Below are positions 1 through 63,520 of a stretch of DNA of 63,520 nucleotides, in pieces. The DNA is from an uncultured Prevotellaceae bacterium (lineage in GTDB: Bacteria; Bacteroidota; Bacteroidia; Bacteroidales; Bacteroidaceae): the NCBI GenBank assembly GCA_902778535.1, contig CACYYG010000016.1, positions 1 through 63,520 on the forward strand. The letters run 5' to 3'. Positions within the stretch are counted from its first letter, which is position 1, and every line of letters begins with the position of its first letter. A program made the translations under genes and the position numbers. The notes beneath the pieces are model-generated. The model worked only from the letters and a program-made list of their open reading frames with translations, had not been told where the DNA came from and ran no database searches.

Positions 1-114
1 TGCTGCAAAAGAGAACTGTCGAGTTTCAGGAACGCCACTAATGAAGATTATATCTACAGAATCTATGGTGATAAATGGTTTTCCTGTACTATATTATTCC
101 TATAGACGCATGGG

Positions 115-363
115 ATGGTGCAGCGGAAACTGGCGGCTGCACTGGATATAGACACGCCAATGTATAGCAAGATAGAGCGTGGAGAAAGGAAAACCAAACG
201 AAGCCATATCCCTATTATGGCCAGACTCCTTGAAATCGAAGAGAAAGAACTGCTGACCATCTGGTTGGCGGACAAGGTACTGGATACCGTTGAGGGTGAG
301 GACGAGGTGAAACTTGACGCTGTAATCTATGCTCAGAAAGAGATAGAAGCCGGGGTAGGATGA
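115..363 (+). CDS. Truncated XRE-family HTH regulator
   Basis: This is an 82-residue DNA-binding protein with the second half of a Cro/C1-type helix-turn-helix: RKLAAALDIDTPMYSKIERG covers the turn and recognition helix, followed by ARLLEIEEKELLTIWLADKV. Complete members of this family normally carry about 12-18 more residues before the first helix. Here an in-frame TAG at 103-105 blocks any extension, so the ATG at 115 is inside what should be helix 1. The frame upstream of that stop is open from base 1 and may be the end of another gene, but I do not recognise it. Such regulators often sit beside restriction-modification genes in Bacteroidota; the neighbour is outside the window. It is probably a decayed or recombined remnant, though the recognition helix is intact. 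Confidence 0.6.
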   Translation: MVQRKLAAALDIDTPMYSKIERGERKTKRSHIPIMARLLEIEEKELLTIWLADKVLDTVEGEDEVKLDAVIYAQKEIEAGVG

Positions 364-488
364 TTCGGTTATAAGAACAGCAGGTAATCTATGGATTTTT
401 GCCTGAAATTTAGACGCTAGAAATTGTGAATAGTATTTGGCTGTTTCAAAATAAAGTTCTTGCTTGGGCAAGCGGCAAAGCCGAGCGG

Positions 489-549
489 TACCTTTGCACC
501 CGATGATGGGCCACGAAACAGGCGGTGGCTCTGAGTCGGGTGCTCTTTT
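489..549 (+). ncRNA. Candidate structured small RNA with its own promoter
   Basis: A -7 element TACCTTTG (489-496) is followed at once by a strongly folded segment. GCACCCGA (496-503) pairs perfectly with TCGGGTGC (536-543). Inside it GGGCCAC (508-514) pairs with GTGGCTC (525-531) with one G-U pair, around a 10-nt loop. TCTTTT follows at 544-549, as in an intrinsic terminator. The gap to the nearest TTG upstream (464-466) is 22 nt, a little long. A promoter, a long two-part hairpin and a U-rich end within about 60 nt suggest a very short RNA. It could also simply be a terminator with a chance promoter match. Function unknown. Confidence 0.4.
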
Positions 550-657
550 AGGCAATTTATAGCAGAACATTGAATTGAGAACGATCTCTATTTCGTAACC
601 CTGAATTTTCTCAATCCTCTGCATCGCCTTTATATAAAGAAATCCTGCGAATTCTTC

Positions 658-687
658 CAAAGTTACGAAAATTCGAGAGCAAAACAA
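658..687 (-). promoter_or_regulatory. Bacteroidota-type promoter, minus strand
   Basis: On the minus strand this reads TTG, 19 bases, TAACTTTG, a full match to the -33/-7 consensus. Transcription would run towards lower coordinates, antisense to the small-RNA candidate and to the truncated regulator. An ATG at 624 opens a 174-codon frame, but that frame runs antisense through the HTH gene and has no recognisable domain, so I do not call a protein. Confidence 0.5.
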
Positions 688-875
688 AAGAAACACGTTT
701 GTTTTTTCTTCCGAGGCGGAGAATCCGGGCTCTGCTCGCTTGGCTTGTCCAAGAACTTCGCCGGGTATGCGGTCGCCAACGGGCAACAAGTCATAGCTGT
801 GGCCTCTGGCATCAACGCCCATGACTGTAGCATAGCAGCCGGCACCGGTACGGGTGGTGATGCGCTTTTCATTTC

Positions 876-936
876 GTACACACGGTGTGTACTAAAAATA
901 CACACGGTGTGTACGAAAGGTACACACGGTGTGTAC
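876..936. repeat. Dyad array, 3 x 17 bp, 22-bp period
   Basis: Three copies of GTACACACGGTGTGTAC (the middle one starts with A) begin at 876, 898 and 920, separated by 5-bp spacers. Each copy is an odd-length palindrome. The exact 22-bp period places the dyads about two helical turns apart. The rest of 364-1175 contains no gene I can support: both strands of 745-870 show short protein-like frames that may be decayed coding sequence. Confidence 0.85.
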
Positions 937-1098
937 GAAATGAATATCGGTCGCGCATGATGTGGATGCACTGCCTTGGACTTGAAAACAAGTCCCTGCC
1001 GGACGCCACAATTATCCCCAATCGTTCATTATCGTTAGTGCGTAACAGCCTGATGACCGATTCGGGATTATGGTTGCAAAAAAAAGATGGATGGTTTA

Positions 1099-1146
1099 GA
1101 AAAAATCTATCGATGGATTTTTTCAAAGCCATCGATAGATTTTTTC
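1099..1146. repeat. Dyad array with ATCGAT core, 2 units
   Basis: Two A/T-flanked dyads centred at 1111/1112 (TCTATCGATGGA) and 1133/1134 (CCATCGATAGAT) lie 22 bp apart, just past the stop of the SusD gene. The same ATCTATCGATAGAT core recurs near 50.45 kb and 63.23 kb. The A-run/T-run flanks could also act as a bidirectional terminator. Confidence 0.7.
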
Positions 1147-1175
1147 ATTGGGATGCCGCGGAGATTCAAAAAGGG

Positions 1176-3224
1176 TTACCGGCCGTTGGAGTAGGGCAGG
1201 TAGCAGTTCTGCGTGGTGATGCCCGGGGCGTTGTTCTGCAACATGCGGCTGAGCCAAGTGTCACCGAAGTTGCTGCTATAGGTGCCTGCCTGGTTCTTGT
1301 GTCGGGCCAGACGGGTGAGGTCGGAGAAGCGTGTGCCTTCGAAGGCAAACTCCATAGCGTACTCGTCGCACAGCAGGTCTTCCATGGCGTTAATGTAGTC
1401 GTCTTTGGTGTAGTTCTGCAGACCGAGGTTGAACTTGCGGCTGATGTCGGCAATCTTGGCGTTGAGGACTGTGCTGTAGCGGTAGGATGAATAGAGGTCT
1501 TCCACTGCGCCGGCGCCATGACTGTGAATGCCTACGAATGCCTTTGTGACACCGTTCTTGAACACATCGGAGTTCTCCTGTGCCAGGAAGGGCAGGCGAG
1601 TGGTGAGCAGCTCGTAGGACTCTGGCGTGAGATAGTATTTGTCGTCGATGTGCGACTGTGTCATGTCGAGCACCTTATTGCCGTTCTCGTCAATGGAGTC
1701 GTTGCCAGCCATATCCTTGGCATAGACCTCGAGGTAGCGGTAGTTGGGCAGCTCGGAATGTATGCCGTTCTTCAGCACTGCGAAGGCTGCATCGGGATAT
1801 CCCATGCGGTTGATGGCTTCGGCCAGGTGGAGCCACACGGTGGCGTTGCGATAGAGGTAGATGTAGGCTGTTGAGGGCTTGTATGTATAGACGTAAGTAG
1901 AGTCGGCGCCCAGGCCTTGGCTGATGATCTGTGCACGTGAGTCGCCCAGTGCCTCGTTCCTGACAATCCAGTTGAAGGGTGACACCTTTACCTGCTCGGT
2001 GTAGTAATAATACTGTGCGCGGCGGGCGGAGTCGCAGTAGGCCCGCGACGGAACAATCTGAATGTCGTAGGTCTTGGGACAGTTGAAGCCGAACTGAATG
2101 GCTGTCGACACGTCACTGCTGTTGTCTGTTCCATAATAGTTGTAGCCGTAGGCAGCAGGAATGTCGGTCGTCTGGCCCATGGTGTAGTTGACGGCCATGG
2201 GGATGTAGGAGATGACGTCGCCGGGTGCGTAGTTGTGGAGGAATGAGTTGAGCCACGTGGGCTGTCCCTGGAAGATGGTTGAGTTCTTTCCCGCGTTATA
2301 GTCGGCCGGCCAGTCAATAAAGTCCTTGAAGATGGGGCTGTAGACACTGTAGATGGTGCTCATGGGGTCGGTATAGTTGACTGAGATGTCAGCTTTGTCA
2401 ACCATGCCGGCATAGCGCAGATACTGGTAGAAGCACGTGGCAGCCCGCTCATATTCGCCCAGTTCGAGATAGATGTCGCCCAATACCACGTTGAGCGGTA
2501 TGAAGCATTTGCGTGGGCTGATGAATTTCTCCTGTTCTCTTCCGCCGTTGTCTTTCCAGTTGAGGATGCCTGCCGAGCGCGATGTCTGGTTGAAGGTGGG
2601 CACGGCAAGCTGCTCGTCGGTGTAGCGTGCCTTCAGTGCCTCGAGCATCTGTGCCTCGCCTGCCAGGATGGTCTCGCGTGCCGACGCACTGACGTTGGCG
2701 TTAATCTGGGCGATGGTGGTGACAGGCTCGGTGACGTAGGGCACGGCGCCGTACTGGCGCGCGAGCTGCAGGTAGGCCCATGCACGGAAGGCGGCTACGG
2801 CTGCATACTCGTTGCACACGACGTTGCGCACACCGGTGCGCAGCGTGGTGTCGCGGTGGGCCAGATAGTAGTTGCAGTTGTTGATGACCTTATAGTAGAG
2901 GTACACGCTGTCATACTTGTTGGTGGCGTCGGCGGTGAACGATGCCAGCTCGCGCAGGTGTGTCGATGCTTTGTCGGTGAGTGTGACAAGGTCGCCGCGC
3001 AGCTCGTTCTGATAGTAATACTGATCAGCCAGCTGCTGCATGGCCTGCATGATGCCGTAGGCGTAGAAGACGGAGTCGGTCTTCTGGTCGAGTGCCGGCT
3101 CAAAGAGCTGGCGCGAGCTGTCGGACTCGAGCATGTCCTCACACGAAGTGAAAAGTGTAAAGTGAAAAGTGAAAAGTGCTGCGCAAGCCATCCACGTCAC
3201 TGTGTTCTTTATCTTGTTAATCAT
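1176..3224 (-). CDS. SusD/RagB-family lipoprotein
   Basis: This is the surface glycan- or nutrient-binding partner of the SusC-like gene just upstream (start to stop gap about 70 bp). It has 682 residues. A lipoprotein signal peptide ends at Cys28 (LFTSCED), so the protein should be anchored in the outer membrane facing out. The SusD architecture is visible: helical TPR-like segments (NYYLAHRD, AAFRAWAYLQLARQYG, IPLNVVLGDIYLELGEYERAA) and the C-terminal SusD block YAMEFAFEGTRFSDLTRLARH. The residues before the lipobox are encoded by a 7-bp microsatellite (3148-3178), so slippage would put the signal peptide out of frame. Substrate unknown; no glycosidase is encoded beside the pair. Confidence 0.9.
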   Translation of the reverse strand: MINKIKNTVTWMACAALFTFHFTLFTSCEDMLESDSSRQLFEPALDQKTDSVFYAYGIMQAMQQLADQYYYQNELRGDLVTLTDKASTHLRELASFTADATNKYDSVYLYYKVINNCNYYLAHRDTTLRTGVRNVVCNEYAAVAAFRAWAYLQLARQYGAVPYVTEPVTTIAQINANVSASARETILAGEAQMLEALKARYTDEQLAVPTFNQTSRSAGILNWKDNGGREQEKFISPRKCFIPLNVVLGDIYLELGEYERAATCFYQYLRYAGMVDKADISVNYTDPMSTIYSVYSPIFKDFIDWPADYNAGKNSTIFQGQPTWLNSFLHNYAPGDVISYIPMAVNYTMGQTTDIPAAYGYNYYGTDNSSDVSTAIQFGFNCPKTYDIQIVPSRAYCDSARRAQYYYYTEQVKVSPFNWIVRNEALGDSRAQIISQGLGADSTYVYTYKPSTAYIYLYRNATVWLHLAEAINRMGYPDAAFAVLKNGIHSELPNYRYLEVYAKDMAGNDSIDENGNKVLDMTQSHIDDKYYLTPESYELLTTRLPFLAQENSDVFKNGVTKAFVGIHSHGAGAVEDLYSSYRYSTVLNAKIADISRKFNLGLQNYTKDDYINAMEDLLCDEYAMEFAFEGTRFSDLTRLARHKNQAGTYSSNFGDTWLSRMLQNNAPGITTQNCYLPYSNGR
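3148..3178. repeat. 7-bp microsatellite inside SusD signal peptide
   Basis: On the plus strand there are four heptads, GTGAAAA, GTGTAAA, GTGAAAA, GTGAAAA, plus GTG. On the coding strand they encode most of LFTFHFTLFTS just before the lipobox Cys. A 7-bp change shifts the reading frame. A related CACTTTT repeat lies between genes at about 46.64 kb. Confidence 0.8.
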
Positions 3225-3227
3225 AAT

Positions 3228-3296
3228 TCTTAATTCTTAATTGTTACTCGGCAATGCCGATAACTCTTAATTCTTAACTCTTAACTCTTAACTCTC
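3228..3296. repeat. Composite intergenic repeat: microsatellite, small hairpin, microsatellite
   Basis: AATTCTT-type repeats, then an 11-bp dyad CGGCAATGCCG (3249-3259), then about four AACTCTT heptads. The element fills the gap between the SusC and SusD genes. A very similar composite lies at 58.1-58.2 kb between the E2 and ubiquitin-like genes. Confidence 0.7.
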
Positions 3297-6200
3297 TTAG
3301 AGGTTGATTTTTACACCCATGGAGAAGATGCGTCCCTGGGCGATGTTGCCGCAGTCGATGCCCTGATAGAGCTGGCGGTTGCTGATGGAGAACTCAGGAT
3401 CGCTGCCCTTGTACTTGGTGAAGGTGAGCAGGTTGCTGCCCTCGGCCCATACCGAGATGCCTTGCAGCCACGACAGCCACGACTCGGGGATGGGCACCTG
3501 ATAGGAGAGCATGACGTTCTTCAGGCGGAGGTAGGAGCCGTCCTCTATCCAGCGGTCGGAGAAGCGGTTGTTGCCCATGGGGTCGCCATAGCTGACGCGG
3601 GGCAGGTCGGCATGCTGGCCCTCGTAGCGCCAGTGCCCGATTTCGGCCACCTGCTGGTTGTAGAGCGTGGCACCGCTGTTGAGGATGGAGCGCTGATAGT
3701 TGTACACATCGTTGCCCAGGCTGTAGTTGAAGGTAGCTCCGAGTGAGAAGCGCTTCCATTTGAGGTTGAGGAAGATGTTGCCGTAGATGTCGGGATTGGG
3801 GTCGCCGATGATCACCTTGTCGGCCTCGTCAATCTGTCCGGGAGCCAATTCGCCTGCTGCGTTGTTGGGGTTCTCATCCTTGAAGATGACGTCGCCTGCA
3901 GCAAAATACTGCTTGGCACCTGTCTCGTCGACAATGTAGAGGTTGGCAGCCGCAGCCTCGTCGGTGGTTGAGAAGACGCCTTCGGTCTGGTATCCATAGA
4001 ACACGCCTACGGGATTGCCTACGGCCGTGAGAATGTTGTCAGAGCCATAGATGGACGATGTGAAATTGCCGTTGGCCAGCGACTTCACCTCGTTCTTGTA
4101 GTGGCCGAGGGTGGCGCCCAGCTCCAAGTTCCAGTCTTTCATGGCAATGGGCTTGCCGCTGATGCCCACCTCAAAGCCGGTGTTCTGCACCTTGCCGTCG
4201 TTGGTCCAATAGTTGTTGATGCCGCCGATGGGATTGTCGAAGGTTTTCAGGGTCAGCAGGTCGCTGGTGTTGTGGATGAAGTAGTCGACGTGTGCGCTGA
4301 GGCGGTTGTTGAGGAAGTGTCCCTGCAGGCCGACATTGAGCTTCGATGTCGTCTCCCACTTGATTTCCTCATTGCCCACATTGGTGAGCTGGATGCCAAT
4401 CTCAGTGTAGTTGTAGCGCACGGTGTTGAACGATGTGCGTGCGGCATAGTTCGAGATGCCGTCGTTGCCGCTGATGTCGTAGCCAGCATTGAGGCGCAGG
4501 TAGTTGATACCCTTGGTCTTGGGGAACCACTTCTCGTTGGTGAGCACCCATCCCAGCTGGATGCTGGGGAAGATGGCCCACTTGGTGTCGAAAGCCTTGA
4601 TGCCGCCGTTGGCATTAGAGCCGAAACGGCTGTTGGACTCAGCCAGCAGCGAAACGGTGGCGAAGTAACGGTTCATGTAGTTGTAGTCGCCCGAGACATA
4701 CCACTGCATGTTCTTCCACACGTCGTCAGCACCTTCCACCGTAGAATACACATTGTTGCCAGCGGCGAGCTTCGGGTTCTTGTCGTCTTCCTGCTTCGTA
4801 GAGTATTGTGTGGACAGGTCGCTGTTGTCGTAGGAGAAGTAGTTGTAGCGGAAACCGCCCGTGGCAGCCATTGTGTGGGCACCAATCTTCTTGCTCCAGT
4901 CTATGTGTGTGTTGCTCAGGATGTTCTGCTCCTTGGAGAAGATGGATGCCGCCTTGGAATAGACCGTACCGAGGTTCTCGATGGCGAATGAGGGCAGACC
5001 GATGTTCGGACGGTAGTAGGCCTGCGAGTTGCGGTTGAGGTAATAGCTGAAATGCGAGGTCAGCTTCCAGTCGTCGCCAAACTCGTAGGTGGGCGCGAGT
5101 GTCACGTTGAAGAAGGTGTTCTCGTTGCGGTTCTTGCGCTCGCCCTTGCCGTTGGTCATCAGTGCCAGAGGATTGGCCTGTGAGTAGTTGCCGTCCTTCA
5201 AAGTACTGTAGAGGTCGTCAGCATCGGCAAGAAGGTGCGTGAAGCTGTTGATGTTCTTGTTGTACTGATAGGGATTGAGCAGCGGGCTCTTGATTTGTGC
5301 CAGGAACGTGGGCGAAGTGATGATGCCGGCGTTGAGGTCGGCCGGAATGCCTTCGTCGAAGAGGTTGGTGTTCGAGCGCGAGAACGACATGTCGAACTTC
5401 GTCTTCAGGTTGTAGAGGATGTTGATGTCGGTATTGAAGCGCACATTGATGCGGTCGAAACTGGTGCTCTTCACATTCTTCATCGTCTGGATGTAGGCCA
5501 CGGAAAGGTTGTACATGCCGATGTCGTCGCCACCCTGCACGTTGATGCTGTAGTTGTGGGTCAGTGCCGTGCGGTAGACGTAGTCACTCCACTGGGTGTC
5601 GTTGTGATAGGTGTTGTAGTAGTAGCCGTCCTTGGCATCGTTGAGGAAGTTGAACTGCAGGGGATTGGTGGAAGAGCCGATGCGCTCCTGCACTTCGGGT
5701 ATGGTTCCGAGCTGTTCCACAGCATAGTTGCGATACTGTGCTGCGTTCATCATCGTGGGATAGTTGGGCGTGAAGGTCCAGCCTACGCCAAGCTTTGCAT
5801 CGATGCGGGTAGCCATGGAGTGGCCGCGCTTGGTATCGATGAGGATGACGCCGTTGGCGCCGCGGGCTCCGTAGAGCGCAGTGGCGTTCTTCAGCACCGT
5901 CACCTTGTCAATGTCTTCGGGCGCGATGGTTGAGAGCATGTTGAAAATATCGCCAAGGTGCAGCGACTCACGGTCGCGCTGCATGTCGAGCTCCACACCG
6001 TCAAGGATGACGAGGGGCTGGGCATTGGCATTGATGGAATTGAAACCTCGAATGAACATGGCGGCTCCCTGCTCGAGGTTGCCCGAGTGCATGTTCATGC
6101 GGATGTCGCCGCCGAGCCTTCTGGTCATTTCCTCATCGATGGAGAGACCGTTGCCGTTCGAGACGAAACTGTTCCGAGCCGTTATCGTGGTGCCGTCTTC

Positions 6201-6641
6201 GTACATTGAGGCAAAGGCATCGCTCAACATACTGATGTGCAGCTGCTGCTGCTCGTCGCCGGCCACAATGGCCTTCTGCTGAGACAAATACTCGGGAGCC
6301 TGCACGAAGAGCGAGGTGGCGAAGGTTGGCACTTTGATGGAGAAATGGCCCTCTTCGTCGGTCATGGCGACATAGCGCCTGTCGTTAAGAACCTGGACGC
6401 GTACACCAGCCAAAGGAGCCTTGGTAGCATCATCAACGACGACGCCTTGCACGGTGATGGTGGGATTGTTGTCGACAACCGGGGTGCGCTTGGGAACTTT
6501 GATGGTTGTGGGGTTGTCCTCGTCCTCAAAGTCGTCCTGCGCGAAAGCTAAGGTGTTTGCTGTCAAGACAAAAGCACAGAGAGAGAGTCTGAGACCCTGA
6601 CGCTGTAGGAAGTTATGGATCGTACTTTTCATCGTCGTCAA
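3297..6641 (-). CDS. SusC/RagA-family TonB-dependent outer-membrane transporter
   Basis: A 1114-residue outer-membrane porin that would import the ligand held by the adjacent SusD. In order: signal peptide ending near residue 35 (LAFAQD), a carboxypeptidase-regulatory-like beta domain (VQGVVVDDATKAPLAGVRVQ), a TonB plug (GAAMFIRGFNS, PLVILDGVE, ITVLKNATALYGARGANGVI-like block) and a long beta-barrel ending in GRIFSMGVKINL with a terminal-strand pattern. The acidic stretch DDFEDEDNPTT right after the signal peptide is unusual; in SusC proteins the CarboxypepD-like domain normally comes first. Its start directly abuts the stop of the upstream fasciclin gene, implying translational coupling in one operon. 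Confidence 0.92.
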   Translation of the reverse strand: MTTMKSTIHNFLQRQGLRLSLCAFVLTANTLAFAQDDFEDEDNPTTIKVPKRTPVVDNNPTITVQGVVVDDATKAPLAGVRVQVLNDRRYVAMTDEEGHFSIKVPTFATSLFVQAPEYLSQQKAIVAGDEQQQLHISMLSDAFASMYEDGTTITARNSFVSNGNGLSIDEEMTRRLGGDIRMNMHSGNLEQGAAMFIRGFNSINANAQPLVILDGVELDMQRDRESLHLGDIFNMLSTIAPEDIDKVTVLKNATALYGARGANGVILIDTKRGHSMATRIDAKLGVGWTFTPNYPTMMNAAQYRNYAVEQLGTIPEVQERIGSSTNPLQFNFLNDAKDGYYYNTYHNDTQWSDYVYRTALTHNYSINVQGGDDIGMYNLSVAYIQTMKNVKSTSFDRINVRFNTDINILYNLKTKFDMSFSRSNTNLFDEGIPADLNAGIITSPTFLAQIKSPLLNPYQYNKNINSFTHLLADADDLYSTLKDGNYSQANPLALMTNGKGERKNRNENTFFNVTLAPTYEFGDDWKLTSHFSYYLNRNSQAYYRPNIGLPSFAIENLGTVYSKAASIFSKEQNILSNTHIDWSKKIGAHTMAATGGFRYNYFSYDNSDLSTQYSTKQEDDKNPKLAAGNNVYSTVEGADDVWKNMQWYVSGDYNYMNRYFATVSLLAESNSRFGSNANGGIKAFDTKWAIFPSIQLGWVLTNEKWFPKTKGINYLRLNAGYDISGNDGISNYAARTSFNTVRYNYTEIGIQLTNVGNEEIKWETTSKLNVGLQGHFLNNRLSAHVDYFIHNTSDLLTLKTFDNPIGGINNYWTNDGKVQNTGFEVGISGKPIAMKDWNLELGATLGHYKNEVKSLANGNFTSSIYGSDNILTAVGNPVGVFYGYQTEGVFSTTDEAAAANLYIVDETGAKQYFAAGDVIFKDENPNNAAGELAPGQIDEADKVIIGDPNPDIYGNIFLNLKWKRFSLGATFNYSLGNDVYNYQRSILNSGATLYNQQVAEIGHWRYEGQHADLPRVSYGDPMGNNRFSDRWIEDGSYLRLKNVMLSYQVPIPESWLSWLQGISVWAEGSNLLTFTKYKGSDPEFSISNRQLYQGIDCGNIAQGRIFSMGVKINL

Positions 6642-8480
6642 TTATTCATTAGAAGAATTAGCCCAATAGTCGTTGTATGCCTTCGGGATGAGGAACACAC
6701 CGGCCACACGCATCTGCTGGTCGTACTTCTTGCGGTTGGCAGACGAGGTGTAGGACTTGGTGTGCATCATCATCAGACTGGGATAGGCGTCCAGCCCATA
6801 GTAGCTGGCGGGGAATGTGAACTCACCGAGGTCGATGACGTTGACACGTCCCGGATCGCCCACGTAGGTTATCGTGGCGGTGCTTTCTCCCTCGTCGGTA
6901 GTAATCTCCGATGTTGTCTTGGCACCTTGCGGCAGCACGGTGAGCTGCTGCTTGTTGGAGGCGTCGGTCCAGCTGAGGTAGAAGCGCAGGTAGTAGGGCT
7001 TCACGTCGGCATTGGGGTTGAACACCTGCTCAGGAACGGTGACTACATAGATGTGGTAAGTGCCTGAACAGACGAGTCCGCTTATGGAACCGTCATTCTT
7101 CTTTGAGCCGAGCGCGAAGCAGAACTCTGGCTTACTGGTTGTTCCGTCGACATCGGCGCTGTCCACTCCACAGTAGGTGAAGAACTTCGACGTTGACGGG
7201 AATAGCCACTGGTTAAACATCGGCGGTACCTTGCTGAAAAGCGAATCGCGACCAACAAGGCTCTCCAATGATACGTTGTGGGTAGTCAGTCGGTTTACCT
7301 TCAGTGTATGTTCGGGAGTTGTCACAATGATAGGACGGAGATAAGTGTCCCAGGGGTTGAAGGTCAGGGAGTCGATGGTGCGGGTCATGCCATTGCTCAT
7401 TTCGCTGATGCCGATGGTGTGTTCCAGCACCGTGTTCACATTCTGCAGGTAGCTTCCTGAGGTGGAGTACACGGAGTCGTTGGGCGTCAGCCTGCCATTG
7501 CCGAAGAGGGGCTGGTTGCGCTGGTAACTGCCCGAGAACGTGAGGTTGCTGACAATGTTGCGGCACGTCAGCGAGTCCTGGTCGGTAGTGTTCGTCTCAG
7601 CGGCTTTGTCGGCCTTGGCATCAGTGGCTTTAATGGATGAGGCCACCGTTGTCTTCTTCGAGAGGTCCATATAGTCCATCTTGGGTATGTAGTTGAAGCA
7701 AGGATGGATCTTGGCGTATGCGTCAGCCCATGCCTTGTCGTTGGGAATCAGCATGCAGTAGGTGCTGTCCTCGTCTTCCAGGTCGGCACGCATGATGTTG
7801 CGGATGACGTTGTTGCGCTTTCTGAGTACCGAGTCAAGATAGGTCTGCTTGCCGTCGACAAGCGGGCCGATGACAGATGCGTTGACATCGAGGTAATATT
7901 CGTCGTATTTCTGGATGTATTCCTTTATGGCATTGCAGTCCTTGAGGTCGTCGATGTTCTCGTAGAGGTTGTTGAAGAACTCTGAGAAGCCCTTAATCTT
8001 GTGCATCAGTCCGTTGACAGAGGGCTTGTTGACTGCCTCATACGAGATGCCGTCGAAGGCTTGCTGCGTGAAGGGATGATGCTTCAGATTGAGCGAGACA
8101 ATCGTGGCACTGTCGAGGGCTGCTGACACGGGATGGTTATACTCCGTGATATGCTGTTGCATGAACTGCTTCAGAATCGTAGTGCTGTCGCTAGCCATCA
8201 GGCGCTGGTACTCGGCATCGCTGAAGGCATTGTCGACAGGAGCCCATACTGTGTAGAAACGCGGGCTGTTCAGGGCCTCCGAGAATTTGCTTTTGCTGGC
8301 AAGCGCAGCAAACTTCGTCAGCTGCGGGTCGCTGGCAATATTCTCCCATAACGTATTGTTGGCTCCGGCCTGCACGTCCACAGGCGCCGTGTTGTAGTCA
8401 TCGTATTCGGAGCACGATACTGCCAGCATTGTGGCTGCCAACGTCATGAATCCTATATATTTATTTACTTTCATAATCAA
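6642..8480 (-). CDS. Fasciclin (FAS1)-domain lipoprotein
   Basis: A 612-residue lipoprotein with lipobox LAVSC (Cys23). Residues of about 40-180 fit a FAS1 domain: LTKFAALASKSKFSEAL, then FYTVWAPVDNAFSDAEYQRL (the conserved FAPTDxAF block) and a long stretch with KIKG near its end. A second, more diverged FAS1-like half follows (AMLIPNDKAWADAYAKI-type block around 245-260). The C-terminal part is probably beta-sandwich. FAS1 domains usually mediate adhesion or ligand binding. Position between another fasciclin gene and a SusC gene implies that the protein is an accessory surface subunit of this uptake system; ligand unknown. Confidence 0.75.
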   Translation of the reverse strand: MIMKVNKYIGFMTLAATMLAVSCSEYDDYNTAPVDVQAGANNTLWENIASDPQLTKFAALASKSKFSEALNSPRFYTVWAPVDNAFSDAEYQRLMASDSTTILKQFMQQHITEYNHPVSAALDSATIVSLNLKHHPFTQQAFDGISYEAVNKPSVNGLMHKIKGFSEFFNNLYENIDDLKDCNAIKEYIQKYDEYYLDVNASVIGPLVDGKQTYLDSVLRKRNNVIRNIMRADLEDEDSTYCMLIPNDKAWADAYAKIHPCFNYIPKMDYMDLSKKTTVASSIKATDAKADKAAETNTTDQDSLTCRNIVSNLTFSGSYQRNQPLFGNGRLTPNDSVYSTSGSYLQNVNTVLEHTIGISEMSNGMTRTIDSLTFNPWDTYLRPIIVTTPEHTLKVNRLTTHNVSLESLVGRDSLFSKVPPMFNQWLFPSTSKFFTYCGVDSADVDGTTSKPEFCFALGSKKNDGSISGLVCSGTYHIYVVTVPEQVFNPNADVKPYYLRFYLSWTDASNKQQLTVLPQGAKTTSEITTDEGESTATITYVGDPGRVNVIDLGEFTFPASYYGLDAYPSLMMMHTKSYTSSANRKKYDQQMRVAGVFLIPKAYNDYWANSSNE

Positions 8481-8514
8481 TTATCAATTTTTCAATTTTC
8501 GATGTTCAATTGAT
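8481..8514. repeat. AT-rich TTCAATT-type microsatellite between genes
   Basis: Imperfect copies of TCAATTAT/TTTTCAATT fill the whole spacer between two fasciclin genes. Similar tracts lie at 12541-12566, 16023-16048 and 57342-57402, always just upstream of a minus-strand start codon, where Bacteroidota ribosomes favour A-rich leaders. Confidence 0.6.
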
Positions 8515-10770
8515 TTAGTACCAGTCCTCAGTCATCGTCTGGTTGTTGACAATGTCAAGCGGAACCAGCTCAATGAAGTCGAATGACCAACCCAGGTTGG
8601 TGTCGTTCACAAGGTTCTTGATGCGCAGCCAGTAGTCCTTGCCCTGCTCGAAGCGCTGGGTGGTAATGATGCGGCGTAGCATCATCGTGCCATAGCCTGT
8701 CTCTGAGCGACAGCTGGTGGAGCCGGTAATCTGTTTTGCAGCCGAGTAGATGTCATTCTCGTTGTAGCTCAACGGGTCGGTAATGGTGTTGTACGTACCG
8801 CGTGAGAACGAAGCCGGTGCATACATGTAACCACGTACGTGCATACGCTGACCGCACTCAACACCAAAATCAGACTCGGGATTCTCGTCAAGGGTCTGGA
8901 TGCGTTCGTAACCGAACGTTGCATCCTGATCAGGATTGGCACAGGCATCGAAGGGGATGCCGACAGCCACCATGTCCGACTGCTTGGAGGTGTTGCCCAG
9001 ATAGAACTGCATCAGTCCGCCACGAGCCATGGGAGGATAGATGATGCGCAACTCGTAGTCGCCAGTAGGTACATGAGGCAGCTTGATGGCGAAGTCGTAG
9101 ACATCCCATCCCTGGAACTGGTCTGAGTTGTGTGCACGCCATGCGCCCATCACGTTGAAGCGGAGCAGCGTGCCGGGGTTGTAACAGACGATGTTATCGA
9201 AATAGTTGTTCTGGAAGGCTACACGGTTGCCGTCGCCGCCGCCGTTGAGCGCACTCACCTCGGCCGGCGTAGCGCCGCGAAGGCCGTTGTTGATGAGCTC
9301 ATAAAGGAAGGTGGAAGAGTCGAGACGCAAGCGCTCGTGGAGGGCGTCCTTTGCATTCTGGTCATACTTCAGGATTCCCTTGATGCGGTGAATGTATCCG
9401 TTGAGGGTCTCGATACTGTTGTTGCGGTCTATGGGCACGCCTGCAAACTTAAGTACGTGGTCACCATCGCCAGGCACACCGAACAATCCAAGCTTGGCGG
9501 TCAGCGTGTTGTTGGTCAGATAGCGGTTCAGCCATAGGTTCTTGGTGGTCTTGGGATTCGTTTCCCACACTTTCATCAGGGTGTTGGGAAGCATCGTCTC
9601 AAAATATTCCTGAGGCTCATAGCCGAAACAGAAGTTCCAAGAGGCATCGGTCTGCTTGTTCTTTTCATAAACAATGCGGTCGATAGGCATACCGGCACGA
9701 AGGATATGATAGGCCACGAACATGTTCACCACGTTGAAAGGATTGGTGTAGTCATCGCCCGTGCTAATAGTTATTCCCTTCTCATTGATATAGTCATACC
9801 ATGCGTTGCAGTTGCCGTACCACTCCGCGCACTTCTTCTTCAGGTCGTCGAAGTTGTTGATGCCGGCCGCCTTGAATACATCATCGGTTTCAGCAAAGAC
9901 TGTCCACTTGATCATGCACTCTTTGGGATAATAGAGGGGATTGCCATCGCGGTCGTTGTGGTTGGTGCCCAAGTCATAGGTCATTGCCGTGCCGTTGGCG
10001 TTGAGCTTCTTCTCAATCATCAGGGTGTCGGTATATCCCGTTGCCTCGAGTGCGGCATAGAAGATGCTGAGGTCTTTCTCGCCCTCCACGCGCAACTGGT
10101 CGTCGGTAGTGCGGTCGGAACGCGGGATGACGTTGGAGCAAACGTGCAAGATGCCGTTGCTGGCCTCGATGTCGCCCTCGATGATGGCAGAGATGTCGTT
10201 GAGGCTGGTAAGGCCGATGAATTCCTCTTTATAGGCATCGACGCCGAAGGTGCCGACACGTATGCTGCGGCCCGTCTTCATCGTGGTCCACGTAGTGGCT
10301 GTACCGTCGAGGTCTACCTGCATGTGTGCTTCGCCAGAGAGGTGGAATCGTGAGATGTCGTCACATAGCGAGTCAGACATCAGATTTACCTTGGCCATCA
10401 CGTCGAGGTTGTTCCAGTTGGCGTCCTCGGTAATGCCGTTGTGCTTGACCTTGGCCTTCGAGATGAGGTACGACTCATCGTTGTAGAGGCTGTCGAGGTA
10501 TGCGTTTACACCGTCGTTCAGGGGTGCAAAGCAGGTATATTCGCCATACGTTCCCATGTACTTGCCGAAACCGCCCTTCTCCAGGATGCGATAGAAGGCA
10601 CTTAGCTCGCTTCTGTCACGCAACAGCTCCGCAATGGTCTTGTCTTCTGATGAGAAGAGGTTGGAGCCATCGGGTTCCTCAGTACAGGATGCAGTAACAA
10701 TAACCAATAAACAATAGCCAATAACCGTTATTTTACTGGTCAGTCCTTTTATCATAGATAACTTCTTCAT
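8515..10770 (-). CDS. Fasciclin (FAS1)-domain lipoprotein, larger
   Basis: A 751-residue lipoprotein with lipobox TASC (Cys29). A first FAS1 domain at about 40-215 shows KTIAELLRDRSELSAFYRIL and YTCFAPLNDGVNAYLDSLY. A second region (about 230-470) has LSIFYAALEATGYTD and ends with GVPIDRNNSIETLNGYIHRI, typical of the close of a FAS1 domain. The last 230 residues (RFNVMGAWRAHNSDQFQGW, GDYELRIIYPPMARGG) look like a carbohydrate-binding-type beta-sandwich, an inference from pattern only. It lies in one operon with the SusC/SusD genes on both sides. It is probably surface exposed and part of the same complex. Confidence 0.7.
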   Translation of the reverse strand: MKKLSMIKGLTSKITVIGYCLLVIVTASCTEEPDGSNLFSSEDKTIAELLRDRSELSAFYRILEKGGFGKYMGTYGEYTCFAPLNDGVNAYLDSLYNDESYLISKAKVKHNGITEDANWNNLDVMAKVNLMSDSLCDDISRFHLSGEAHMQVDLDGTATTWTTMKTGRSIRVGTFGVDAYKEEFIGLTSLNDISAIIEGDIEASNGILHVCSNVIPRSDRTTDDQLRVEGEKDLSIFYAALEATGYTDTLMIEKKLNANGTAMTYDLGTNHNDRDGNPLYYPKECMIKWTVFAETDDVFKAAGINNFDDLKKKCAEWYGNCNAWYDYINEKGITISTGDDYTNPFNVVNMFVAYHILRAGMPIDRIVYEKNKQTDASWNFCFGYEPQEYFETMLPNTLMKVWETNPKTTKNLWLNRYLTNNTLTAKLGLFGVPGDGDHVLKFAGVPIDRNNSIETLNGYIHRIKGILKYDQNAKDALHERLRLDSSTFLYELINNGLRGATPAEVSALNGGGDGNRVAFQNNYFDNIVCYNPGTLLRFNVMGAWRAHNSDQFQGWDVYDFAIKLPHVPTGDYELRIIYPPMARGGLMQFYLGNTSKQSDMVAVGIPFDACANPDQDATFGYERIQTLDENPESDFGVECGQRMHVRGYMYAPASFSRGTYNTITDPLSYNENDIYSAAKQITGSTSCRSETGYGTMMLRRIITTQRFEQGKDYWLRIKNLVNDTNLGWSFDFIELVPLDIVNNQTMTEDWY

Positions 10771-10810
10771 TTCTTACAAAGATTGTTGTTTTACGTTTAT
10801 TGTTTATTGA

Positions 10811-12529
10811 TCAATACTTCGAAGAAGATTTGTAGACAGGATTCTGTACGAGGTTGCTGTTCAGCTCCACCTCGTCCTGATTGATAGGCATATAGAGATA
10901 ACGCTCGTCGCGTATCTTGGCCTTCATGGCAGAAGGTACGGCATACTTGCGTAGCGCCAGGTCTAAGAACTCATCGCTGTTGGTCACGTAGCTCTCAGTC
11001 AGTTTCTTCGTCAGGTCGGCCTTCGTAGTGGTGTGGCGGTAGTTATAGCGCATAAGGTCAAACCAACGCTTGCCCTCGAAGCACAGCTCACGGGCACGCT
11101 CAGCCAGCACCAGCTCTTCCATCTTCTCTCTGTAGATAGAGTATTTCAGCGCATAGGAAGCCTTGTTGGCATCAGAGAGGGCGCGGTCGTTAATAAACTT
11201 GCAGATGGCGAATGCCTCCTCGTTGCGGGTATCGCCTTCGACCTTACCGCCAAGGTTATATAACTGGACGAGGGCTTCGGCCTTCATCAGCATCACATCG
11301 GTGAGACGGTAGAAAATCCAGTTCTGATAGACGGAAGAGCGGGTATCGACCTTGGATTCGGCAGTATTGTTGACACCAGCCGACACGGTGGCAACGAACT
11401 TGCGTACGCCGAACTGCTCCACGTTGCCGGTAGCATCATAGACATATTCAAAGAGGCGCTGGTCGACGGCGTTGTTCCACACACCGTTGCCGGTGGCATC
11501 TACCGTTCCGAACTTCGTCGAAGCCTTCAGATAGCCGAAGCCGTTGGAGCTGGAGTTGTTATAACGGAAATACATCTGGTCGAGACTTGAGTTGGTGACG
11601 TTGGAGCTGCGGAACTGCAGTTCAAAGATGCTCTCGTCGGCATTCTGTCCTGACTGGCCAAACAGTTCGTCATACATGTCATCATAGTCCGAGAGATAGT
11701 AGTCCTTGACCACATCTTCGGTACCCGGACGGTGATGTATGGGATTCAACTCGTAAGCTTCCTTCTTGGCCTTGATGACCTTGTCGCAATAAGCAACACA
11801 TTCCTCATAATCGGAGACGTCGCGGTTGATGGAGGCTCGCCAAAGGTAGATGTCGGCCAGAATGGCGTTGATGCCGTCCTGATTCAGGTAGCCCTTGTCG
11901 CGCCAGTCGCCGTAGGTAGAGCCTGAGATGGCATACTTTGAAGCCTCCTTCAGGTCATTGATACACATGGTCAGGACGGAATCGGGATTGGCCTGCGGTG
12001 CATTGAAGTCGTCACTGCTATTAAGATAGGCTGCGGGAGTCACAGGGATGTCGTGGAAGACACGTGTGAGATAGAAGTAGCAGAATGCTCGCAGAGCCAG
12101 CATCTGTGCCTTGTTGGCATCATAGTCACCCTTCATGTAGTCGGGGTCGACGGCAATAACGCCTTCGGCCTTTTGCAGCACAAGGTTGCAGTAGTTGATG
12201 GCTGAGTAGAAAGGATACCAGGAAGTGAACGAGTTTTCTGTATCGATGTTCAGGGAGTAAATCTGCGCCAAAGCCGTCTTGTAAGCGGCAGAGGCAGGCA
12301 GGGTGGAGGTGACCACGAGCTCGTCGGAGCGGAAGTCGCCCCATACTATCATGTTGCGTATGGCAGTGGCATCGCGCAACTGTGCGTATGCTGCAGCCAC
12401 CAAAGCGTCCACTTCGGTCTTCTTCTGCCAGAAGTCATCATCTACAGTCTTATTGTCTGGCAGGATGACGGTGTCGACGCACGAGGTCATCGCGATGCTT
12501 GCCAGTATGATTGAAAATATCTTTTTCAT
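10811..12529 (-). CDS. SusD/RagB-family lipoprotein
   Basis: A SusD-like outer-membrane lipoprotein paired with the SusC gene 40 bp upstream. I place the start at the ATG at 12529 (MKKIFSIILASIAMTSC, lipobox Cys17). An ATG seven codons further upstream would add MKLNNKS, which is just translation of the AT-rich intergenic microsatellite. Family features are clear: VDALVAAAYAQLRD near the N-terminus, INYCNLVLQKAEGV, MLALRAFCYFYLTRVFHDIPV, INAILADIYLWRASI and a C-terminal LAERARELCFEGKRWFDLMR. The length (about 570 residues) is usual for SusD. Confidence 0.92.
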   Translation of the reverse strand: MKKIFSIILASIAMTSCVDTVILPDNKTVDDDFWQKKTEVDALVAAAYAQLRDATAIRNMIVWGDFRSDELVVTSTLPASAAYKTALAQIYSLNIDTENSFTSWYPFYSAINYCNLVLQKAEGVIAVDPDYMKGDYDANKAQMLALRAFCYFYLTRVFHDIPVTPAAYLNSSDDFNAPQANPDSVLTMCINDLKEASKYAISGSTYGDWRDKGYLNQDGINAILADIYLWRASINRDVSDYEECVAYCDKVIKAKKEAYELNPIHHRPGTEDVVKDYYLSDYDDMYDELFGQSGQNADESIFELQFRSSNVTNSSLDQMYFRYNNSSSNGFGYLKASTKFGTVDATGNGVWNNAVDQRLFEYVYDATGNVEQFGVRKFVATVSAGVNNTAESKVDTRSSVYQNWIFYRLTDVMLMKAEALVQLYNLGGKVEGDTRNEEAFAICKFINDRALSDANKASYALKYSIYREKMEELVLAERARELCFEGKRWFDLMRYNYRHTTTKADLTKKLTESYVTNSDEFLDLALRKYAVPSAMKAKIRDERYLYMPINQDEVELNSNLVQNPVYKSSSKY

Positions 12530-12540
12530 AGACTTATTGT

Positions 12541-12566
12541 TCAATTTCAATTATCAATAATCAATC
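12541..12566. repeat. TTCAATT-type microsatellite before SusD start
   Basis: TTCAATTTCAATTATCAATA-like tract between the SusC stop and the SusD start. It makes up the leader in front of the chosen start codon. Confidence 0.5.
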
Positions 12567-12569
12567 TCT

Positions 12570-15500
12570 TTAGAATCCGAAGTTAAGGCTGGCGGTGACA
12601 GACTTCGAGCGGGGCGTGGAAGCGCCGTCGGAGGCCGGAGAGTATGTTCCGGCAGAAATCTCCGGGTCAATGCCCGTGTACTTCGTCCAGCAGAAGAGGT
12701 TGTTCATCGTAACGTAGGCAGTGAGGCTATTGAGGCCAAACTTCTTCAGGGTTGTCTTGGGTACGCTGTAGGAAAGCTGCAGGTTGTTCAGACGCAGGTA
12801 GGAGCCGTCCTCCACGAAGCGCGAGCTCACCTGATAGTTATAGCCAGAGCCATAGAGGGCGCGCGGGATAGGTGTCACGTCGCCGTCCTTGCGCCAGCGG
12901 TAGGTCACGGTAGAGCACTGGTTCTGTGTGCCATACATGCTTTCCAGACCCATACGTGCCGTATTGATAATCTTGTTGCCCCAACGGAAGTTGAAGCGTG
13001 ACACCAGTTTCCAGTTGCCGTATTGCAGCGTCAGGCTGAAGCCGCCCTGCATCTTCGGCAGCGAGTTGCCCAGGTACTTGATGTCGAGCTCGTTGATGGT
13101 GCCGTCGTGGTTGACGTCCTCGTAGATGGCATCGCCGCCCTTGAACTTATAGTCTGTCTGACCATAATAATAGGTGAGTTCCTTAGGTTCGCCGGTGTTG
13201 GTCATAATCACCTTGCCGTTCTCGTCGGTAGCCACGGGGAATGTCTTTCCCTCAGCCAGTTGCTGATTGATCCATTCCTCATAGTTCCAATAGTAGTTTT
13301 CACCATTGGCTGCGGCCTGTGCCTGCAACTGCTGCTGCTTGGTGTTGTAGTTGCGCAGGTAGTCGTAGGTGTATTGGAACACGCCCAGGCTGTTGAAGCC
13401 GTAGATGGAGCAGAGCGGGTCGCCCACCACGACGCGGTTGAGGATGGATTTGGCACCGCGGTTGTTGGCATTAGGCTGTGAGTTCAGGTTGTCAAGCACG
13501 CGCTGGTCCATCGACAGCAGTTTGTTGACGTTCTGGGCGAAGTTGACGCTGGCAGAGACCGTGAACTTGTTGACCTTGATGAATTTGTTGGCAGATACAG
13601 ACAGCTCCCAGCCTTTGTTTAGCATCTCGCCTACGTTGCCGAAGGAGAGTTTTGTGGAGGTGTTCCAAGTAGCCGATGTGGGAATGGGCAGGCCTGCCAT
13701 AATCAGGTCCTTGGTTTTATCCTTATAGAGGTTCAGGTCAATCTCAAACTTATTGTCGAAGAGTTCGATGTTGAATCCGAGGTTCAGGCCTATCTTCTTC
13801 TGAGGACGGAGATCGTCAAGCTTCATGCCGCTCATCGAAGTGAAGTAGCTGCTGCCGTAGCGTCCTGCACGCGATGTGTACTGGTTGAAATAGTTGTCCA
13901 CACCCACGTTCGAGCTGCCCGCGATGCCCCACGAGCCGCGTATGCCGAACATATTGATCACTTTCTGCAGTGGCTTGAAGAACGCCTCGTCGCTGATGTT
14001 ATAGCGTAGTGACACGGAGGGTGAGTAGAACCACGGGTTCTTCGGTCCGAACTTCGAGTTGCCGTCGCCACGCAGTGAGAAGCCTACGCTGTAGATTGAC
14101 TTGTACGAGAAGTGGGCATTGTAGACAAAGTCCTGCCAAGCCGATTTCGTGGTACTGGGCTGGTTGTCCATTCCTATGAGGCGTGCATCGATGGTGGCCG
14201 ACGTAATACCATTGGGAATTGAATTCTGGCCAATATACTGGTAGGTGTTCTTCTGCGTACCAGCCTCATAGCGTGCCAGCATGGTCAGTGAAAGGTCTCT
14301 GTTCTTGAAGGCTGGTGTATAGATGAGCTCTATACGCGAACCCATCTTGAACTGGTTCGACTCCGTGTTGGTGATGAAGTTGTAGTTGTTGTCCGTATAG
14401 CTGCCGTTGGAGAGGCTGCCCGGCATGAAGGTCGGCTTGGAATAGGCATAAATGTCGAAGAACACGCGCCCGTTGAAGGTCAGTCGATGCTGGTCGACGC
14501 CGGTGCCGAGAAGCTCGTACTTGATGTTGAAGTCGGGTACGATGCTGTAGGTCTGTTCCTTCTGCCAGGAATTATTGGCGTAGGCCACAGGGTTGCCAAT
14601 GGCCACGACGTCGGCCAGCTCAGTAGAGGTGAAGTTGCCGTCGTCGGGCGTCATGCCGTTCCTTGTGGGGTTCATCAGGAAATACTCGCCCGTATTATTG
14701 TTAAACTGGTCGTAGCGGTAGATGCTGGCATTAGGTGCCATAGCCAAGGCCATAGCCAGCAGGTTGTTGTTCGAGCTGCTGTTCTTGCTGCTGCCGTAGG
14801 TGTAGTTCTTCAGGTTGTCGGTATAGGTCAGTGCAAAGTTGGTGGAGAATCGGATGCGGTCAGACACATTGTAGTCCAGCACCAATCGTGTAGTCAGACG
14901 GTTGAGCTTCTGCTTGATGACTGTGCCCGACTGGTGGTTGTAGCTGCCCGAGATGCGGAACTGTGCCTTCTGTCCGCCACCCGAGATGTTGAAGTTGGCC
15001 TCATGCTGCTCACCAAACTGCTTGATGGCATCCACCCAGTCGGTGTTCTTGTTCCAGTTGTTGGCCTCGGCCCACGACTCGGCGGGCACATAGTTAATCT
15101 CGTTGATGGTGGCAGTGGCCGACGAGCTCTGTGTGGGGTTGTAGAACTCTTCCTTCAGCATCATGGTGTAGTTGTCGCCGTTCAGCAGGTCGTAGCCGGC
15201 GGGCATCCATGTGCCCGTGAACTTATAGCCCAGCGTCACACGGGGTTTGCCGCGTGTACCGCGCTTGGTGGTTATCTGTATGACACCGTTGGCACCCTGT
15301 GCGCCCCAGATGGCTGTAGCGGCTGCATCCTTCAGCACGGTGATGCTGGCAATGTCGTCGACACTGACTGCGAGCATCGACGAGAATTTCTCTTCGTCCA
15401 TGTTCTCAGGGTCGAAGTCGGCGCTGTCATATTCAAATATCTTGTCGTCGACAACAATCAGCGGCTCGGCGCTGCCGTTCAGCGTGGAGACACCGCGCAG

Positions 15501-16022
15501 GCGCATTGAGGTGCCGGCACCGAGGTTACCCGAGTTGTTCACAATGTCCAGACCGGCAATCTCGCCCTGCAGGGCCTCGTCGGCCGAGGTGAAGGCCATG
15601 CCTTCCACTTCAGCCATGTTCATCGTCTGCTGCGAAACGGATATCTCGCGCTTGTCGATGTTCAGACCACCGGAGCTGGTGCGGCGGCCCACCACCTTCA
15701 CTTCGCCGATGGTGGCGTTGTCGTCTTCCAGCTTGATGTTGAAAGTGCGCTTGTCGCCAATGGTGAGCACCTTTGTCTTGTAGCCGATGTAGGTGATGAC
15801 AAGCTTGTTCTTCGTGTTGGCAACTTTCATGGAGAAGTTACCCATCATATCAGTCTGCGCGGCATTGACGATACGGTTGTTGGCGTCGCGTTCCACCACG
15901 TTGGCAAAAATCACTGGCCCCGAGGAATCGTTCACGCTACCTGATATGACAATTCCCTGTGCCGACATTGTCAGGGTGACAAATGTGAACAGGAGTGTCA
16001 ATAGTATTTTCGATTTTGACAT
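12570..16022 (-). CDS. SusC/RagA-family TonB-dependent outer-membrane transporter
   Basis: About 1150 residues. The start at 16022 (MSKSKILLTLLFTFVTLTMS) gives a clean signal peptide ending near AQG; an upstream ATG would add only MNI from a repeat. Then come the CarboxypepD_reg-like domain (ISGSVNDSSGPVIFANVVER), a plug (MRLRGVSTLNGSAEPLIVVD, ITVLKDAAATAIWGAQGANG, VIQITTKRG) and a barrel whose end carries SYLRLNNLQLSYSVP and a final SVTASLNFGF strand. All hallmark SusC blocks are present. Together with the SusD below and the fasciclin lipoprotein above it forms a second uptake complex of the same locus. Substrate cannot be read from the sequence. Confidence 0.94.
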   Translation of the reverse strand: MSKSKILLTLLFTFVTLTMSAQGIVISGSVNDSSGPVIFANVVERDANNRIVNAAQTDMMGNFSMKVANTKNKLVITYIGYKTKVLTIGDKRTFNIKLEDDNATIGEVKVVGRRTSSGGLNIDKREISVSQQTMNMAEVEGMAFTSADEALQGEIAGLDIVNNSGNLGAGTSMRLRGVSTLNGSAEPLIVVDDKIFEYDSADFDPENMDEEKFSSMLAVSVDDIASITVLKDAAATAIWGAQGANGVIQITTKRGTRGKPRVTLGYKFTGTWMPAGYDLLNGDNYTMMLKEEFYNPTQSSSATATINEINYVPAESWAEANNWNKNTDWVDAIKQFGEQHEANFNISGGGQKAQFRISGSYNHQSGTVIKQKLNRLTTRLVLDYNVSDRIRFSTNFALTYTDNLKNYTYGSSKNSSSNNNLLAMALAMAPNASIYRYDQFNNNTGEYFLMNPTRNGMTPDDGNFTSTELADVVAIGNPVAYANNSWQKEQTYSIVPDFNIKYELLGTGVDQHRLTFNGRVFFDIYAYSKPTFMPGSLSNGSYTDNNYNFITNTESNQFKMGSRIELIYTPAFKNRDLSLTMLARYEAGTQKNTYQYIGQNSIPNGITSATIDARLIGMDNQPSTTKSAWQDFVYNAHFSYKSIYSVGFSLRGDGNSKFGPKNPWFYSPSVSLRYNISDEAFFKPLQKVINMFGIRGSWGIAGSSNVGVDNYFNQYTSRAGRYGSSYFTSMSGMKLDDLRPQKKIGLNLGFNIELFDNKFEIDLNLYKDKTKDLIMAGLPIPTSATWNTSTKLSFGNVGEMLNKGWELSVSANKFIKVNKFTVSASVNFAQNVNKLLSMDQRVLDNLNSQPNANNRGAKSILNRVVVGDPLCSIYGFNSLGVFQYTYDYLRNYNTKQQQLQAQAAANGENYYWNYEEWINQQLAEGKTFPVATDENGKVIMTNTGEPKELTYYYGQTDYKFKGGDAIYEDVNHDGTINELDIKYLGNSLPKMQGGFSLTLQYGNWKLVSRFNFRWGNKIINTARMGLESMYGTQNQCSTVTYRWRKDGDVTPIPRALYGSGYNYQVSSRFVEDGSYLRLNNLQLSYSVPKTTLKKFGLNSLTAYVTMNNLFCWTKYTGIDPEISAGTYSPASDGASTPRSKSVTASLNFGF

Positions 16023-16048
16023 AATGTTCAATATTCAATGTTCAACGT
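16023..16048. repeat. TTCAATG/TTCAATA microsatellite before SusC start
   Basis: GTTCAATATTCAATGTTCAA and one more unit, heptad-like, filling the spacer between fasciclin stop and SusC start. Confidence 0.6.
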
Positions 16049-18907
16049 TCAATACTTCCTGTTGCTGTTATAGCATAATGGCTTGTCAATGCCATGAATA
16101 GTTACGAAGGAAGAAGTCTCGATTGACTTGTAGCCTCCTTCTTCTTTCACCGTGATGTCGCGGGCAATGAGGTTGGCTGTGTCAGACGTGGCGTTCACGG
16201 TCACGGAGGTGTCCGAGGCATCCTTTATCGTGAGCTGGTTGTTGCCGCCGGTAACGACCAGTGTCTGGGCAATGCCGATGGCATTCGAGCAGAAGGTGGA
16301 GAACATGGGCTCCGGTGTTGTCAGGCCGGTCTCAGGGTCGTAATTCTTGAAGTAGCGGTCGGCGTAGAGCGAGCTGTTCTGTGTGTGATAGCGCACGAAA
16401 CGTGTCATCTTGTCTAACTGGTCCTTCACATAGGCAGCTGCATCTTCCTGCGTGCTGAATCCGTACTGGTCCTTCACGCTCTCCCAGTCGTTGACAATGG
16501 CCATCACGCTCTTCCAGGTGGGCAGGCCCATGTCCTTCTGTGCAGTCACCATGGCCTCGTAGGTGGGGGCGTAGATGGTGTAGTTGTAGGCGCTGAGCAT
16601 TCCCCAGTTGTTATTGTCATCAATGATGCGATAGGCTTTCAGCTTGCTGTTCTTCTGTGCCTCAGACTCGCTGCCGGTAAGGATGCCTGCAAAGGAGTAG
16701 AGATCCTCGTTGTTGAACTGCAGGCAGAAGTTGAGGAAGTGGTCATAGTCGGGGGCTGCCATGTCGTAGTCGGCGTTCTCGTCGTAGAACTCCGGGCGTG
16801 ACAATGTCTGCATCACGCTTGTAATCGTCGGCTGCAGGGGGAAGTCGAGGCGGTAGACGGTGCCGTTCTCAATCTTGGCGTCAGGACTGTTGGCATCGAA
16901 GGTCTGGGTGATGGTCGACCACTGTGAGGGGTCGCCAGCCTGAAGGCCGCCGGCCACTTTATTGCCGTCGACGATGACGGTGCCGCCGTGCTTCGTCTTG
17001 TAGTAGCGGTTGCCATAGAGGCCGTACTGTGCGGTGCCCTTACCCGTCTCGGTAGAGTCGGCCAGCACGATGGTACAGTAGTCGAGCAGGTCCTTGATCT
17101 GGCTGTTGAAATAGCCCGTCTCGATATTGATGTCCTGGGCGTTGGCTGCCTCTACGTAGGAGCTGAGCTGGTTGTAGGGTCCGTCCTGATAGATGTATCG
17201 CTTCACCAGCACGTGGAACGAGCCGTCGGCAGTGGGGTCGAAGCGGAAGCGCAGACCCTTCAGTCCGTCGGCATCCTTCACCGACGTGGGGTCGATGACG
17301 ATGAACTGTGTCTCATGGTCGGTGGGAACGAACAGGCCGTAGCGGGCCTTCATCGACAGCAGGTAGTAGTACATGTCGGCACCCAGCTTCGAGGCTACGC
17401 CGGCAGTGGTCTGGTGGTCGTTCAGCATTTCGCCCATAGTGCGCATGTCCTTGTAGACCGATGCAGGGCCGAGGACGGAGTTATAGAGCTTGGGGCCGAA
17501 GAGCCTGTTCATTTTGTAGATGACGCCGTTGTTGGCGATGGTGACGTCGTATTTGCCATTGTTCTTGATGATGTCGTTCTTCGTCACATCCAAGAATTCG
17601 AAGGCATCGTTCTGCACCGTCGAGAACGTGCTGGGCACCGTCTTCGACAGGTAGGGCTTCATCACGTTGTTCAGGATGCTGGCAAAGATCGACGGGTCGC
17701 TGTTGTAGATGGCATCGAGGTGGGCGTTGAGGTTGGCCGCTGAGAGGTCGAGGCCGGGGGCACCCAGGTTTTTCACGATGTAGGCAGCTTCCTTCAGGAA
17801 ATAGTCTTCCACGGCCTTGTCGTCGGGAGCCAGGAAAGCAGCAATCTCGGCATCGTCGTCGCTGGAGCCGCCCTTCAGCGTCGGGTTGTAGTAGTTCCAT
17901 CCCGGGTCGAAGTCAAGCAGCTGATTGTCGGCCACCGTCACGCCGCGCTGGGGCTGTGCCAGCTTGGCACGCTGTGAGTTCTTGCTCAGGTAGCGTACGG
18001 CGAAGATGGTGTCCTGCGGACCGGTGCCCGTTGCGTCGTTATTATACTGCTCCGTCAGCGTCATGTCGGGGTCGGGGAAACAGTAGTAGTCCAGCATGCG
18101 TGAGATATAGCGGGTGTCGCTGCCACCACGCAGAATCTCTGCCATGTTGCCGGGATTCACCAGCACTTCGTCTAACTGGTGGATATAGCCGTTTTGGCAC
18201 ACCACGTCGCCCTTCACCACCTGATGGTCGAAGATATAGGCAGCACCGTCCACATAGTCGTGGCCGGTTAGTATTTTGAAGTCGCTGTCGTCGCCTGTCA
18301 CCGTCATGTTCTTCGTCAGCATGTACTCGCCGGTGAAGTGCACCATCGGCGATATGGTATTGTCGAACACAGCCAGTATTCCGCTGCCGTTCTTGAAACG
18401 CGAGAAATACTTGTTGTTGGCAGGCATCTGCTGCGGCGAGAACGGCGTCACGGCGTAGGAGAGACGCATGTTCGTGGAGTGCTTCACCAACTGGCCTTGC
18501 TGCATGGTGCCTGTAGCGTTCAGCTTGTTCGACAGCGTTCCCACGAGCATGGCATTGTCGAGCATTGTCGAGAACAGCAGCTCGGCTTTCTGGGCATGTG
18601 TCAGCTCTTCATAGCTGCTCACGCCGAATTTGTTGTTGCCACCGGCAAAGAACCGTGCAAAGGCCTCGTCGTTGGCGGGGAAAATGGTTTTGCTGCCCGT
18701 CTTGTTCAGCACCTCCGCATAGCCCATGTCATCAATCAGTCGGCAGTACGTGTTGAACGTACCTTCCAACTGAGATGAGTTATGAAGCTCTTTGTAGATA
18801 CTCTCGCCCAGCCACGACGGCAGCTCTCCCTCTGGCACGACATAGTCCTTGGAGCAGGACACTATGCCTATGCACAGTAGTGATGCGTACAAAAAGAGTT
18901 TTTTCAT
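16049..18907 (-). CDS. Multi-fasciclin-domain lipoprotein, first gene of the uptake operon
   Basis: A 952-residue lipoprotein (lipobox GIVSC, Cys18). Several FAS1-like units are seen. Residues of about 40-200 carry YCRLIDDMGYAEVLNKTGSK and TIFPANDEAFARFFAGG. Later units show GLFVPTDHETQFIVID (around 545) and YTIYAPTYEAMVTAQKDMGL (around 790), each the FAPTDxAF-like block. This is the longest of three fasciclin proteins here and the first gene after the promoter at about 18.99 kb, so the whole 18.9-1.2 kb run is likely one operon. Role inferred: surface adhesion or ligand presentation to the SusC/D complexes. Confidence 0.78.
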   Translation of the reverse strand: MKKLFLYASLLCIGIVSCSKDYVVPEGELPSWLGESIYKELHNSSQLEGTFNTYCRLIDDMGYAEVLNKTGSKTIFPANDEAFARFFAGGNNKFGVSSYEELTHAQKAELLFSTMLDNAMLVGTLSNKLNATGTMQQGQLVKHSTNMRLSYAVTPFSPQQMPANNKYFSRFKNGSGILAVFDNTISPMVHFTGEYMLTKNMTVTGDDSDFKILTGHDYVDGAAYIFDHQVVKGDVVCQNGYIHQLDEVLVNPGNMAEILRGGSDTRYISRMLDYYCFPDPDMTLTEQYNNDATGTGPQDTIFAVRYLSKNSQRAKLAQPQRGVTVADNQLLDFDPGWNYYNPTLKGGSSDDDAEIAAFLAPDDKAVEDYFLKEAAYIVKNLGAPGLDLSAANLNAHLDAIYNSDPSIFASILNNVMKPYLSKTVPSTFSTVQNDAFEFLDVTKNDIIKNNGKYDVTIANNGVIYKMNRLFGPKLYNSVLGPASVYKDMRTMGEMLNDHQTTAGVASKLGADMYYYLLSMKARYGLFVPTDHETQFIVIDPTSVKDADGLKGLRFRFDPTADGSFHVLVKRYIYQDGPYNQLSSYVEAANAQDINIETGYFNSQIKDLLDYCTIVLADSTETGKGTAQYGLYGNRYYKTKHGGTVIVDGNKVAGGLQAGDPSQWSTITQTFDANSPDAKIENGTVYRLDFPLQPTITSVMQTLSRPEFYDENADYDMAAPDYDHFLNFCLQFNNEDLYSFAGILTGSESEAQKNSKLKAYRIIDDNNNWGMLSAYNYTIYAPTYEAMVTAQKDMGLPTWKSVMAIVNDWESVKDQYGFSTQEDAAAYVKDQLDKMTRFVRYHTQNSSLYADRYFKNYDPETGLTTPEPMFSTFCSNAIGIAQTLVVTGGNNQLTIKDASDTSVTVNATSDTANLIARDITVKEEGGYKSIETSSFVTIHGIDKPLCYNSNRKY

Positions 18908-18972
18908 AAAAAGTTTGTTGTTATGATTGTAGTTTTTATTTCAGCTTTAGTAGTTCATCTGTCTTTAGCTTG

Positions 18973-19004
18973 CAAAGGAACAAAATTTTATTGAATCTTG
19001 CAAC
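18973..19004 (-). promoter_or_regulatory. Promoter of the fasciclin/SusCD operon
   Basis: On the minus strand: TTG at 19004-19002, then TTCCTTTG at 18980-18973 after 21 bases. The -7 element matches the TTTG half fully but has TT rather than TA at its start. It lies 66 bp upstream of the first start codon. Confidence 0.55.
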
Positions 19005-19159
19005 TTTTTAACAATCTACTTTTGGGAAATCTCATTTTTTAAACTTCTTTTCGCATTTTGCAAAGCCTCGTTTAGCCGAACGGCAGTGTGGGGAATTTGC
19101 CGAAGGGGCGGGAGTGGCTGCGCATGGCATGTGCTCAGTGTTAAAATATGGAAATTTTA

Positions 19160-19242
19160 GTAACCACGTGGGTTACTGTCAGTAACCCACGTGGTTACTG
19201 ACAGTAACCCGCATGGTTACAGTTAGTAACCTGCGTGGTTAC
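19160..19242. repeat. Dyad array, 4 x 17 bp, exact 22-bp period
   Basis: Units GTAACCACGTGGGTTAC (19160), GTAACCCACGTGGTTAC (19182), GTAACCCGCATGGTTAC (19204) and GTAACCTGCGTGGTTAC (19226) are separated by 5-bp spacers TGTCA, TGACA and AGTTA. The outer GTAACC/GGTTAC arms are kept in all four while the centres vary. It sits in the gene-free 18.9-19.4 kb interval between two minus-strand transcription units. Apart from this array, the promoter and the hairpins I see nothing there. Confidence 0.9.
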
Positions 19243-19291
19243 CGATGGTTTGAAGATTTCTGGCTTTATCAGGCAAAGTTATGGCTTTATC

Positions 19292-19353
19292 GCGACGCTC
19301 GGGAGCGTCGCAAAATCATGCGGCACCACACTTTCGCAAGTGTGATGCCGCAT
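19292..19353 (-). terminator. Tandem hairpins, likely terminator of the 944-residue gene
   Basis: First hairpin: ATGCGGCA (318-325) pairs with TGCCGCAT (346-353), then after one mismatch CACACTT pairs with AAGTGTG around a 4-nt loop. On the minus strand it is followed by GATTTTG. Second hairpin: GCGACGCT (19292-19299) with AGCGTCGC (19304-19311). Both lie downstream of the stop at 19383. Confidence 0.6.
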
Positions 19354-19382
19354 GTGAGGTTTAAATAATCGTTGAAGGTGTT

Positions 19383-22217
19383 TTACCTAATCACAACCTT
19401 CCGGCCGTTGACAATGTAGACACCCTTCCGGGAAGGTGTAGCTACACGCATACCGTTGATGTTGTAGATGGCGTTAGCCTTGGTGTCGGCCTGTACGGTC
19501 TGGATGCCAGAGGGCTCGCCGGCAGTGATGCGCTGGATGAGCAGGTTGTCGAACCATGCGCGACGGTCGTTGTTGTTGTAGTTGCACTGGAGGATGAACT
19601 TGGTGGGAATGGCCTCAAGAGCGACCTCTTCGGAAGTGGTGGAGCCGTTGACACTGTTGATGGTGCAGTACATCTTCTTCGTACCGTAGTCCATAATCAC
19701 CTCGATGTGGCTCTTCTGCAGCGGGTTGGCAGTAATAGAGTCGGTTGCATCGGCGGGAGAAGCGTTGTTGTAGCTGCCGCCTGACTTTGCCCAAATCTTG
19801 CTGATGTCAACGTTGCAAGTGTTGGTTTCGGTCGTACCATTATAGAAGTTGTGGAAGAGACCGAAGATTGTTGCGTCTTCCTGACCCTCTTCGCCTTCAA
19901 CCACGTTCTTCAGGAAGAAGCCGAGCGAGCGGCCGCTGAGTCCCTGAACATACATGTCGCAAGCAGCCTTGAGGATGTTGGTGCCCATTGAACCGTTCTC
20001 GGTGGCATCGAAGATGGTGGTTCCGGTACCGTTACCGATACGGATGTAGCCCTTCCACAGCTGCTCGCCGTTGGTCCAGAAGCCTTTCTCGAAAGGCTGG
20101 TCGCCAGTGCCGTCGGTTGACCACTTGGAGAACTCCATCGAACCGGCAGCGCCATTGACGCTGTACAGACCAGTCTCCTCGTTGAGGACGGCGTCCTGCT
20201 CGAAGTCGATGTCGACGATAGTTGCGATGGCCGAAGCGGGAACGGAAGCCTTGAAGGTCTCAACGGCATAGTTGAGTGATTCGATGGTAGCCAGGATGAG
20301 GGCGGCATTCTCCTCGCTATAATCAGTGGCCTTCATGCGCTTCTGAATGGCTTTGGCAGCGTCGATAGCCGTCTGCAGCTCGGCCTTGCCGGTAGCGGCG
20401 TCATAGAGGCGCATCTTGCTTACAGCCACGGCATTGTCGATAGCGGTCTGGATGGAAGCCAGTGTGTCGTTCTCAGCCACAAACTCCTTGTTGGCAGCGA
20501 TGATCCACTTGGTGGCCTGCTGATAGACTTCGTACACCATGTAGCCGGTCTCTTCAGATGTAGACTTTGCGTAGTCTTCCTGGTAGGTGGCGATGATGGC
20601 ATCCTGATCCATTGCCTCGTAAGCCTCGATGCGCGGAGCGATGGAGTCGGCACAAGCCTTCAGGGCATTCTTGCCCCAGAAATAATCAGCATTGTCAAGG
20701 TAGCCGGCGGCAGTGGTGAGGTTGTTGCGGCCTGCAGTAATCTGCTCGCGCACGTCTGCCTCGTAGCCCAGCTGCTTCTGGTTGTACTTGTTGTTGTTCT
20801 TGCCCCAGATGGAAGCATTCTTCACATAGAGAACAGAACCGTTCTTCAGTTCCTTGTAGGCATCCTTACAGTAAGCCTTGTAACCAATCTCGTAGCTACC
20901 GGCGTCCTGAATCGTAACAGGAACATTGAATGTTGTATAGTTGACGGCATCCAAGTCTTTCACCAAAACGGCAATGGTGTCGGTGACAGCTTCGTTCTCC
21001 ATCTTTGCGATATAGGCTACGCCGTAAGCAACATTCCAGCCTTCATTGTTGGTCCAAGAAGACGAGGTGGGGTCTTCGCGGAGAGCTGCGCAGCTCTCAA
21101 TACTGAACACATAGGATCCGGGATCGAGCGTCTTCGTCATGTAGACACCCATGGGAGCTTCAACGTCGCCATAGTTCCATGCGCTGTTTCCTGCATAGTG
21201 GCCAAAGTCGGCAGCGCCCTGAGCTTCCTGTTCCCAGAAGCCGCGTCCTGAAGGCAGACAGTTCCAATCGCCCCAAGTGTAGGCCTTCTGCACCTTGGCA
21301 AACCACTGCTTGAACTTAACGTCGACCTTCGGTGTGCCGGCGCCATTCGTGGTAGCAGTTGCTTCTACGGTAGGCAGATAGTCGTCCATGTTGGCATTGA
21401 TGAACTCGTCGAGGATCTCCTGTGCTACAGTCAGCTGCTCGTCGAGCTCAGCCTGTCCGGATTCATCGCCAATGGCATTGAGATTCTCAATGGCTTCGTT
21501 AATGGCATAATCCTCAAGCACCTCAGCAGGCCACTCGTAGCAGTTCTTGATGGCATTGATCTTCTCGAGCATGGCATCGCGCTGACGGAGGTCGGCGAAC
21601 TGCATGGCGGGAGCAATCTGCAGGTCGGCAATCTCGATGGTTGCTGCCATTGCAGTAAACGAGATGAACCAGGTGCGGGCAGTGCCGTCGCCCTGAATGG
21701 CGTAGTTGAAGGTCTGCCAGTTCTCGTTCAGCTCCTCGGCGGTGTTGACAATCACCTCACCCTCAGTGGCAGGATGGGTGTAGACATTGGCATCGTTGCC
21801 AGCCACCTTCACCAGGTTGGCCTCGGTCTTGTAGCCATCACCGGGAATTCTGGTTCTGATATTGTCAAGAGCTGCGCCCTTCATCTTGAAGCTGACCACG
21901 TAGGCAGCGCTGGCATCGGTGGGCTCAAACTTGAAGTACATGCCCTCACCAGCTGTGGCTGTGGCAGCAGTGCTCTGGACAGAGTTGAAGCCTGCGGAAA
22001 GACCGTCGGCATTGGTGATGAAGAGGTCGGCCAGGGTCTTGCCCTCGCCAATAGCCGTCCAACCGCTCATGTCCTGGAATGCGTTGTTGGCATTCAGGTT
22101 AGCGCCTGTAATCTGGAAGCGTCCCTGCGGGGTGTAGACGAACTCACCCTGCTCAAGAGCGAAGCCAGAAACAGCTGCGCACATTGCCATAAAGGCTAAA
22201 AGTAAACGTTTTTTCAT
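19383..22217 (-). CDS. Large secreted protein with C-terminal sorting-like tail
   Basis: A 944-residue exported protein with signal peptide MKKRLLLAFMAMCAAVSGFA. The middle (residues of about 200-660) is mostly helical with FIVAR-like segments (EKINAIKNCYEWPAEVLEDY, LQTAIDAAKAIQKRM). The N-terminal part and the region after 670 look like beta-sandwiches (DIDFEQDAVLNEETGLYSVN starts a concanavalin-like or CBM-type domain). The end (YNINGMRVATPSRKGVYIVN and GRKVVIR) is the pattern of short type IX secretion tails common in Prevotella. Own promoter at 22283-22312 and hairpin terminator. Neighbouring pectin lyase suggests a surface polysaccharide role; no catalytic motif recognised. Confidence 0.7.
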   Translation of the reverse strand: MKKRLLLAFMAMCAAVSGFALEQGEFVYTPQGRFQITGANLNANNAFQDMSGWTAIGEGKTLADLFITNADGLSAGFNSVQSTAATATAGEGMYFKFEPTDASAAYVVSFKMKGAALDNIRTRIPGDGYKTEANLVKVAGNDANVYTHPATEGEVIVNTAEELNENWQTFNYAIQGDGTARTWFISFTAMAATIEIADLQIAPAMQFADLRQRDAMLEKINAIKNCYEWPAEVLEDYAINEAIENLNAIGDESGQAELDEQLTVAQEILDEFINANMDDYLPTVEATATTNGAGTPKVDVKFKQWFAKVQKAYTWGDWNCLPSGRGFWEQEAQGAADFGHYAGNSAWNYGDVEAPMGVYMTKTLDPGSYVFSIESCAALREDPTSSSWTNNEGWNVAYGVAYIAKMENEAVTDTIAVLVKDLDAVNYTTFNVPVTIQDAGSYEIGYKAYCKDAYKELKNGSVLYVKNASIWGKNNNKYNQKQLGYEADVREQITAGRNNLTTAAGYLDNADYFWGKNALKACADSIAPRIEAYEAMDQDAIIATYQEDYAKSTSEETGYMVYEVYQQATKWIIAANKEFVAENDTLASIQTAIDNAVAVSKMRLYDAATGKAELQTAIDAAKAIQKRMKATDYSEENAALILATIESLNYAVETFKASVPASAIATIVDIDFEQDAVLNEETGLYSVNGAAGSMEFSKWSTDGTGDQPFEKGFWTNGEQLWKGYIRIGNGTGTTIFDATENGSMGTNILKAACDMYVQGLSGRSLGFFLKNVVEGEEGQEDATIFGLFHNFYNGTTETNTCNVDISKIWAKSGGSYNNASPADATDSITANPLQKSHIEVIMDYGTKKMYCTINSVNGSTTSEEVALEAIPTKFILQCNYNNNDRRAWFDNLLIQRITAGEPSGIQTVQADTKANAIYNINGMRVATPSRKGVYIVNGRKVVIR

Positions 22218-22282
22218 AATAGTTGTTTATTAGTGAATAATTGTTGTAAGTGAATCTGTAGGCTGTACACTTGTTTTGGGTG

Positions 22283-22312
22283 CAAAGTTACGCATTTTAT
22301 GATATTTAGCAA
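22283..22312 (-). promoter_or_regulatory. Promoter of the 944-residue secreted protein gene
   Basis: On the minus strand TTG, 19 bases, TAACTTTG: a perfect -33/-7 match, 66 bp before the start codon at 22217. Confidence 0.75.
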
Positions 22313-22345
22313 GTAAAATGCACCCTTATTTTTTGAGATTCTGCT

Positions 22346-24223
22346 TTAGTTTTTGGCCGAAAGGCGCCTTCCGTCGACAGTGTACCGTTTTCCGCCCCTG
22401 TCTATGATTAGGTGTCCGTCTTCAATGCGTTTGAAGGATAGGGTGGGGCAGACATTGTCGGCGGCAACGATGCTGATGCCGTCTTCTACTTGTTCTCCGG
22501 CCTCCAGCTTGATGCAGTCGTAGAGGATGCCGTTCTTGCCGCCGGTGCCGCTGATGTAGAAGGTGAGGAGGTTGGTGCCAACCTTCAGGGCTGTTCCGAT
22601 GATGTCGGTGGTGAAGACGGTGTGCCGCCCGCTGTTCACGGCGCTGCGATAGACCGAGGCATCCTTGTAGCCAGGCTTCCATACGGCTCGCTCCGTGCCG
22701 TTGAGGCGGACGGAGACGGATGCTTTCTCGCTGGCGCATCCTGCAATGGAGGCGGTGAGGTGTACGCGTCCGGCGGGGCGCTCGTCAATGTTGAACTTCA
22801 CGGTCCATGCGCCGTCCTTTGTCTGGGCATAGTACCAGTCGGTTTTCTCATTGCTCTCGCCAATGGTATAGGTCAAGCTGGCTGGCACCAGTTCCCACAG
22901 GCCATACTGGCGGATGGTGTCGGAATAATGGAACTCGCTGCTGCGGCGGTCGTTCTGGCCTATCATCCATAGCATCTGGGCGTATTTCTTGGGCGTCCAC
23001 GTGATGGTGCCCAGATTGTTATCGCCTGTACTGACGGTGATGTCGTCCTGCTCCAGCATGTCCGTCACTTCGCCGGCCTTGGCATAGGCGAAGAGATTGT
23101 ACGTGCCTGGCCGCACATTCTTGATCTCAAAGTCGCCGTTCTTGTCGGTCAGTGTCCAGAACTGGTAGCCGCGGGTCATCTCGTATGGATCCTTGCCTTT
23201 CTCCTGAGCCAGGACAATGCGTACGCTGTCGTTGCGCTGTCCGGTGGTGACATGCAGATGGCCGTGCACAGTGCCGCGCTCACGGGGGTAGAGGTCGTTC
23301 TCAAACCACTGATAGGGCCAGGCGGCCACTTCCTTCGCCCACTGATTGCGGGCACTCTTTACGGGATCCTTGCTGTAAGTGGTGAAGATGAGGAAAGGGC
23401 CGAAGAGTTTCTTCTCACCCTCGGCCAGCACCATCTGCTGACCGCCGAAGTGCTCGCCCTGCAGCATCTGGATGGTGATGGGCGACTTGCTGGTGGCGTG
23501 CACTGTGAGTTCCTGACGCTCGCAGCCGCCGTTGATCCATTCGTAGCTGACGGGAATGTTGTACAGGCCGTAGTAGTTGTTGCTCATGCCGCAGAGGCCG
23601 TGCAGCGTGTCAAGCTCCACATAGTTGGCCCAGTTGTACTTGGTGTAGATGCTGCCGTCGGCCAGTCGGTAGGTGGCATCCTGAATGGTGTTCGCTTCCT
23701 TCTCTGCCTCGGCCATCTCGCTGTTCGAGGGAATACGGCCGTTCATGCGCCAGTCCACATAGCCGTTGAGCATCGTTTCAGACAGACGGCTGCACACACG
23801 GGCTTCCTTGACAGGCTCTGAGGATGAGGTGGCGGTGCCGGTGGCGATGACATAGGTGTAGATGCCGGGCGTGCCTTTGCGCATGATGAAGCCCTGCTCG
23901 AAGATGGTGTTGCCCGACGTGGCACTGTAGAGTACCTCGCAGTGCTCGGCGGTCTGCTTGACAACCTTGACTTTCGTGGGGTTCAGTCCCTGGTTGCCGT
24001 TAGCGGTGGTATAGTCGAAATAGATGCCGTTGCTGGAAAGGAATTCCGTGCCCTTGCGCTGCAGCGAGCTGACGCGCCCGTTGCTGTTGATGCTGATGCT
24101 CCACGTGCCGTCGCTCATCTTCGTGGTCATGCCGCTGACAGTCATCGTGACGTCGCCGTCGGCAGCCATCATGCTTGCCGGCAAAAGAAAAGTGGATAGT
24201 ATGATGTTTAGTAGTTTGTTCAT
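22346..24223 (-). CDS. Rhamnogalacturonan lyase, polysaccharide lyase family 4-like
   Basis: A 625-residue exported enzyme that should cleave the rhamnogalacturonan-I backbone of pectin by beta-elimination. Signal peptide MNKLLNIILSTFLLPASMMA. Domain order matches PL4: an N-terminal super-sandwich catalytic domain (ISINSNGRVSSLQRKGTEFL, GLYNIPVSYEWINGGCERQE, HFGGQQMVLAEGEKKLFGPF), a fibronectin-like middle (RGTVHGHLHV...GDFEIKNVRPGTYNLFAYA) and a C-terminal carbohydrate-binding sandwich (MLWMIGQNDRRSSEF, then LTFYISGTGGKNGILYDCIK). The tail RYTVDGRRLSAKN resembles a type IX sorting remnant. Lies 61 bp after the gene upstream, likely the same transcript. I could not assign catalytic residues with certainty. 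Confidence 0.8.
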   Translation of the reverse strand: MNKLLNIILSTFLLPASMMAADGDVTMTVSGMTTKMSDGTWSISINSNGRVSSLQRKGTEFLSSNGIYFDYTTANGNQGLNPTKVKVVKQTAEHCEVLYSATSGNTIFEQGFIMRKGTPGIYTYVIATGTATSSSEPVKEARVCSRLSETMLNGYVDWRMNGRIPSNSEMAEAEKEANTIQDATYRLADGSIYTKYNWANYVELDTLHGLCGMSNNYYGLYNIPVSYEWINGGCERQELTVHATSKSPITIQMLQGEHFGGQQMVLAEGEKKLFGPFLIFTTYSKDPVKSARNQWAKEVAAWPYQWFENDLYPRERGTVHGHLHVTTGQRNDSVRIVLAQEKGKDPYEMTRGYQFWTLTDKNGDFEIKNVRPGTYNLFAYAKAGEVTDMLEQDDITVSTGDNNLGTITWTPKKYAQMLWMIGQNDRRSSEFHYSDTIRQYGLWELVPASLTYTIGESNEKTDWYYAQTKDGAWTVKFNIDERPAGRVHLTASIAGCASEKASVSVRLNGTERAVWKPGYKDASVYRSAVNSGRHTVFTTDIIGTALKVGTNLLTFYISGTGGKNGILYDCIKLEAGEQVEDGISIVAADNVCPTLSFKRIEDGHLIIDRGGKRYTVDGRRLSAKN

Positions 24224-24284
24224 AAATGAAAAAACACAGATTCTTGGACTCTGCCAAGAATCTGTGATAGTTGTTGAAGTTGAA

Positions 24285-26030
24285 TTATTTCACCTGTACG
24301 CCAACAGTGTTGTAGACACCGCTTGGAGTCTGGATGAGGATACGGCCGTCGGTCATCATCTTGCGGACGACAGCATTCTGGCTGCCCGACTTCACATCGA
24401 CGATGCCCTCGGGATCTTCAGGAGCGTCTTCAGAAGCGTAGATGAGGATGACGTCTAAGCCCTCAGTGTCGCTACCGCCGGCCAGCAGCGTGATGTCGGT
24501 CGGTTCGGTAATCTCTATCAGGTCTGACTCGGCCTCCGTCCAGTTTGTTGCAGTAGCAGCGAGGTAAATCTCGTTCTCCTCACCCTCGCCCTTTGAGAGT
24601 GTGCAAATGTAGGCAGGAGTCTTGCCAGCATCGAAGAGGATGGCGCGAATCTTGTAGGTTCCGGGCTGCAGGGTCACGAGCTTGGTGTCCTCATTGACGT
24701 AGCCGGCCTTGCCCATTGACGAACGGATGGCAGCGTTGGGGCTGGTGCAGAGAACGGCACCTGCTATGTCTTCACCCTCAGTCAGGAATACGGCGCCTTC
24801 GATGGCGGTCTTGCTGTAGTTGACGACGAAGGTGGTGTCATTCTCGCCGTTCTTCAGGTCGAAGATCTCCTCGAAGGGGTTGCCCTTGCTGCCGTGAGTG
24901 TAGACGTGGCCCTCGGCATCGGTGAGCCAGTAGGGATAGTTGACCTTGACCGAAGAGCCTGTGATGCCTTCCGTCTTGCCAACGAGCTCCTTGAGAACTG
25001 TCGTGTTGTCACCATCCGTATAGGCGGCCACCACATTGTAGTTACGCGGCAGCTTCTCCTGACCTTCCTCAATGGTGATGGTCTTCAGCAGACAGTTGCT
25101 GAAACGGAACGTGATGTCGCCGGGAGTCTGCACCTCAAACTTGAAGTTGGTGTAGTTCGAGCCCAGCCAGATGGAGTCCTGCAGCTCGGTGGTCGACACC
25201 AGGCCTTCAGGAGCGATGGCGGCGCCGTTCATGGCCTGGATGCAGGTCTGCTTCGAGGCACTGCCCTTCGTGGCACGGTTGGCATTGAAGGTGATGACAT
25301 CGCCTACCTGACAGTCGGGGATGGTCATGTACTGGTTTTGGCCGTTGAAGCAGATCAGGTCCTTGTAAGAACCCTCGGTGTCGCCCACGTAGAACACCTT
25401 GTTGCCAAACTTGAACACCAGGTCCTCGGTCATGGGCAGGGCCGTGCCGTCGGGAAGGACGATCTCCTCGTAGTTGCGGGCAGGCACATAATAGCGGTGG
25501 GTGGTGGCACCATTCTTCTGGATGTCCATGTATTTCGTGGCATCCTCAGTCTCGCTACCGGCCACATTGTCAGCAGCTTCAGCCACAATCTGTGCGGCAG
25601 ACTCTGCATCGATGATAAACGTCCACGACATCTTGCGCTCGGTGCCGCGCGTCTTGAAGTTCAGGATGTAGCCACCCTCGGCAGCCAGCTCCACGCCGTC
25701 AACCTTCACGGAGGTGATGGTCAGAGCGTAGTCGGTAGAGGGCTGCAACTCAAAGTCAATCAGGTCGAAGGTGACACCCGAGGCAAAAGTGCCCTCAACG
25801 CCGTCGAAGGCTGTATCCTCAGTGCCGAAACTGCCCTCGAGCACGAAAACAGTGGCGGTGGGGTCCTCAACGCCGGTGACGTTGGGGAATGTCACGGTGA
25901 TTTTACCCGTGCTGGGATTGATCTTCTTGCCTTCACCGAGGCTGAAGCTGATGTCGCCCAACTCAATCTGTGCCATGATGCTCAGGCACGAAAAGAATGC
26001 CATAAAGGCAAGCGTAGATATTCTCTTCAT
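24285..26030 (-). CDS. Secreted beta-rich protein of unknown function
   Basis: About 581 residues. Start chosen at 26030 (MKRISTLAFMAFFSCLSIMA, signal peptide before QIELG). No family recognised. The first 130 residues look like an Ig-like domain (GKITVTFPNVTGVEDPTATV, DYALTITSVKVDGVELAAEG). The middle has GDVITFNANRATKGSASKQ and PGDITFRFSNCLLKTITIE, which fit beta-sandwich strands. The end (RKMMTDGRILIQTPSGVYNT) reads like a type IX secretion tail. It is the first gene of a transcript that continues into the PL4 lyase, so a part in pectin capture or surface display is plausible; this is inference from position. Confidence 0.6.
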   Translation of the reverse strand: MKRISTLAFMAFFSCLSIMAQIELGDISFSLGEGKKINPSTGKITVTFPNVTGVEDPTATVFVLEGSFGTEDTAFDGVEGTFASGVTFDLIDFELQPSTDYALTITSVKVDGVELAAEGGYILNFKTRGTERKMSWTFIIDAESAAQIVAEAADNVAGSETEDATKYMDIQKNGATTHRYYVPARNYEEIVLPDGTALPMTEDLVFKFGNKVFYVGDTEGSYKDLICFNGQNQYMTIPDCQVGDVITFNANRATKGSASKQTCIQAMNGAAIAPEGLVSTTELQDSIWLGSNYTNFKFEVQTPGDITFRFSNCLLKTITIEEGQEKLPRNYNVVAAYTDGDNTTVLKELVGKTEGITGSSVKVNYPYWLTDAEGHVYTHGSKGNPFEEIFDLKNGENDTTFVVNYSKTAIEGAVFLTEGEDIAGAVLCTSPNAAIRSSMGKAGYVNEDTKLVTLQPGTYKIRAILFDAGKTPAYICTLSKGEGEENEIYLAATATNWTEAESDLIEITEPTDITLLAGGSDTEGLDVILIYASEDAPEDPEGIVDVKSGSQNAVVRKMMTDGRILIQTPSGVYNTVGVQVK

Positions 26031-26075
26031 AAGCAAGTTGAAATAATAAATGGTTTTTCAGTTTGTTAGTTGGGT

Positions 26076-26106
26076 GCAAAGTTAGCCATTATCCTGCTAT
26101 GTCGCA
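26076..26106 (-). promoter_or_regulatory. Promoter of the secreted protein/PL4 lyase unit
   Basis: Minus strand TTG, 20 bases, TAACTTTG, 46 bp before the start at 26030. Confidence 0.7.
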
Positions 26107-26233
26107 AGAAAAAAAGCAAAAAATATTGATGAATCTACTACACTTTTTGACATCAGTGCTGCCGTGCAATCGTTTTCTAAAGAAAAAGACAAAAGACTGT
26201 GCTCTTTTCACAGTAGCATTATTTAATAATGTG

Positions 26234-26241
26234 TAACTTTG
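26234..26241 (+). promoter_or_regulatory. -7 element of the GH13 gene
   Basis: TAACTTTG 25 bp before the amylase start; the -33 region is weak (TTTTC near 26205). Divergent from the promoter at 26076-26106. Confidence 0.55.
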
Positions 26242-26266
26242 CCGGCACAATCATATAAGCAACCAC

Positions 26267-28234
26267 ATGAAACAACTATTCCTAAGCCTGTTACTACTGA
26301 TGAGTGCAACTACCCTGTGTGCCGCAAAGGCCAAGAAACCCGTCATCGACCGCATTGATCCCGCCTTCTGGTATGCGGGTATGAAAAATCCGCAGGTGCA
26401 GCTGATGGTCTACGGCCCAGGCATTGCCCAAGTGAAAAGCGTCACCACCGATTATCCTGGCGTCCGCGTCGACAGCGTGGTGGCATTAGACTCGCCCAAC
26501 TATCTCTTTGTGTATTTGAATGTACGCGAGGCACAGCCGGGTGAGATGACGCTCCAGCTTCAGTTGCCCAAAACGACTCTGAAGACGAATTACACGCTGA
26601 AGCAGCGTGAGATGAAGGGCGAGGAGCGCCGCGGCTTCGACATCAGCGACGTGCTCTATCTGCTCATGCCCGACCGCTTTGCTCAGGGAATGGACCACTC
26701 GAAGCCCATTGCCGGCTTGAATGTCTATAAGGAAGACCGCACGCAGCCTTCTTTGCGTCATGGCGGCGACATGGAGGGCATCCGCCAGCACTTAGACTAT
26801 TTTACCGATTTGGGTGTCACCGCCCTGTGGTTCACGCCCGTCCTGGAGAACAATGCGCCAGATACGGAGAACGGATTCTCTACTTATCACGGCTACGCCT
26901 GCACCGACTACTACAAAGTAGACCCGCGCTTCGGCTCCAACGAGCAGTACCGACAGCTCATCAGCGACTGCCACAAGCGTGGCCTCAAGGTGGTGATGGA
27001 CATGATTTTCAACCATTGCGGCTTTGAGCATCCGTGGGTCACTGATATGCCGTCGAAAGACTGGTTCAACACTCCCGAATGGCTCAGCGAGAGCAAGGAC
27101 AATGGAGTAGACCCCATGACAGGCTTCGGGCAGGAGAAAAAGGAAAGCAAATACCTGCAGACCAGCTACAAGCTCACGCCCGTGCTTGATCCCTACGCCG
27201 CCGATGTAGACCTGAAAGAGACGACCGAAGGCTGGTTTGTGCCCTCAATGCCTGATTTGAACCAGCACAATCCGCACCTGATGCGCTACCTCATACAGAA
27301 CTCGAAATGGTGGATTGAATATGCCGGCATCGACGGCATCCGCATGGACACCTATCCCTACGCCTTTCGCGAGCCGATGGCTGACTGGATGCGCGAATTG
27401 CAGGAGGAATACCCCAACTTCAACACCGTGGGCGAGACATGGGTGACGGAGCCGGGCTATACAGCAGCGTGGCAGAAGGACTCTCAGCTCTCAACCCGGA
27501 ACTCTTATCTCAAGACGGTCATGGACTTCTCCTTCTTCGACAAGCTCAACCAGGCAAAGAACGAGGACACCGACGGCTGGTGGAAGGGCATGAACCGCAT
27601 CTATAATTCCTTCGTCTATGACTATCTCTATCCTAACCCTTCATCGGTGCTGGCTTTCATCGAGAATCACGACACCGACCGCTTCCTCGGCGCAGGCCGC
27701 GACTCGCTGATGCTGAAGCAGGCACTGGCCTTGCTGCTCACTGTCAACCGCATCCCGCAGCTCTACTACGGCACTGAGATTATGATGAACGGCACGAAGG
27801 AGGTGACCGACGGCAATGTGCGAAAGGACTTCCCCGGCGGCTTCCCCGGCGACACGCAGAATGCTTTCACGCGTGAAGGCCGCACCAAGGCGCAGCAGCA
27901 GATGTTTGGCTGGCTCAGTCGCCTGCTGCACTGGCGTCAGGGCAGCCTGGCTGTCACACGTGGCACGATGAAGCAGTTCATCCCATACAATGGCGTCTAC
28001 GTCATCGCCCGTCAGTATGAAGACCGTGCGCTCGACGCTCCCAATCATGTGGTGCAGATGAACGTGCTCACCGTCCTCAACGGCACTGGCAAGGAAGCCA
28101 CCATGTCAGTGAAGCGCTATGCCGAGGTCATCGGCTCCACTACCCGTGCCAAGGACATTCTCACCGGCCGCTATTACGACCTGTCGAAAGACTTGCAGCT
28201 GAAGCCCCGCCAGAGTCTTGTCCTAGAGTTCTGA
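26267..28234 (+). CDS. GH13 alpha-amylase, SusA-like neopullulanase/cyclomaltodextrinase
   Basis: A 655-residue exported enzyme hydrolysing alpha-1,4-glucans or maltodextrins, probably in the periplasm. Signal peptide of about 20 residues, then an N-terminal Ig-like domain (PVIDRIDPAFWYAGMKNPQV) as in neopullulanases, then the (beta/alpha)8 barrel. GH13 signature blocks are intact: DMIFNH (245-250), GIRMD with nucleophile Asp361, GE with acid Glu390 (TVGETW) and ENHD with Asp469. C-terminal beta domain ends with LKPRQSLVLEF. It stands alone on the plus strand, not linked to a starch SusC/D set here. Confidence 0.92.
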   Translation: MKQLFLSLLLLMSATTLCAAKAKKPVIDRIDPAFWYAGMKNPQVQLMVYGPGIAQVKSVTTDYPGVRVDSVVALDSPNYLFVYLNVREAQPGEMTLQLQLPKTTLKTNYTLKQREMKGEERRGFDISDVLYLLMPDRFAQGMDHSKPIAGLNVYKEDRTQPSLRHGGDMEGIRQHLDYFTDLGVTALWFTPVLENNAPDTENGFSTYHGYACTDYYKVDPRFGSNEQYRQLISDCHKRGLKVVMDMIFNHCGFEHPWVTDMPSKDWFNTPEWLSESKDNGVDPMTGFGQEKKESKYLQTSYKLTPVLDPYAADVDLKETTEGWFVPSMPDLNQHNPHLMRYLIQNSKWWIEYAGIDGIRMDTYPYAFREPMADWMRELQEEYPNFNTVGETWVTEPGYTAAWQKDSQLSTRNSYLKTVMDFSFFDKLNQAKNEDTDGWWKGMNRIYNSFVYDYLYPNPSSVLAFIENHDTDRFLGAGRDSLMLKQALALLLTVNRIPQLYYGTEIMMNGTKEVTDGNVRKDFPGGFPGDTQNAFTREGRTKAQQQMFGWLSRLLHWRQGSLAVTRGTMKQFIPYNGVYVIARQYEDRALDAPNHVVQMNVLTVLNGTGKEATMSVKRYAEVIGSTTRAKDILTGRYYDLSKDLQLKPRQSLVLEF

Positions 28235-28451
28235 CTGTGGTGGTCAAGAATAACTCAGGATGAGTAAAATATTTTTACAAAAGTGACGGAAAAACAGGTC
28301 TCAACGATGCTGAGATTGGCTCAGAATTCACGACAGGACGATTTGCTGAAAAAAACGCGAAAATGAGAGGGGTTGGATATTTCGCTGACTGATAGACGCT
28401 TAGCTCATAATCTTGTTTGTCGGGAGCATCCTCATTTTCAAAAAGGTATAT

Positions 28452-28488
28452 CCGCGTGAAAAAAAGTCAATGCCTTTTTTTCACGCGG
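28452..28488. repeat. Perfect 15-bp inverted repeat with 7-nt loop
   Basis: CCGCGTGAAAAAAAG (28452-28466) and CTTTTTTTCACGCGG (28474-28488) are exact complements. Located in the 560-bp gap after the amylase gene. It could be a bidirectional terminator, since both strands give a stem whose inner part is A/T-rich. Otherwise the 28235-28760 stretch holds nothing I can support; a TTG-started frame there is low-complexity and rejected. Confidence 0.75.
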
Positions 28489-28749
28489 ACCATCTTTTTT
28501 AGCAAAAACATGCCGTTCTGGAGCAAAAATAGGGATGACCGTCAGAGGGCAAAACTCTGCCTTTCCGCTTCTATTTCACGAATTTCATTTGTAAAGAAAT
28601 CTGAAATACATTTTCTTTACATTTTTGATGGCGATATTCACGATTTCATCACATCTGAAAACACAAAACCCACGAACAAAAATATGTTACAAAAAAACAT
28701 AAAAAACAAAAAAGTCGTTTTTATTGGGATTATTGTTGCAAAATGACAA

Positions 28750-28776
28750 TTGTTCATCAAATTTTTCGTACCTTTG
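28750..28776 (+). promoter_or_regulatory. Promoter copy in front of the porQ fragment
   Basis: TTG (28750-28752), TACCTTTG (28769-28776); spacing 16. The sequence CGTACCTTTGCAGAG is shared with the intact porQ promoter at 36.04 kb. Confidence 0.5.
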
Positions 28777-28798
28777 CAGAGTTATTTAGATTGTGCCG

Positions 28799-29002
28799 AT
28801 GAAAAGAGTTGTGTTTGCAGTCGCAGTTTTTCTTTTTGCGCTCCGCATAGTGGCGCAGGATAGCCAGACTGCGTTCAACTTCCTGCGGTTGCCGGTGAGT
28901 GCCCACGTGGCGGCATTGGGCGGCGACAACATCAGCATCAGCTCCACCTCCCGACCCTTCCCACGGGGAGGGTCGGGGTGGGGCTTTGACCTCTGCTGTT
29001 AG
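28799..29002 (+). pseudogene. Truncated 5' copy of porQ
   Basis: The first 50 or so codons match the intact porQ at 36.08 kb: 96 bp (28847-28942 against 36124-36219) are identical, covering [10 protein letters not shown]. The promoter and leader are also shared, but the signal-peptide codons differ (VVFAVAVFLFA against [11 protein letters not shown]). After ISIS the homology stops and the frame runs into a GC-rich palindromic element and then a stop. It can make at most a 67-residue peptide with a signal sequence. It marks one edge of the four-gene lipoprotein block; the intact copy marks the other. Confidence 0.85.
28944..28981. repeat. GC-rich palindromic (REP-like) element
   Basis: CCCGACCCT (28950-28958) pairs with AGGGTCGGG (28969-28977), extended on both sides by CACC/GGTG-type bases and inside by TCCC/GGGA with one bulge. 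It is fused directly to the end of the porQ fragment homology. Confidence 0.65.
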
Positions 29003-30003
29003 TCGTCCTCCCAGTCAATCTTCATGAGTACGTGCTTATAAGGATTGCGCCAGGTGCAATCCCAACTGGTTATCTTGCCACTATTCAGATTGATGGCGTA
29101 CCAGAGGACGGACGCTGTCCAGTAGACGACATCTCTCTTGTCGATCCAGGAGTTCTGACCGGGGGTCAGTGCCGCTTCGCCTGCCTCTTCGAAGCAAGCC
29201 ACATAGAAATCCCAGTCTTTCCTGATTTGCTCTGAGATAAGCTTGGCGGTGGATTCAGCTGGGCAGTACTTGGATTTGAGAAGGGTTTCGGTTCTGTGAT
29301 AGACGGGATACATGTCTTCTTTCGACAGAGCGACATACATCGGCTTTACTCCGTTTCTCTTTTCACGTACACACACGAATCCTGTTTTGCCACTGTAGCT
29401 GCCACTCAGCAGACTGCCACCGACATAGATATCCATGTAGCGCACGTCGCCCAGACGGTATTTGCCTTTCTCGGAGTTGAACGGCCATGCGCTGTTGAGC
29501 AGGAATGTCACTTTTTTGAAGTGTTTCAGTCCGGGGAGGTTGGTGGTGAGTTCTGCCACGCGTCCGCTCTCAGAAGAGGGAGCAAAGCTGACTGTTCCTT
29601 GTGTCTTGCCGTCCTTGTCGGTCAGTGTATAGTTGTAGTTGAGTGCGACGGAGGCCGTGCGTGTGATGTCGGGTGCCAGGGCGTTCTCGAAAAACTCCAG
29701 CGCCTCTTCAATATTGTCGACACCCACGAAGAGGTGGGTAGTGTCGTTGTCGAGGGTGGTGAGGACAGCGCCTACGCTGCGATTGACGAAGGTGCCCAAT
29801 GTATCCTCTTCCACGAAGGAGCTTTGGAAGTAGCTGAGGTCGTCGAAGGTGTCGACTGATTGGCTTTCGGGTACTTCCTTGCCCTGATTACTGTTGTCGT
29901 CATCGTCATCGCTGCAGGCAACGAATCCTAACGAGATGGTGCTGACAAGGAGGAAAGCAGCTGCGGCTTTCAGGGTCTGCATGATGAATGTCTGTTTGTT
30001 CAT
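28999..30003 (-). CDS. Lipoprotein of unknown function
   Basis: A 334-residue predicted lipoprotein with signal peptide and lipobox FVAC (Cys30) followed by SDDDDDNSN, the acidic motif typical of surface-exported Bacteroidota lipoproteins. No domain recognised. The sequence alternates predicted beta strands (SVALNYNYTLTDKDGKTQGT) with a helix-rich C-terminal third (KLISEQIRKDWDFYVACFEE). A second Met (codon 8) is a possible start. It is the last gene of the lipoprotein block and overlaps the end of the porQ fragment by a few bases in convergent orientation. Confidence 0.7.
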   Translation of the reverse strand: MNKQTFIMQTLKAAAAFLLVSTISLGFVACSDDDDDNSNQGKEVPESQSVDTFDDLSYFQSSFVEEDTLGTFVNRSVGAVLTTLDNDTTHLFVGVDNIEEALEFFENALAPDITRTASVALNYNYTLTDKDGKTQGTVSFAPSSESGRVAELTTNLPGLKHFKKVTFLLNSAWPFNSEKGKYRLGDVRYMDIYVGGSLLSGSYSGKTGFVCVREKRNGVKPMYVALSKEDMYPVYHRTETLLKSKYCPAESTAKLISEQIRKDWDFYVACFEEAGEAALTPGQNSWIDKRDVVYWTASVLWYAINLNSGKITSWDCTWRNPYKHVLMKIDWEDD

Positions 30004-30108
30004 GTTGATTATAATTGTTGATGTGATAATGATAAATATATGCTATCCTACATGAATGACCATAAATGTCTCATAAATATTTATGAATGATTTGTGTTCA
30101 TCCGTGAA

Positions 30109-32409
30109 TCACTTACAGAGTTTGTCGAGCATACGCAGGGTCTTTTCCATCAGTTTGTGGCCGTCGGGGTTGACAACGGGTACTGAGGGGTCGTTGGACA
30201 GTGTGCCGGTGAACTGGTCGAGCTTGCATTTATCGGCAAACTGATGGAGGCTCTGGAGGTGTTTCTTGGTTGTTGCGTGGTCAACCAACTCGATGCGGGG
30301 AATGAAGCACTTGGAGTAGAGGAAGGTGCTGCCCTGCGACTCGAAAGCCACGTTGACGGTGACGATAAAGTCGGGTGAGGTGGGGTCGTTGAAGATGAAG
30401 GTGGAGTTGTCGGTAGTGTAGGGCAGCATCACCTGCGGCTCGACGACGATTTCCTTTCCGCATTCCTTGATGAGGCGGCCATGATAGTGCATGTTGTTGC
30501 CGTCATAGAAGGTGGTGACGGTGTTGTCCTTCGTTTCGTAGTCTTTGCTGTCGGTGCTGAGAATTTCATTGATAGGCAGTACCGCCAGCCTGGGTGAGGT
30601 GCTTTCGCTGAGTGTCACGAGCTTGCCGACATCCTTGCCCTGGGAGATGTCGATGGTAGGACGTTCTTTCAGCATGAGCATAGAACGGTAGGCGTCGGTG
30701 TGTCCCAACGTTCTGTTGGGGTAGACGCCGCAGGTGGTGGTGACATATACCTTCTCGATGTCGGGGAACAGGTCGCGGTTCAGGTTGACCTTGACGCTGC
30801 TGGGGTCGAAGAACCAGACGAGTCGCAGGTCGTAGCTGTCAAACTCGGTCTGAGAGTACTTTCCTTCACCACGTTTGACATAGCGGATGTGGTCTTCATT
30901 GCTCATGAGGACATCCTTGTCGATGTATACCACGGGGTCTTCAGCCAGTCCCCAGACACCTTTGCCTACATGTCCGTTGGCTCCATTGGCCGACTTAATG
31001 CCTTTGGGCGAGACGCCAAGAGGCTTGAAGCTGTTGGCGGTGTAGTTGGAGATGAAGCCTTGGAGTTCGAGCGTGGCATCGAGTGCCAGGTCGATCTTGC
31101 CGGGAATGGTGTCGTAGGTGATGGGGTCGATGTTGCTGGCAAGTGTTCCGAGCATAGCCGCTCCCATGTTGCATGCAAAGCCTCCCCAGTACATGGTGGG
31201 ATTGACATAGGCTCCAATGCCTTCGTTGCCACCGTTCTTGGTCATCAGTGCAGCATAGGTGTTTGAGCTGCTGATGCTGCTGCTGGCCATGCCGCTGAGC
31301 GAGCTGAGGGCGTTGCTGATGCCGTAGAGTGCGCTGGTGCCACCGTTCTGTATGATGCGCTCGTTCTGGAACGTACCGTCGAGATTACCTATCAGCGAGC
31401 CTTTGAGTGTGATCTGCTGAGTGTTTTTCGTCTCGGCAAAGAACTTGAACTTGGCCTCGTCGACATTCTCCTTCAGCCAGTCCTTGCCCTTTGGCACATA
31501 GCCCGACATGTCGAACTCGAATACATACCAGCCTTGATTGAGGCTCTTGCTGACCATGTATGGGCTAATCCAGGTGCAGAACGTCTGTGGCTGTCCTTCT
31601 ACGATTTTTGCATAGCGTGATAACGACACACCGGGAACATGACTGGTGGGGATGCCAAACTGGAACGTGTTGTATAATGGGTACATGTCGTTGCTGGTGT
31701 CTTCTCCGAAATAGGTGAGGAAGGTCATGTCGCTGCCCCAGCCGGTAGGATTGTCGATATAGGTGTAGACACGCATCTGGCCCGTCCACTTGTTGTAAAG
31801 GGCAAAGAAGCGCACACCTTCCATCGTGTCGTCGTTGAGGTAGGAGAAAGCCATTTCCCACCCCATGCCCGGTGTGTACTGCTTACGTATGGCATTGGGA
31901 ATGTTGGCACCGCCCGAGACGTCCCAAGGAGCAACCTGTGCGCTGTTGATGCCTTGTAGCGGGATGGTGGAATAGGTCCACCATTTGTGGATGAACTCGT
32001 CGTTGGTTCCGCTGTAGGCATCGCCGTTGCCCATCTCTGAGTGGACGACGGTGATGTTGGCGCAGTCGCCGTTCTCGGTCTTGACGGTGACGACGGCCTG
32101 ATTGCCGACCTCGTTTCCACTGCGGTCCGACTTGATAAGAATGGCCGGATGAGTGGCTTGCGACAACACGACGGGAGTGGCCGTGAGCCATGAAGCGCTG
32201 CTTTCCACGCTGCTGACGGCAGAGGAGATGCTGTCGAGAATCAGCTGATGGCTGTCGGTTGTGCCATAGACATAGGTCTGATACATGTATGTCCTCGGGG
32301 CGTGGCTGTCGTCAGATGAGTCATCGCTACTACATGAGGACAGCGTGAGCGTTCCTGCCACAGCTATCGCTGCAGCAAACAATAGTTTTCTAAAGATGTC
32401 TGTATGCAT
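30109..32409 (-). CDS. Large lipoprotein of unknown function
   Basis: A 766-residue lipoprotein with lipobox LSSC (Cys26), followed by SSDDSSDDS, an acidic surface-export-like linker. No family recognised. The N-terminal 110 residues look like an Ig/BACON-type module (VTVKTENGDCANITVVHSEM). The middle has a stretch of Ser-rich helix (SNALSSLSGMASSSISSSN) and many aromatic beta strands. It lies between the C13-peptidase lipoprotein and the 334-residue lipoprotein on the same strand with gaps of 39 and 105 bp, so it is probably co-expressed with them and could be a substrate or partner; that is inference. Confidence 0.65.
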   Translation of the reverse strand: MHTDIFRKLLFAAAIAVAGTLTLSSCSSDDSSDDSHAPRTYMYQTYVYGTTDSHQLILDSISSAVSSVESSASWLTATPVVLSQATHPAILIKSDRSGNEVGNQAVVTVKTENGDCANITVVHSEMGNGDAYSGTNDEFIHKWWTYSTIPLQGINSAQVAPWDVSGGANIPNAIRKQYTPGMGWEMAFSYLNDDTMEGVRFFALYNKWTGQMRVYTYIDNPTGWGSDMTFLTYFGEDTSNDMYPLYNTFQFGIPTSHVPGVSLSRYAKIVEGQPQTFCTWISPYMVSKSLNQGWYVFEFDMSGYVPKGKDWLKENVDEAKFKFFAETKNTQQITLKGSLIGNLDGTFQNERIIQNGGTSALYGISNALSSLSGMASSSISSSNTYAALMTKNGGNEGIGAYVNPTMYWGGFACNMGAAMLGTLASNIDPITYDTIPGKIDLALDATLELQGFISNYTANSFKPLGVSPKGIKSANGANGHVGKGVWGLAEDPVVYIDKDVLMSNEDHIRYVKRGEGKYSQTEFDSYDLRLVWFFDPSSVKVNLNRDLFPDIEKVYVTTTCGVYPNRTLGHTDAYRSMLMLKERPTIDISQGKDVGKLVTLSESTSPRLAVLPINEILSTDSKDYETKDNTVTTFYDGNNMHYHGRLIKECGKEIVVEPQVMLPYTTDNSTFIFNDPTSPDFIVTVNVAFESQGSTFLYSKCFIPRIELVDHATTKKHLQSLHQFADKCKLDQFTGTLSNDPSVPVVNPDGHKLMEKTLRMLDKLCK

Positions 32410-32448
32410 AAAAAATTAAACTTAGTTAATGATGTTGATTCTCTATTC

Positions 32449-34827
32449 CTATTTCTGATATACGATGAACTCCTCGGGATTGGTGGCGGCAAGGTTGCCG
32501 AAGTGTGCGGCATTCACAATCTTGGCATGAGAGCCAAGGGTGTTGCGTGCGCAGTAGAGGAAGAGTTCGCGGTAGGTGGTTTGGGGATCGAGCATGAGCT
32601 TTTCGACAAAGTTCTGTGAAAAGCGGTCACTGAGCCACACGTCCGATTCATTGCTCCAGTTGTCGGCCAACGACTGCTCCGTGGCCGATGCACCGCAGAT
32701 GGCAAGGGCACCCGTAATGCCTTCTAATGAGCGGGCGACGACCTCACCGTAGCACGGCTCAGCCACCATCAACAACTTGCGGCACTGGCCATTAAGCATC
32801 TGCTGGGCGGTATTTCTCATCATGGTGGAGGTGAAGCCTCCTGAACGGGAGTGACACCATGCAAACTCGTCGGCTCCGCCATGTGGGACGCTATGCCCGT
32901 GACCACTCCAATAGAAAAACACATTCTGACCGGCATCGCGTGGCAATACTGTTGGCAGATGGTCGCTGGCGTTGCCCAAGAGAATATCTGCGATGTCGGC
33001 AGCATTGAGGTCGAGGTTGTTGTAGTCGACCTCAGCGGGAGGTAGGCCGTCGGTTCCGCCCAGCAGGTCGTAGCCGCTTGTGCTGGCACGGATAATGCCC
33101 GGCTCGCTGTTCAGAGGGTCTAAGGCCACGGACTTGTCGATGATGAGGATGATATGGTCATCGGGGAAACCGTTCTTGCGCAACAACTGATAGACACTGA
33201 GCGCATCGCCCTGATGACGGTAATTGATAAAGTCCTGACTGCCCTGCACCAGCACGGCATACTGGTCGGTCAGGTCACAATAGGTGATGGCAGGCGAGTT
33301 GGCTGTCTGCCGGTCGTAGTCGGCAGCGGCGACCTGGCTGTCATACATATACTTCCAGGCTGCTGTGGCTTCTGCAGTACGTCGGCCTCCAGCTCCATAG
33401 TAGGAACGGTGTATGATCTGTCCGTCCATAATCTGCCAATATACGTATGTGGTCTGGGTAGAAGCGGTGAAGGACTCGAAGTCGAATCCGATGTCGCCCG
33501 ATGCCCCGATGAAGTGATCCATCCGCCCATTCTCTAAATCGTTCAGATAAATCTGCATAGCCGTCGTATTCCAGACAGAACCGGTGATGTTAGAATCGTC
33601 GACAATGCCGGTGAGGGTGATGATGGCCTCATTCAGTGTGGGCTTCGTTGCGGTAGAAGGTATGTGCTCGATATAGAAAGCCGAGAAGGCTGCCAGCATA
33701 AGGGCATCATAGAACTTGCACTCGGCGAATGTGGGCAGCACCCCGAAGCGCTGTCTGTAGCTCAGCTCAAAGCCCGTAGTGGGGTCGGCGTAAGGCGAGA
33801 ATCCCTGATAGCCCTGCAACATCTTCACTCCCTTTTCACCAAGCGATTCCAGCTGCTCTTCACTCAGCCCTTCATAGGCGACGTAGGTGCGGAAGAGGCT
33901 TTCGAACAGTTGCCAACAGTTGTCAAGCACCTCGGGATCAGTGTCTTGGATGTTTGCAAACATATGACTATAGAGGCTAACTATCAAGTCGCGGCGCAGA
34001 TGAGCCAGGTCATAGAGTTGCTGCATCGACTTCACAACGCTGAAAACGGCAAAATGGGGAGGTGCGACAGGGTCGGCTTCAGAAGGCTTGAACAGCGACA
34101 ACATCTTTTCCTTGACCTCATTGATATCCGTATACAGCTCATTGTTCATCAATTTGATGCCGTAGTTGTTGGCGAAGAAAGGTGCCCAGTAATTGAAAGT
34201 CTGGCCGTAGCTGTCGTCGGGTGCAAAAAGCACAGCCTCAGGACGATTATCAGGATAATTCTGGCAGATGACGGCATAAGTGCTCATCAACGTTTCGGTG
34301 AGCGACACGTCGGTTTCGGTGAGCGACCAAAGGAAAGGCTGTTCGTTGATGTATCCTTTGGCATTCTTCACGGCATATCGGCGAACAATTTCCTCGCTGG
34401 TGATAGTGGGAGCTATCAGGGGCTTGTTTTTCTTCTGGCAGGCAGGAGCGAAAGCTGCAACAGCATCGCTGGCAAACGGGCCGACAACGGCAATGATGTC
34501 GCTGCGGTCAGCCAGCGACTGGCTCAGCGCTGTCAGGTCCTCGCTGTCTTCGTCATACCACTCTAACTCAAGGTCAATGGCCAGCGTGTCGACTTTTTGT
34601 GCCTCGCGGAAGTTCTGCAGAAACCATGCGGCAGTACGTTCCAAACGCTTCTTCACAGCACTGTCGCTTTGCGGAGCAACAATAGCAACGGTCTTTTTCA
34701 CCCAGTGCCGGTTGGTCTGCTGAACAACGACATCGTCTTCCTGCTTGCAACCCACCAGCAAGGTCAGCAGGAACAGTAGGGCGGCAGCATACCTCTTACC
34801 TCTTAGTTCTGTCTTCTTACCTACCAT
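32449..34827 (-). CDS. Lipoprotein fusing a type I periplasmic-binding domain to a legumain/GPI8-like C13 peptidase
   Basis: 792 residues, lipobox LVGC (Cys27). Residues of about 44-470 follow the LIVBP/receptor-ligand fold (TVAIVAPQSDSAV, IIAVVGPFASDAVAAFAPAC, KPLIAPTITSEEI, AVLFAPDDSYGQTF). Residues of about 521-780 match peptidase family C13: DQYAVLVQGSQDFINYRHQG, DALSVYQLLRKNGFPDDHII, then FFYWSGHG with catalytic His643 and LLMVAEPCYGEV with catalytic Cys692, followed by ALAICGASATEQS. The NYRH block and both catalytic residues are where legumain and GPI8 have them. It overlaps the BMP-type lipoprotein gene by 11 bp. Inferred role: a ligand-controlled protease or transpeptidase at the envelope. 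Confidence 0.82.
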   Translation of the reverse strand: MVGKKTELRGKRYAAALLFLLTLLVGCKQEDDVVVQQTNRHWVKKTVAIVAPQSDSAVKKRLERTAAWFLQNFREAQKVDTLAIDLELEWYDEDSEDLTALSQSLADRSDIIAVVGPFASDAVAAFAPACQKKNKPLIAPTITSEEIVRRYAVKNAKGYINEQPFLWSLTETDVSLTETLMSTYAVICQNYPDNRPEAVLFAPDDSYGQTFNYWAPFFANNYGIKLMNNELYTDINEVKEKMLSLFKPSEADPVAPPHFAVFSVVKSMQQLYDLAHLRRDLIVSLYSHMFANIQDTDPEVLDNCWQLFESLFRTYVAYEGLSEEQLESLGEKGVKMLQGYQGFSPYADPTTGFELSYRQRFGVLPTFAECKFYDALMLAAFSAFYIEHIPSTATKPTLNEAIITLTGIVDDSNITGSVWNTTAMQIYLNDLENGRMDHFIGASGDIGFDFESFTASTQTTYVYWQIMDGQIIHRSYYGAGGRRTAEATAAWKYMYDSQVAAADYDRQTANSPAITYCDLTDQYAVLVQGSQDFINYRHQGDALSVYQLLRKNGFPDDHIILIIDKSVALDPLNSEPGIIRASTSGYDLLGGTDGLPPAEVDYNNLDLNAADIADILLGNASDHLPTVLPRDAGQNVFFYWSGHGHSVPHGGADEFAWCHSRSGGFTSTMMRNTAQQMLNGQCRKLLMVAEPCYGEVVARSLEGITGALAICGASATEQSLADNWSNESDVWLSDRFSQNFVEKLMLDPQTTYRELFLYCARNTLGSHAKIVNAAHFGNLAATNPEEFIVYQK

Positions 34828-35959
34828 ATTCTGCCTCCTTTCTTATCGCCTCTTCATGGATACTGGTGCGCAACGAGTTGGTCAGGTCGCCTTTATATAG
34901 AAATGGATACAAATTGTTGGTAATGTCGTGGATGACGACATCGGTGTAACCATCATCCAAGCCAAAGGTCATGTGTTTGGGCAGACTCTTGTTCAGAAAC
35001 CATTGACTGATGCAGCTGGCAACAGCCAAGTCCACGTGTTTAATAGCCGAATAAGGACAGAAAACAGAGGTGGTGGCAGCATCGACACCCATGTAAAAGA
35101 AATTGTTCAAGGTCTCTGCCAAACGCTGGAACACAATAGAGGAACCGCCGCATATAGGAACCAGCAACGGAAGGTCCTGCGTCCACTGATATGATGTCAG
35201 AATCCGCAGGGCAGTGGAATCGGCCACTATGAATCCGCCGTCAATCCGGTTGGAGATGTAGGCTGTCTGCAGTGACAGCGTGTGGTCTGTAGGGAACAGT
35301 CCACTGTTGAAGCCTGCAGTAAAGCCCTCTATGCACTCTTCGATGGCCTTATATTGGGGATTGGCTCCCACAAGCAGCGCTTCGTCGGCAAAATGGGGAG
35401 CTAAGGCGCCGGCCTCAAACATGGCTCCATAGTAATGAATATAAAGCGTCGAGCCCTTACCCTCTAACGGCGTATCGGTTTCAAGGTAAAGCAGGTCGAT
35501 ATAGGGATTGCTTTCCAGACGGTGGTTGTTCTGGCGAAGATACTCATCATAAGCATTGCCCACAACGATTAAAAGGCGGCGGATGGTATCGGGCGGAGTG
35601 CTCATCTGAAGGAGAAATGACTCTAAATACATCAAGCCCTCGGTAGTGGAGGAAGGTGCTCCTTGCAGCGTGCGCAAGCCATATTGGCGGGCTGCCGTCT
35701 CCACACCCTCATAGACAAGGTCGTTGTAGGAGTGGTCACCCATGGAATTCGGGTCATAAACGACGATGACAAGCGGCGAAGTATTGGGCACATCATCGGG
35801 GTCCTGAACATAGACGGTGTCGCCATCCTTGCTGCACGAGGACATCAGGCCAACACAGAGGGTAATCATAAAGGTATATAACAGGAATCGCAACCTATAG
35901 CATCTGTCTGTCCATACGCTATAGACTGCCAATTCGGAAGCAATACTCTTCGACTCCAT
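34817..35959 (-). CDS. BMP/PnrA-type substrate-binding lipoprotein
   Basis: A 380-residue lipoprotein with lipobox MSSC (Cys42) behind a rather long signal region; a start at an internal ATG (MITLCVG) is less likely because it would leave too short a signal. The mature part fits the basic-membrane-protein (PnrA) class of type I periplasmic binding proteins: SPLVIVVYDPNSMGDHSYND (a variant of the FNDxSFN opening), LVYEGVETAARQYGL, RRLLIVVGNAYDEYL and GGFIVADSTALRILTSYQ. There is no ABC transporter gene nearby, so it may be a sensor rather than an importer. First gene of the lipoprotein block, stop overlapping the C13 gene. Confidence 0.7.
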   Translation of the reverse strand: MESKSIASELAVYSVWTDRCYRLRFLLYTFMITLCVGLMSSCSKDGDTVYVQDPDDVPNTSPLVIVVYDPNSMGDHSYNDLVYEGVETAARQYGLRTLQGAPSSTTEGLMYLESFLLQMSTPPDTIRRLLIVVGNAYDEYLRQNNHRLESNPYIDLLYLETDTPLEGKGSTLYIHYYGAMFEAGALAPHFADEALLVGANPQYKAIEECIEGFTAGFNSGLFPTDHTLSLQTAYISNRIDGGFIVADSTALRILTSYQWTQDLPLLVPICGGSSIVFQRLAETLNNFFYMGVDAATTSVFCPYSAIKHVDLAVASCISQWFLNKSLPKHMTFGLDDGYTDVVIHDITNNLYPFLYKGDLTNSLRTSIHEEAIRKEAEYGR

Positions 35960-36044
35960 ACGGAAAATACTCTATGTTCATGATTTTCGTTGCAAAAATA
36001 CACATTTTATTTTATTTTCTGCACTCGCTTCATCAAAATTTTCG

Positions 36045-36052
36045 TACCTTTG
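36045..36052 (+). promoter_or_regulatory. -7 element of porQ
   Basis: TACCTTTG, 24 bp before the porQ ATG. The -33 region is poor. Sequence shared with the copy at 28.77 kb. Confidence 0.55.
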
Positions 36053-36075
36053 CAGAGATTTTTTAGATTGTGCCG

Positions 36076-37020
36076 ATGAAAAGACTTGGATGGACAGTCA
36101 TGTTATTGGTTCTTGCGCTCCGAATAGTGGCGCAGGATAGCCAGACTGCGTTCAACTTCCTGCGGTTGCCGGTGAGTGCCCACGTGGCGGCATTGGGCGG
36201 CGACAACATCAGCATCAGCGATGCCGACCCTACGCTGGTCTTTCACAATCCCTCGCTGATCAATCATGGTGCCGACGGCCAGCTGTCGTTGGGCATGATG
36301 ACCTACATGCAGGGCTCGCTGACGGCCAGCGCCAGCTATCAGCGCTTCTGGGGCGAGCATGGCACGTGGGGCTTGCAGGGACGTTTCATCAACTATGGCG
36401 AGATGAAGGAGATGACAAGTCTGGGTGAGCAGACGGGCACGTTCTCGGCACGCGACATTGCCATCGGCGGCACAGTGGCCTACGACTTGGGCCGCCGCAT
36501 CACGGGCGGCATTACCCTGCGCATGGGTGCCAGCTATATCGGACATTACAGTTCTTTGGCCGCCTGCGCTGATTTGGGCCTGAACTATTACGATAAGGAC
36601 AGGGAGTGGAGCCTCTCAGCCGTCGTGCGCAACCTGGGCGGACAGCTTACTGCCTACGAAGACGACTTCGACCGGATGCCCATCGACGTTCAGCTGGGCG
36701 TATCGAAGCGCCTTGTAGGTTCGCCGCTGCGTTTCTCTGCTACTTTGGTGCGCCTCAACGACTGGCACTACGGCATTGGCAAGCATATTGTGGTTGGAGC
36801 CGATTTGCTGCTTTCCGACCAGTTCTACGTAGCAGCAGGATATAACGCCCTGCGTGCCAGCGAGATGAAGATTGCCAACGCCGATGGCAAGAGCAGTCAC
36901 GGTGCAGCTCTCAGCTTTGGTGCAGGTATGAAGCTGGAGCGCCTGCAGCTGCACGTGGCGTACGCTAAGCTGCACGTCAGTTCCCCGTCGCTGATAATTA
37001 ACTTTAGCTATACATTATGA
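36076..37020 (+). CDS. porQ: Type IX secretion system protein PorQ
   Basis: About 314 residues; an outer-membrane beta-barrel of the PorV/FadL type that in the T9SS works with PorZ/PorU in processing and attaching cargo. The signal peptide ends near VAQD. Family blocks are seen: [31 protein letters not shown] and a run of amphipathic strands ending in [10 protein letters not shown] use the ATG at 36076; a GTG two codons upstream is possible. Its stop overlaps the cmk start (ATGA), the porQ-cmk order known from other Bacteroidota. Its first 50 codons are duplicated at 28.8 kb. Confidence 0.85.
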
Positions 37021-37706
37021 AAAAGATTACCATCGCCATCGACGGCCATTCCTCATGTGGCAAGAGTACGATGGCCAAGGAGCTGGCCCGTCGCCTGGGC
37101 TACATTTATGTCGACACTGGCGCCATGTACCGCAGCGTTACTCTCTACGCCCTGCGCCACGGTCTTATTGCCGACGACGGTGCTGTCGATGCCGGCGCCC
37201 TTGAGCGTGAAATGCCCAATATTCATGTTACTTTCACGCTGAATGAAGAGACGGGCAAGCCAGAGGCCTGCCTCAACGGCGAGAATGTAGAGAAGGAAAT
37301 ACGCTCGCTTGAGGTGAGCAGCCACGTCAGTCCCGTGGCAGCCCTGCCTTTTGTGCGCACGGCTATGGTGGCCCAGCAGCAACTGATGGGGCAGGGTGGG
37401 GGCGTCGTGATGGACGGTCGCGACATCGGCACTGTGGTCTTCCCCGATGCTGAGCTGAAGGTGTTTGTCACCGCTTCGGCCGAGGTGCGGGCCCAGCGTC
37501 GCTACGACGAGCTGAAGGAGAAGGGTATGCCTGCCGATTTTGCCGACATCCTGAAGAACGTGCAGGAGCGCGACTATATTGACTCCCACCGCGAGGTGTC
37601 GCCGCTTCGTCAGGCCGACGACGCCATTCTGCTCGACAACAGCCACATGACCATACCCGAACAGAACGAGTGGCTGATGCAGCGCGTAAGGGAGCGTCTT
37701 GCGTAG
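37017..37706 (+). CDS. cmk: (d)CMP kinase
   Basis: 229 residues. It transfers phosphate from ATP to CMP or dCMP in pyrimidine nucleotide recycling, in the cytoplasm. The P-loop GHSSCGKST is at residues 9-17, then [40 protein letters not shown] and the lid region [35 protein letters not shown] is the C-terminal substrate block. Length is normal for the family. Overlaps porQ by 4 bp. Confidence 0.97.
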
Positions 37707-37749
37707 GTTTGCACCACAGCAATATATCACGGTTTCCCTAACAGCATTT

Positions 37750-38367
37750 ATGAAGATTTTTGGTGTAGGAATGAACTACCTCCAGCATACGGAGGAATTG
37801 GACGGACGGGCTTATCGCCCCAGTGAACCTGTGATTTTTCTCAAGCCTGACTCGGCACTGCTGAAGGACGGTAAGCCGTTTTTCGTGCCCGACTGGGCCC
37901 GGCGCTTCGACTACGAGGCGGAGCTGGTGGTGCGTATCTGCCGCCTGGGTAAGGGCATTCCTGTGCGCTTTGCCCATCGCTATTGGGACGCTGTGACGGT
38001 GGGTATCGACTTTACGGCGCGCGATACACAAGAAAAGGCACGCCATGAAGGCATGCCTTGGACTATCTGCAAGGGCTTTGACGGGAGTGCAGCGATTGGG
38101 ACGTTTCAGCCTCTTAGCCTTGAAGGGAAAGGGGCTGGGATTGGTTTCCGTCTGGATAAAAACGGGGAAACGGTGCAGCGGGGCGACAGCAGTGAGATGC
38201 TGTTCAGTGTAGACGAGATTATCAGCTATCTCTCGCGCTTCTTTACATTGCGTACCGGTGACCTAATCTATACAGGAACCCCTGCAGGGATCGGGGCTGT
38301 GAAACCCGGCGATCACCTGCAGGGGTATATAGGTGAGGACTGTGTCCTTGACTTCTATTGCCGTTAG
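37750..38367 (+). CDS. Fumarylacetoacetate hydrolase-family protein
   Basis: About 205 residues. FAH-fold metal enzyme, probably hydrolysing or decarboxylating a 2-oxoacid; exact substrate cannot be read. I start at MKIFGVGMNYLQHTEEL, the conserved N-terminus; 17 codons further upstream are open but not family-like. Metal and active-site blocks: DYEAELVVRICRLGKGI (E-x-E type), GIDFTARDTQEKARHEG, KGFDGSAAIG and TGTPAGIGAVKPGD. The loop SLEGKGAGIG before FRLDKNGE is unusual for this family and its DNA (about 38109-38143) looks like a degenerate CCTT/AAGG palindromic element captured in frame. Overlaps the convergent PP2C gene by 4 bp. Confidence 0.88.
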   Translation: MKIFGVGMNYLQHTEELDGRAYRPSEPVIFLKPDSALLKDGKPFFVPDWARRFDYEAELVVRICRLGKGIPVRFAHRYWDAVTVGIDFTARDTQEKARHEGMPWTICKGFDGSAAIGTFQPLSLEGKGAGIGFRLDKNGETVQRGDSSEMLFSVDEIISYLSRFFTLRTGDLIYTGTPAGIGAVKPGDHLQGYIGEDCVLDFYCR

Positions 38368-39233
38368 CCGAACATTCTTTTCAGTATGCGGCTCAACAGT
38401 GAGGGCGGTGTGGCACGCTCGTCGTCGTCGCTGAGCAGTGAGGCGAGGACAATGCAGATATTGTCGTCGCCAGGCACGTCGAGGGCAAGCTGCTGCAGGC
38501 TGTTGGCACAGACGTCGATGTCGGCCTTGCTGTCGGCCATCACCTTGCTGATCATCTCGTTGGTGCAGTAGCCGCAGAGACCGTCGGAGCAGAGCAGGAA
38601 CATGTCGCCAGCCTTGACGTCAGTAACAGTGATGTCGGCCATTCCTGACGTGTCAAATTCGCCTAAGCCGCGCGTGATGACGTTGTTGTCGGGGTGGGTG
38701 AAAGCTTCCTCTTCAGTAATCTCCCCACGGTCGACGAGTTCCTGCACGTAGGAGTGATCCTTGGTGAGTGGCTGCAGACCTTTGTCGTTGTAGATGTAGC
38801 AGCGGCTGTCGCCACACCATGCTGTGTAGGCCTTGTCGCCTTTTACCCAGCAAAGCACGATGGTCGTGCCCATGCCTGCGGTTTCAGGATGGTCAATCAT
38901 GTGCATGTTGACGGCCTTGTCGGCATCCTTGATGGCTGTCGTCAGCAATTCGCAGATTTTTTGGTCGTCATTGGTGGCGTTCTCAATAGCCTTTGGCGAG
39001 AACGTGCGACTGATGCTGTCGATGGCCACGGCTGAGGCCACCTCGCCGGCATTGGCTCCACCCATGCCGTCGGCCACGATGAGCAGTGCGCCCTGTGACC
39101 CTAAGGGCAGATAGCCGCCGGTGTGCTTCTGGCGCCAGTCAGGGTCAGAAAGGTCAGGACAAAAGGCAAAAGCGTCTTCGTTGTTTTCTCGGTTGCAGCC
39201 TACGTCGGTTGTCGCGCTGATATTGATTTTCAT
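38364..39233 (-). CDS. PP2C-family Ser/Thr protein phosphatase
   Basis: 289 residues, cytoplasmic, metal-dependent. All PP2C motifs are present: TTDVGCNRENNEDAFAF (metal Asp), LLIVADGMGGANAGEVAS, GTTIVLCWVKGDKAYTAWCG with GDSRCY, MFLLCSDGLCGY and DDN near 250. It removes phosphates placed by a Ser/Thr kinase, and the kinase is encoded two genes upstream in the same run. Last gene of the conjugation/baseplate operon, 18 bp after the 596-residue gene. The final 20 residues (LLSRILKRMFG) may be an amphipathic tail. Confidence 0.93.
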   Translation of the reverse strand: MKINISATTDVGCNRENNEDAFAFCPDLSDPDWRQKHTGGYLPLGSQGALLIVADGMGGANAGEVASAVAIDSISRTFSPKAIENATNDDQKICELLTTAIKDADKAVNMHMIDHPETAGMGTTIVLCWVKGDKAYTAWCGDSRCYIYNDKGLQPLTKDHSYVQELVDRGEITEEEAFTHPDNNVITRGLGEFDTSGMADITVTDVKAGDMFLLCSDGLCGYCTNEMISKVMADSKADIDVCANSLQQLALDVPGDDNICIVLASLLSDDDERATPPSLLSRILKRMFG

Positions 39234-39251
39234 GATGCCGTTCCTTTGTAA

Positions 39252-40997
39252 TTAGAATTTTATATTCGGAGTCGGTTTCGGTTGTGCAACCACAGTCACC
39301 TTGTGTTGTTTTTGGCGAGTAGGCGGTTCGTAGGTCACATCAAAAGCGTAGTCGGATGGCGGGCATCCTTCTTCCTCAACACGGACGACAATGGTGTTTT
39401 TGCCTTTTTTCAGTTCTGGCACTGTGCATTCATAGCGCGTGTCCATGATTTTTGTCATTTCATACTCCAGTTCATTGGAAACCAATGAGGGATGGAAGGG
39501 ATAGACTTCCGTGTCAGACTCACGTTCAGTTTCGATTTTTACGATGAAGGTAAGTTTAGAGCCTGAAAGAACGACGTCCTTCTCATCGACGGTGACGGCG
39601 AAGTATTTAGAGTGCCATGCCTTGCCTCTTACATCCATTTCGCGTGTGCGCAATCCCTGATAGACGATGTTTACGGGATAGATGACGGTCCTTGGGTCTT
39701 CCGTAATGTTATAAGGACATTCCAGTTTACATTTGTACTCCACATAGCTGCCGTCAGTGTTGTTCCTTGCTACCTTGGAGAGCTTGTCAATATAGCAGCC
39801 CGATTCGGGATCTATTTCAAAGCTGGTCTCTTCGGCATTGATATAGGCCGGCATATTCAGACGGATTTTAGTGTTGAAATACTTATGGCGGAAGCCCATA
39901 TCCTTGTCGTCGTTGATGACGAAGTGAAAGCGGTCGTTGGCATTAACACGCAGCAGGCCCAGCTTGTCGTTCATGGTCACTAAGGCGATGTTGCCGTCAA
40001 TGCGGTTCACTTCGTCAATCTGTGGTGGCAGTATCTCTTCAAAGCCTAAATAGAGAGCATATTTGCCGCTAACCTCGTCTTTCACTTCTTTCAGGGTTGT
40101 CGGGGAACTTGTTTGGGTTGTAGCCTTTTTTTCGAATACGCGTTCCTCTTCACCCATTGTCATGCTGAGAGGCTTGTGGGTAATGGCATCGAATTTGATG
40201 TTGAAATGGTTCTTGCCGCACTTGCCTGTCATCATTTTGGTGCTGTCGTCTATCTGTACGAGGATCTTAGCAATGTCGCCGTCATCAGCGCGAGCCTGAT
40301 TCTTGATGTTGGTGTCGCCCGACAGGGGCAGTACAGGGCTCAGCTCGGCTGTGGCAGCATCGAAGTAGTAGAGCTTTTCTTTGTGTACGACGATTCCTGT
40401 GCCGTCATCGCCGACCGACGATATAAAGTTTATGTCGTTTGCAGCAAACTCCTTGCCTCCCCATGCCAGCTCCACTGGTTCCATGTCGGTGTCGAGCAGG
40501 ATATTTATCGGGTCTTTCATCTTGTGCAGTTGGGCGAAGGTGAAGCAGGCAGCGTAGCCATGAGAGAAGGGATAGGCGTGATAGTAGGGCTTTGGCTCAA
40601 CGCCTCCTTCGGGATCCATGTAATAGAAATAGTTGCCGTCGCTGATGAGCAGGAATCCGTCGTGGAAGAATGGATAGCCCCATCCCAGCTGCACGCGATC
40701 CTTGATGTCGGTCTTCTTTCCTGTGGTATCATAGATGGCAGTGACGTAAGCTGTCTCCGGGCGGGTTGACACTGCGTATCCCTCACTGAAGGAGTAGAGG
40801 TCGTCGCTGACTTTGGCCAGACACTTGCTGTTCATGTCCCAGATGTGACGGTTGAAGCCTTGCTGAGCCAGAATGACGTTGTTTTCAGGCAACACCTCAA
40901 TGTCATCATATTCGGGCGGCACAAGCCACTGTGCCACCTGTGCGTTAGCGTAGCCCAAGGAGAGCATCGCAAAAAGTAGACAAGTGATGTGTTTCAT
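39252..40997 (-). CDS. Secreted repeat protein between kinase and phosphatase
   Basis: About 581 residues. I start at 40997 (MKHITCLLFAMLSLGYANAQ, signal peptide); a frame 15 codons longer starts inside the end of the kinase gene. The first 230 residues repeat short W/G-rich beta units (QLGWGYPFFHDGFLLISDGN, YPFSHGYAACF), resembling WG-repeat or propeller-like proteins. The C-terminal third has Ig-like strands (NTIVVRVEEEGCPPSDYAF) and a Pro/Lys tail. No enzyme motif seen. Probably periplasmic. Its place between a membrane kinase with a periplasmic tail and the PP2C gene suggests a sensor or ligand for the kinase; inference. Confidence 0.65.
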   Translation of the reverse strand: MKHITCLLFAMLSLGYANAQVAQWLVPPEYDDIEVLPENNVILAQQGFNRHIWDMNSKCLAKVSDDLYSFSEGYAVSTRPETAYVTAIYDTTGKKTDIKDRVQLGWGYPFFHDGFLLISDGNYFYYMDPEGGVEPKPYYHAYPFSHGYAACFTFAQLHKMKDPINILLDTDMEPVELAWGGKEFAANDINFISSVGDDGTGIVVHKEKLYYFDAATAELSPVLPLSGDTNIKNQARADDGDIAKILVQIDDSTKMMTGKCGKNHFNIKFDAITHKPLSMTMGEEERVFEKKATTQTSSPTTLKEVKDEVSGKYALYLGFEEILPPQIDEVNRIDGNIALVTMNDKLGLLRVNANDRFHFVINDDKDMGFRHKYFNTKIRLNMPAYINAEETSFEIDPESGCYIDKLSKVARNNTDGSYVEYKCKLECPYNITEDPRTVIYPVNIVYQGLRTREMDVRGKAWHSKYFAVTVDEKDVVLSGSKLTFIVKIETERESDTEVYPFHPSLVSNELEYEMTKIMDTRYECTVPELKKGKNTIVVRVEEEGCPPSDYAFDVTYEPPTRQKQHKVTVVAQPKPTPNIKF

Positions 40998-41019
40998 ATA
41001 GTAGATGATGTTTGGTTTA

Positions 41020-42522
41020 TTAGAAGGTGGCGAGGCCGGCATCGATAATCTGTAGCAGACTGTCGTTTCCGGCTATGACGGCCCATTTGCGTGCGGTGAG
41101 CAGGAAATCCTTGCCCTCGGCAAAGTTTTTCTGATAGAGATTGTTGGGCATGACGTAATAGCAGGCAAAGCGGAAGGCAGCCTTGGCATTGATGTCGGCG
41201 TAGCTTGAGTCGTTAATCTCCTTGATTTTGACAAGATAGGCCATCGCTTTGTTGCTGTTATCCTTGTCGGTGGGCAGGAACTGGTTGTCCATTTCAATGT
41301 TGAGCAGTCGCTTGCGTTTGACTGACACTGAGTCGGAGAACCATCCGTAGGTGTAGGCCATTTCCCAGATGGCAGGCACATAGTTGGTGGCGCTCAGGCT
41401 GTCCATCATTGTAAGGCCGGCTCTGAGCGAGTCGGGATCATTGATGTCGATGAGGTGCATAGCCTCTGCATAGACCTCTTCTGGTGGACGGCGCTCGGCC
41501 TCTTCGGTAACAATCTGTACCTCGACTTCCGGCGAGCGCAGGAGCCATGTAAGCGTCACGCCGATAATCAGTGCGGCAAGGACGCTGAGGCCGATGATGA
41601 GTCCAGTCTTCTTGGGCTTCAGCGGATATTGATGGGCAGCAGTGGCGCGGCTGAGGTATTCTGCCGTGGGGCGCTTCTCGGGGTCGGGGTCAAGGCAGGC
41701 CGTGATGAGACGCTGCATGTCAACAGGAATTTCGGCAGGTATCTGCGGCATGGCCGTGGGGTCTTCCACCTGTGCCCAGCCGCCCTGCTCACCGAAAGGC
41801 ACGGCGCCGGTAATCATCTCGTAGAGCATGGCGCCATAGGCCCATACATCGCCGGCAGGACTGGGTTCGGCATCTTCGCGGTAGCGCTCGGGCGACATAT
41901 ACGCAAATGTGCCGCTGCGCTCTTCGTCCTCGAAGGTGTCGTGGTCGCTGGTGCCGCCTGACTTGGCGCTGATACCGAAGTCAGTGATGGAGTAGTTCAG
42001 GCTGTCATCAATGAGCACATTGCCCGGCTTGATGTCCTGATGGATGATGGGCGGCTCCAATGCGTGCAGGTAGGCGAGACCACCAGCCACGTCGGAGGCG
42101 AACTTCCATTTCGCCTCATCGTCTTCCAGCTTTCCGATGTAGCGTTCTGCCGAACCACGTTTGCAGTAAGGCAGGACGAGATAAGGCACTTCGTGGAAAA
42201 TGGAGAAATGGGTGGGGTGAATCAGGTTGGTGTGATGGCAGTTGAACACAATCATGTATTCCTCGCGGAAACGCTGCTCGCCCTCTATGTCGAGTGCATT
42301 CTGCGGACGGTATACCTTAATAGCCACGATGAGGCCCAGCTCTTCTATCTGTTCATCAGTGAGCTTGCGCAGGTCGCCCACGCTGTCTGGGTTATTCACA
42401 GTATTAAGGTCGAGTGCGAGCCATACGTCGGCAGTGCCGCCAGAGGTGCTGAGCGGACGGATCAGTCTGTACTTGCCATCAAAGGCCTTGCCATTGACAA
42501 TGTATTCTTTAATGTCTAACAT
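41020..42522 (-). CDS. Membrane Ser/Thr protein kinase (Hanks type)
   Basis: 500 residues. Kinase domain at about 18-290: degenerate Gly loop STSGGTADV (25-33), VAIK Lys69, HQDIKPGN with catalytic Asp163 and Asn168, DFG 181-183, SPE 210-212, DVWAYG 225-230. One transmembrane helix at 306-328 (GLIIGLSVLAALIIGVTLTW). The last 170 residues should be periplasmic and look helical, Sel1/TPR-like (YVPAIWEMAYTYGWFSD, AAFRFACYYVMPNNLYQKNF). The layout is that of a transmembrane sensor kinase. Gaps to neighbours are 12 and 22 bp. Likely substrates are operon products; the FHA-like domain in the RING protein is a candidate reader. Confidence 0.92.
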   Translation of the reverse strand: MLDIKEYIVNGKAFDGKYRLIRPLSTSGGTADVWLALDLNTVNNPDSVGDLRKLTDEQIEELGLIVAIKVYRPQNALDIEGEQRFREEYMIVFNCHHTNLIHPTHFSIFHEVPYLVLPYCKRGSAERYIGKLEDDEAKWKFASDVAGGLAYLHALEPPIIHQDIKPGNVLIDDSLNYSITDFGISAKSGGTSDHDTFEDEERSGTFAYMSPERYREDAEPSPAGDVWAYGAMLYEMITGAVPFGEQGGWAQVEDPTAMPQIPAEIPVDMQRLITACLDPDPEKRPTAEYLSRATAAHQYPLKPKKTGLIIGLSVLAALIIGVTLTWLLRSPEVEVQIVTEEAERRPPEEVYAEAMHLIDINDPDSLRAGLTMMDSLSATNYVPAIWEMAYTYGWFSDSVSVKRKRLLNIEMDNQFLPTDKDNSNKAMAYLVKIKEINDSSYADINAKAAFRFACYYVMPNNLYQKNFAEGKDFLLTARKWAVIAGNDSLLQIIDAGLATF

Positions 42523-42534
42523 TTATTATGTATT

Positions 42535-43521
42535 TTATTTGAGTTTCAGTTTTTCGCCAGGGTGCACTTTCTCCGACATATCCATGCGGTTCATCTTTGC
42601 CAGACTGGCAAGCTTGATGCCAAACTGCTGAGAGATGCCGTAGAGCGAGTCGCCCTCGCGTACAGTGTAGAAGTCCTTCGGACCGGTGAACTTCTTCTTC
42701 TTCTTGTCGAGGAAGACAATGTCGCCTTCGTGCAGTTCCTCTTCCACCACCACCTCGTTGAACTCCAACAACTGGTCTTTCGGGATGTCATATTGCATGG
42801 AGATGCTGGAGAGCGTTGTGCCAGGGTAGAGGATGGTGCAGGCCACATCGTTGATGTCGACAACATAGCGTGTGACAGCTTCTTTCACGGTCTGCTCTTC
42901 CTCGCTCTGCTCTTCCTCGTCCATGACGACGTCGTCGTCGAAAACGGGGGGCGCATTGTTTGCTGTCTGCCTGATGACGATGGTTTTACCTGCACGCAGC
43001 TTTACGCCGCCGTTGATGGCGTAGAGTCTGTAGGTGTCGATGAAGCCAATGAGGGCCACGGCGTAGTTCTTGGCCGTGGCATAGCCGCATTTTTGCAGAC
43101 CGATGGCCCAGCCGCGGTAGTCGTAGATGCTTTTCGTGAATAGCGAGCGGTATCGGGGAGCCAACAGCACTTTCGAGTGATCTTCAAATGAATCGGAAGC
43201 CGAGGCGTAGACACGGAAAGAACTCTTCTGCGGCTCATCGTCCCATGCCTTGTACACGCCGCCGCTCCAACCGCCCAAAGCCTTGATGCCAAAATGGTTG
43301 TTGGAGTTGCGTGTCAGACCGCTTTTGCCTGCACCGCTCTCGAGGATGCCCTGTGCGAGCGTAATGGGGGCGGGAATACCGTGTCTGCGTTCCTGCTCAA
43401 GCGCGATGCCTTTATACTTTTCAATATAAAGCAGAATGTCGCTTGCCGACTGCGCACGAGCAGAAACAACAAGAATTGACATCAATAGCGTCAGAAGGAA
43501 GGTGTGTATTTGTCTGTTCAT
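42535..43521 (-). CDS. GH73 glucosaminidase with LysM domains
   Basis: 328 residues, exported (signal peptide to about residue 23, SARAQ). Residues of about 25-165 are a GH73-type N-acetylglucosaminidase domain: IPAPITLAQGILESGAGKSG with catalytic Glu61, NHFGIK, FRVYASASDSFEDHSKVL, YRGWAIGLQKCGYATAKNYA. After an acidic linker come two LysM-like modules, at about 220-275 and 285-328 (FYTVREGDSLYGISQQFGIK), which bind peptidoglycan. It should cut glycan strands to let an envelope-spanning structure through the wall. The gene lies between the kinase and a PG-binding membrane protein with gaps of 12 and 21 bp. Confidence 0.9.
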   Translation of the reverse strand: MNRQIHTFLLTLLMSILVVSARAQSASDILLYIEKYKGIALEQERRHGIPAPITLAQGILESGAGKSGLTRNSNNHFGIKALGGWSGGVYKAWDDEPQKSSFRVYASASDSFEDHSKVLLAPRYRSLFTKSIYDYRGWAIGLQKCGYATAKNYAVALIGFIDTYRLYAINGGVKLRAGKTIVIRQTANNAPPVFDDDVVMDEEEQSEEEQTVKEAVTRYVVDINDVACTILYPGTTLSSISMQYDIPKDQLLEFNEVVVEEELHEGDIVFLDKKKKKFTGPKDFYTVREGDSLYGISQQFGIKLASLAKMNRMDMSEKVHPGEKLKLK

Positions 43522-43542
43522 TGTTACTTTTTATCTTTGAGG

Positions 43543-44760
43543 TTATCTGGCATGACCAGAAACTAAAGGGAATCCATTCTCGTCATAACCCATCTCATTC
43601 AACTCTTCCACAGTGTAGGCTTTGGGTACATCGGGATGCAGTGCTTCGTAGAGGGAGTCACCGAGATATTCGCCAACATTGCCTAAGCCAATCATAATCC
43701 AGTCGGCTATGCCCTTGTCGGTAAATCCCATGACAATGATATCAATAACAGCTACGACGATGGTAACGATAACTACGACAAGGCCTGCTGTGCCGGCAGC
43801 AACGCCAGCAGCAACCAAAGCAATACCAAGAAGTTCGGTGGCTGCCATGATGATAATGGAACCGATGAAACCCTTCATGTTGTCGAAGAATTTTCCCTTA
43901 TAATACTCGGTATCACCGCCCGTTACAGTGGCTACCATCCACATGATGAGGTAGTAGAGCATGGGAAGACCGGCAGTTACTATTCCTAAGACGCCACCTT
44001 TGCCGCCTCCTCTTTTCATGAACTTGGCAATCTCACCCTCAGGGTTGGCTTTTATGGCTTTTAACCATCTGTCTGCATGACGCTGTAGGGGCTTTGTAAT
44101 ATCATCGACTTTGGCGGCAACTATATTCCCGAGACGGGATACGTCATTAGCTACCATTTCGCAAAATGCATAGATTTTCGGAGATAAGTCTTTCAGCCTG
44201 GAGATGGCAGCATCTATCATCTTTTTCCCGATAGGCATATCCATCACTTCAGCAAGAATACCTCTGATGTCATTGCACAAGGCATAGAAATTGTCGGTGT
44301 AGTTCTTCTTGAAATATTCCAGCGTGAACCCCATGTCATCGCCGCCTTTGGGCGCCTTGTTGGCTGTCTCGGAAAAAGAATTGCCGCCGGAAGGACGATA
44401 CACCGGTGGACCTGCTGTGCAGTTGGCAATATCGCCGTAGCCTTGGTCAATATAGTTATAGTTGGGGTCATAGCATCTCGCTACACCGGGATTCGCCGAA
44501 TAGCCACGCTGACACTCATAGTATTTGGAATTGATAAGCGACTGAGTTCTTTCGTCTAAGTCACCAGATCCGACCTGACCCATGAAGACGCCTTGGAATC
44601 CCTTTACTGCATTGCGGGTGCGACGGCCAAAGACACCATCGGCATTGATATGATCCCAGCCGTAGTGGTAGGTGTTGCGAATGTAGTTCAGGCGATCCTG
44701 AAACACGTATATCTCGTTGCCACTCTCATAGGGAGGATTGTGATGGTATTTGTATTCCAT
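43543..44760 (-). CDS. Peptidoglycan-binding-domain membrane protein
   Basis: 405 residues without an N-terminal signal peptide. Residues of about 14-75 are a PG_binding_1-like domain (YVFQDRLNYIRN..., ADGVFGRRTRNAVKGFQGVF). A helical middle (EMVANDVSRLGNIVAAKVDD) leads to hydrophobic segments at about 253-275 and 290-345 (GIALVAAGVAAGTAGLVVVI), possibly a hairpin of three or four helices. The N-terminal domain would have to cross the membrane to meet peptidoglycan, so either it is inserted with the N-terminus out or it is delivered by the apparatus. It follows the TssF-like gene by 49 bp. Candidate roles are anchor or effector; undecided. Confidence 0.65.
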   Translation of the reverse strand: MEYKYHHNPPYESGNEIYVFQDRLNYIRNTYHYGWDHINADGVFGRRTRNAVKGFQGVFMGQVGSGDLDERTQSLINSKYYECQRGYSANPGVARCYDPNYNYIDQGYGDIANCTAGPPVYRPSGGNSFSETANKAPKGGDDMGFTLEYFKKNYTDNFYALCNDIRGILAEVMDMPIGKKMIDAAISRLKDLSPKIYAFCEMVANDVSRLGNIVAAKVDDITKPLQRHADRWLKAIKANPEGEIAKFMKRGGGKGGVLGIVTAGLPMLYYLIMWMVATVTGGDTEYYKGKFFDNMKGFIGSIIIMAATELLGIALVAAGVAAGTAGLVVVIVTIVVAVIDIIVMGFTDKGIADWIMIGLGNVGEYLGDSLYEALHPDVPKAYTVEELNEMGYDENGFPLVSGHAR

Positions 44761-44809
44761 AATACTACGCCAGTTAGGTTGTCAACTTTCAATCACTTGT
44801 ATGGGAAGC

Positions 44810-46606
44810 TCAATTGTCATCTTCTAGGTCTTTCAGCGTGATGATGATAGGCATGGCGATGCAGGAGCGGTTGCGGATGCGCTGCTCCAGAAGCCTGTCG
44901 AGCGAGATCTTGCTGGCGTGTTTATAGTTCTTATGATCCTTGAACTCGATATCAATGTAGAGTCCGCGCTGCAGGGTATCAGCGCCAGCAGCTCCTTCGA
45001 TGTTCATCTTGATAAAGATGCGTTTGAACTCCTCTTTTCCGAATTCTGCCAATAGCTCCTTGCGCATGAAAGCATCGATGTCCATGCGGGTGTAGAGACG
45101 GTCGTTGGTGAGAGCGTAAAAACGCAGCAGCTCATAGCGCTCGTCGGCAGTGGCTTTGTCTACGCCGCCCATAGCCGAGATGAGGATGGGAGCATCCTGC
45201 TCCAGAGCAGGTTCGTTCTTGTTTTCCATCTTCTCACCGGCGCGTGGTGTGTTGCCGATGCGTCCCATGGTGGTGATGAAGCTTACCTTTGTAGAGTTGG
45301 TGGGCGGATACTGGTTCATGTTCTTCATGACGAAAGTGCCGCTGTCGAACTTGAACTTCTCGTTCTGCTGTCCCACACTCTTGCCGAGGAGGTTGATGGT
45401 TTCGCGCAGTGTTTTCAGCACCTCGCCGTCCTTAATGCCGTTGTACTCGATGAAGGCATAGTAGTCGTCGATGAAGCGGTTGTAGAGGTTGCGAACGTCG
45501 CGGTAGAGAGTGCCGTTATTGTAACACTGTGCGTCAAAGTCGCGAATGATAATCTCATCGCTGGTCATGTTGAAACCCTGCTTGTTGGCATTAGTGCTGG
45601 TTTCGAGGATGCGAAGAAAGAATGCTTCGTCGGCCTGCTGCAACTTGGCAATGGGCTGGGCCTGTGTGAGCATGAGTGAGCAGACATCGACATTGGTGAC
45701 GGGAAGAACGTTAAAGAGGACCTCCGCATCGTTGGGAACGACATAGCCTTCTGGGAAATCAAAACGTAGCCAAACGGTGTTGGCATCGAAATAGTCGAGC
45801 ACCTCGCTTTCAAGCCATTGCTGGAAAACCCGGGGGAACTGTCGAGGCTTGAAGACGTCGCGGTCGTTGGTTTCGTCAGTGATGTAAATGATGCTGCCGT
45901 TGGTGACATTCAGGAGGTTTTCTTTCCAGTTTTCGATGAGAGAGAAGAATGTGTCCGACGACTGCTGTGCATCAAATGGCTCAGCCATCTCAATGTTCTC
46001 CATCTCGTGCATAGTCGAAAAATCGAGCTCCTGGTTTGCAGTAGCCACGAAGATATGTTCCGGTGTGATGCCGTTGGTGCCTTTGATGAGCATAGAGAGC
46101 CCCTTCATGTTGTTGAGCTCGCTGTTCGTCTGGATGCCCACCCAGAGTTGGTTGGGTTTCTCCATCTCGATGTCGATGACATTGTCGGCGGAGTGTACCT
46201 GCCGATGATTCAAGGTATACACGCCAGTATGTGGCAGCAGGCTGGTGTTGAACAGTGGTATGTAGTTCAGCGTACCCTTGCCGTTGGGATTCTTGTAGGT
46301 GAACATTGCTCCCGAACCCACAGGCACCAGTCCACCTTCGCTCCGCGGCTTGAGCAGTGGGCGCAGCAGGCACACGGCAGGCATGGCTTCCACTTTCTGC
46401 CGGGGTATGAAGTCGGTGCAGAAGCGTTCCACAATGCGGTCGGTGGAGGTATCGGCGTAGTCTTGTATCTTTTGTGATTCACTGACCAAGGCCACTAGCA
46501 TCATTTTTGCAACAGGATCCATCTGACTGAAGTCGATGGGCTGTGCTGAGATCTGACCTAGCGCCTGTACAGCTTCGTTGATTCTTTTTTGTAAATCTAC
46601 ATCCAT
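44810..46606 (-). CDS. TssF-like baseplate wedge protein (tentative)
   Basis: 598 residues, soluble. Next to a clear gp25/TssE gene. The pattern MDPVAKMMLVALVSESQKIQ, then VEAMPAVCLLRPLLKPRSEG, GSGAMFTYKNPNGKGT and LNYIPLFNTSLLP fits the N-terminal region of TssF/baseplate-J type wedge proteins, which begin with a helical bundle followed by strands after a Pro-rich YP/MPAV turn. Further beta-rich segments follow (FDFPEGYVVPNDAEVLFNVL) and the end is IAMPIIITLKDLEDDN. In type VI systems TssF and TssG form the wedge with TssE. Assignment rests on context and weak motif similarity. A structure prediction would decide between TssF and an unrelated large wedge protein. Confidence 0.55.
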   Translation of the reverse strand: MDVDLQKRINEAVQALGQISAQPIDFSQMDPVAKMMLVALVSESQKIQDYADTSTDRIVERFCTDFIPRQKVEAMPAVCLLRPLLKPRSEGGLVPVGSGAMFTYKNPNGKGTLNYIPLFNTSLLPHTGVYTLNHRQVHSADNVIDIEMEKPNQLWVGIQTNSELNNMKGLSMLIKGTNGITPEHIFVATANQELDFSTMHEMENIEMAEPFDAQQSSDTFFSLIENWKENLLNVTNGSIIYITDETNDRDVFKPRQFPRVFQQWLESEVLDYFDANTVWLRFDFPEGYVVPNDAEVLFNVLPVTNVDVCSLMLTQAQPIAKLQQADEAFFLRILETSTNANKQGFNMTSDEIIIRDFDAQCYNNGTLYRDVRNLYNRFIDDYYAFIEYNGIKDGEVLKTLRETINLLGKSVGQQNEKFKFDSGTFVMKNMNQYPPTNSTKVSFITTMGRIGNTPRAGEKMENKNEPALEQDAPILISAMGGVDKATADERYELLRFYALTNDRLYTRMDIDAFMRKELLAEFGKEEFKRIFIKMNIEGAAGADTLQRGLYIDIEFKDHKNYKHASKISLDRLLEQRIRNRSCIAMPIIITLKDLEDDN

Positions 46607-46609
46607 CTC

Positions 46610-46664
46610 TTAAGAGTTAGGAGTTAGGAGTTGGCAATCACTTTTCACTTTTCACTATCCACTA
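46610..46664. repeat. GTTAGGA and CACTTTT microsatellites between TssE- and TssF-like genes
   Basis: GAGTTAGGAGTTAGGAGTT followed by CACTTTTCACTTTTCACTAT and ACTAC-type bases fills the 58-bp spacer. The CACTTTT heptad is the same one that encodes part of the SusD signal peptide near 3.16 kb. Confidence 0.65.
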
Positions 46665-47159
46665 CTATCCTCGGTATTGCTTGAGTGTGGGTTCTACGAG
46701 GAAGACGACAACCTTGCGGTAGCGGCGGCGGGTGCCTAAGCCGTCATCGAGATTGCCGTCGACAACAACGTTCAGCTCGTACTTCGAGGGCATCTTCTTG
46801 CGGTGGTTCCCCTTCTCCAAAGCGGAGTTGAGGACGATGTTGACGCTGACATCCTTCAGCATTGGCTCATAGGTGGCCAGGCTTTGACGGATGCTATCCT
46901 CGCACTCCTTCTTCGTGACTTCGTTTTGCAGAACGCCGCCTTGTGCTCCCTGGTTGACGTTGAACTCGCGGTAGTGGACGTTGGAGAACTCGTGGTTCCA
47001 GTATTCGAAGCCGAAGTCAGGATCGGCTGCGAAGCTGCCTCGTGGTGTGAACACAATAAGCTCTACCAAGTTGTCCAACTTGGTGATATGGTCTTCAATG
47101 TCGCGTACTAAGCGCAACGAAGGCTCAATATAGGAAACAGGTGTACTGATGAAGCTCAT
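46665..47159 (-). CDS. gp25/TssE-like baseplate protein
   Basis: 164 residues. The block LVELIVFTPRGSFAADPDFG followed by FEYWNHEFSNV is the signature of the gp25-like family (phage T4 gp25, type VI TssE), whose members usually have a TPRGE..xPDFG core. After it, QSLATYEPMLKDVSVNIVLN matches the conserved EPRL segment and the C-terminal strands follow (YELNVVVDGNL, RKVVVFLVEPTL). Family length is 130-170 residues. In contractile injection machines this protein connects baseplate wedge and sheath. It overlaps the TssK-like gene by 4 bp (ATGA), so the two are translated together. Confidence 0.8.
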   Translation of the reverse strand: MSFISTPVSYIEPSLRLVRDIEDHITKLDNLVELIVFTPRGSFAADPDFGFEYWNHEFSNVHYREFNVNQGAQGGVLQNEVTKKECEDSIRQSLATYEPMLKDVSVNIVLNSALEKGNHRKKMPSKYELNVVVDGNLDDGLGTRRRYRKVVVFLVEPTLKQYRG

Positions 47160-48160
47160 ATCTGCTTACCGTCCCAGAATCGGCGTGAATTGGAGGGTGG
47201 TGGTGGCGGCGGTGCCGTGGGCTGAGGCGTCTCGACGACTGGTTCCGGCTCTTTGGGCTTTTCTTTAACAAGGAGACTGAACTTCCCGACCTTTTCATTA
47301 ATGGCGTAGCACATGCCTAGGCCTTGTTTAATGCGCAGGTAACCTGTACGGTAGCTGAAAGGTGCTGTAGAGTATTTGCGGAATGTCTCGGCATCTTCCA
47401 AATTGATGAGTTCATCGAGGTGGCATGCAACGGTGAAGGCCGAAACCACTTTCTGCACGCAGGCCTGCAACTGCTGTGGCGTCATGGTGTCGAAGCAGGT
47501 GTTTGCGGTAATGAGTTGTTCGCGCACCACTGGCCAGAAGATGCTGAGCGCTGTGATTGCGGCACTCTCTGTCTGCTGACGTGTTGTGTCGTCGATTTGC
47601 TGCATCATCTGCACGAACTGCTGGTAGAGCTGCAAATACTTCAAGTGGGCCGCAATGCAAAGACACGGCGGAACAAAGTTGACATTGTCCTCGCGCCATC
47701 CGTCTTCGTAGATAATACGTCCGATAGGAAGACCATACTCAGGCACTGCCGTTTTAGGACTGACGAGACCAAAGTAATACTCGGGTTCCATGTAGCCGTC
47801 GGTAGTGTCCTGCCAGTTGCCTGGGCGAACGTTAATGGTGAGCATATACTCTGCCTCATCGCTGTTGTTCGGTATCTGCACACGTCCGTCGATAGTGTTG
47901 GTAAACTTCGTGTCGTAGTGGACATCAATCAGGATGCCGCCGCGAGTGATAGCCGTACAGGAGAGTGCTTCCACATCGACGAAGCCCTTGGTAATACTGA
48001 GTTGCAACTGGAAGGGCTGAAGTGTGGGGATGAGCCCGAAACGCCCTATAGCAGCCAGCGACAATGCTTGGTTGATGTATTCAGCAGTGCAGTCGTCGGC
48101 TGTTCTTAGCACCTCGTCGGTGAGGCGCATACCTTTTTTCCAACTGATTCTTTTTGGCAT
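47156..48160 (-). CDS. TssK-like baseplate/membrane adaptor
   Basis: 334 residues. The N-terminal sequence RISWKKGMRLTDEVLRTADD and the following IGRFGLIPTLQPFQLQLSIT fit the opening of TssK (xVxWxEGMxLxPQHF...GLxxL), which is related to phage receptor-binding shoulders. Then a strand-rich part (GILIDVHYDTKFTNTIDGRV) and a helical stalk (YLQLYQQFVQMMQQIDDTTR). The end (EKPKEPEPVVETPQPTAPPP) is Pro-rich. TssK normally joins the baseplate to the TssL/TssM membrane complex; those genes are missing here, so its membrane partner may be one of the operon's TM proteins. Confidence 0.6.
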   Translation of the reverse strand: MPKRISWKKGMRLTDEVLRTADDCTAEYINQALSLAAIGRFGLIPTLQPFQLQLSITKGFVDVEALSCTAITRGGILIDVHYDTKFTNTIDGRVQIPNNSDEAEYMLTINVRPGNWQDTTDGYMEPEYYFGLVSPKTAVPEYGLPIGRIIYEDGWREDNVNFVPPCLCIAAHLKYLQLYQQFVQMMQQIDDTTRQQTESAAITALSIFWPVVREQLITANTCFDTMTPQQLQACVQKVVSAFTVACHLDELINLEDAETFRKYSTAPFSYRTGYLRIKQGLGMCYAINEKVGKFSLLVKEKPKEPEPVVETPQPTAPPPPPPSNSRRFWDGKQI

Positions 48161-48163
48161 AGG

Positions 48164-49057
48164 TTATATGTTTGTATTATAGTTCAGGTAGTTGTAGAAG
48201 ACTTCATCAGCAAGTCGCAGTGGCGGCTCATCGTGGTGGATGTCGAAGACGACGTCTTCCTCAACAGAGAAGAAGAAGTCCTTGATAAATAACCGCAACA
48301 GCTCCACTTCATCAATGAATTTCAAAAATAAATCGGTGCATTCTTCATCCGACCAGTAGTAAATGTCATAATAACTGACCGACTCGCTGAAGGTGTTTCC
48401 AACATAGCACTCGCCTAACGTCATGTCGAGGCGGTTCTCGTAGCGGGGCTCTTCGTCTGAGTACTGACGTGTGGCCTTCTTCGGTTTCAGGCTAAGCCCT
48501 TCCTCCATGAAAATCTTACGCAGCATAAAGGTGATGAGCGTGCGGTTACCACGGATGTATTTGCAGCAGGGCAGGAAGGGAATAATCTGTTTGATGAAGC
48601 GGTTTTGGCGCTGTTCCTCGGTGATGTTGTCGCCGATAATCTGCTGCATCACGAGGTCTTCGCTTCCCAGCGGGTTGATCTTCTCACGCACCTCGGACCG
48701 CAAGTGCAACAGCAGTACGTCGATGGGGGCGAAGAAGAGATAGGCCTTGCGCATCTCCTCTTCCTGCTTGTCAATTTCCTCCTGATAACGCTCCTTCTCC
48801 TGATAGGCCGGTATGTTGTCGAAGCGGTCAATGGGGTGGAAGACGTACTCGGGCAGCGAGTTATAGATGCTGTTGCGGCCCACGCCGACATGCATGATAT
48901 CATCGTCTATGATTTCCGTTTCGATAATATCATTGTAGGTGTTGCGCTTGTGCAAGCCTTTTAGTGCTACCTTGAACTTACCCAGAGGGTAGTAGGGTAG
49001 CAGCAACTCTACGTTGATGTCAGAGGGAAGATTAGAAGGCATCGGCAGTGAGTTCAA
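48164..49057 (-). CDS. TssG-like baseplate protein (tentative)
   Basis: 297 residues. Features fit the TssG family loosely: FIKQIIPFLPCCKYIRGNRT followed by LITFMLRKIFMEEGL (the segment where TssG has its mid-helices), then RLDMTLGECYVGNTFSES, recalling the TssG LGxxxxLG..VxD block, and LLRLFIKDFFFSVEEDVVFD near the end. It sits directly between the E1 gene and the TssK-like gene. Its start lies inside the E1 gene (26-bp overlap; an internal Met would reduce this to 11 bp), which couples the conjugation and baseplate modules. Confidence depends on context. Confidence 0.5.
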   Translation of the reverse strand: MNSLPMPSNLPSDINVELLLPYYPLGKFKVALKGLHKRNTYNDIIETEIIDDDIMHVGVGRNSIYNSLPEYVFHPIDRFDNIPAYQEKERYQEEIDKQEEEMRKAYLFFAPIDVLLLHLRSEVREKINPLGSEDLVMQQIIGDNITEEQRQNRFIKQIIPFLPCCKYIRGNRTLITFMLRKIFMEEGLSLKPKKATRQYSDEEPRYENRLDMTLGECYVGNTFSESVSYYDIYYWSDEECTDLFLKFIDEVELLRLFIKDFFFSVEEDVVFDIHHDEPPLRLADEVFYNYLNYNTNI

Positions 49058-50408
49058 TATAGGACACGCCCTTGTCAGATGACACCATCAGCACATCGTA
49101 GGGCGGGATGCCTATCTGCTGCAGGGTGAGTTGCTTATAAGGGAAGCGGTCGTCGATGTTCTCGAAGAAATGCTTGTGGATGAGGGTTCGGTAGCTAAGC
49201 TGGCGCAGCTCGGCGTTCTGCTTGATGTAGTCGTCGAGCTTTGATTCGGGTATCATCACCTGGAATTCCTTCTCAGGCTGGTCGGAAACAATGACATCGA
49301 TGAACTTGTTATTCACCATGTTAATCTCTACCCATTCGGCGCCGAGGAGTTCTTTTAGCTTCTCCAGCACCTCGCCGACGGTCATATTGGCCGACAACTC
49401 CTTACATTCTATGATGTTCTCCCAACGCTCGTGAGCCGGGCAGTTGTTCTTCCATGCAGCAATGCGATAGATGTTCGTCGTGCAGGTCATACCTTCGTAG
49501 CGCAGCATCTTGCCCTCTAAGGTCTTGAAGGGTGGTGCTGCCTTCAGAGCTTGTGCAGGCTTGATGGCGTTGATGGGCTTGACCAGTTGGATGAGCGGCT
49601 TCTGCGCTTCCTCTGCCTCCCTGTCCTCCTGAGCTTTCCGGGCTTTCTGGGCTTCAGTGGCATCGGCATTCCCTGTAACTTCGTCCTTGTGGATAATCTT
49701 CATTGCCTCCTGTACCTGTAGGGCACCTACGATGCTGGCGCTGATGGGGGTGGTGGCGATGCGTCCATGCTCGGTCTGCGTGCGTACTACGTCGGCGCAG
49801 CCAGTACGTAGCATAATGTTGTTAAATTCATCGCGCGAAAGGCCGCACTCGTAGCAGCTGATGCCAGGGCTGTAGACCTTCACGGCACCCGTGAGGTTCT
49901 CTATGCTGCCGTCAATCCAGCTCTTGCCGGCTCGCATTGCCATGCGGTTGAGCAGGTAGCGGGCCAGACGGCTGTCAAGGCAGCCAATGATGACGTCGAC
50001 GGAGCGGTACAGACCGAAACCAACCTCCGAGAAAAGATTACCCACAATGGGTGTCACTTCTATCTGCGGGTTGATCTCTCTGGCGCGTTTGGCCACGATG
50101 TCAGCCTTGTAAGCGTGGCTGTAGGCGTCCTCCTCGCGAAAGAGGATGGAGCGTGTGAGATTGGAGATTTCTATCTGGTCGAAGTCGGCTACGTAGATAT
50201 GTCCTACGCCGAAGAGTGCCAGGTTCTTCACCACCTCATTGCCAAGTGCGCCAGCACCGGCCACAAGCACGCGCGCATTTTTCACACGCTCTTTCTTGAA
50301 CCAGGAGAGCAGCGTGAACACGCCCTCACCCCATTCATAGCTTTTGCTGTTGTCTCCTGTGCTTGAAGACTGCGAGTTTGACAGCCCTTTTGTGTTAAGA
50401 TTATCCAT
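49032..50408 (-). CDS. E1-like ubiquitin-activating enzyme (ThiF/UBA fold)
   Basis: 458 residues, cytoplasmic. Adenylation domain at about 30-245: nucleotide-binding GAGALGNE (51-58), DFDQIEISNLTRS with the Asp and Arg that bind ATP (75-87), K102, and CLDSRLARYLLNR with Asp145. C185-x2-C188 looks like the first half of the usual zinc clamp; CPAH around 337 may supply the rest. Cys204 (RTGCADVV) before TTPISASIVGALQVQEAMKI is the best candidate for the thioester Cys. A Gln/Lys/Ala linker (about 248-295) leads to a C-terminal domain of some 160 residues of unclear fold, perhaps for E2 or baseplate contact. It would activate the operon's ubiquitin-like protein. Confidence 0.9.
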   Translation of the reverse strand: MDNLNTKGLSNSQSSSTGDNSKSYEWGEGVFTLLSWFKKERVKNARVLVAGAGALGNEVVKNLALFGVGHIYVADFDQIEISNLTRSILFREEDAYSHAYKADIVAKRAREINPQIEVTPIVGNLFSEVGFGLYRSVDVIIGCLDSRLARYLLNRMAMRAGKSWIDGSIENLTGAVKVYSPGISCYECGLSRDEFNNIMLRTGCADVVRTQTEHGRIATTPISASIVGALQVQEAMKIIHKDEVTGNADATEAQKARKAQEDREAEEAQKPLIQLVKPINAIKPAQALKAAPPFKTLEGKMLRYEGMTCTTNIYRIAAWKNNCPAHERWENIIECKELSANMTVGEVLEKLKELLGAEWVEINMVNNKFIDVIVSDQPEKEFQVMIPESKLDDYIKQNAELRQLSYRTLIHKHFFENIDDRFPYKQLTLQQIGIPPYDVLMVSSDKGVSYIELTADAF

Positions 50409-50436
50409 CGTTGATTCTATGGAAATTCCGCATGTA

Positions 50437-50522
50437 AAAATCTATCGATAGATTTTTTCAAAACCCATTGAGTTTTTTTCAAAACCCACATGGTTTTTTA
50501 AAACATCTATCTTTAGATTTTT
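50437..50522. repeat. Dyad array, 4 degenerate units, about 21.5-bp period
   Basis: Dyad centres near 50447.5 (ATCTATCGATAGAT), 50469 (AAAACCCATTGAGTTTT), 50490 (AAAACCCACATGGTTTT) and 50512.5 (ATCTATCTTTAGAT) fill the only sizeable gap between the RING and E1 genes. A- and T-runs flank each unit. It could attenuate or process the operon transcript between the two halves. Confidence 0.75.
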
Positions 50523-50540
50523 ACATGGGGTGAAATTGGG

Positions 50541-52895
50541 TTATGATTCTACATATTCAAAGATGGTGTCGCCAATCTTGAATGTGTCGCCGTTGGTCAG
50601 CACAGTAGGCTTGTTGGCAGGCAGCTCGGTGCGCATGTTGTAGAGCACACCAGGCACGAGGGCTTTCAGCATAGGCAGCGTCTTGGCCTGGTCGATGTAG
50701 AGCTGTACATGCTCCTTGGCCACCTTGTTGCTCTTCTCCCAGTTCATCTGCACCTCGCAGTCGCCCGTGGCACCGATGGTCACCTTGTTGCCGCCGCCAG
50801 TGGCGTTCATCCACTTGTGGATAGGTATCTTCTGACCAGCCTTCACACCGTTCTTGATGAGCAGGAAGTAACGCTCTGCCAGCATACGTACTGTGACGAG
50901 TGAAGCGCCCAGGCCGCCGCCGTAGATAATGAAGTTGAGCAGGTTAGGCATCCACTCGATGTTACCAATGGAGCCAAACATGAGTACGAAGAAGCCGATG
51001 ACGGCTGCAATGAGACCGCCGATTAAGGCGCTCTTCATGGGAATGGACGACTTGATGGTGAGGCTCAACGGCACGCAGACCGAGAAGAGGATGTAAGCAG
51101 GCAGTGAGCAGTACCAGTAGGGAGTGCCTGTGGCTGACACCAGCAGGCAGAAGATAATGCCGCCCACGGCCATGGCTGCCATACCGATGATACCTGAGAG
51201 TAGTGACATGCCCACAATCTTCAGGTAGATCTTGGCGTCCTTCTTACGATATTCGTCGAAGTAGCGGAAGACGAGCGAGAGGAAGAAACCCAAGAGCAGA
51301 CCGATGGTGAGCAGTGCTGACACCTTAACGGCGCTTTCGCCTATCAGGCTCTTATTGCTGATAAAGGCATTGGCGATGCCTTCGCCCAGTCCCTGGAACA
51401 AACCGCGACCTGTCAGCTCGAAGATAATCCAGCTCACCAGTGCGGCCAAAATGCCGGCGAGTGTCTGCGAGGTCTCGCGAAGTGAAGTCTTTGAGAACAT
51501 CTCCTTCCACTCCACGTGATCCTGAATGCCGTCCTTACAGTTCTGTCCGTACTCCACGCACTTGTAGCCGTTCTGCTGCCAGCAGGCCACGTGCATGATG
51601 TGCTTACACTTCATCACTACCATCTGTCCGGGTTCGATATCCTGACGGCAGTAGGTGCAGATGCGTCGAGAGACGTTGGCCTCCGGCTCGTACTTTTTGT
51701 AATACTTCATGCCGAAGCGCTTCGACTTGATAGAGGGCACGAGCACCTTCATAATGAGGAAGAAGATGGCAAATGTTAGCAGTGCGATGAGCAGTGCCAC
51801 GAGTATCTTTGTGATGGTGTCACCCGTTGACTCAGCCTTGACAGGCCACGGTGTCTCAGGCATGCCGATAGCGAATTCTCCCTCGCCGGTTTTTGCTCCT
51901 TTCCACTCGGCGGTGTATTTGACCAGGCCGTTGTAGACCTTGTCCTTCGTTGCGCGATAAGAGAAGGCGAAGTCGTACATGGCATCCTTCACCACCTGCT
52001 CGAAGTTGCTCAGCACGCTGGCCAGGTTGTCGCTGGGCATGTACATGCCCTGACGGTCTTCGATGAAGTCGCCATTGGCATCGCGCGGTGCAGTAACGGC
52101 ATCCAGCATCATTTCTACACCCTCGTCAACGCCTTCGCCAGTGTAGTAGAGCGCATACACCTTCGGCATCAGCGTGGCGGCCTTTTGGTAGTCTTCCACT
52201 TCAATGAAAGAAATTACTTCATCGGTAGGACGTGTATTACCCTCAGTGAAGACAAAGAGCAAGTTCTTGTCCTTGGCGGCAATGGCGCGACGGGCGATGG
52301 CTGCGTTGCGCTCATAGCCGGCTGCCATGTGCACAGAGTCTTCGAACTCGGCCTTGTCACTGGCAAACTCTACCAGCTTGGAATAGAGTGCGCCATAGAA
52401 GAATTTGCTCTCAGACTGCTTATGAAATTCCTGTTCGAAGTCCTTGAAGTTCTTCTTTGTCACCATTTGTGTGGGTGTCACCTCATCGCCGAAGAACGAC
52501 AGGAAGACGCAGCTGTCGGGCGCACTCTCCACCAACTGACCCACAGCGTCGAAAATCTGATCCTTGCCCTCCTCGGGAATGCTCAAGTCGACGAGCACGG
52601 AGAATGTAAAGCCCGGGGGGATGCGCTGGCCGGAATTTACTGAGGTAAACAAGTAGCGTTCGGGCGAGATGATGTTGTCATCCTCTTTGATGACCAGATA
52701 GTCACTCAGATTGTCTGTGGTGACGTCATCGCACGACTTGCCATTACTGTTCAGAACTTTCAGGAACAGCGTGATGCTGTCCTTGCCTTCGGCATATTCG
52801 TATTTCTTGTCACAGAACTCAATTTTCTTTACGTCCTGCGCGTTCACCTGTGCCAAGCTGGCCAGCAGGGCACATCCTAATAGTAGTTTCTTCAT
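50541..52895 (-). CDS. Polytopic membrane protein with VWA, RING-H2-like and FHA-like domains (candidate E3)
   Basis: 784 residues. Signal peptide to about residue 19, then a VWA-like domain at about 97-270 (FTFSVLVDLSIPEEG; partial MIDAS Asp103-x-Ser105). Helix at 361-387, then a cytoplasmic RING-H2-like finger with ligands Cys413, Cys416, Cys430, His432, His435, Cys438, Cys446 and Cys453; spacing fits RING-H2 except the last pair, which is C-x6-C. Five or so more helices lie between 476 and 672. The end (704-784) is FHA-like (VTIGATGDCEVQMNW, VLTNGDTFKIGDTIFEY), but the phosphothreonine-binding Arg and Ser look replaced. It shares one base (TAATG) with the JAB gene. Inferred role: membrane E3 that recruits E2-Ubl to the apparatus. 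Confidence 0.82.
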   Translation of the reverse strand: MKKLLLGCALLASLAQVNAQDVKKIEFCDKKYEYAEGKDSITLFLKVLNSNGKSCDDVTTDNLSDYLVIKEDDNIISPERYLFTSVNSGQRIPPGFTFSVLVDLSIPEEGKDQIFDAVGQLVESAPDSCVFLSFFGDEVTPTQMVTKKNFKDFEQEFHKQSESKFFYGALYSKLVEFASDKAEFEDSVHMAAGYERNAAIARRAIAAKDKNLLFVFTEGNTRPTDEVISFIEVEDYQKAATLMPKVYALYYTGEGVDEGVEMMLDAVTAPRDANGDFIEDRQGMYMPSDNLASVLSNFEQVVKDAMYDFAFSYRATKDKVYNGLVKYTAEWKGAKTGEGEFAIGMPETPWPVKAESTGDTITKILVALLIALLTFAIFFLIMKVLVPSIKSKRFGMKYYKKYEPEANVSRRICTYCRQDIEPGQMVVMKCKHIMHVACWQQNGYKCVEYGQNCKDGIQDHVEWKEMFSKTSLRETSQTLAGILAALVSWIIFELTGRGLFQGLGEGIANAFISNKSLIGESAVKVSALLTIGLLLGFFLSLVFRYFDEYRKKDAKIYLKIVGMSLLSGIIGMAAMAVGGIIFCLLVSATGTPYWYCSLPAYILFSVCVPLSLTIKSSIPMKSALIGGLIAAVIGFFVLMFGSIGNIEWMPNLLNFIIYGGGLGASLVTVRMLAERYFLLIKNGVKAGQKIPIHKWMNATGGGNKVTIGATGDCEVQMNWEKSNKVAKEHVQLYIDQAKTLPMLKALVPGVLYNMRTELPANKPTVLTNGDTFKIGDTIFEYVES

Positions 52896-54715
52896 TATTG
52901 TCTTACTTGTTTAATCCATGTTTTTAATACTTCCATTCTCTGCTCGCCGTAGAAGGTGTTCTCAACGACTAAGTCGCCATTCACCACGGGAATTGTAGTG
53001 AGCAGGCTGTCGCTTGGCGTGTAGACGAGAACGAAGTGTATGCGGTCGAGATAGTCCTGCACGGCGCGGCGCACGGTGGGTATGCTGCAGTGCGGAGCTG
53101 CCACGAAGCAGCCGGTAAGGCTGAGGTTGTCTTCCTTGTCTTTGTCCGAGATCTTCTCAGCCACATACTCCGTCTTCTGCCCGTGCTGTACGGCAAAGCC
53201 GTGGAGCATGGCCAGCACGTCGTCGCCCTCGGTGGCCAGATCCATGCAGATGTCTACGATGACATCCTTGTTCAACTGTACACCATGGCAGCTGTCGTCA
53301 CGGTCTTCTGCCTTCTCCAGCGTGTTGAAGTATTCGTCGGCGCTTAGCTCTTTCTGGTTGGCTCCGACAGGGCGTTGTGCGGCAGTCTTAAGACTCTCCT
53401 GTGCCCACTGGTACCACTCAATGAGCGAGTACATCTTCTTCAGTTCGCTCTTCGAGTTGATATTCATGTCGCGGCGATAGGTGAAGATGCCCGTGTCCTG
53501 CATCGGGGTGAGAATGTCGACGACGATGGCGGTAAGGAAGAGCGGATGCTGCGGATGCTTCAGCTGGTCCTGAACCGACGTGTCGCTGTTGCTGAAGAAC
53601 ACGCCCAAGCCTGGATGTGAGTGCACCCAGCAGGTAAGGTCGTACTGCAGATTGGTCTCGCGGCGCAAGCGGCGCAGCTCCTCCAGCACCTTCAGCTTGA
53701 TCTTGCCGCCGAAATTCAGGGCATACTCCTCGAAGACGGCGTCGTCGCCCGGCATCACAATCTGCTCTAATGAGACATAGTATTCATTGTTCTCTGTGTC
53801 ATGCACCCAGCGGCCTAACACCATGCAGCCGTCCTCCTTCGGACTTTGAGGGTTGCGCAGGTCTTCCGCGTACATATTATATATATCTATGATGCACTGG
53901 TTCTTGATGTACATGCGACGTACAGCACTTTCATAGGTGAAGTCGACGGCGTCAACTTGCAGATAGTTGGGATTGTCTATGACATCCTCAAGGCTTTGCT
54001 TCTTCAGAATAGTGGCTGTCTTGCGGCGCACCACGATGTTGCCGTCAGCTGACACCTGCTGGCCTGGGGTGATAGGAGCGCGGTAGCCAGGCTTGGGGCC
54101 GCGTGGCGTCACAGGAGCGGGCTTGTAGCCATTGTTCTTCTTTCCCTTGTTCTTGCTGATGACGGCAATGATGAAGATGAGGAGGAGCAGTCCGCCGGCA
54201 ATGGCACCGATAAGTGGCCAGGGCAGTTCCTTTCCGCTTTCCTCTTTTACTTCCATCTCGTTGGTCAGCCTTGTCAGGTTTTTGTCCAGCAAATTGAGTT
54301 TGCCGTTGAGCACCTCTTCCATCTGGTTGCGGAAGTCGACACTGGCCTGGGCGTCAAGCTCGGGATAGTTTTGAAGAATGGCTTGTATGAAGAGGTCTTT
54401 CTTTTCATTTTGTTCCTGCAGCTGCAGTTTCAATCCCTCAACATACCCGTTTAACTGACATTTCTGTATATATTCAGCCTTGTCCTTGCGGTTGAGCAAA
54501 TCATCGATATACTTTGCTATCTCGTTATTCAGATTTTGCTGGTTCCTGTCCGAGAAGAAGGGGTCGTCCTGCAGTTTTTGCTGGAAGGCTTCCATCACGG
54601 TAGGCTTTGGCGGCTCTTGCACTTGCCTCCTTGGTCTGGCAGCATCTGCCCCCGGCTGCACAGCCGGAGTAAGGAGCAGCACTATGAAAAGTGCTAATGC
54701 TTGAATCTTTCTCAT
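52895..54715 (-). CDS. Membrane-anchored JAB/JAMM isopeptidase
   Basis: 606 residues. Signal peptide to about 26, a periplasmic helical/coiled-coil part (40-160), one transmembrane helix (166-187), a Lys/Pro linker, then the cytoplasmic JAB domain (about 265-420). The metal site is complete: HSHPGLGVFFSNSD gives H365-x-H367-x10-D378, with an upstream Glu (YYVSLEQIV) in the usual place. Such enzymes cut isopeptide bonds or mature ubiquitin-like proteins. After residue 470 a further domain (NKDVIVDICMDLATEGDDVL, HFVLVYTPSDSL) has no clear match. Start chosen because it gives a clean signal peptide, 19 bp after the preceding gene. Confidence 0.9.
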   Translation of the reverse strand: MRKIQALALFIVLLLTPAVQPGADAARPRRQVQEPPKPTVMEAFQQKLQDDPFFSDRNQQNLNNEIAKYIDDLLNRKDKAEYIQKCQLNGYVEGLKLQLQEQNEKKDLFIQAILQNYPELDAQASVDFRNQMEEVLNGKLNLLDKNLTRLTNEMEVKEESGKELPWPLIGAIAGGLLLLIFIIAVISKNKGKKNNGYKPAPVTPRGPKPGYRAPITPGQQVSADGNIVVRRKTATILKKQSLEDVIDNPNYLQVDAVDFTYESAVRRMYIKNQCIIDIYNMYAEDLRNPQSPKEDGCMVLGRWVHDTENNEYYVSLEQIVMPGDDAVFEEYALNFGGKIKLKVLEELRRLRRETNLQYDLTCWVHSHPGLGVFFSNSDTSVQDQLKHPQHPLFLTAIVVDILTPMQDTGIFTYRRDMNINSKSELKKMYSLIEWYQWAQESLKTAAQRPVGANQKELSADEYFNTLEKAEDRDDSCHGVQLNKDVIVDICMDLATEGDDVLAMLHGFAVQHGQKTEYVAEKISDKDKEDNLSLTGCFVAAPHCSIPTVRRAVQDYLDRIHFVLVYTPSDSLLTTIPVVNGDLVVENTFYGEQRMEVLKTWIKQVRQ

Positions 54716-54734
54716 AGGTTATTTTTTTGCGTTG

Positions 54735-56261
54735 TTATTTGTTGCTATCGGGCGTTCCAGGCTTGCGCCAGCGCTTGTACTTGGCAGGGATGACATCGTT
54801 CATTGACTGCTTCTGCGGTTTGACGGTGATGTCGAGACCTGCATTCTGAGCCGAAGTCATGCCAGCTGCGGCTCTCACCTCACTGGCTTTTCTCAGCGGG
54901 CGCTTGCCGGGTGTGGCAGGAGCTGCAGGAGCAGCTGTACCAGCAGGGGCTGCCGGTGCAGCAGGAGCAGCAGGAGTGGTCGGTGAAGCCGGTGGTGCTG
55001 TGGGAGCAGCAGCCTTGCCACCGCCTCCTTTCGTCAACGCCGCCAGTTTTTCCTTAGCAGCATTGCCCTCAGCAGTCATTTTCTTGTTCGCCTCTTTCTT
55101 CAGCATCTGGTTCACCTCTTGGCCCAGCGGGTTGTTCTCCATACCAGGGATGTTGATATGTCCCATGGCCTGCTGCTGTGCCTTGTTGAGGTTGTCCATC
55201 ATCATGCGCTGCATCTTGTTGTTCTTGATGGTCTGGAAGATCTGCTTGCCGAACATCAGCAACATGCCCACGCCGGCAATACCGCCAATCATCCACATCA
55301 TGCCTTTCTTCTCCTCGCTGGCTTCTTTCTTCTCGGCAGCTTGGATGGAGTCCTGCTCTTGCTTCTGCCTATTGGCTATGGAGTCGGTGGCTCTCTTTGC
55401 AGCTTCTTCTTCGGTCTTTTTATCTACGGCTGCCTTATCCTCCAGTTCAGCCTTTTTCTTGTCGTAGGCGGACAACACATCGCTAATTTCCTGCACTACT
55501 TCCATGTCAGAGATCTTGCTACGCAAATCACGCAGGTGGTTGGCCAGGTAGGTAAGGTCTTCAGGTAATGGAAGCTTTGTGACCTCTTTGAGCTGATTCT
55601 TCACATTGGCGATGGTAAGCATGGCGTCGTCAATAGGCGTCAGTCCTTCGTCGGAAATCTCTTCGCTCATAATGATGTCGTCAGCATTGGCAGCCCTGTC
55701 GTCTCCGGCTCTGGCGCTGCTGCCGCCACCACTTCTGTGCGACCTGCCACCTCCGCCGCCTGTCACCTTTGTAGAGAATTCCAAGTATTTACTACACTTG
55801 CTGAACAACTTGTAGTGGCGTTTCTTCTCATAGTGTGCGATGTAGACGGGGATAGAAATCTGCACCTCACTGCTGGTGGTGAATGTCAACTGCGGGTTGT
55901 CGCCCAAGAGGAAGAATCCGTCCTCTGACGGGGTGTAGCTGACACCGGAAGGAATCATAAAGGCCTCGGGCGTCATGCCTTCGAACTTCGTGTCGTTATA
56001 TGTGCCGGTGCGGTCGAAGATGGCTACAGCCACCTCGTCCAGCTTGCGGTATTTACGCTGGTTGGCAGAACCCAGTTTCTTCTGCACGTTGGTGAAGAGC
56101 ACTGTGGTCTTTCCTCCGCTCTGCGAGATGGTATAGCTGAGGATGAGGCGGTCGCCGTCCGACGAAAAGAGCGTGTCGACAACGTCTTTCGCCTGGACAG
56201 TACCGGTACATCCTAATGCGCAGAGCCCGACAGCCAGCTGTGTGAGCCTCTTGTTCATCAT
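54735..56261 (-). CDS. Membrane protein with periplasmic beta domain, coiled coil and Ala/Pro-rich cytoplasmic tail
   Basis: 508 residues, unknown family. Signal peptide (MNKRLTQLAVGLCALGCTGT, up to about 24). Residues 25-165 look beta-rich (DRLILSYTISQSGGKTTVLF). Then a Gly/Ser linker (168-182), helices and a charged coiled coil (AELEDKAAVDKKTEEEAAKR), one transmembrane helix (about 320-340), a Met-rich amphipathic stretch (KMQRMMMDNLNKAQQQAM) and a low-complexity Ala/Pro tail at about 410-460, ending in basic KYKRWRKPG. Same topology as the JAB protein: periplasmic sensor part, one helix, cytoplasmic C-terminus. Overlaps the following gene's start by 4 bp. A scaffold or conjugation target is conceivable. 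Confidence 0.65.
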   Translation of the reverse strand: MMNKRLTQLAVGLCALGCTGTVQAKDVVDTLFSSDGDRLILSYTISQSGGKTTVLFTNVQKKLGSANQRKYRKLDEVAVAIFDRTGTYNDTKFEGMTPEAFMIPSGVSYTPSEDGFFLLGDNPQLTFTTSSEVQISIPVYIAHYEKKRHYKLFSKCSKYLEFSTKVTGGGGGRSHRSGGGSSARAGDDRAANADDIIMSEEISDEGLTPIDDAMLTIANVKNQLKEVTKLPLPEDLTYLANHLRDLRSKISDMEVVQEISDVLSAYDKKKAELEDKAAVDKKTEEEAAKRATDSIANRQKQEQDSIQAAEKKEASEEKKGMMWMIGGIAGVGMLLMFGKQIFQTIKNNKMQRMMMDNLNKAQQQAMGHINIPGMENNPLGQEVNQMLKKEANKKMTAEGNAAKEKLAALTKGGGGKAAAPTAPPASPTTPAAPAAPAAPAGTAAPAAPATPGKRPLRKASEVRAAAGMTSAQNAGLDITVKPQKQSMNDVIPAKYKRWRKPGTPDSNK

Positions 56262-57340
56262 AGGCCTTGTATGCGGTTGTAGCGTTCTATGATCTTGTTC
56301 TTATAGTCACCGCCACTGCGCCAAGCTGAAGCATGTTTGGAGCACTTCGGGTCGGTGCAGCAATTGTACATGCCGTTCACCTGACCGATGACGCTGGCCT
56401 TGGTGGCTGCGCGGTCGCTGCTGGTGTAGATCTTCTTGTAGAGGTCGTCCAGCTTGTGGTAGATCTGCTGCAGCGAAAGGTTGCAATAAGCGCATGAGTG
56501 AGGAGGAACTGGGTCAGAACGGTGTGGCCGGCAGATGCCTTCCTGCTTGCTCAGGTCAATCTTGGCAAGATCCTCTTTGATGGCGTTGTAGCGCTGGTAG
56601 CCGCCGTCGCTTGCGTTCCAGCCGTGAGCACTGATGGCAGCGTCAATCTTAGCCTTCAGGTCGTTGATGCGCTTCAGGTACGGTTCTTTCTGCTGCTCCA
56701 CGCCAGGACGGTGTTTATTGCTTGTGCAGAAGACGGCATTGTCCACATCCTTCTTCAGTTTCTTGCACTCATCCACCAAGCCTAAGTATTCGGCACTGGG
56801 CTTCAGCTCCACAGTGATGTCGAGCTCGATGACCTGCTTGCGCAGCAGCAGCAGCTTCTCCTTGCCCAGGATGCGCTCCACGATGCCGCTCTTTGGCTTG
56901 CTCAGGTAGATAGGCAGCTTGACGGCCATCTCAGAACCGGCAGGGGCGTTGAAGGCTGCCAGCTGGTATTTGTTCGAAGGCTCGATAAACACATCCTGCC
57001 CTGTCTCAAGGTTGTAGGGGTCGATGATGCGTTTGCCTTTCGTGCCGCCGAAGAGCTTGTCATACTTGAACGAGGGGCGCAGCTTCTTCACCTCTTTCTC
57101 CTTGTAGGGTTTGTGGAAGAGGGCGAGAATCTTCTGCTCGTCGAGGTTCTCTATCTCAATAAGCACCTGTCCGAATTCGTCGTCGCTGTCAGGGTTCAAC
57201 AGCGTGACGAAGATGTTGCAGTACGACAGGTTGATCGTCTCCTTCGTGTTGTCGTTGCTCAGGGTTATTTTCTTCTGCTCATCAGCCCAGGTCGTCATCG
57301 CCATCAGGAAGAAGAACATGCATATAAAAATCTTTTTCAT
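56258..57340 (-). CDS. Secreted protein with C-terminal Cys/His-rich domain
   Basis: About 360 residues. I start at 57340 (MKKIFICMFFFLMAMTTWAD, signal peptide); a longer frame adding MKIEKLET only translates the microsatellite before it. The first 200 residues are beta-rich (KETINLSYCNIFVTLLNPDS, DVFIEPSNKYQLAAFNAPAG, VIELDITVELKPS), similar in style to the beta domain of the neighbouring 508-residue protein. The C-terminal part carries EGICRPHRSDPVPPHSCAYC and later YNCCTDPKCSKHASAW, a spacing of Cys and His that suggests a zinc-binding treble-clef or a disulfide-linked fold. Periplasmic location would favour disulfides. Not recognised as a known family. Confidence 0.65.
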   Translation of the reverse strand: MKKIFICMFFFLMAMTTWADEQKKITLSNDNTKETINLSYCNIFVTLLNPDSDDEFGQVLIEIENLDEQKILALFHKPYKEKEVKKLRPSFKYDKLFGGTKGKRIIDPYNLETGQDVFIEPSNKYQLAAFNAPAGSEMAVKLPIYLSKPKSGIVERILGKEKLLLLRKQVIELDITVELKPSAEYLGLVDECKKLKKDVDNAVFCTSNKHRPGVEQQKEPYLKRINDLKAKIDAAISAHGWNASDGGYQRYNAIKEDLAKIDLSKQEGICRPHRSDPVPPHSCAYCNLSLQQIYHKLDDLYKKIYTSSDRAATKASVIGQVNGMYNCCTDPKCSKHASAWRSGGDYKNKIIERYNRIQGL

Positions 57341-57341
57341 C

Positions 57342-57402
57342 GTTTCCAATTTTTCAATCTTCAATTTTTCAATTCTTCAATTCTTCAATTCTTCAATTCT
57401 TC
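57342..57402. repeat. (TTCAATTC)n microsatellite in front of a start codon
   Basis: About five TTCAATTC octads plus degenerate TTTTTCAATC units, filling the spacer between the E2 stop and the next gene's start. Confidence 0.75.
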
Positions 57403-58069
57403 AGATGCTCAGTGAGATGCGCTTCTTGGGCTGCTCATCGGTAGCCGACGTTGCCGGTGCTGCCGGAGCGGGCTTGGGAGCCGCATCCTCAGGCATCTCT
57501 TGTGTGAACTTCACCCATCCGTTGGGTTCGCCTTCCTCGCGCACCCATTCGGCCACGCTCTGGTCCTCGGGGTAGGGGTAGGTGTTCTGGGCGTGATACA
57601 TGTTGTACTTCAGGTAGCGCTCCACGCGCAGCACCAGGTCCTTGATCGAGGCCAGCACGCCCATCTCCTTGATGGTGAGGCACACGTGGCCCTTGAACGA
57701 GCCGCTGTAGCGGATGTTGGGATGCCACACGTCGCTGATGAAAGTGAAGACGGGATTGCCGTCGGCCGACGGGTAGTTGTTGGGCAGCACGATGCTCATC
57801 TTGTGCAGATAGCCGAAGACGGGCTTGCGGGGAGGCTCAGTATCCTCCACGCCGACGATGCTCTTACAGCGATACCAAATCTCAAACTCAGTGGGCAGGC
57901 CGGTAGCATTCTTCTTGCGGATGATGTACGACAATGATGGCTTCAGCGGGTTTTTACTCTCCTGCTTGCGCTTGCTGCACAGTGAGTCCAGCTCTTTCCA
58001 CTCCTGAAAGAGGCGTGCGTCACGTCCTTTCAGTTCCTTTAGGTTAAAGTTGTTTATTGCGGGATTCAT
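57401..58069 (-). CDS. E2-like ubiquitin-conjugating enzyme
   Basis: 222 residues, cytoplasmic. UBC fold with the key line of the family: PVFTFISDVWHPNI, then FKGHVCLTI. His116-Pro117-Asn118 is the HPN motif, and Cys130 is the catalytic Cys twelve residues after Asn118. The N-terminal helix is LKGRDARLFQEWKELDSL, and strands EFEIWYRCKS and GYLHKMSIVLPNNYPSADGN match the strand-to-PxxYP region of eukaryotic E2s. After the core (to about 175) comes an acidic, then Ala/Pro-rich tail (residues 190-215) ending KKRISLSI. It receives the ubiquitin-like protein from the E1 encoded seven kb downstream in the same operon. Confidence 0.9.
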   Translation of the reverse strand: MNPAINNFNLKELKGRDARLFQEWKELDSLCSKRKQESKNPLKPSLSYIIRKKNATGLPTEFEIWYRCKSIVGVEDTEPPRKPVFGYLHKMSIVLPNNYPSADGNPVFTFISDVWHPNIRYSGSFKGHVCLTIKEMGVLASIKDLVLRVERYLKYNMYHAQNTYPYPEDQSVAEWVREEGEPNGWVKFTQEMPEDAAPKPAPAAPATSATDEQPKKRISLSI

Positions 58070-58072
58070 ATT

Positions 58073-58233
58073 TACTTTAGATTTTAGATTTTAGAATTTT
58101 GATGTGTCTGCTTCGCAGATTAAGAATTATCAATTAAGAAGTAAGTGACAGAAAATTATAATTTTAAATTCTAAATTCTTACTGGCCGTCAGGCCAAACC
58201 TCTTAACTCTTAACTCTTAACTCTTAACTCTTT
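58073..58233. repeat. Composite intergenic repeat between E2 and Ubl genes
   Basis: AT-rich TTTAGATT units, a small dyad TCTGCTTCGCAGA, more TTAAGAATT-type units, a second dyad GGCCGTCAGGCC, then four to five TTAACTC heptads. Same design as 3228-3296. No gene fits here. Confidence 0.7.
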
Positions 58234-58235
58234 CG

Positions 58236-58562
58236 CTATCCTGCGATGGGCACGCTGATGAGGTGCAGGTGGTCCATGGGCTCAATCTCATAGTCAATGA
58301 GCGCCATCTCGCGACCGTTCTCATCTTCAAACTCCAAAATGACAGGCTCCTCGTCGCCATCCATCAGCTTGCCGAGCAAATACTGGATAGGGTTGCCGCC
58401 GTTGTCCATCTTCGGCAACTCAAACACCTGTATAATACTGTTAATCTGGTCGCGGATGGTTTTGTTGGGGTCGGTCACTTTAACTTCAATTTCGTCATAC
58501 GACGTACCGTCAATGGTGAGCATGACGATAAATTCTTCCCGATAAAATTCCTGATCTGTCAT
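58236..58562 (-). CDS. Ubiquitin-like protein with C-terminal glycine
   Basis: 108 residues. Pattern of a beta-grasp (ubiquitin-like) protein: strand FIVMLTIDG, strand EIEVKVTDPN, helix KTIRDQINSIIQVFEL, then strands YLLGKLMDGDEEPVILEFED, a NGREMALIDYEIEPMDHLHL segment equal to the ubiquitin Leu-rich end, and the tail ISVPIAG. The chain ends exactly at a single Gly, so no proteolytic trimming would be needed before activation. Length is slightly above ubiquitin because of an N-terminal extension and an insert after the helix. The direct E1/E2/JAB neighbours make it the likely modifier. Gap to the preceding gene is 39 bp. Confidence 0.82.
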   Translation of the reverse strand: MTDQEFYREEFIVMLTIDGTSYDEIEVKVTDPNKTIRDQINSIIQVFELPKMDNGGNPIQYLLGKLMDGDEEPVILEFEDENGREMALIDYEIEPMDHLHLISVPIAG

Positions 58563-58601
58563 AGTTGTTCGTATTTTTTATTGTTATTATCTATAGTGAT
58601 G

Positions 58602-58928
58602 TTAGGCTATGTAGCTGTTCATGTGGGCAATGACGTCTATCTGACCTCTTGCCGATGACTTCATTGCGGTAAGCTTGCTTTTGAAGTAGGCTTTGCCTTC
58701 CACCCCCGACGGATTACCTCCAGTGGCATCGTAGATGTGGAACTGCACCTTTTTGTCGGAACCGTCGAAGAACACCATGAAGTTGCGGATGGCATCGAAA
58801 CAATATTCTCTGCTTCCTGAGCAAATAGCACGGTTGCGGTCTTTCACTTCAACACTGTCCTTGCTGGAAACGACAATGTTCAGGCTAAGATTGCGCTGTG
58901 CAAAATCTATACTTGCAAATCTGTTCAT
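58602..58928 (-). CDS. Small protein of unknown function, first gene of the conjugation operon
   Basis: 108 residues, no signal peptide or membrane segment. I do not recognise it. The sequence suggests an alpha/beta fold with strands LNIVVSSKDSVEVKDR, FMVFFDGSDKKVQFHIYDA and IDVIAHMNSYIA around a short helix (REYCFDAIRNF). A promoter with perfect elements stands 35 bp upstream. Being first in the operon and next to the modifier, it could be a regulator, a second modifier-fold protein or the principal target; none can be chosen from sequence. Confidence 0.7.
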   Translation of the reverse strand: MNRFASIDFAQRNLSLNIVVSSKDSVEVKDRNRAICSGSREYCFDAIRNFMVFFDGSDKKVQFHIYDATGGNPSGVEGKAYFKSKLTAMKSSARGQIDVIAHMNSYIA

Positions 58929-58962
58929 AGTTCAAATATCGTTATTTGTTAATTTAATTCTG

Positions 58963-58993
58963 CAAAGTTACGTCAAAATATTCTATTGTGCAA
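58963..58993 (-). promoter_or_regulatory. Promoter of the 17-gene conjugation/baseplate operon
   Basis: Minus strand TTG, 20 bases, TAACTTTG, the best form of the Bacteroidota promoter. No comparable promoter was noticed in the short gaps down to 38.4 kb, so it may drive the whole run. Confidence 0.75.
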
Positions 58994-59190
58994 CTTTTGT
59001 GTCACTTTTTTCTTCTATAGAATCCGTTTGTGATTGCCTATAGAGTCAACCGTACAGGTGGAATTTCTCAAGCGTTGCCTACATGCTTACATGGCTGCAT
59101 ACATCATTTATTGTGCGTATCTTAGCTGTTTGTGATTAAATGTAGGTGATGTAAGCTCCTGTTGAAGGAATTTATGGGTCAAGACTAATG

Positions 59191-60234
59191 TTACTTATGC
59201 CACATCCAGCTCCACTGACCATCTTCCAGTTGATAGTTCTGACTCATAAAATGTTCTGTGCCATCCTTGAATACAATGAGCTGGTAGGCGTTCCAGGGGA
59301 TGATGTAAGCCTTGGGGTGGTTCTCGCTGCGCAGAGCCAGCTGATAGGCCTGCTGCTCGGGGTCGAGGCGCAATAGCAGGTCGGCCTGGCTGTCGGGACT
59401 CTTCTGGAAGAAGTAGTTGAAAAACGCAGTAATCATTAATTTGCTCAGCCAGAAATGAGCCATATATTCCGTGTCGCCCGCATGCCATTTCACAGTAATC
59501 CTCTGGGGTTTGCCTGCAGTGTGGAAGTGCTGCTGGTCGTCATCGCCCTTGAGGTAGTTGAAGGTGCCGTCGGTGCGGTGGTCCTCTATGCTGTCCACAT
59601 CCAAGTCATCGTAATAAGGGTCTTTGTCATCGTACTCAATCCATTTTAGAGTCTCCCAGTCCCAGTGCTCTTCGCAGGCCACATAGCGGTAGGTAAATTG
59701 CCGCATATCGTTCTCCAATTCCTTGAGGCTGATCACTTCGTACTCGCTCATCTCTTTCGCCCATCCGAAGCGAGCCTTCTCTATCTCGTTAAACTCTGCT
59801 TCCTGGGCCTTCAACCAATGGAGCAGTACAGAGCGAGTGCGTCCTCTCAGCCATACCGCTACCCCCCCAAAGGGAGCGGTGCCCACCACATAGCTGGTGA
59901 AGGGGTCCTTTGGGTGTTCTTCCTGCTGTTTCTGCCAAAGTTCATCGGCCCGCTCTGCATCAAGCGGCTCTTCGATGGCATAGCAGTGGCCATCAGTCAT
60001 TGTCAGGTAGCGCAGCGACAGGAAGTAAGGCATGGGGAAAGCCTCTTCAGTCATGATGTCGAGGTTCTTCACGCTGCCCCAGCCGTCATTGTTCGATGTG
60101 GCGATAAAAGTCAGTCCCTCGTCATCGGGGTCTTCTTTCCCGGGCTCGCCTTCATAGTGAAGCTTGCCTTGCAGAATCGTGACGGGGCAGTTAGGAACAA
60201 TGGAGTTGAACGGTCTATAAACGTAGTCATTCAT
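59191..60234 (-). CDS. DUF2931-like protein
   Basis: 347 residues, no signal peptide. The stretch SYVVGTAPFGGVAVWLRGRT resembles the GLAPGGxVxVWLxG block that I associate with DUF2931, and WKEQQ-like helices and a repeated DDxD part (KDPYYDDLDVDSIEDH) follow. Another conserved-looking end is FFNYFFQKSPDSQADLLLRL. The function of the family is not established. It starts within the last codons of the 929-residue gene (4-bp overlap), so the two are made together, as in effector/partner pairs. The name is tentative. Confidence 0.55.
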   Translation of the reverse strand: MNDYVYRPFNSIVPNCPVTILQGKLHYEGEPGKEDPDDEGLTFIATSNNDGWGSVKNLDIMTEEAFPMPYFLSLRYLTMTDGHCYAIEEPLDAERADELWQKQQEEHPKDPFTSYVVGTAPFGGVAVWLRGRTRSVLLHWLKAQEAEFNEIEKARFGWAKEMSEYEVISLKELENDMRQFTYRYVACEEHWDWETLKWIEYDDKDPYYDDLDVDSIEDHRTDGTFNYLKGDDDQQHFHTAGKPQRITVKWHAGDTEYMAHFWLSKLMITAFFNYFFQKSPDSQADLLLRLDPEQQAYQLALRSENHPKAYIIPWNAYQLIVFKDGTEHFMSQNYQLEDGQWSWMWHK

Positions 60235-63020
60235 TGTTTATTGTTTTTAGATTCTTCTTGTTGCTGTCTCTTTTTCTGTTTTTCTATAGTATATCTTAGA
60301 TCCTGTGCTGCCATGTCAGCTTCAACGCCTTTCATATGTTGATCTCTGTCTTTTTTGCCAGCTTCCTTCGCTTTGTTATATGCCTCAGTCTGTTTGTCGT
60401 AATATTTTGCGAATTGAGCCTCATATTCATAGTCTGAACCTGTAATACCTAATGTGTTCGTAGTACCTAATGTGTTTGCTAAATTTGCTGCATTATATTG
60501 ATTATTAAGTCTTCTGTTATTCTCCGCATTATACATAGCTTCGAGTGGAGATGCACCCAAATTGAGGGCATCATTACCTGCAATTTGTCGTTGATTATCA
60601 AGCAATGCCCGTTGTTGCCGTAGATGTTGGTTTTCTAGATTGTTCAACTGAATCGTTGTCTTCTCCCATTCATCTATGAGCTGCGGTGCAGTGGGACTGC
60701 CAGCAGTTTGTGCAGCTTTCTGAGCATCAACCGCCTTTTGCGCTGCAGCTTTTCGCTCTTGTGCATTATTCAGGGCTTCCTGCGCAGCCGCCTTTGCCAC
60801 TGGATCCTTTGTTCGTAAAGCTCTTTTCGCGTTTCTCTCATCTTCCATGGCTTTATTCAGTTCTGCATTCGCATCAATACTTGCGGGTTTTAAAGGTATC
60901 TGAGTAATATTCTGGTTGCTCTTCAAATCAACACCAAGAACACCGCTGGCATCATCGATTCTTTTCTGAGCATCGTCCAGCGCTTTTTGGGCAGCAGCCC
61001 TTGCAGCATCTGTTTTTGCTTCTTTCAAGGCTATTTTTGCTTCATGCTGTGCTTTCTGGGCATTTTCCAACTCTGCATAAGCCTTTGCTTTTTCCTCTCT
61101 TTGTTTTGCCTCTTCTGCTGTTATCGGAGTATTATTTGCATTTGCATTAGAAATCCATACATATCCATTATATCCAACGCCCATGGCTCTTACCCATACA
61201 TCAGCAAGGAATCCGCCAAAATCAGTCAATGATGACATATTCTTAAAGGCACTAATATAATGGGGATTTAAGATTTTCCCTAAAGCATATCCAATGCTGT
61301 CTTCCCCAGTAAGAATCCGAATAGCCGTCAACGTAGCCTTACTTCCTTCTTGAGATTCGGCTACGATTTTAAGTTCTGTATTTAAATCGGGAATAGCTTC
61401 GCCAGAAAAGCGTGGTCCTTTTATTTCAGGCACACCTTTCGCCCGTTTAGCATTTTGGGCGAGTTTTTCAAATAGTTCTCCAGAAGAAATGGAAACATCA
61501 GCTGCTTTGGCACTGATTTCTATCGTTTTGAAAACTGTTCCGAAATAGGGTATCAGACCTGCAATGTCAAAAGCGATTCCAGCGGTATTCATAACATTGT
61601 CTACTGCAGAAGCCTTAGAAATATCCCATTGATATACAGTCAAAATGATGTCTACGATACCAAGGGCGGGGAACGGAAAACTAGCGATGGCGATTAAAAT
61701 TTGACAAGCTAATAATTTCTGACTTTTTATCGCTAGTTTTTTATTAGCAATTGCTTGCTCGTATTCTGCTATTTGCTGTTTTCCTTTGGCAACATCATAG
61801 TCTATCCTGTTGACTTCGGCTGTTAATTCTATGTCAGTGGTATAATGTCCGTCAATCGGAATATTAATCATGGAATCAGGAATAATCCCTTGAAATTTCA
61901 GAGCCTCGCGTGCCCTCGCACGAGCTAGATCCTGAGCACTACCATAACCAGAATAAGTATCGGAATGTGCAAGAAGGTAATTGATTTCCTGCTCTTCAAT
62001 ATCACTACGCCGCGCCATATTCTCGGCATAGTCTTGACGGGCTTTTTCGATGGTATTCTTCCTTCTGTTTGCTTTATTTTCTCTATCAGCCTGTGCAGCT
62101 TTCATTCCCTCCAGATTCTTTTCCATCTCTTCTACAGACGGATTCGTGATTTTGCGATGCTCTTCTCTCAATTCTGATTCAGTCCATTCCCTGCCTTCAT
62201 AAGTGACGGTGGCCTTGCCATTCACGATTTTTCTATTAGCAGGGTCTTGGTTTACCCACATTTGCCCAATCTGTTCTTTTTGATTGCGATACAATTGTGC
62301 TTCATACTTGTCTCCCATAAAAATAGGTTCTTTTTCAGCGGGGAAAAGGTGTAAAATAGCATCCATTTCCTTTGCACGCTGAGCATCGCCCTTTTTGTCA
62401 GTCCCTTCAGCTTTATAAGGATCGAATACACCACAATAATCCACTTGGAATCTCCAACATAATGATTGAATCCACCTGAAAGTAAAATGAAATTCATCTC
62501 TACTGAGAATGTCGCCAACAAAACTGCTGTATATCCCTGAATAAGCAAGAGAATTGCCCATCAGTTCTGACAGTGCAAATAAACATTTTTGGCAAGGATG
62601 ATAGGCAAGAAGGATACAATGCACTGTGCCATTAAGCCCATCTTCCGTTTTTCGGTAGATAATATCTGCAAGTCGGGCGATGGCATATGAAATATACGAC
62701 CTCAATGTAGATTCTCCTCCATCGCTGTCTGTAAAGTATGCAGCCTCATTACTGCTGCAATCTACGAAAATGGTTTCATCACATGCAGTCGTATAGGCAT
62801 CCCCTTCGGGTTGCGACCAGGCCAGGTTGGTAACGGGATAAGTAGAGGTATTGGGTTCATTTGTGTTGACATATTTCTCTACCGACCAGTCGGTTAAGGT
62901 TGACATAGAAACCGAAGAGAAGATGATCTTTACGGAAAAATCACCATTTCGGTCGATTTTTTTCAACAGATTTTGAAACAAATTTGCTATTCCCGATGCT
63001 CCTTGTCCTGCTCCTGCCAT
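60231..63020 (-). CDS. Large coiled-coil protein, effector candidate
   Basis: 929 residues, no signal peptide, unknown family. Residues 1-240 are globular. A YHPCQKCLFALSELM stretch gives P142-Cys143-x2-Cys146. Charged helices follow (260-420; EENKANRRKN-like, ARARAREAL), then a hydrophobic segment at about 428-470 (LLACQILIAIASFPFPALGI), which could insert in a membrane. A second long coiled coil occupies 650-800 (KAQHEAKIALKEAKTDAARA) and the end is Asn/Lys/Gln-rich. The codons are visibly more AT-rich than those of the neighbours, especially 61.1-62.9 kb, a sign of separate origin. Structure recalls colicin-like or tape-measure-like proteins. Paired with the DUF2931-like gene. Confidence 0.65.
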   Translation of the reverse strand: MAGAGQGASGIANLFQNLLKKIDRNGDFSVKIIFSSVSMSTLTDWSVEKYVNTNEPNTSTYPVTNLAWSQPEGDAYTTACDETIFVDCSSNEAAYFTDSDGGESTLRSYISYAIARLADIIYRKTEDGLNGTVHCILLAYHPCQKCLFALSELMGNSLAYSGIYSSFVGDILSRDEFHFTFRWIQSLCWRFQVDYCGVFDPYKAEGTDKKGDAQRAKEMDAILHLFPAEKEPIFMGDKYEAQLYRNQKEQIGQMWVNQDPANRKIVNGKATVTYEGREWTESELREEHRKITNPSVEEMEKNLEGMKAAQADRENKANRRKNTIEKARQDYAENMARRSDIEEQEINYLLAHSDTYSGYGSAQDLARARAREALKFQGIIPDSMINIPIDGHYTTDIELTAEVNRIDYDVAKGKQQIAEYEQAIANKKLAIKSQKLLACQILIAIASFPFPALGIVDIILTVYQWDISKASAVDNVMNTAGIAFDIAGLIPYFGTVFKTIEISAKAADVSISSGELFEKLAQNAKRAKGVPEIKGPRFSGEAIPDLNTELKIVAESQEGSKATLTAIRILTGEDSIGYALGKILNPHYISAFKNMSSLTDFGGFLADVWVRAMGVGYNGYVWISNANANNTPITAEEAKQREEKAKAYAELENAQKAQHEAKIALKEAKTDAARAAAQKALDDAQKRIDDASGVLGVDLKSNQNITQIPLKPASIDANAELNKAMEDERNAKRALRTKDPVAKAAAQEALNNAQERKAAAQKAVDAQKAAQTAGSPTAPQLIDEWEKTTIQLNNLENQHLRQQRALLDNQRQIAGNDALNLGASPLEAMYNAENNRRLNNQYNAANLANTLGTTNTLGITGSDYEYEAQFAKYYDKQTEAYNKAKEAGKKDRDQHMKGVEADMAAQDLRYTIEKQKKRQQQEESKNNKQ

Positions 63021-63052
63021 ATCTTCTAATGTGTTTTTACTTGTTTTAGTAA

Positions 63053-63178
63053 TTAGTCGTTATAACCCCATCTCTCTGATACTCGGTCGTTAGCAATGAA
63101 CTTCACGCCCACCTTCACTACGCGTCGACCCTCCGCATGGAAGTGTAGGGCGTTGTCGCGGCTAACCGCGTCGTTCAT
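63053..63178 (-). CDS. Small 41-residue ORF
   Basis: ATG at 63178, stop at 63053, encoding 41 residues; the part RRVVKVGVKFIANDRVSERW has a protein-like composition with good strand periodicity. It lies 32 bp before the 929-residue gene on the same strand. It may be a real small protein or the relic end of a larger gene, since the frame stays open some way upstream. No strong ribosome-binding context. Confidence 0.35.
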   Translation of the reverse strand: MNDAVSRDNALHFHAEGRRVVKVGVKFIANDRVSERWGYND

Positions 63179-63182
63179 AAAA

Positions 63183-63245
63183 ATAGATATATCTTTTTTT
63201 TCAAAAAGGTCATGGTTTTGAAAAAATCTATCGATAGATTTTTTT
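63183..63245. repeat. Dyad array, 3 units, about 21.5-bp period
   Basis: Centres near 63189.5 (AGATATATCT), 63211-63212 (AAAAAGGTCATGGTTTTG) and 63232.5 (ATCTATCGATAGAT). The last shares its core and A/T flanks with the arrays at 1.1 and 50.45 kb. Found between the repeat-protein gene and the 41-residue ORF. Confidence 0.7.
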
Positions 63246-63285
63246 GTAAGTATCTATGGCCTTAAAATGACTGTTGTTTTTATTC

Positions 63286-63520
63286 CTACGGATCGAATAT
63301 TTTTCCGGTTGAGGCGGCTTTGGCGAAGGCGGCTATATCATCAGCGCTGGGCATGTCGATATCGGGCAATGAGAATTTACCCGTGGAGGCAGCTTCGGCA
63401 AAGTCGGAAATTTTCTCTGCGGTGTCAGAGTCGATCTGCGGCGGCCGAACCTTTCCTGTGGAAGCGGCTTCGGCAAAGTCGGAAATTTTCTCTGCTGTGT
63501 CAGAGTCGATCTGCGGCGGC
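63286..63520 (-). CDS. 3' end of a gene with 25-residue tandem repeats (partial)
   Basis: Open from the window edge to a TAG at 63286-63288; the 5' part is beyond the window. The last 77 codons are three repeats of 25 residues with core DSDTAEKISDFAEAASTGK. The final copy is diverged (IDMPSADDIAAFAKAASTGK) and ends IFDP. Each unit is probably one helix plus a Pro-rich turn. No family recognised. It lies upstream of the effector candidate on the same strand, and may belong to the same module. Confidence 0.65.
   Translation of the reverse strand, partial: PPQIDSDTAEKISDFAEAASTGKVRPPQIDSDTAEKISDFAEAASTGKFSLPDIDMPSADDIAAFAKAASTGKIFDP
63361..63520. repeat. 75-bp tandem repeat in coding sequence
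   Basis: Two complete-looking copies 75 bp apart differ at only about three positions over the compared stretch (for example GGAAATTTTCTCTGC at 63406 and 63481). The in-frame period allows copy number to change without a frameshift. The repeat may go on past the window end. Confidence 0.85.

Follow-up and report, generated by a model that had tools for sequence, protein, structure and literature searches.

Bil, Bub, and CBASS Cap2/Cap3 are bacterial ubiquitin-like conjugation operons, and further prokaryotic RING/E2/JAB sets were reportedly described by Burroughs in 2011. To our knowledge, the bacterial E1/E2/JAB/Ubl sets of known role act against phages, and the known cascades that include an E2 or a RING are either anti-phage or of unknown function. 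Among injection machines, eCIS lack ClpV and TssK, and the T6SS-i has a threonine phosphorylation pathway comprised of PpkA, PppA, and Fha. T6SS subtype iii (GA1-GA3) is built with TssNQOPR, and PMC10781749 reports the Bacteroidota membrane complex, whole or in part, in all 443 of its subtype-iii systems.

The window, i.e., the whole stretch of 63,520 nucleotides analysed here from an uncultured Prevotellaceae bacterium, contains 17 ORFs on the minus strand (38364-58928), all of them confirmed, which form the distal part of an operon; the remainder of the T6SS (NusG-like, ClpV, TssB, TssC, Hcp, VgrG, and PAAR genes) lies past the window end. This system resembles subtype iii in its TssB/C, Hcp, VgrG, ClpV, and TssE/F/G/K-like genes, whereas no TssN, TssO, or TssR was found, its TssC falls in a separate clade, and Ubl, E1, E2, RING, mostly JAB, and its own kinase, PP2C, and FHA-like domain are added. 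With Bil, Bub, CBASS Cap2/Cap3, and the RING/E2/JAB sets it has in common an E1, an HPN-Cys E2, a Ubl with terminal Gly, a JAB, and a RING; unlike them, it sits within a T6SS, its RING and JAB are predicted to lie in a membrane, and the RING protein additionally has vWA and FHA-like parts. The membrane Ser/Thr kinase, PP2C, and FHA-like domain recall the T6SS-i pathway, although the FHA-like domain here belongs to the RING protein and any such control is putative. A related Ubl module is located beside an eCIS locus in two genomes, but the machine of the operon studied here has ClpV and a TssK-like gene and is a T6SS.

The initial annotation had described same-strand genes with tiny gaps. The common strand holds, while "tiny" is slightly generous, since the gaps range from -26 to 166 bases (132 between the E1 and RING genes, 166 between the E2 and Ubl genes). 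The genes for Ubl, E2, two envelope proteins, JAB, RING, and E1 are placed between the spike genes and the baseplate genes (Table 1).

Table 1. Predicted genes of the window, in order of decreasing coordinate.
Feature	Position	Strand	Basis or remark
929-aa protein, candidate effector, one TM (441-459, hydropathy)	60231..63020	-	no Pfam family; role inferred from position after PAAR
DUF2931, candidate immunity protein	59191..60234	-	PF11153 1.2e-7; role inferred from position
H108, probably part of the variable cargo/immunity region	58602..58928	-	label in only some loci
Ubl, ubiquitin-like, 108 aa, C-terminus ...VPIAG	58236..58562	-	terminal Gly; distant homology
E2-like conjugating enzyme, HPN 116-118, Cys130	57401..58069	-	UQ_con below cut-off; PDB profile
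SP368, predicted exported, no Pfam family	56258..57364	-	N-terminal hydrophobic stretch by visual inspection only
TM508, one TM (320-338), tail motif S(L/M)NDxI	54735..56261	-	hydropathy; motif in 14 tails inspected
JAB/JAMM protein, hydrophobic N-terminus, TM 168-186	52895..54715	-	HSHP...D; Prok-JAB below cut-off
RING protein: vWA fold 92-307, TM 364-382, RING 413-453, FHA-like C-terminus, five more hydrophobic segments	50541..52895	-	
E1-like adenylating enzyme, C-terminal extension	49032..50408	-	ThiF 7e-48; five kept Cys
TssG-like baseplate protein	48164..49057	-	
TssK-like baseplate protein	47156..48160	-	TIGR03353 6.9e-5, below cut-off; BLASTP 1.8e-6 to L104
TssE / gp25-like	46665..47159	-	TIGR03357 3.2e-4, PF04965 2.5e-5, both below cut-off; BLASTP 7e-5 to L104
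TssF-like baseplate protein	44810..46606	-	BLASTP 2.8e-6 to L104
Peptidoglycan-binding-type domain and C-terminal TMs	43543..44760	-	PF01471 5e-6; hydropathy
Glucosaminidase with two LysM	42535..43521	-	PF01832 4e-31, PF01476 3e-16
Membrane Ser/Thr kinase	41020..42522	-	PF00069 2e-39; TM 306-324 (hydropathy)
WG-repeat protein	39252..41042	-	PF14903 1.9e-8
PP2C phosphatase	38364..39233	-	PF13672 2.5e-14

The operon had been taken for that of an injection or assembly machine; the genes that make it a complete T6SS, for ClpV, sheath, tube, and spike, lie just beyond the window and out of sight of that annotation. The sheath and ATPase are represented by TssC, which passes the Pfam TssC model PF17541 (4e-128), by ClpV, which shows AAA domains, and by TssB, for which no Pfam match was obtained; all three match a classical Bacteroidota T6SS locus, L104, by BLASTP (TssC 1e-115, ClpV 8e-138, TssB 2e-18). 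Tube, spike, and tip are present as Hcp (TssD, 1e-32), VgrG (Phage_GPD, 3e-16), and PAAR (DUF4280, 5e-27, which we take to be PAAR-like). The proteins annotated as baseplate-like, the gp25/TssE-like one among them, match L104 genes at equivalent places in a database of only 29 proteins (TssE 7e-5, TssF 3e-6, TssK 2e-6, and TssG 3e-4), and it is this homology that identifies TssE, TssF, TssG, and TssK, the family models being weak: the NCBIfam matches of TssE (3e-4) and TssK (over residues 4-199) are below cut-off, Pfam TssF matches two of 11 TssF relatives (best 0.0036), and TssG gave no match to its family model and a weak fold match. The wall hydrolase, Ser/Thr kinase, and PP2C of the initial annotation have clear Pfam matches (glucosaminidase/LysM, kinase, and PP2C).

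The catalytic sites read from the window are also conserved. The E2 site, HPN and Cys130, had been called intact and is unchanged in 73/73 aligned rows; the E2 profile finds eukaryotic E2s in the PDB (E2-25K/UBE2K at E=5.8e-8), and the match to Pfam UQ_con (1.4e-5) is under the curated cut-off. The proposed E1 adenylation domain is recognised by ThiF, and Cys143, 185, 188, 204, and 323 of the E1 are kept in all 65 rows reaching those positions. With regard to the supposed beta-grasp protein ending in Gly, the terminal Gly was found in 69 of the 70 loci with a Ubl, while the fold is assigned by distant homology only: the Ubl itself has no Pfam match, a relative from a different family (L108) matches YukD (1.3e-5, just below cut-off) and ubiquitin (8.9e-4), and the Ubl profile matches single-ubiquitin PDB chains weakly (about 0.007-0.15). 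No Lys is invariant among 14 aligned Ubls, and Ubl chains are thus without support.

The RING-H2-like finger reads C413-x2-C416-x13-C430-x-H432-x2-H435-x2-C438-x7-C446-x6-C453, with its eight ligands kept in 69/69 rows; the match to Pfam RING is below cut-off (8e-4), and the last ligand pair is C-x6-C, as against the usual C-x2-C. The JAMM site of the JAB (H365-x-H367-x10-D378) is preserved in each of the 55 rows long enough, the Prok-JAB match being below cut-off (0.0042) and that of the L108 homologue to JAB reaching 2.8e-8. No JAB was found in the 12 B/I loci with Ubl, E2, E1, and RING. The suggested envelope anchoring agrees with hydropathy, by which RING, JAB, and several others are predicted to reside in the envelope.

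The association recurs in other genomes. In a gene-neighbourhood check set beforehand, TssG is the next gene after E1 in 62 of 65 loci, and T6SS core genes were detected in 69 of the 72 E2 loci in named contigs, which upholds the annotated placing of E1, E2, Ubl, RING, and JAB in an injection-machine operon beside baseplate genes. Carriers include Xylanibacter muris PMUR, Palleniella intestinalis PINT, Barnesiella sp. An22, and Parabacteroides distasonis An863. In architecture A, among whose loci SP368 is labelled, a variable region lies after PAAR and the Ubl gene comes behind it; in architecture B the Ubl gene follows TssF, distant from PAAR; the E1-TssG coupling is retained across both. Against an exclusive tie between module and T6SS stand one locus and one genome with no T6SS gene found and two genomes with an eCIS neighbour. 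The locus, L065, carries an A-type module without TM508, adjoining FHA, WG, LysM, and porin-like genes; it is devoid of Tss genes, and TssC was not found in its 2.0 Mb assembly; it looks like a late departure because the E2 tree sets it inside A. In G592, which has a related module, no eCIS gene was recognised in 47 kb and no TssC match was obtained, and in G264 and G358 a related module adjoins an eCIS locus, several RING ligands being lost in these eCIS-linked relatives. The TssC model gave no match in any of the four genomes checked, yet matches in other genomes.

E2 and TssN never occurred in one genome among 201 genomes (E2 in six, TssN in five). None of the six E2 genomes had TssN over cut-off, in a search that gave five positive genomes, and TssO and TssR were found in 0/6 E2 genomes and 5/5 TssN genomes. 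The TssC grouping likewise separates Ubl-bearing from TssN-type systems. The K-type T6SSs are sister to A by TssC, and neither E2 nor TssN was found in them, so something besides the Ubl module can serve without TssN. This clade, in which none of TssN, TssO, and TssR was found, touches the stated rule on the subtype-iii membrane complex. A weak TssN match in the window's own genome (C34, 21.4 bits) stayed below cut-off; it lies in a 691-aa frame and was put down to chance, and no gene was recognised in that stretch. One genome (G291) had a TssN match over cut-off and no TssC match.

Genes predicted to encode ClpV, TssB, TssC, Hcp, VgrG, PAAR, and TssE/F/G/K-like proteins are in one run with those for Ubl, E1, E2, RING, and mostly JAB, and this content suggests a T6SS branch of gut/rumen Bacteroidales in which ubiquitin-style tagging would be used to assemble or regulate a machine that injects proteins. 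To the fuller reading we give an even chance: a T6SS of a distinct Bacteroidales clade, with the cascade as an integral part that would provide membrane-anchored, kinase/PP2C/FHA-gated tagging of a baseplate, tip, or cargo protein in docking and replace TssNQOPR. Briefly, the RING protein would have an exported vWA domain, a TM, a cytosolic RING, further TMs, and a cytosolic FHA; it and the JAB protein would reside in the inner membrane and, together with SP368 and TM508, may form or assemble the docking complex, the role of TssNQOPR elsewhere. E1 would charge the Ubl via its terminal Gly, E2 would carry the charged Ubl, and the RING would position it so that during docking a protein of the baseplate, spike tip, or cargo receives the tag at the membrane. 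JAB would remove the tag, and the kinase, PP2C, and FHA would switch tagging on and off. Against this reading stand L065 and G592, the K-type systems with neither E2 nor TssN detected, the 12 B/I loci lacking JAB, and the RING ligands lost in the eCIS-linked relatives. More tentatively, it is possible that inner-membrane docking in this clade is built or licensed by covalent Ubl modification, with the vWA-RING-FHA protein as both docking scaffold and E3 in place of TssNQOPR, and that a like module was recruited to eCIS in a distant lineage; if true, the partnership between ubiquitin-style tagging and phage-tail-like machines would be old and recurrent.

Several other roles were considered. The Ubl might tag effectors or the effector-bearing tip for loading, with JAB stripping the tag before firing. 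The position of the Ubl gene in architecture A favours this, as do second Ubl copies without terminal Gly, upstream beside the variable region in three of 70 Ubl loci (L050, L052, and L063) and fused to further residues in two (about 200 in L050, about 130 in L052); however, the fused copies may be recombination scars at the Ubl gene, and architecture B keeps that gene away from PAAR, which leaves effector tagging rather unlikely. The L065 and G592 modules would suit an independent envelope regulator (vWA/RING/FHA, partnered by OMP and FHA), recruited into T6SS operons mainly for co-regulation and with no action on the machine, but the 69/72 loci with T6SS genes, the coupling of E1 to TssG across A and B, the eCIS neighbour in a third lineage, and the apparent late departure of L065 all argue against such independence, which seems improbable.

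By chance, the T6SS operon might hold an anti-phage conjugation system akin to Bil, Bub, or CBASS, in accord with the role of the known sets. This appears very unlikely given the T6SS genes in nearly all loci, the lack of any E2 match at E 1e-3 in the phage and plasmid records of two collections, and the PADLOC defence models (Bil, CBASS, and others), to which only E1, over its adenylation domain, matched among ten proteins scanned. E1, E2, and Ubl could instead be a non-covalent scaffold, as proposed for the Ubl domains in EccD and in TssN; in PMC10781749, the ubiquitin-like domain of TssN is proposed to dock the baseplate, and TssN was not found here. Conservation nevertheless extends to the catalytic Cys, HPN, RING ligands, JAMM, and terminal Gly, none of which a scaffold should require, and we regard this reading as very unlikely.

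Titles, abstract starts, and term counts of the open literature gave no Ubl conjugation as part of a T6SS or contractile injection machine, though an earlier account of the module, even including this association, is possible. Because a cascade with conserved catalytic residues here belongs to a single, easily assayed machine (by killing or Hcp secretion) and occurs in named strains as well as others, the role and substrate of a bacterial Ubl become directly testable.

Two candidate details were set aside. TssC Lys45 was considered as an attachment site, residue 45 being Lys in 26 of 28 Ubl-bearing systems and Glu in 4/4 K-type and 14/15 TssN-type rows (two of these 15 being the same gene); the two B rows have Arg, so the pattern may be a lineage signal. 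A common cytosolic docking motif of JAB and TM508 remains a lead, its strict pattern being found in 34/55 JABs and 5/56 TM508s, and S(L/M)ND(A/V)I is present in every one of the 14 TM508 tails inspected.

The facts support the view that the ubiquitin-like cascade of the window is a regular part of a T6SS clade, in which it probably conjugates Ubl to some protein target. No paper joining ubiquitin-like conjugation with T6SS was found in the open literature searched, within which a T6SS carrying such a cascade as one of its own parts appears to be undescribed.

All 17 genes listed in the initial annotation are present on the - strand with the coordinates it assigned. The overlaps it described were recovered, while not every gap is tiny, the spacing across the 17 genes ranging from -26 to 166 bases. 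Family scans of the window found PP2C, WG repeats, Ser/Thr kinase, glucosaminidase/LysM, a peptidoglycan-binding-type membrane protein and E1. Matches to TssE-like, TssK-like, JAB, RING and E2 fell under curated cut-offs, and the identity of E2, JAB, RING, TssE and TssK rests on evidence beyond these scans. The window is the beginning of a 242-kb contig, on which genes for DUF4280 (PAAR-like), a 309-aa protein, VgrG, a fusion of Hcp with a long coiled coil, Hcp, TssC, TssB, ClpV and a NusG-like protein, the first gene of the T6SS run, follow past the window end on the - strand. Since the run continues in this way, the 17 genes of the window are the distal portion of a locus encoding a T6SS. 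Spacing in the continuation is 9-127 bases, save for 479 bases between the DUF4280 gene and a 929-aa gene and 262 bases between DUF2931 and H108, the small gene before Ubl. Shared strand and spacing suggest that the locus may be transcribed as one unit.

With regard to recurrence, this E2 was found in 6 of 201 family genomes, counting that of the window, and the stretches read in all six also hold E1, TssG, Ubl and T6SS genes. A named-genome scan gave 72 E2 loci, apparently from Bacteroidota, which were annotated with profiles built in this analysis; they are not independent events, many being MAGs from related rumen or gut taxa, and five appear identical to contigs of the five E2 neighbours from the 201-genome survey. 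T6SS core genes occur in 69 of the 72, the exceptions being two short contigs (L016 and L086) and L065, and all labelled genes within each locus share a single strand. The proposed joining of baseplate genes to E1/E2 holds elsewhere: TssG comes directly after E1 in 62 of the 65 loci in which E1 was detected, the others being L057 (contig end), L065 and L083, where a gene labelled VgrG sits between E1 and TssG. There are two main gene orders: A, the window type (PAAR, cargo, Ubl, E2, SP368, TM508, JAB, RING, E1, TssG, TssK, TssE), and B (PAAR, E1, TssG, TssK, TssE, TssF, Ubl, E2, two unknown genes, RING), which is without JAB. An intermediate order without JAB (I) is found in L080. JAB is present in 52 of the 64 loci having Ubl, E2, E1 and RING, and the other 12 are B or L080. 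E2 identity between A and B is about 40%, and this split is stronger evidence for the link than the raw locus count.

The catalytic residues are well kept. In E2, His116-Pro-Asn and Cys130 are conserved in 73/73 rows (72 loci plus the window), and RING ligands in 69/69. E1 Cys143, 185, 188, 204 and 323 and His326 are kept in all 65 rows reaching them (one row is cut off), these several Cys being candidates only for the catalytic residue. JAB His365, His367 and Asp378 are kept in 55/55 rows, with one row cut off, and the best Ubl copy ends in Gly in 69 of 70 loci. SLSI forms the C-terminal end of E2 in at least 30 of the 72 loci.

BLASTP against a small database of 29 proteins matched window TssE, TssF, TssK and TssG to genes of the G080 classical T6SS locus at 7e-5, 2.8e-6, 1.8e-6 and 2.6e-4, respectively; the TssG fold match was weak. 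The G080 gene order is E, F, (TssN), K, G. The position between tssK and tssG is one where tssN is systematically reported (PMC10781749). No gene intervenes between TssK and TssG in the window.

Of the 201 family genomes, 16 have TssC, 5 a TssN match above cut-off and 6 E2; the 16 include every E2 and every TssN genome, and E2 and TssN co-occur in none of the 201. TssO and TssR are present in 5/5 TssN genomes, 0/6 E2 genomes and 0/3 K genomes tested, these absence counts including two incomplete E2 genomes (G006, 83%, and G034, 79% complete). Of 395 phylum genomes surveyed, 25 had TssC, 23 a TssN match above cut-off (22 of them together with TssC) and 3 E2; TssC without TssN was seen in the window's genome, G013 and the very divergent G223. 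The membrane proteins of the module may replace TssNQOPR, the membrane complex of the classical system.

Five family genomes have TssC without E2 or TssN (G013, G168, G196, G041 and G098). The first three share the K layout, a T6SS with kinases and an FHA/zinc-ribbon protein (scanned in G013), in which no Ubl module was seen in the stretches read and TssN was not found. In a midpoint-rooted TssC tree of 48 rows with some long branches, A, B, I and K are united at 98/88 and A plus K at 100/97, and the TssN-type layout (N) forms a single group at 77/81. G041 groups with the K genomes, and G098, whose locus stops at a contig end, falls within A. In the simplest history the module was already present before A, B, I and K diverged and was lost in K; gain on two separate branches is also conceivable. 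B and I are united at 100/96 in the E1 tree, and I lies among B rows with little support in the E2 tree; neither tree contradicts a split of A versus B plus I.

The glucosaminidase, kinase, WG and PP2C genes of the operon tail also occur in G113 and G122; the stretch read in G033 has glucosaminidase and two kinases, with no PP2C or WG match, and G122 alone gave a match for the peptidoglycan-binding-type gene. Other T6SSs use a threonine phosphorylation pathway, and the recurrent tail genes would fit a phosphorylation switch.

Features of the window and of other loci (L, loci; G, genomes)
Location	Coordinates	Feature
Window	38364-58928	17-gene run, - strand
Window	1176-10770	SusD-like, TonB-dependent receptor and fasciclin genes
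Window	26267-28234	Cyclomaltodextrinase-type alpha-amylase
Window	52895-54715	JAB; juxtamembrane QSLEDVI, sharing a short motif with the TM508 tail
Window	54735-56261	TM508; tail QSMNDVI
L002	5418-8672	1084-aa protein, C-terminal Hcp domain, N-terminal apolipoprotein-like coiled coil; counterparts vary in length among other loci
L002	13762-14487	NusG-like gene before ClpV in T6SS run; same placing in L011, L014
L029	9641-9979	Exception among 70 best Ubl copies: extends beyond Gly, ends AGGSKK
L050	8710-9633	Second Ubl without terminal Gly, upstream of main Ubl; fused to ~200 residues of unknown kind
L052	5050-5769	As L050; ~130 residues
L063	8094-8477	Second Ubl without terminal Gly, upstream of main Ubl
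L065	499-18317	A-type module without TM508
L095 (G013)		K locus; M23 peptidase with Tsi6-like neighbour, FHA/zinc-ribbon protein, two kinases, peptidoglycan-binding TM protein
L097 (G196)		K locus
L099 (G168)		K locus
L139-L140 (G592)		E1-Ubl-E2-698 aa-JAB-JAB-RING/FHA-type; also 1212-aa gene with weak E1 match

Related modules also occur outside the clade. In G264 (L108, L114-L115) and G358 (L109, L116-L117), PAAR, NTPase-like, E1, Ubl, E2, JAB and a vWA/RING/FHA protein share a contig with an eCIS locus; in G264, the eCIS-core protein and PAAR adjoin the Ubl module. Pfam supplied the matches for PAAR, gp25 and the eCIS-core protein, and eCIS sheath, tube, LysM and VgrG were assigned by eye in G264 and by BLASTP in G358. 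The TssC model, which gave matches in the 201- and 395-genome surveys, had none in G264 and G358, in a four-genome search positive in none that cannot alone show absence. No Tss genes were seen at the L065 locus, and that search gave no TssC match in its assembly; its neighbours are WG and LysM/porin-like genes, an S41 peptidase gene and genes for two FHA proteins, one of which carries a trypsin-like domain. The G592 module lies near a contig end, with no eCIS genes recognised in 47 kb. Elsewhere in the window, the SusD-like to fasciclin genes and the alpha-amylase look like an ordinary polysaccharide-use region.
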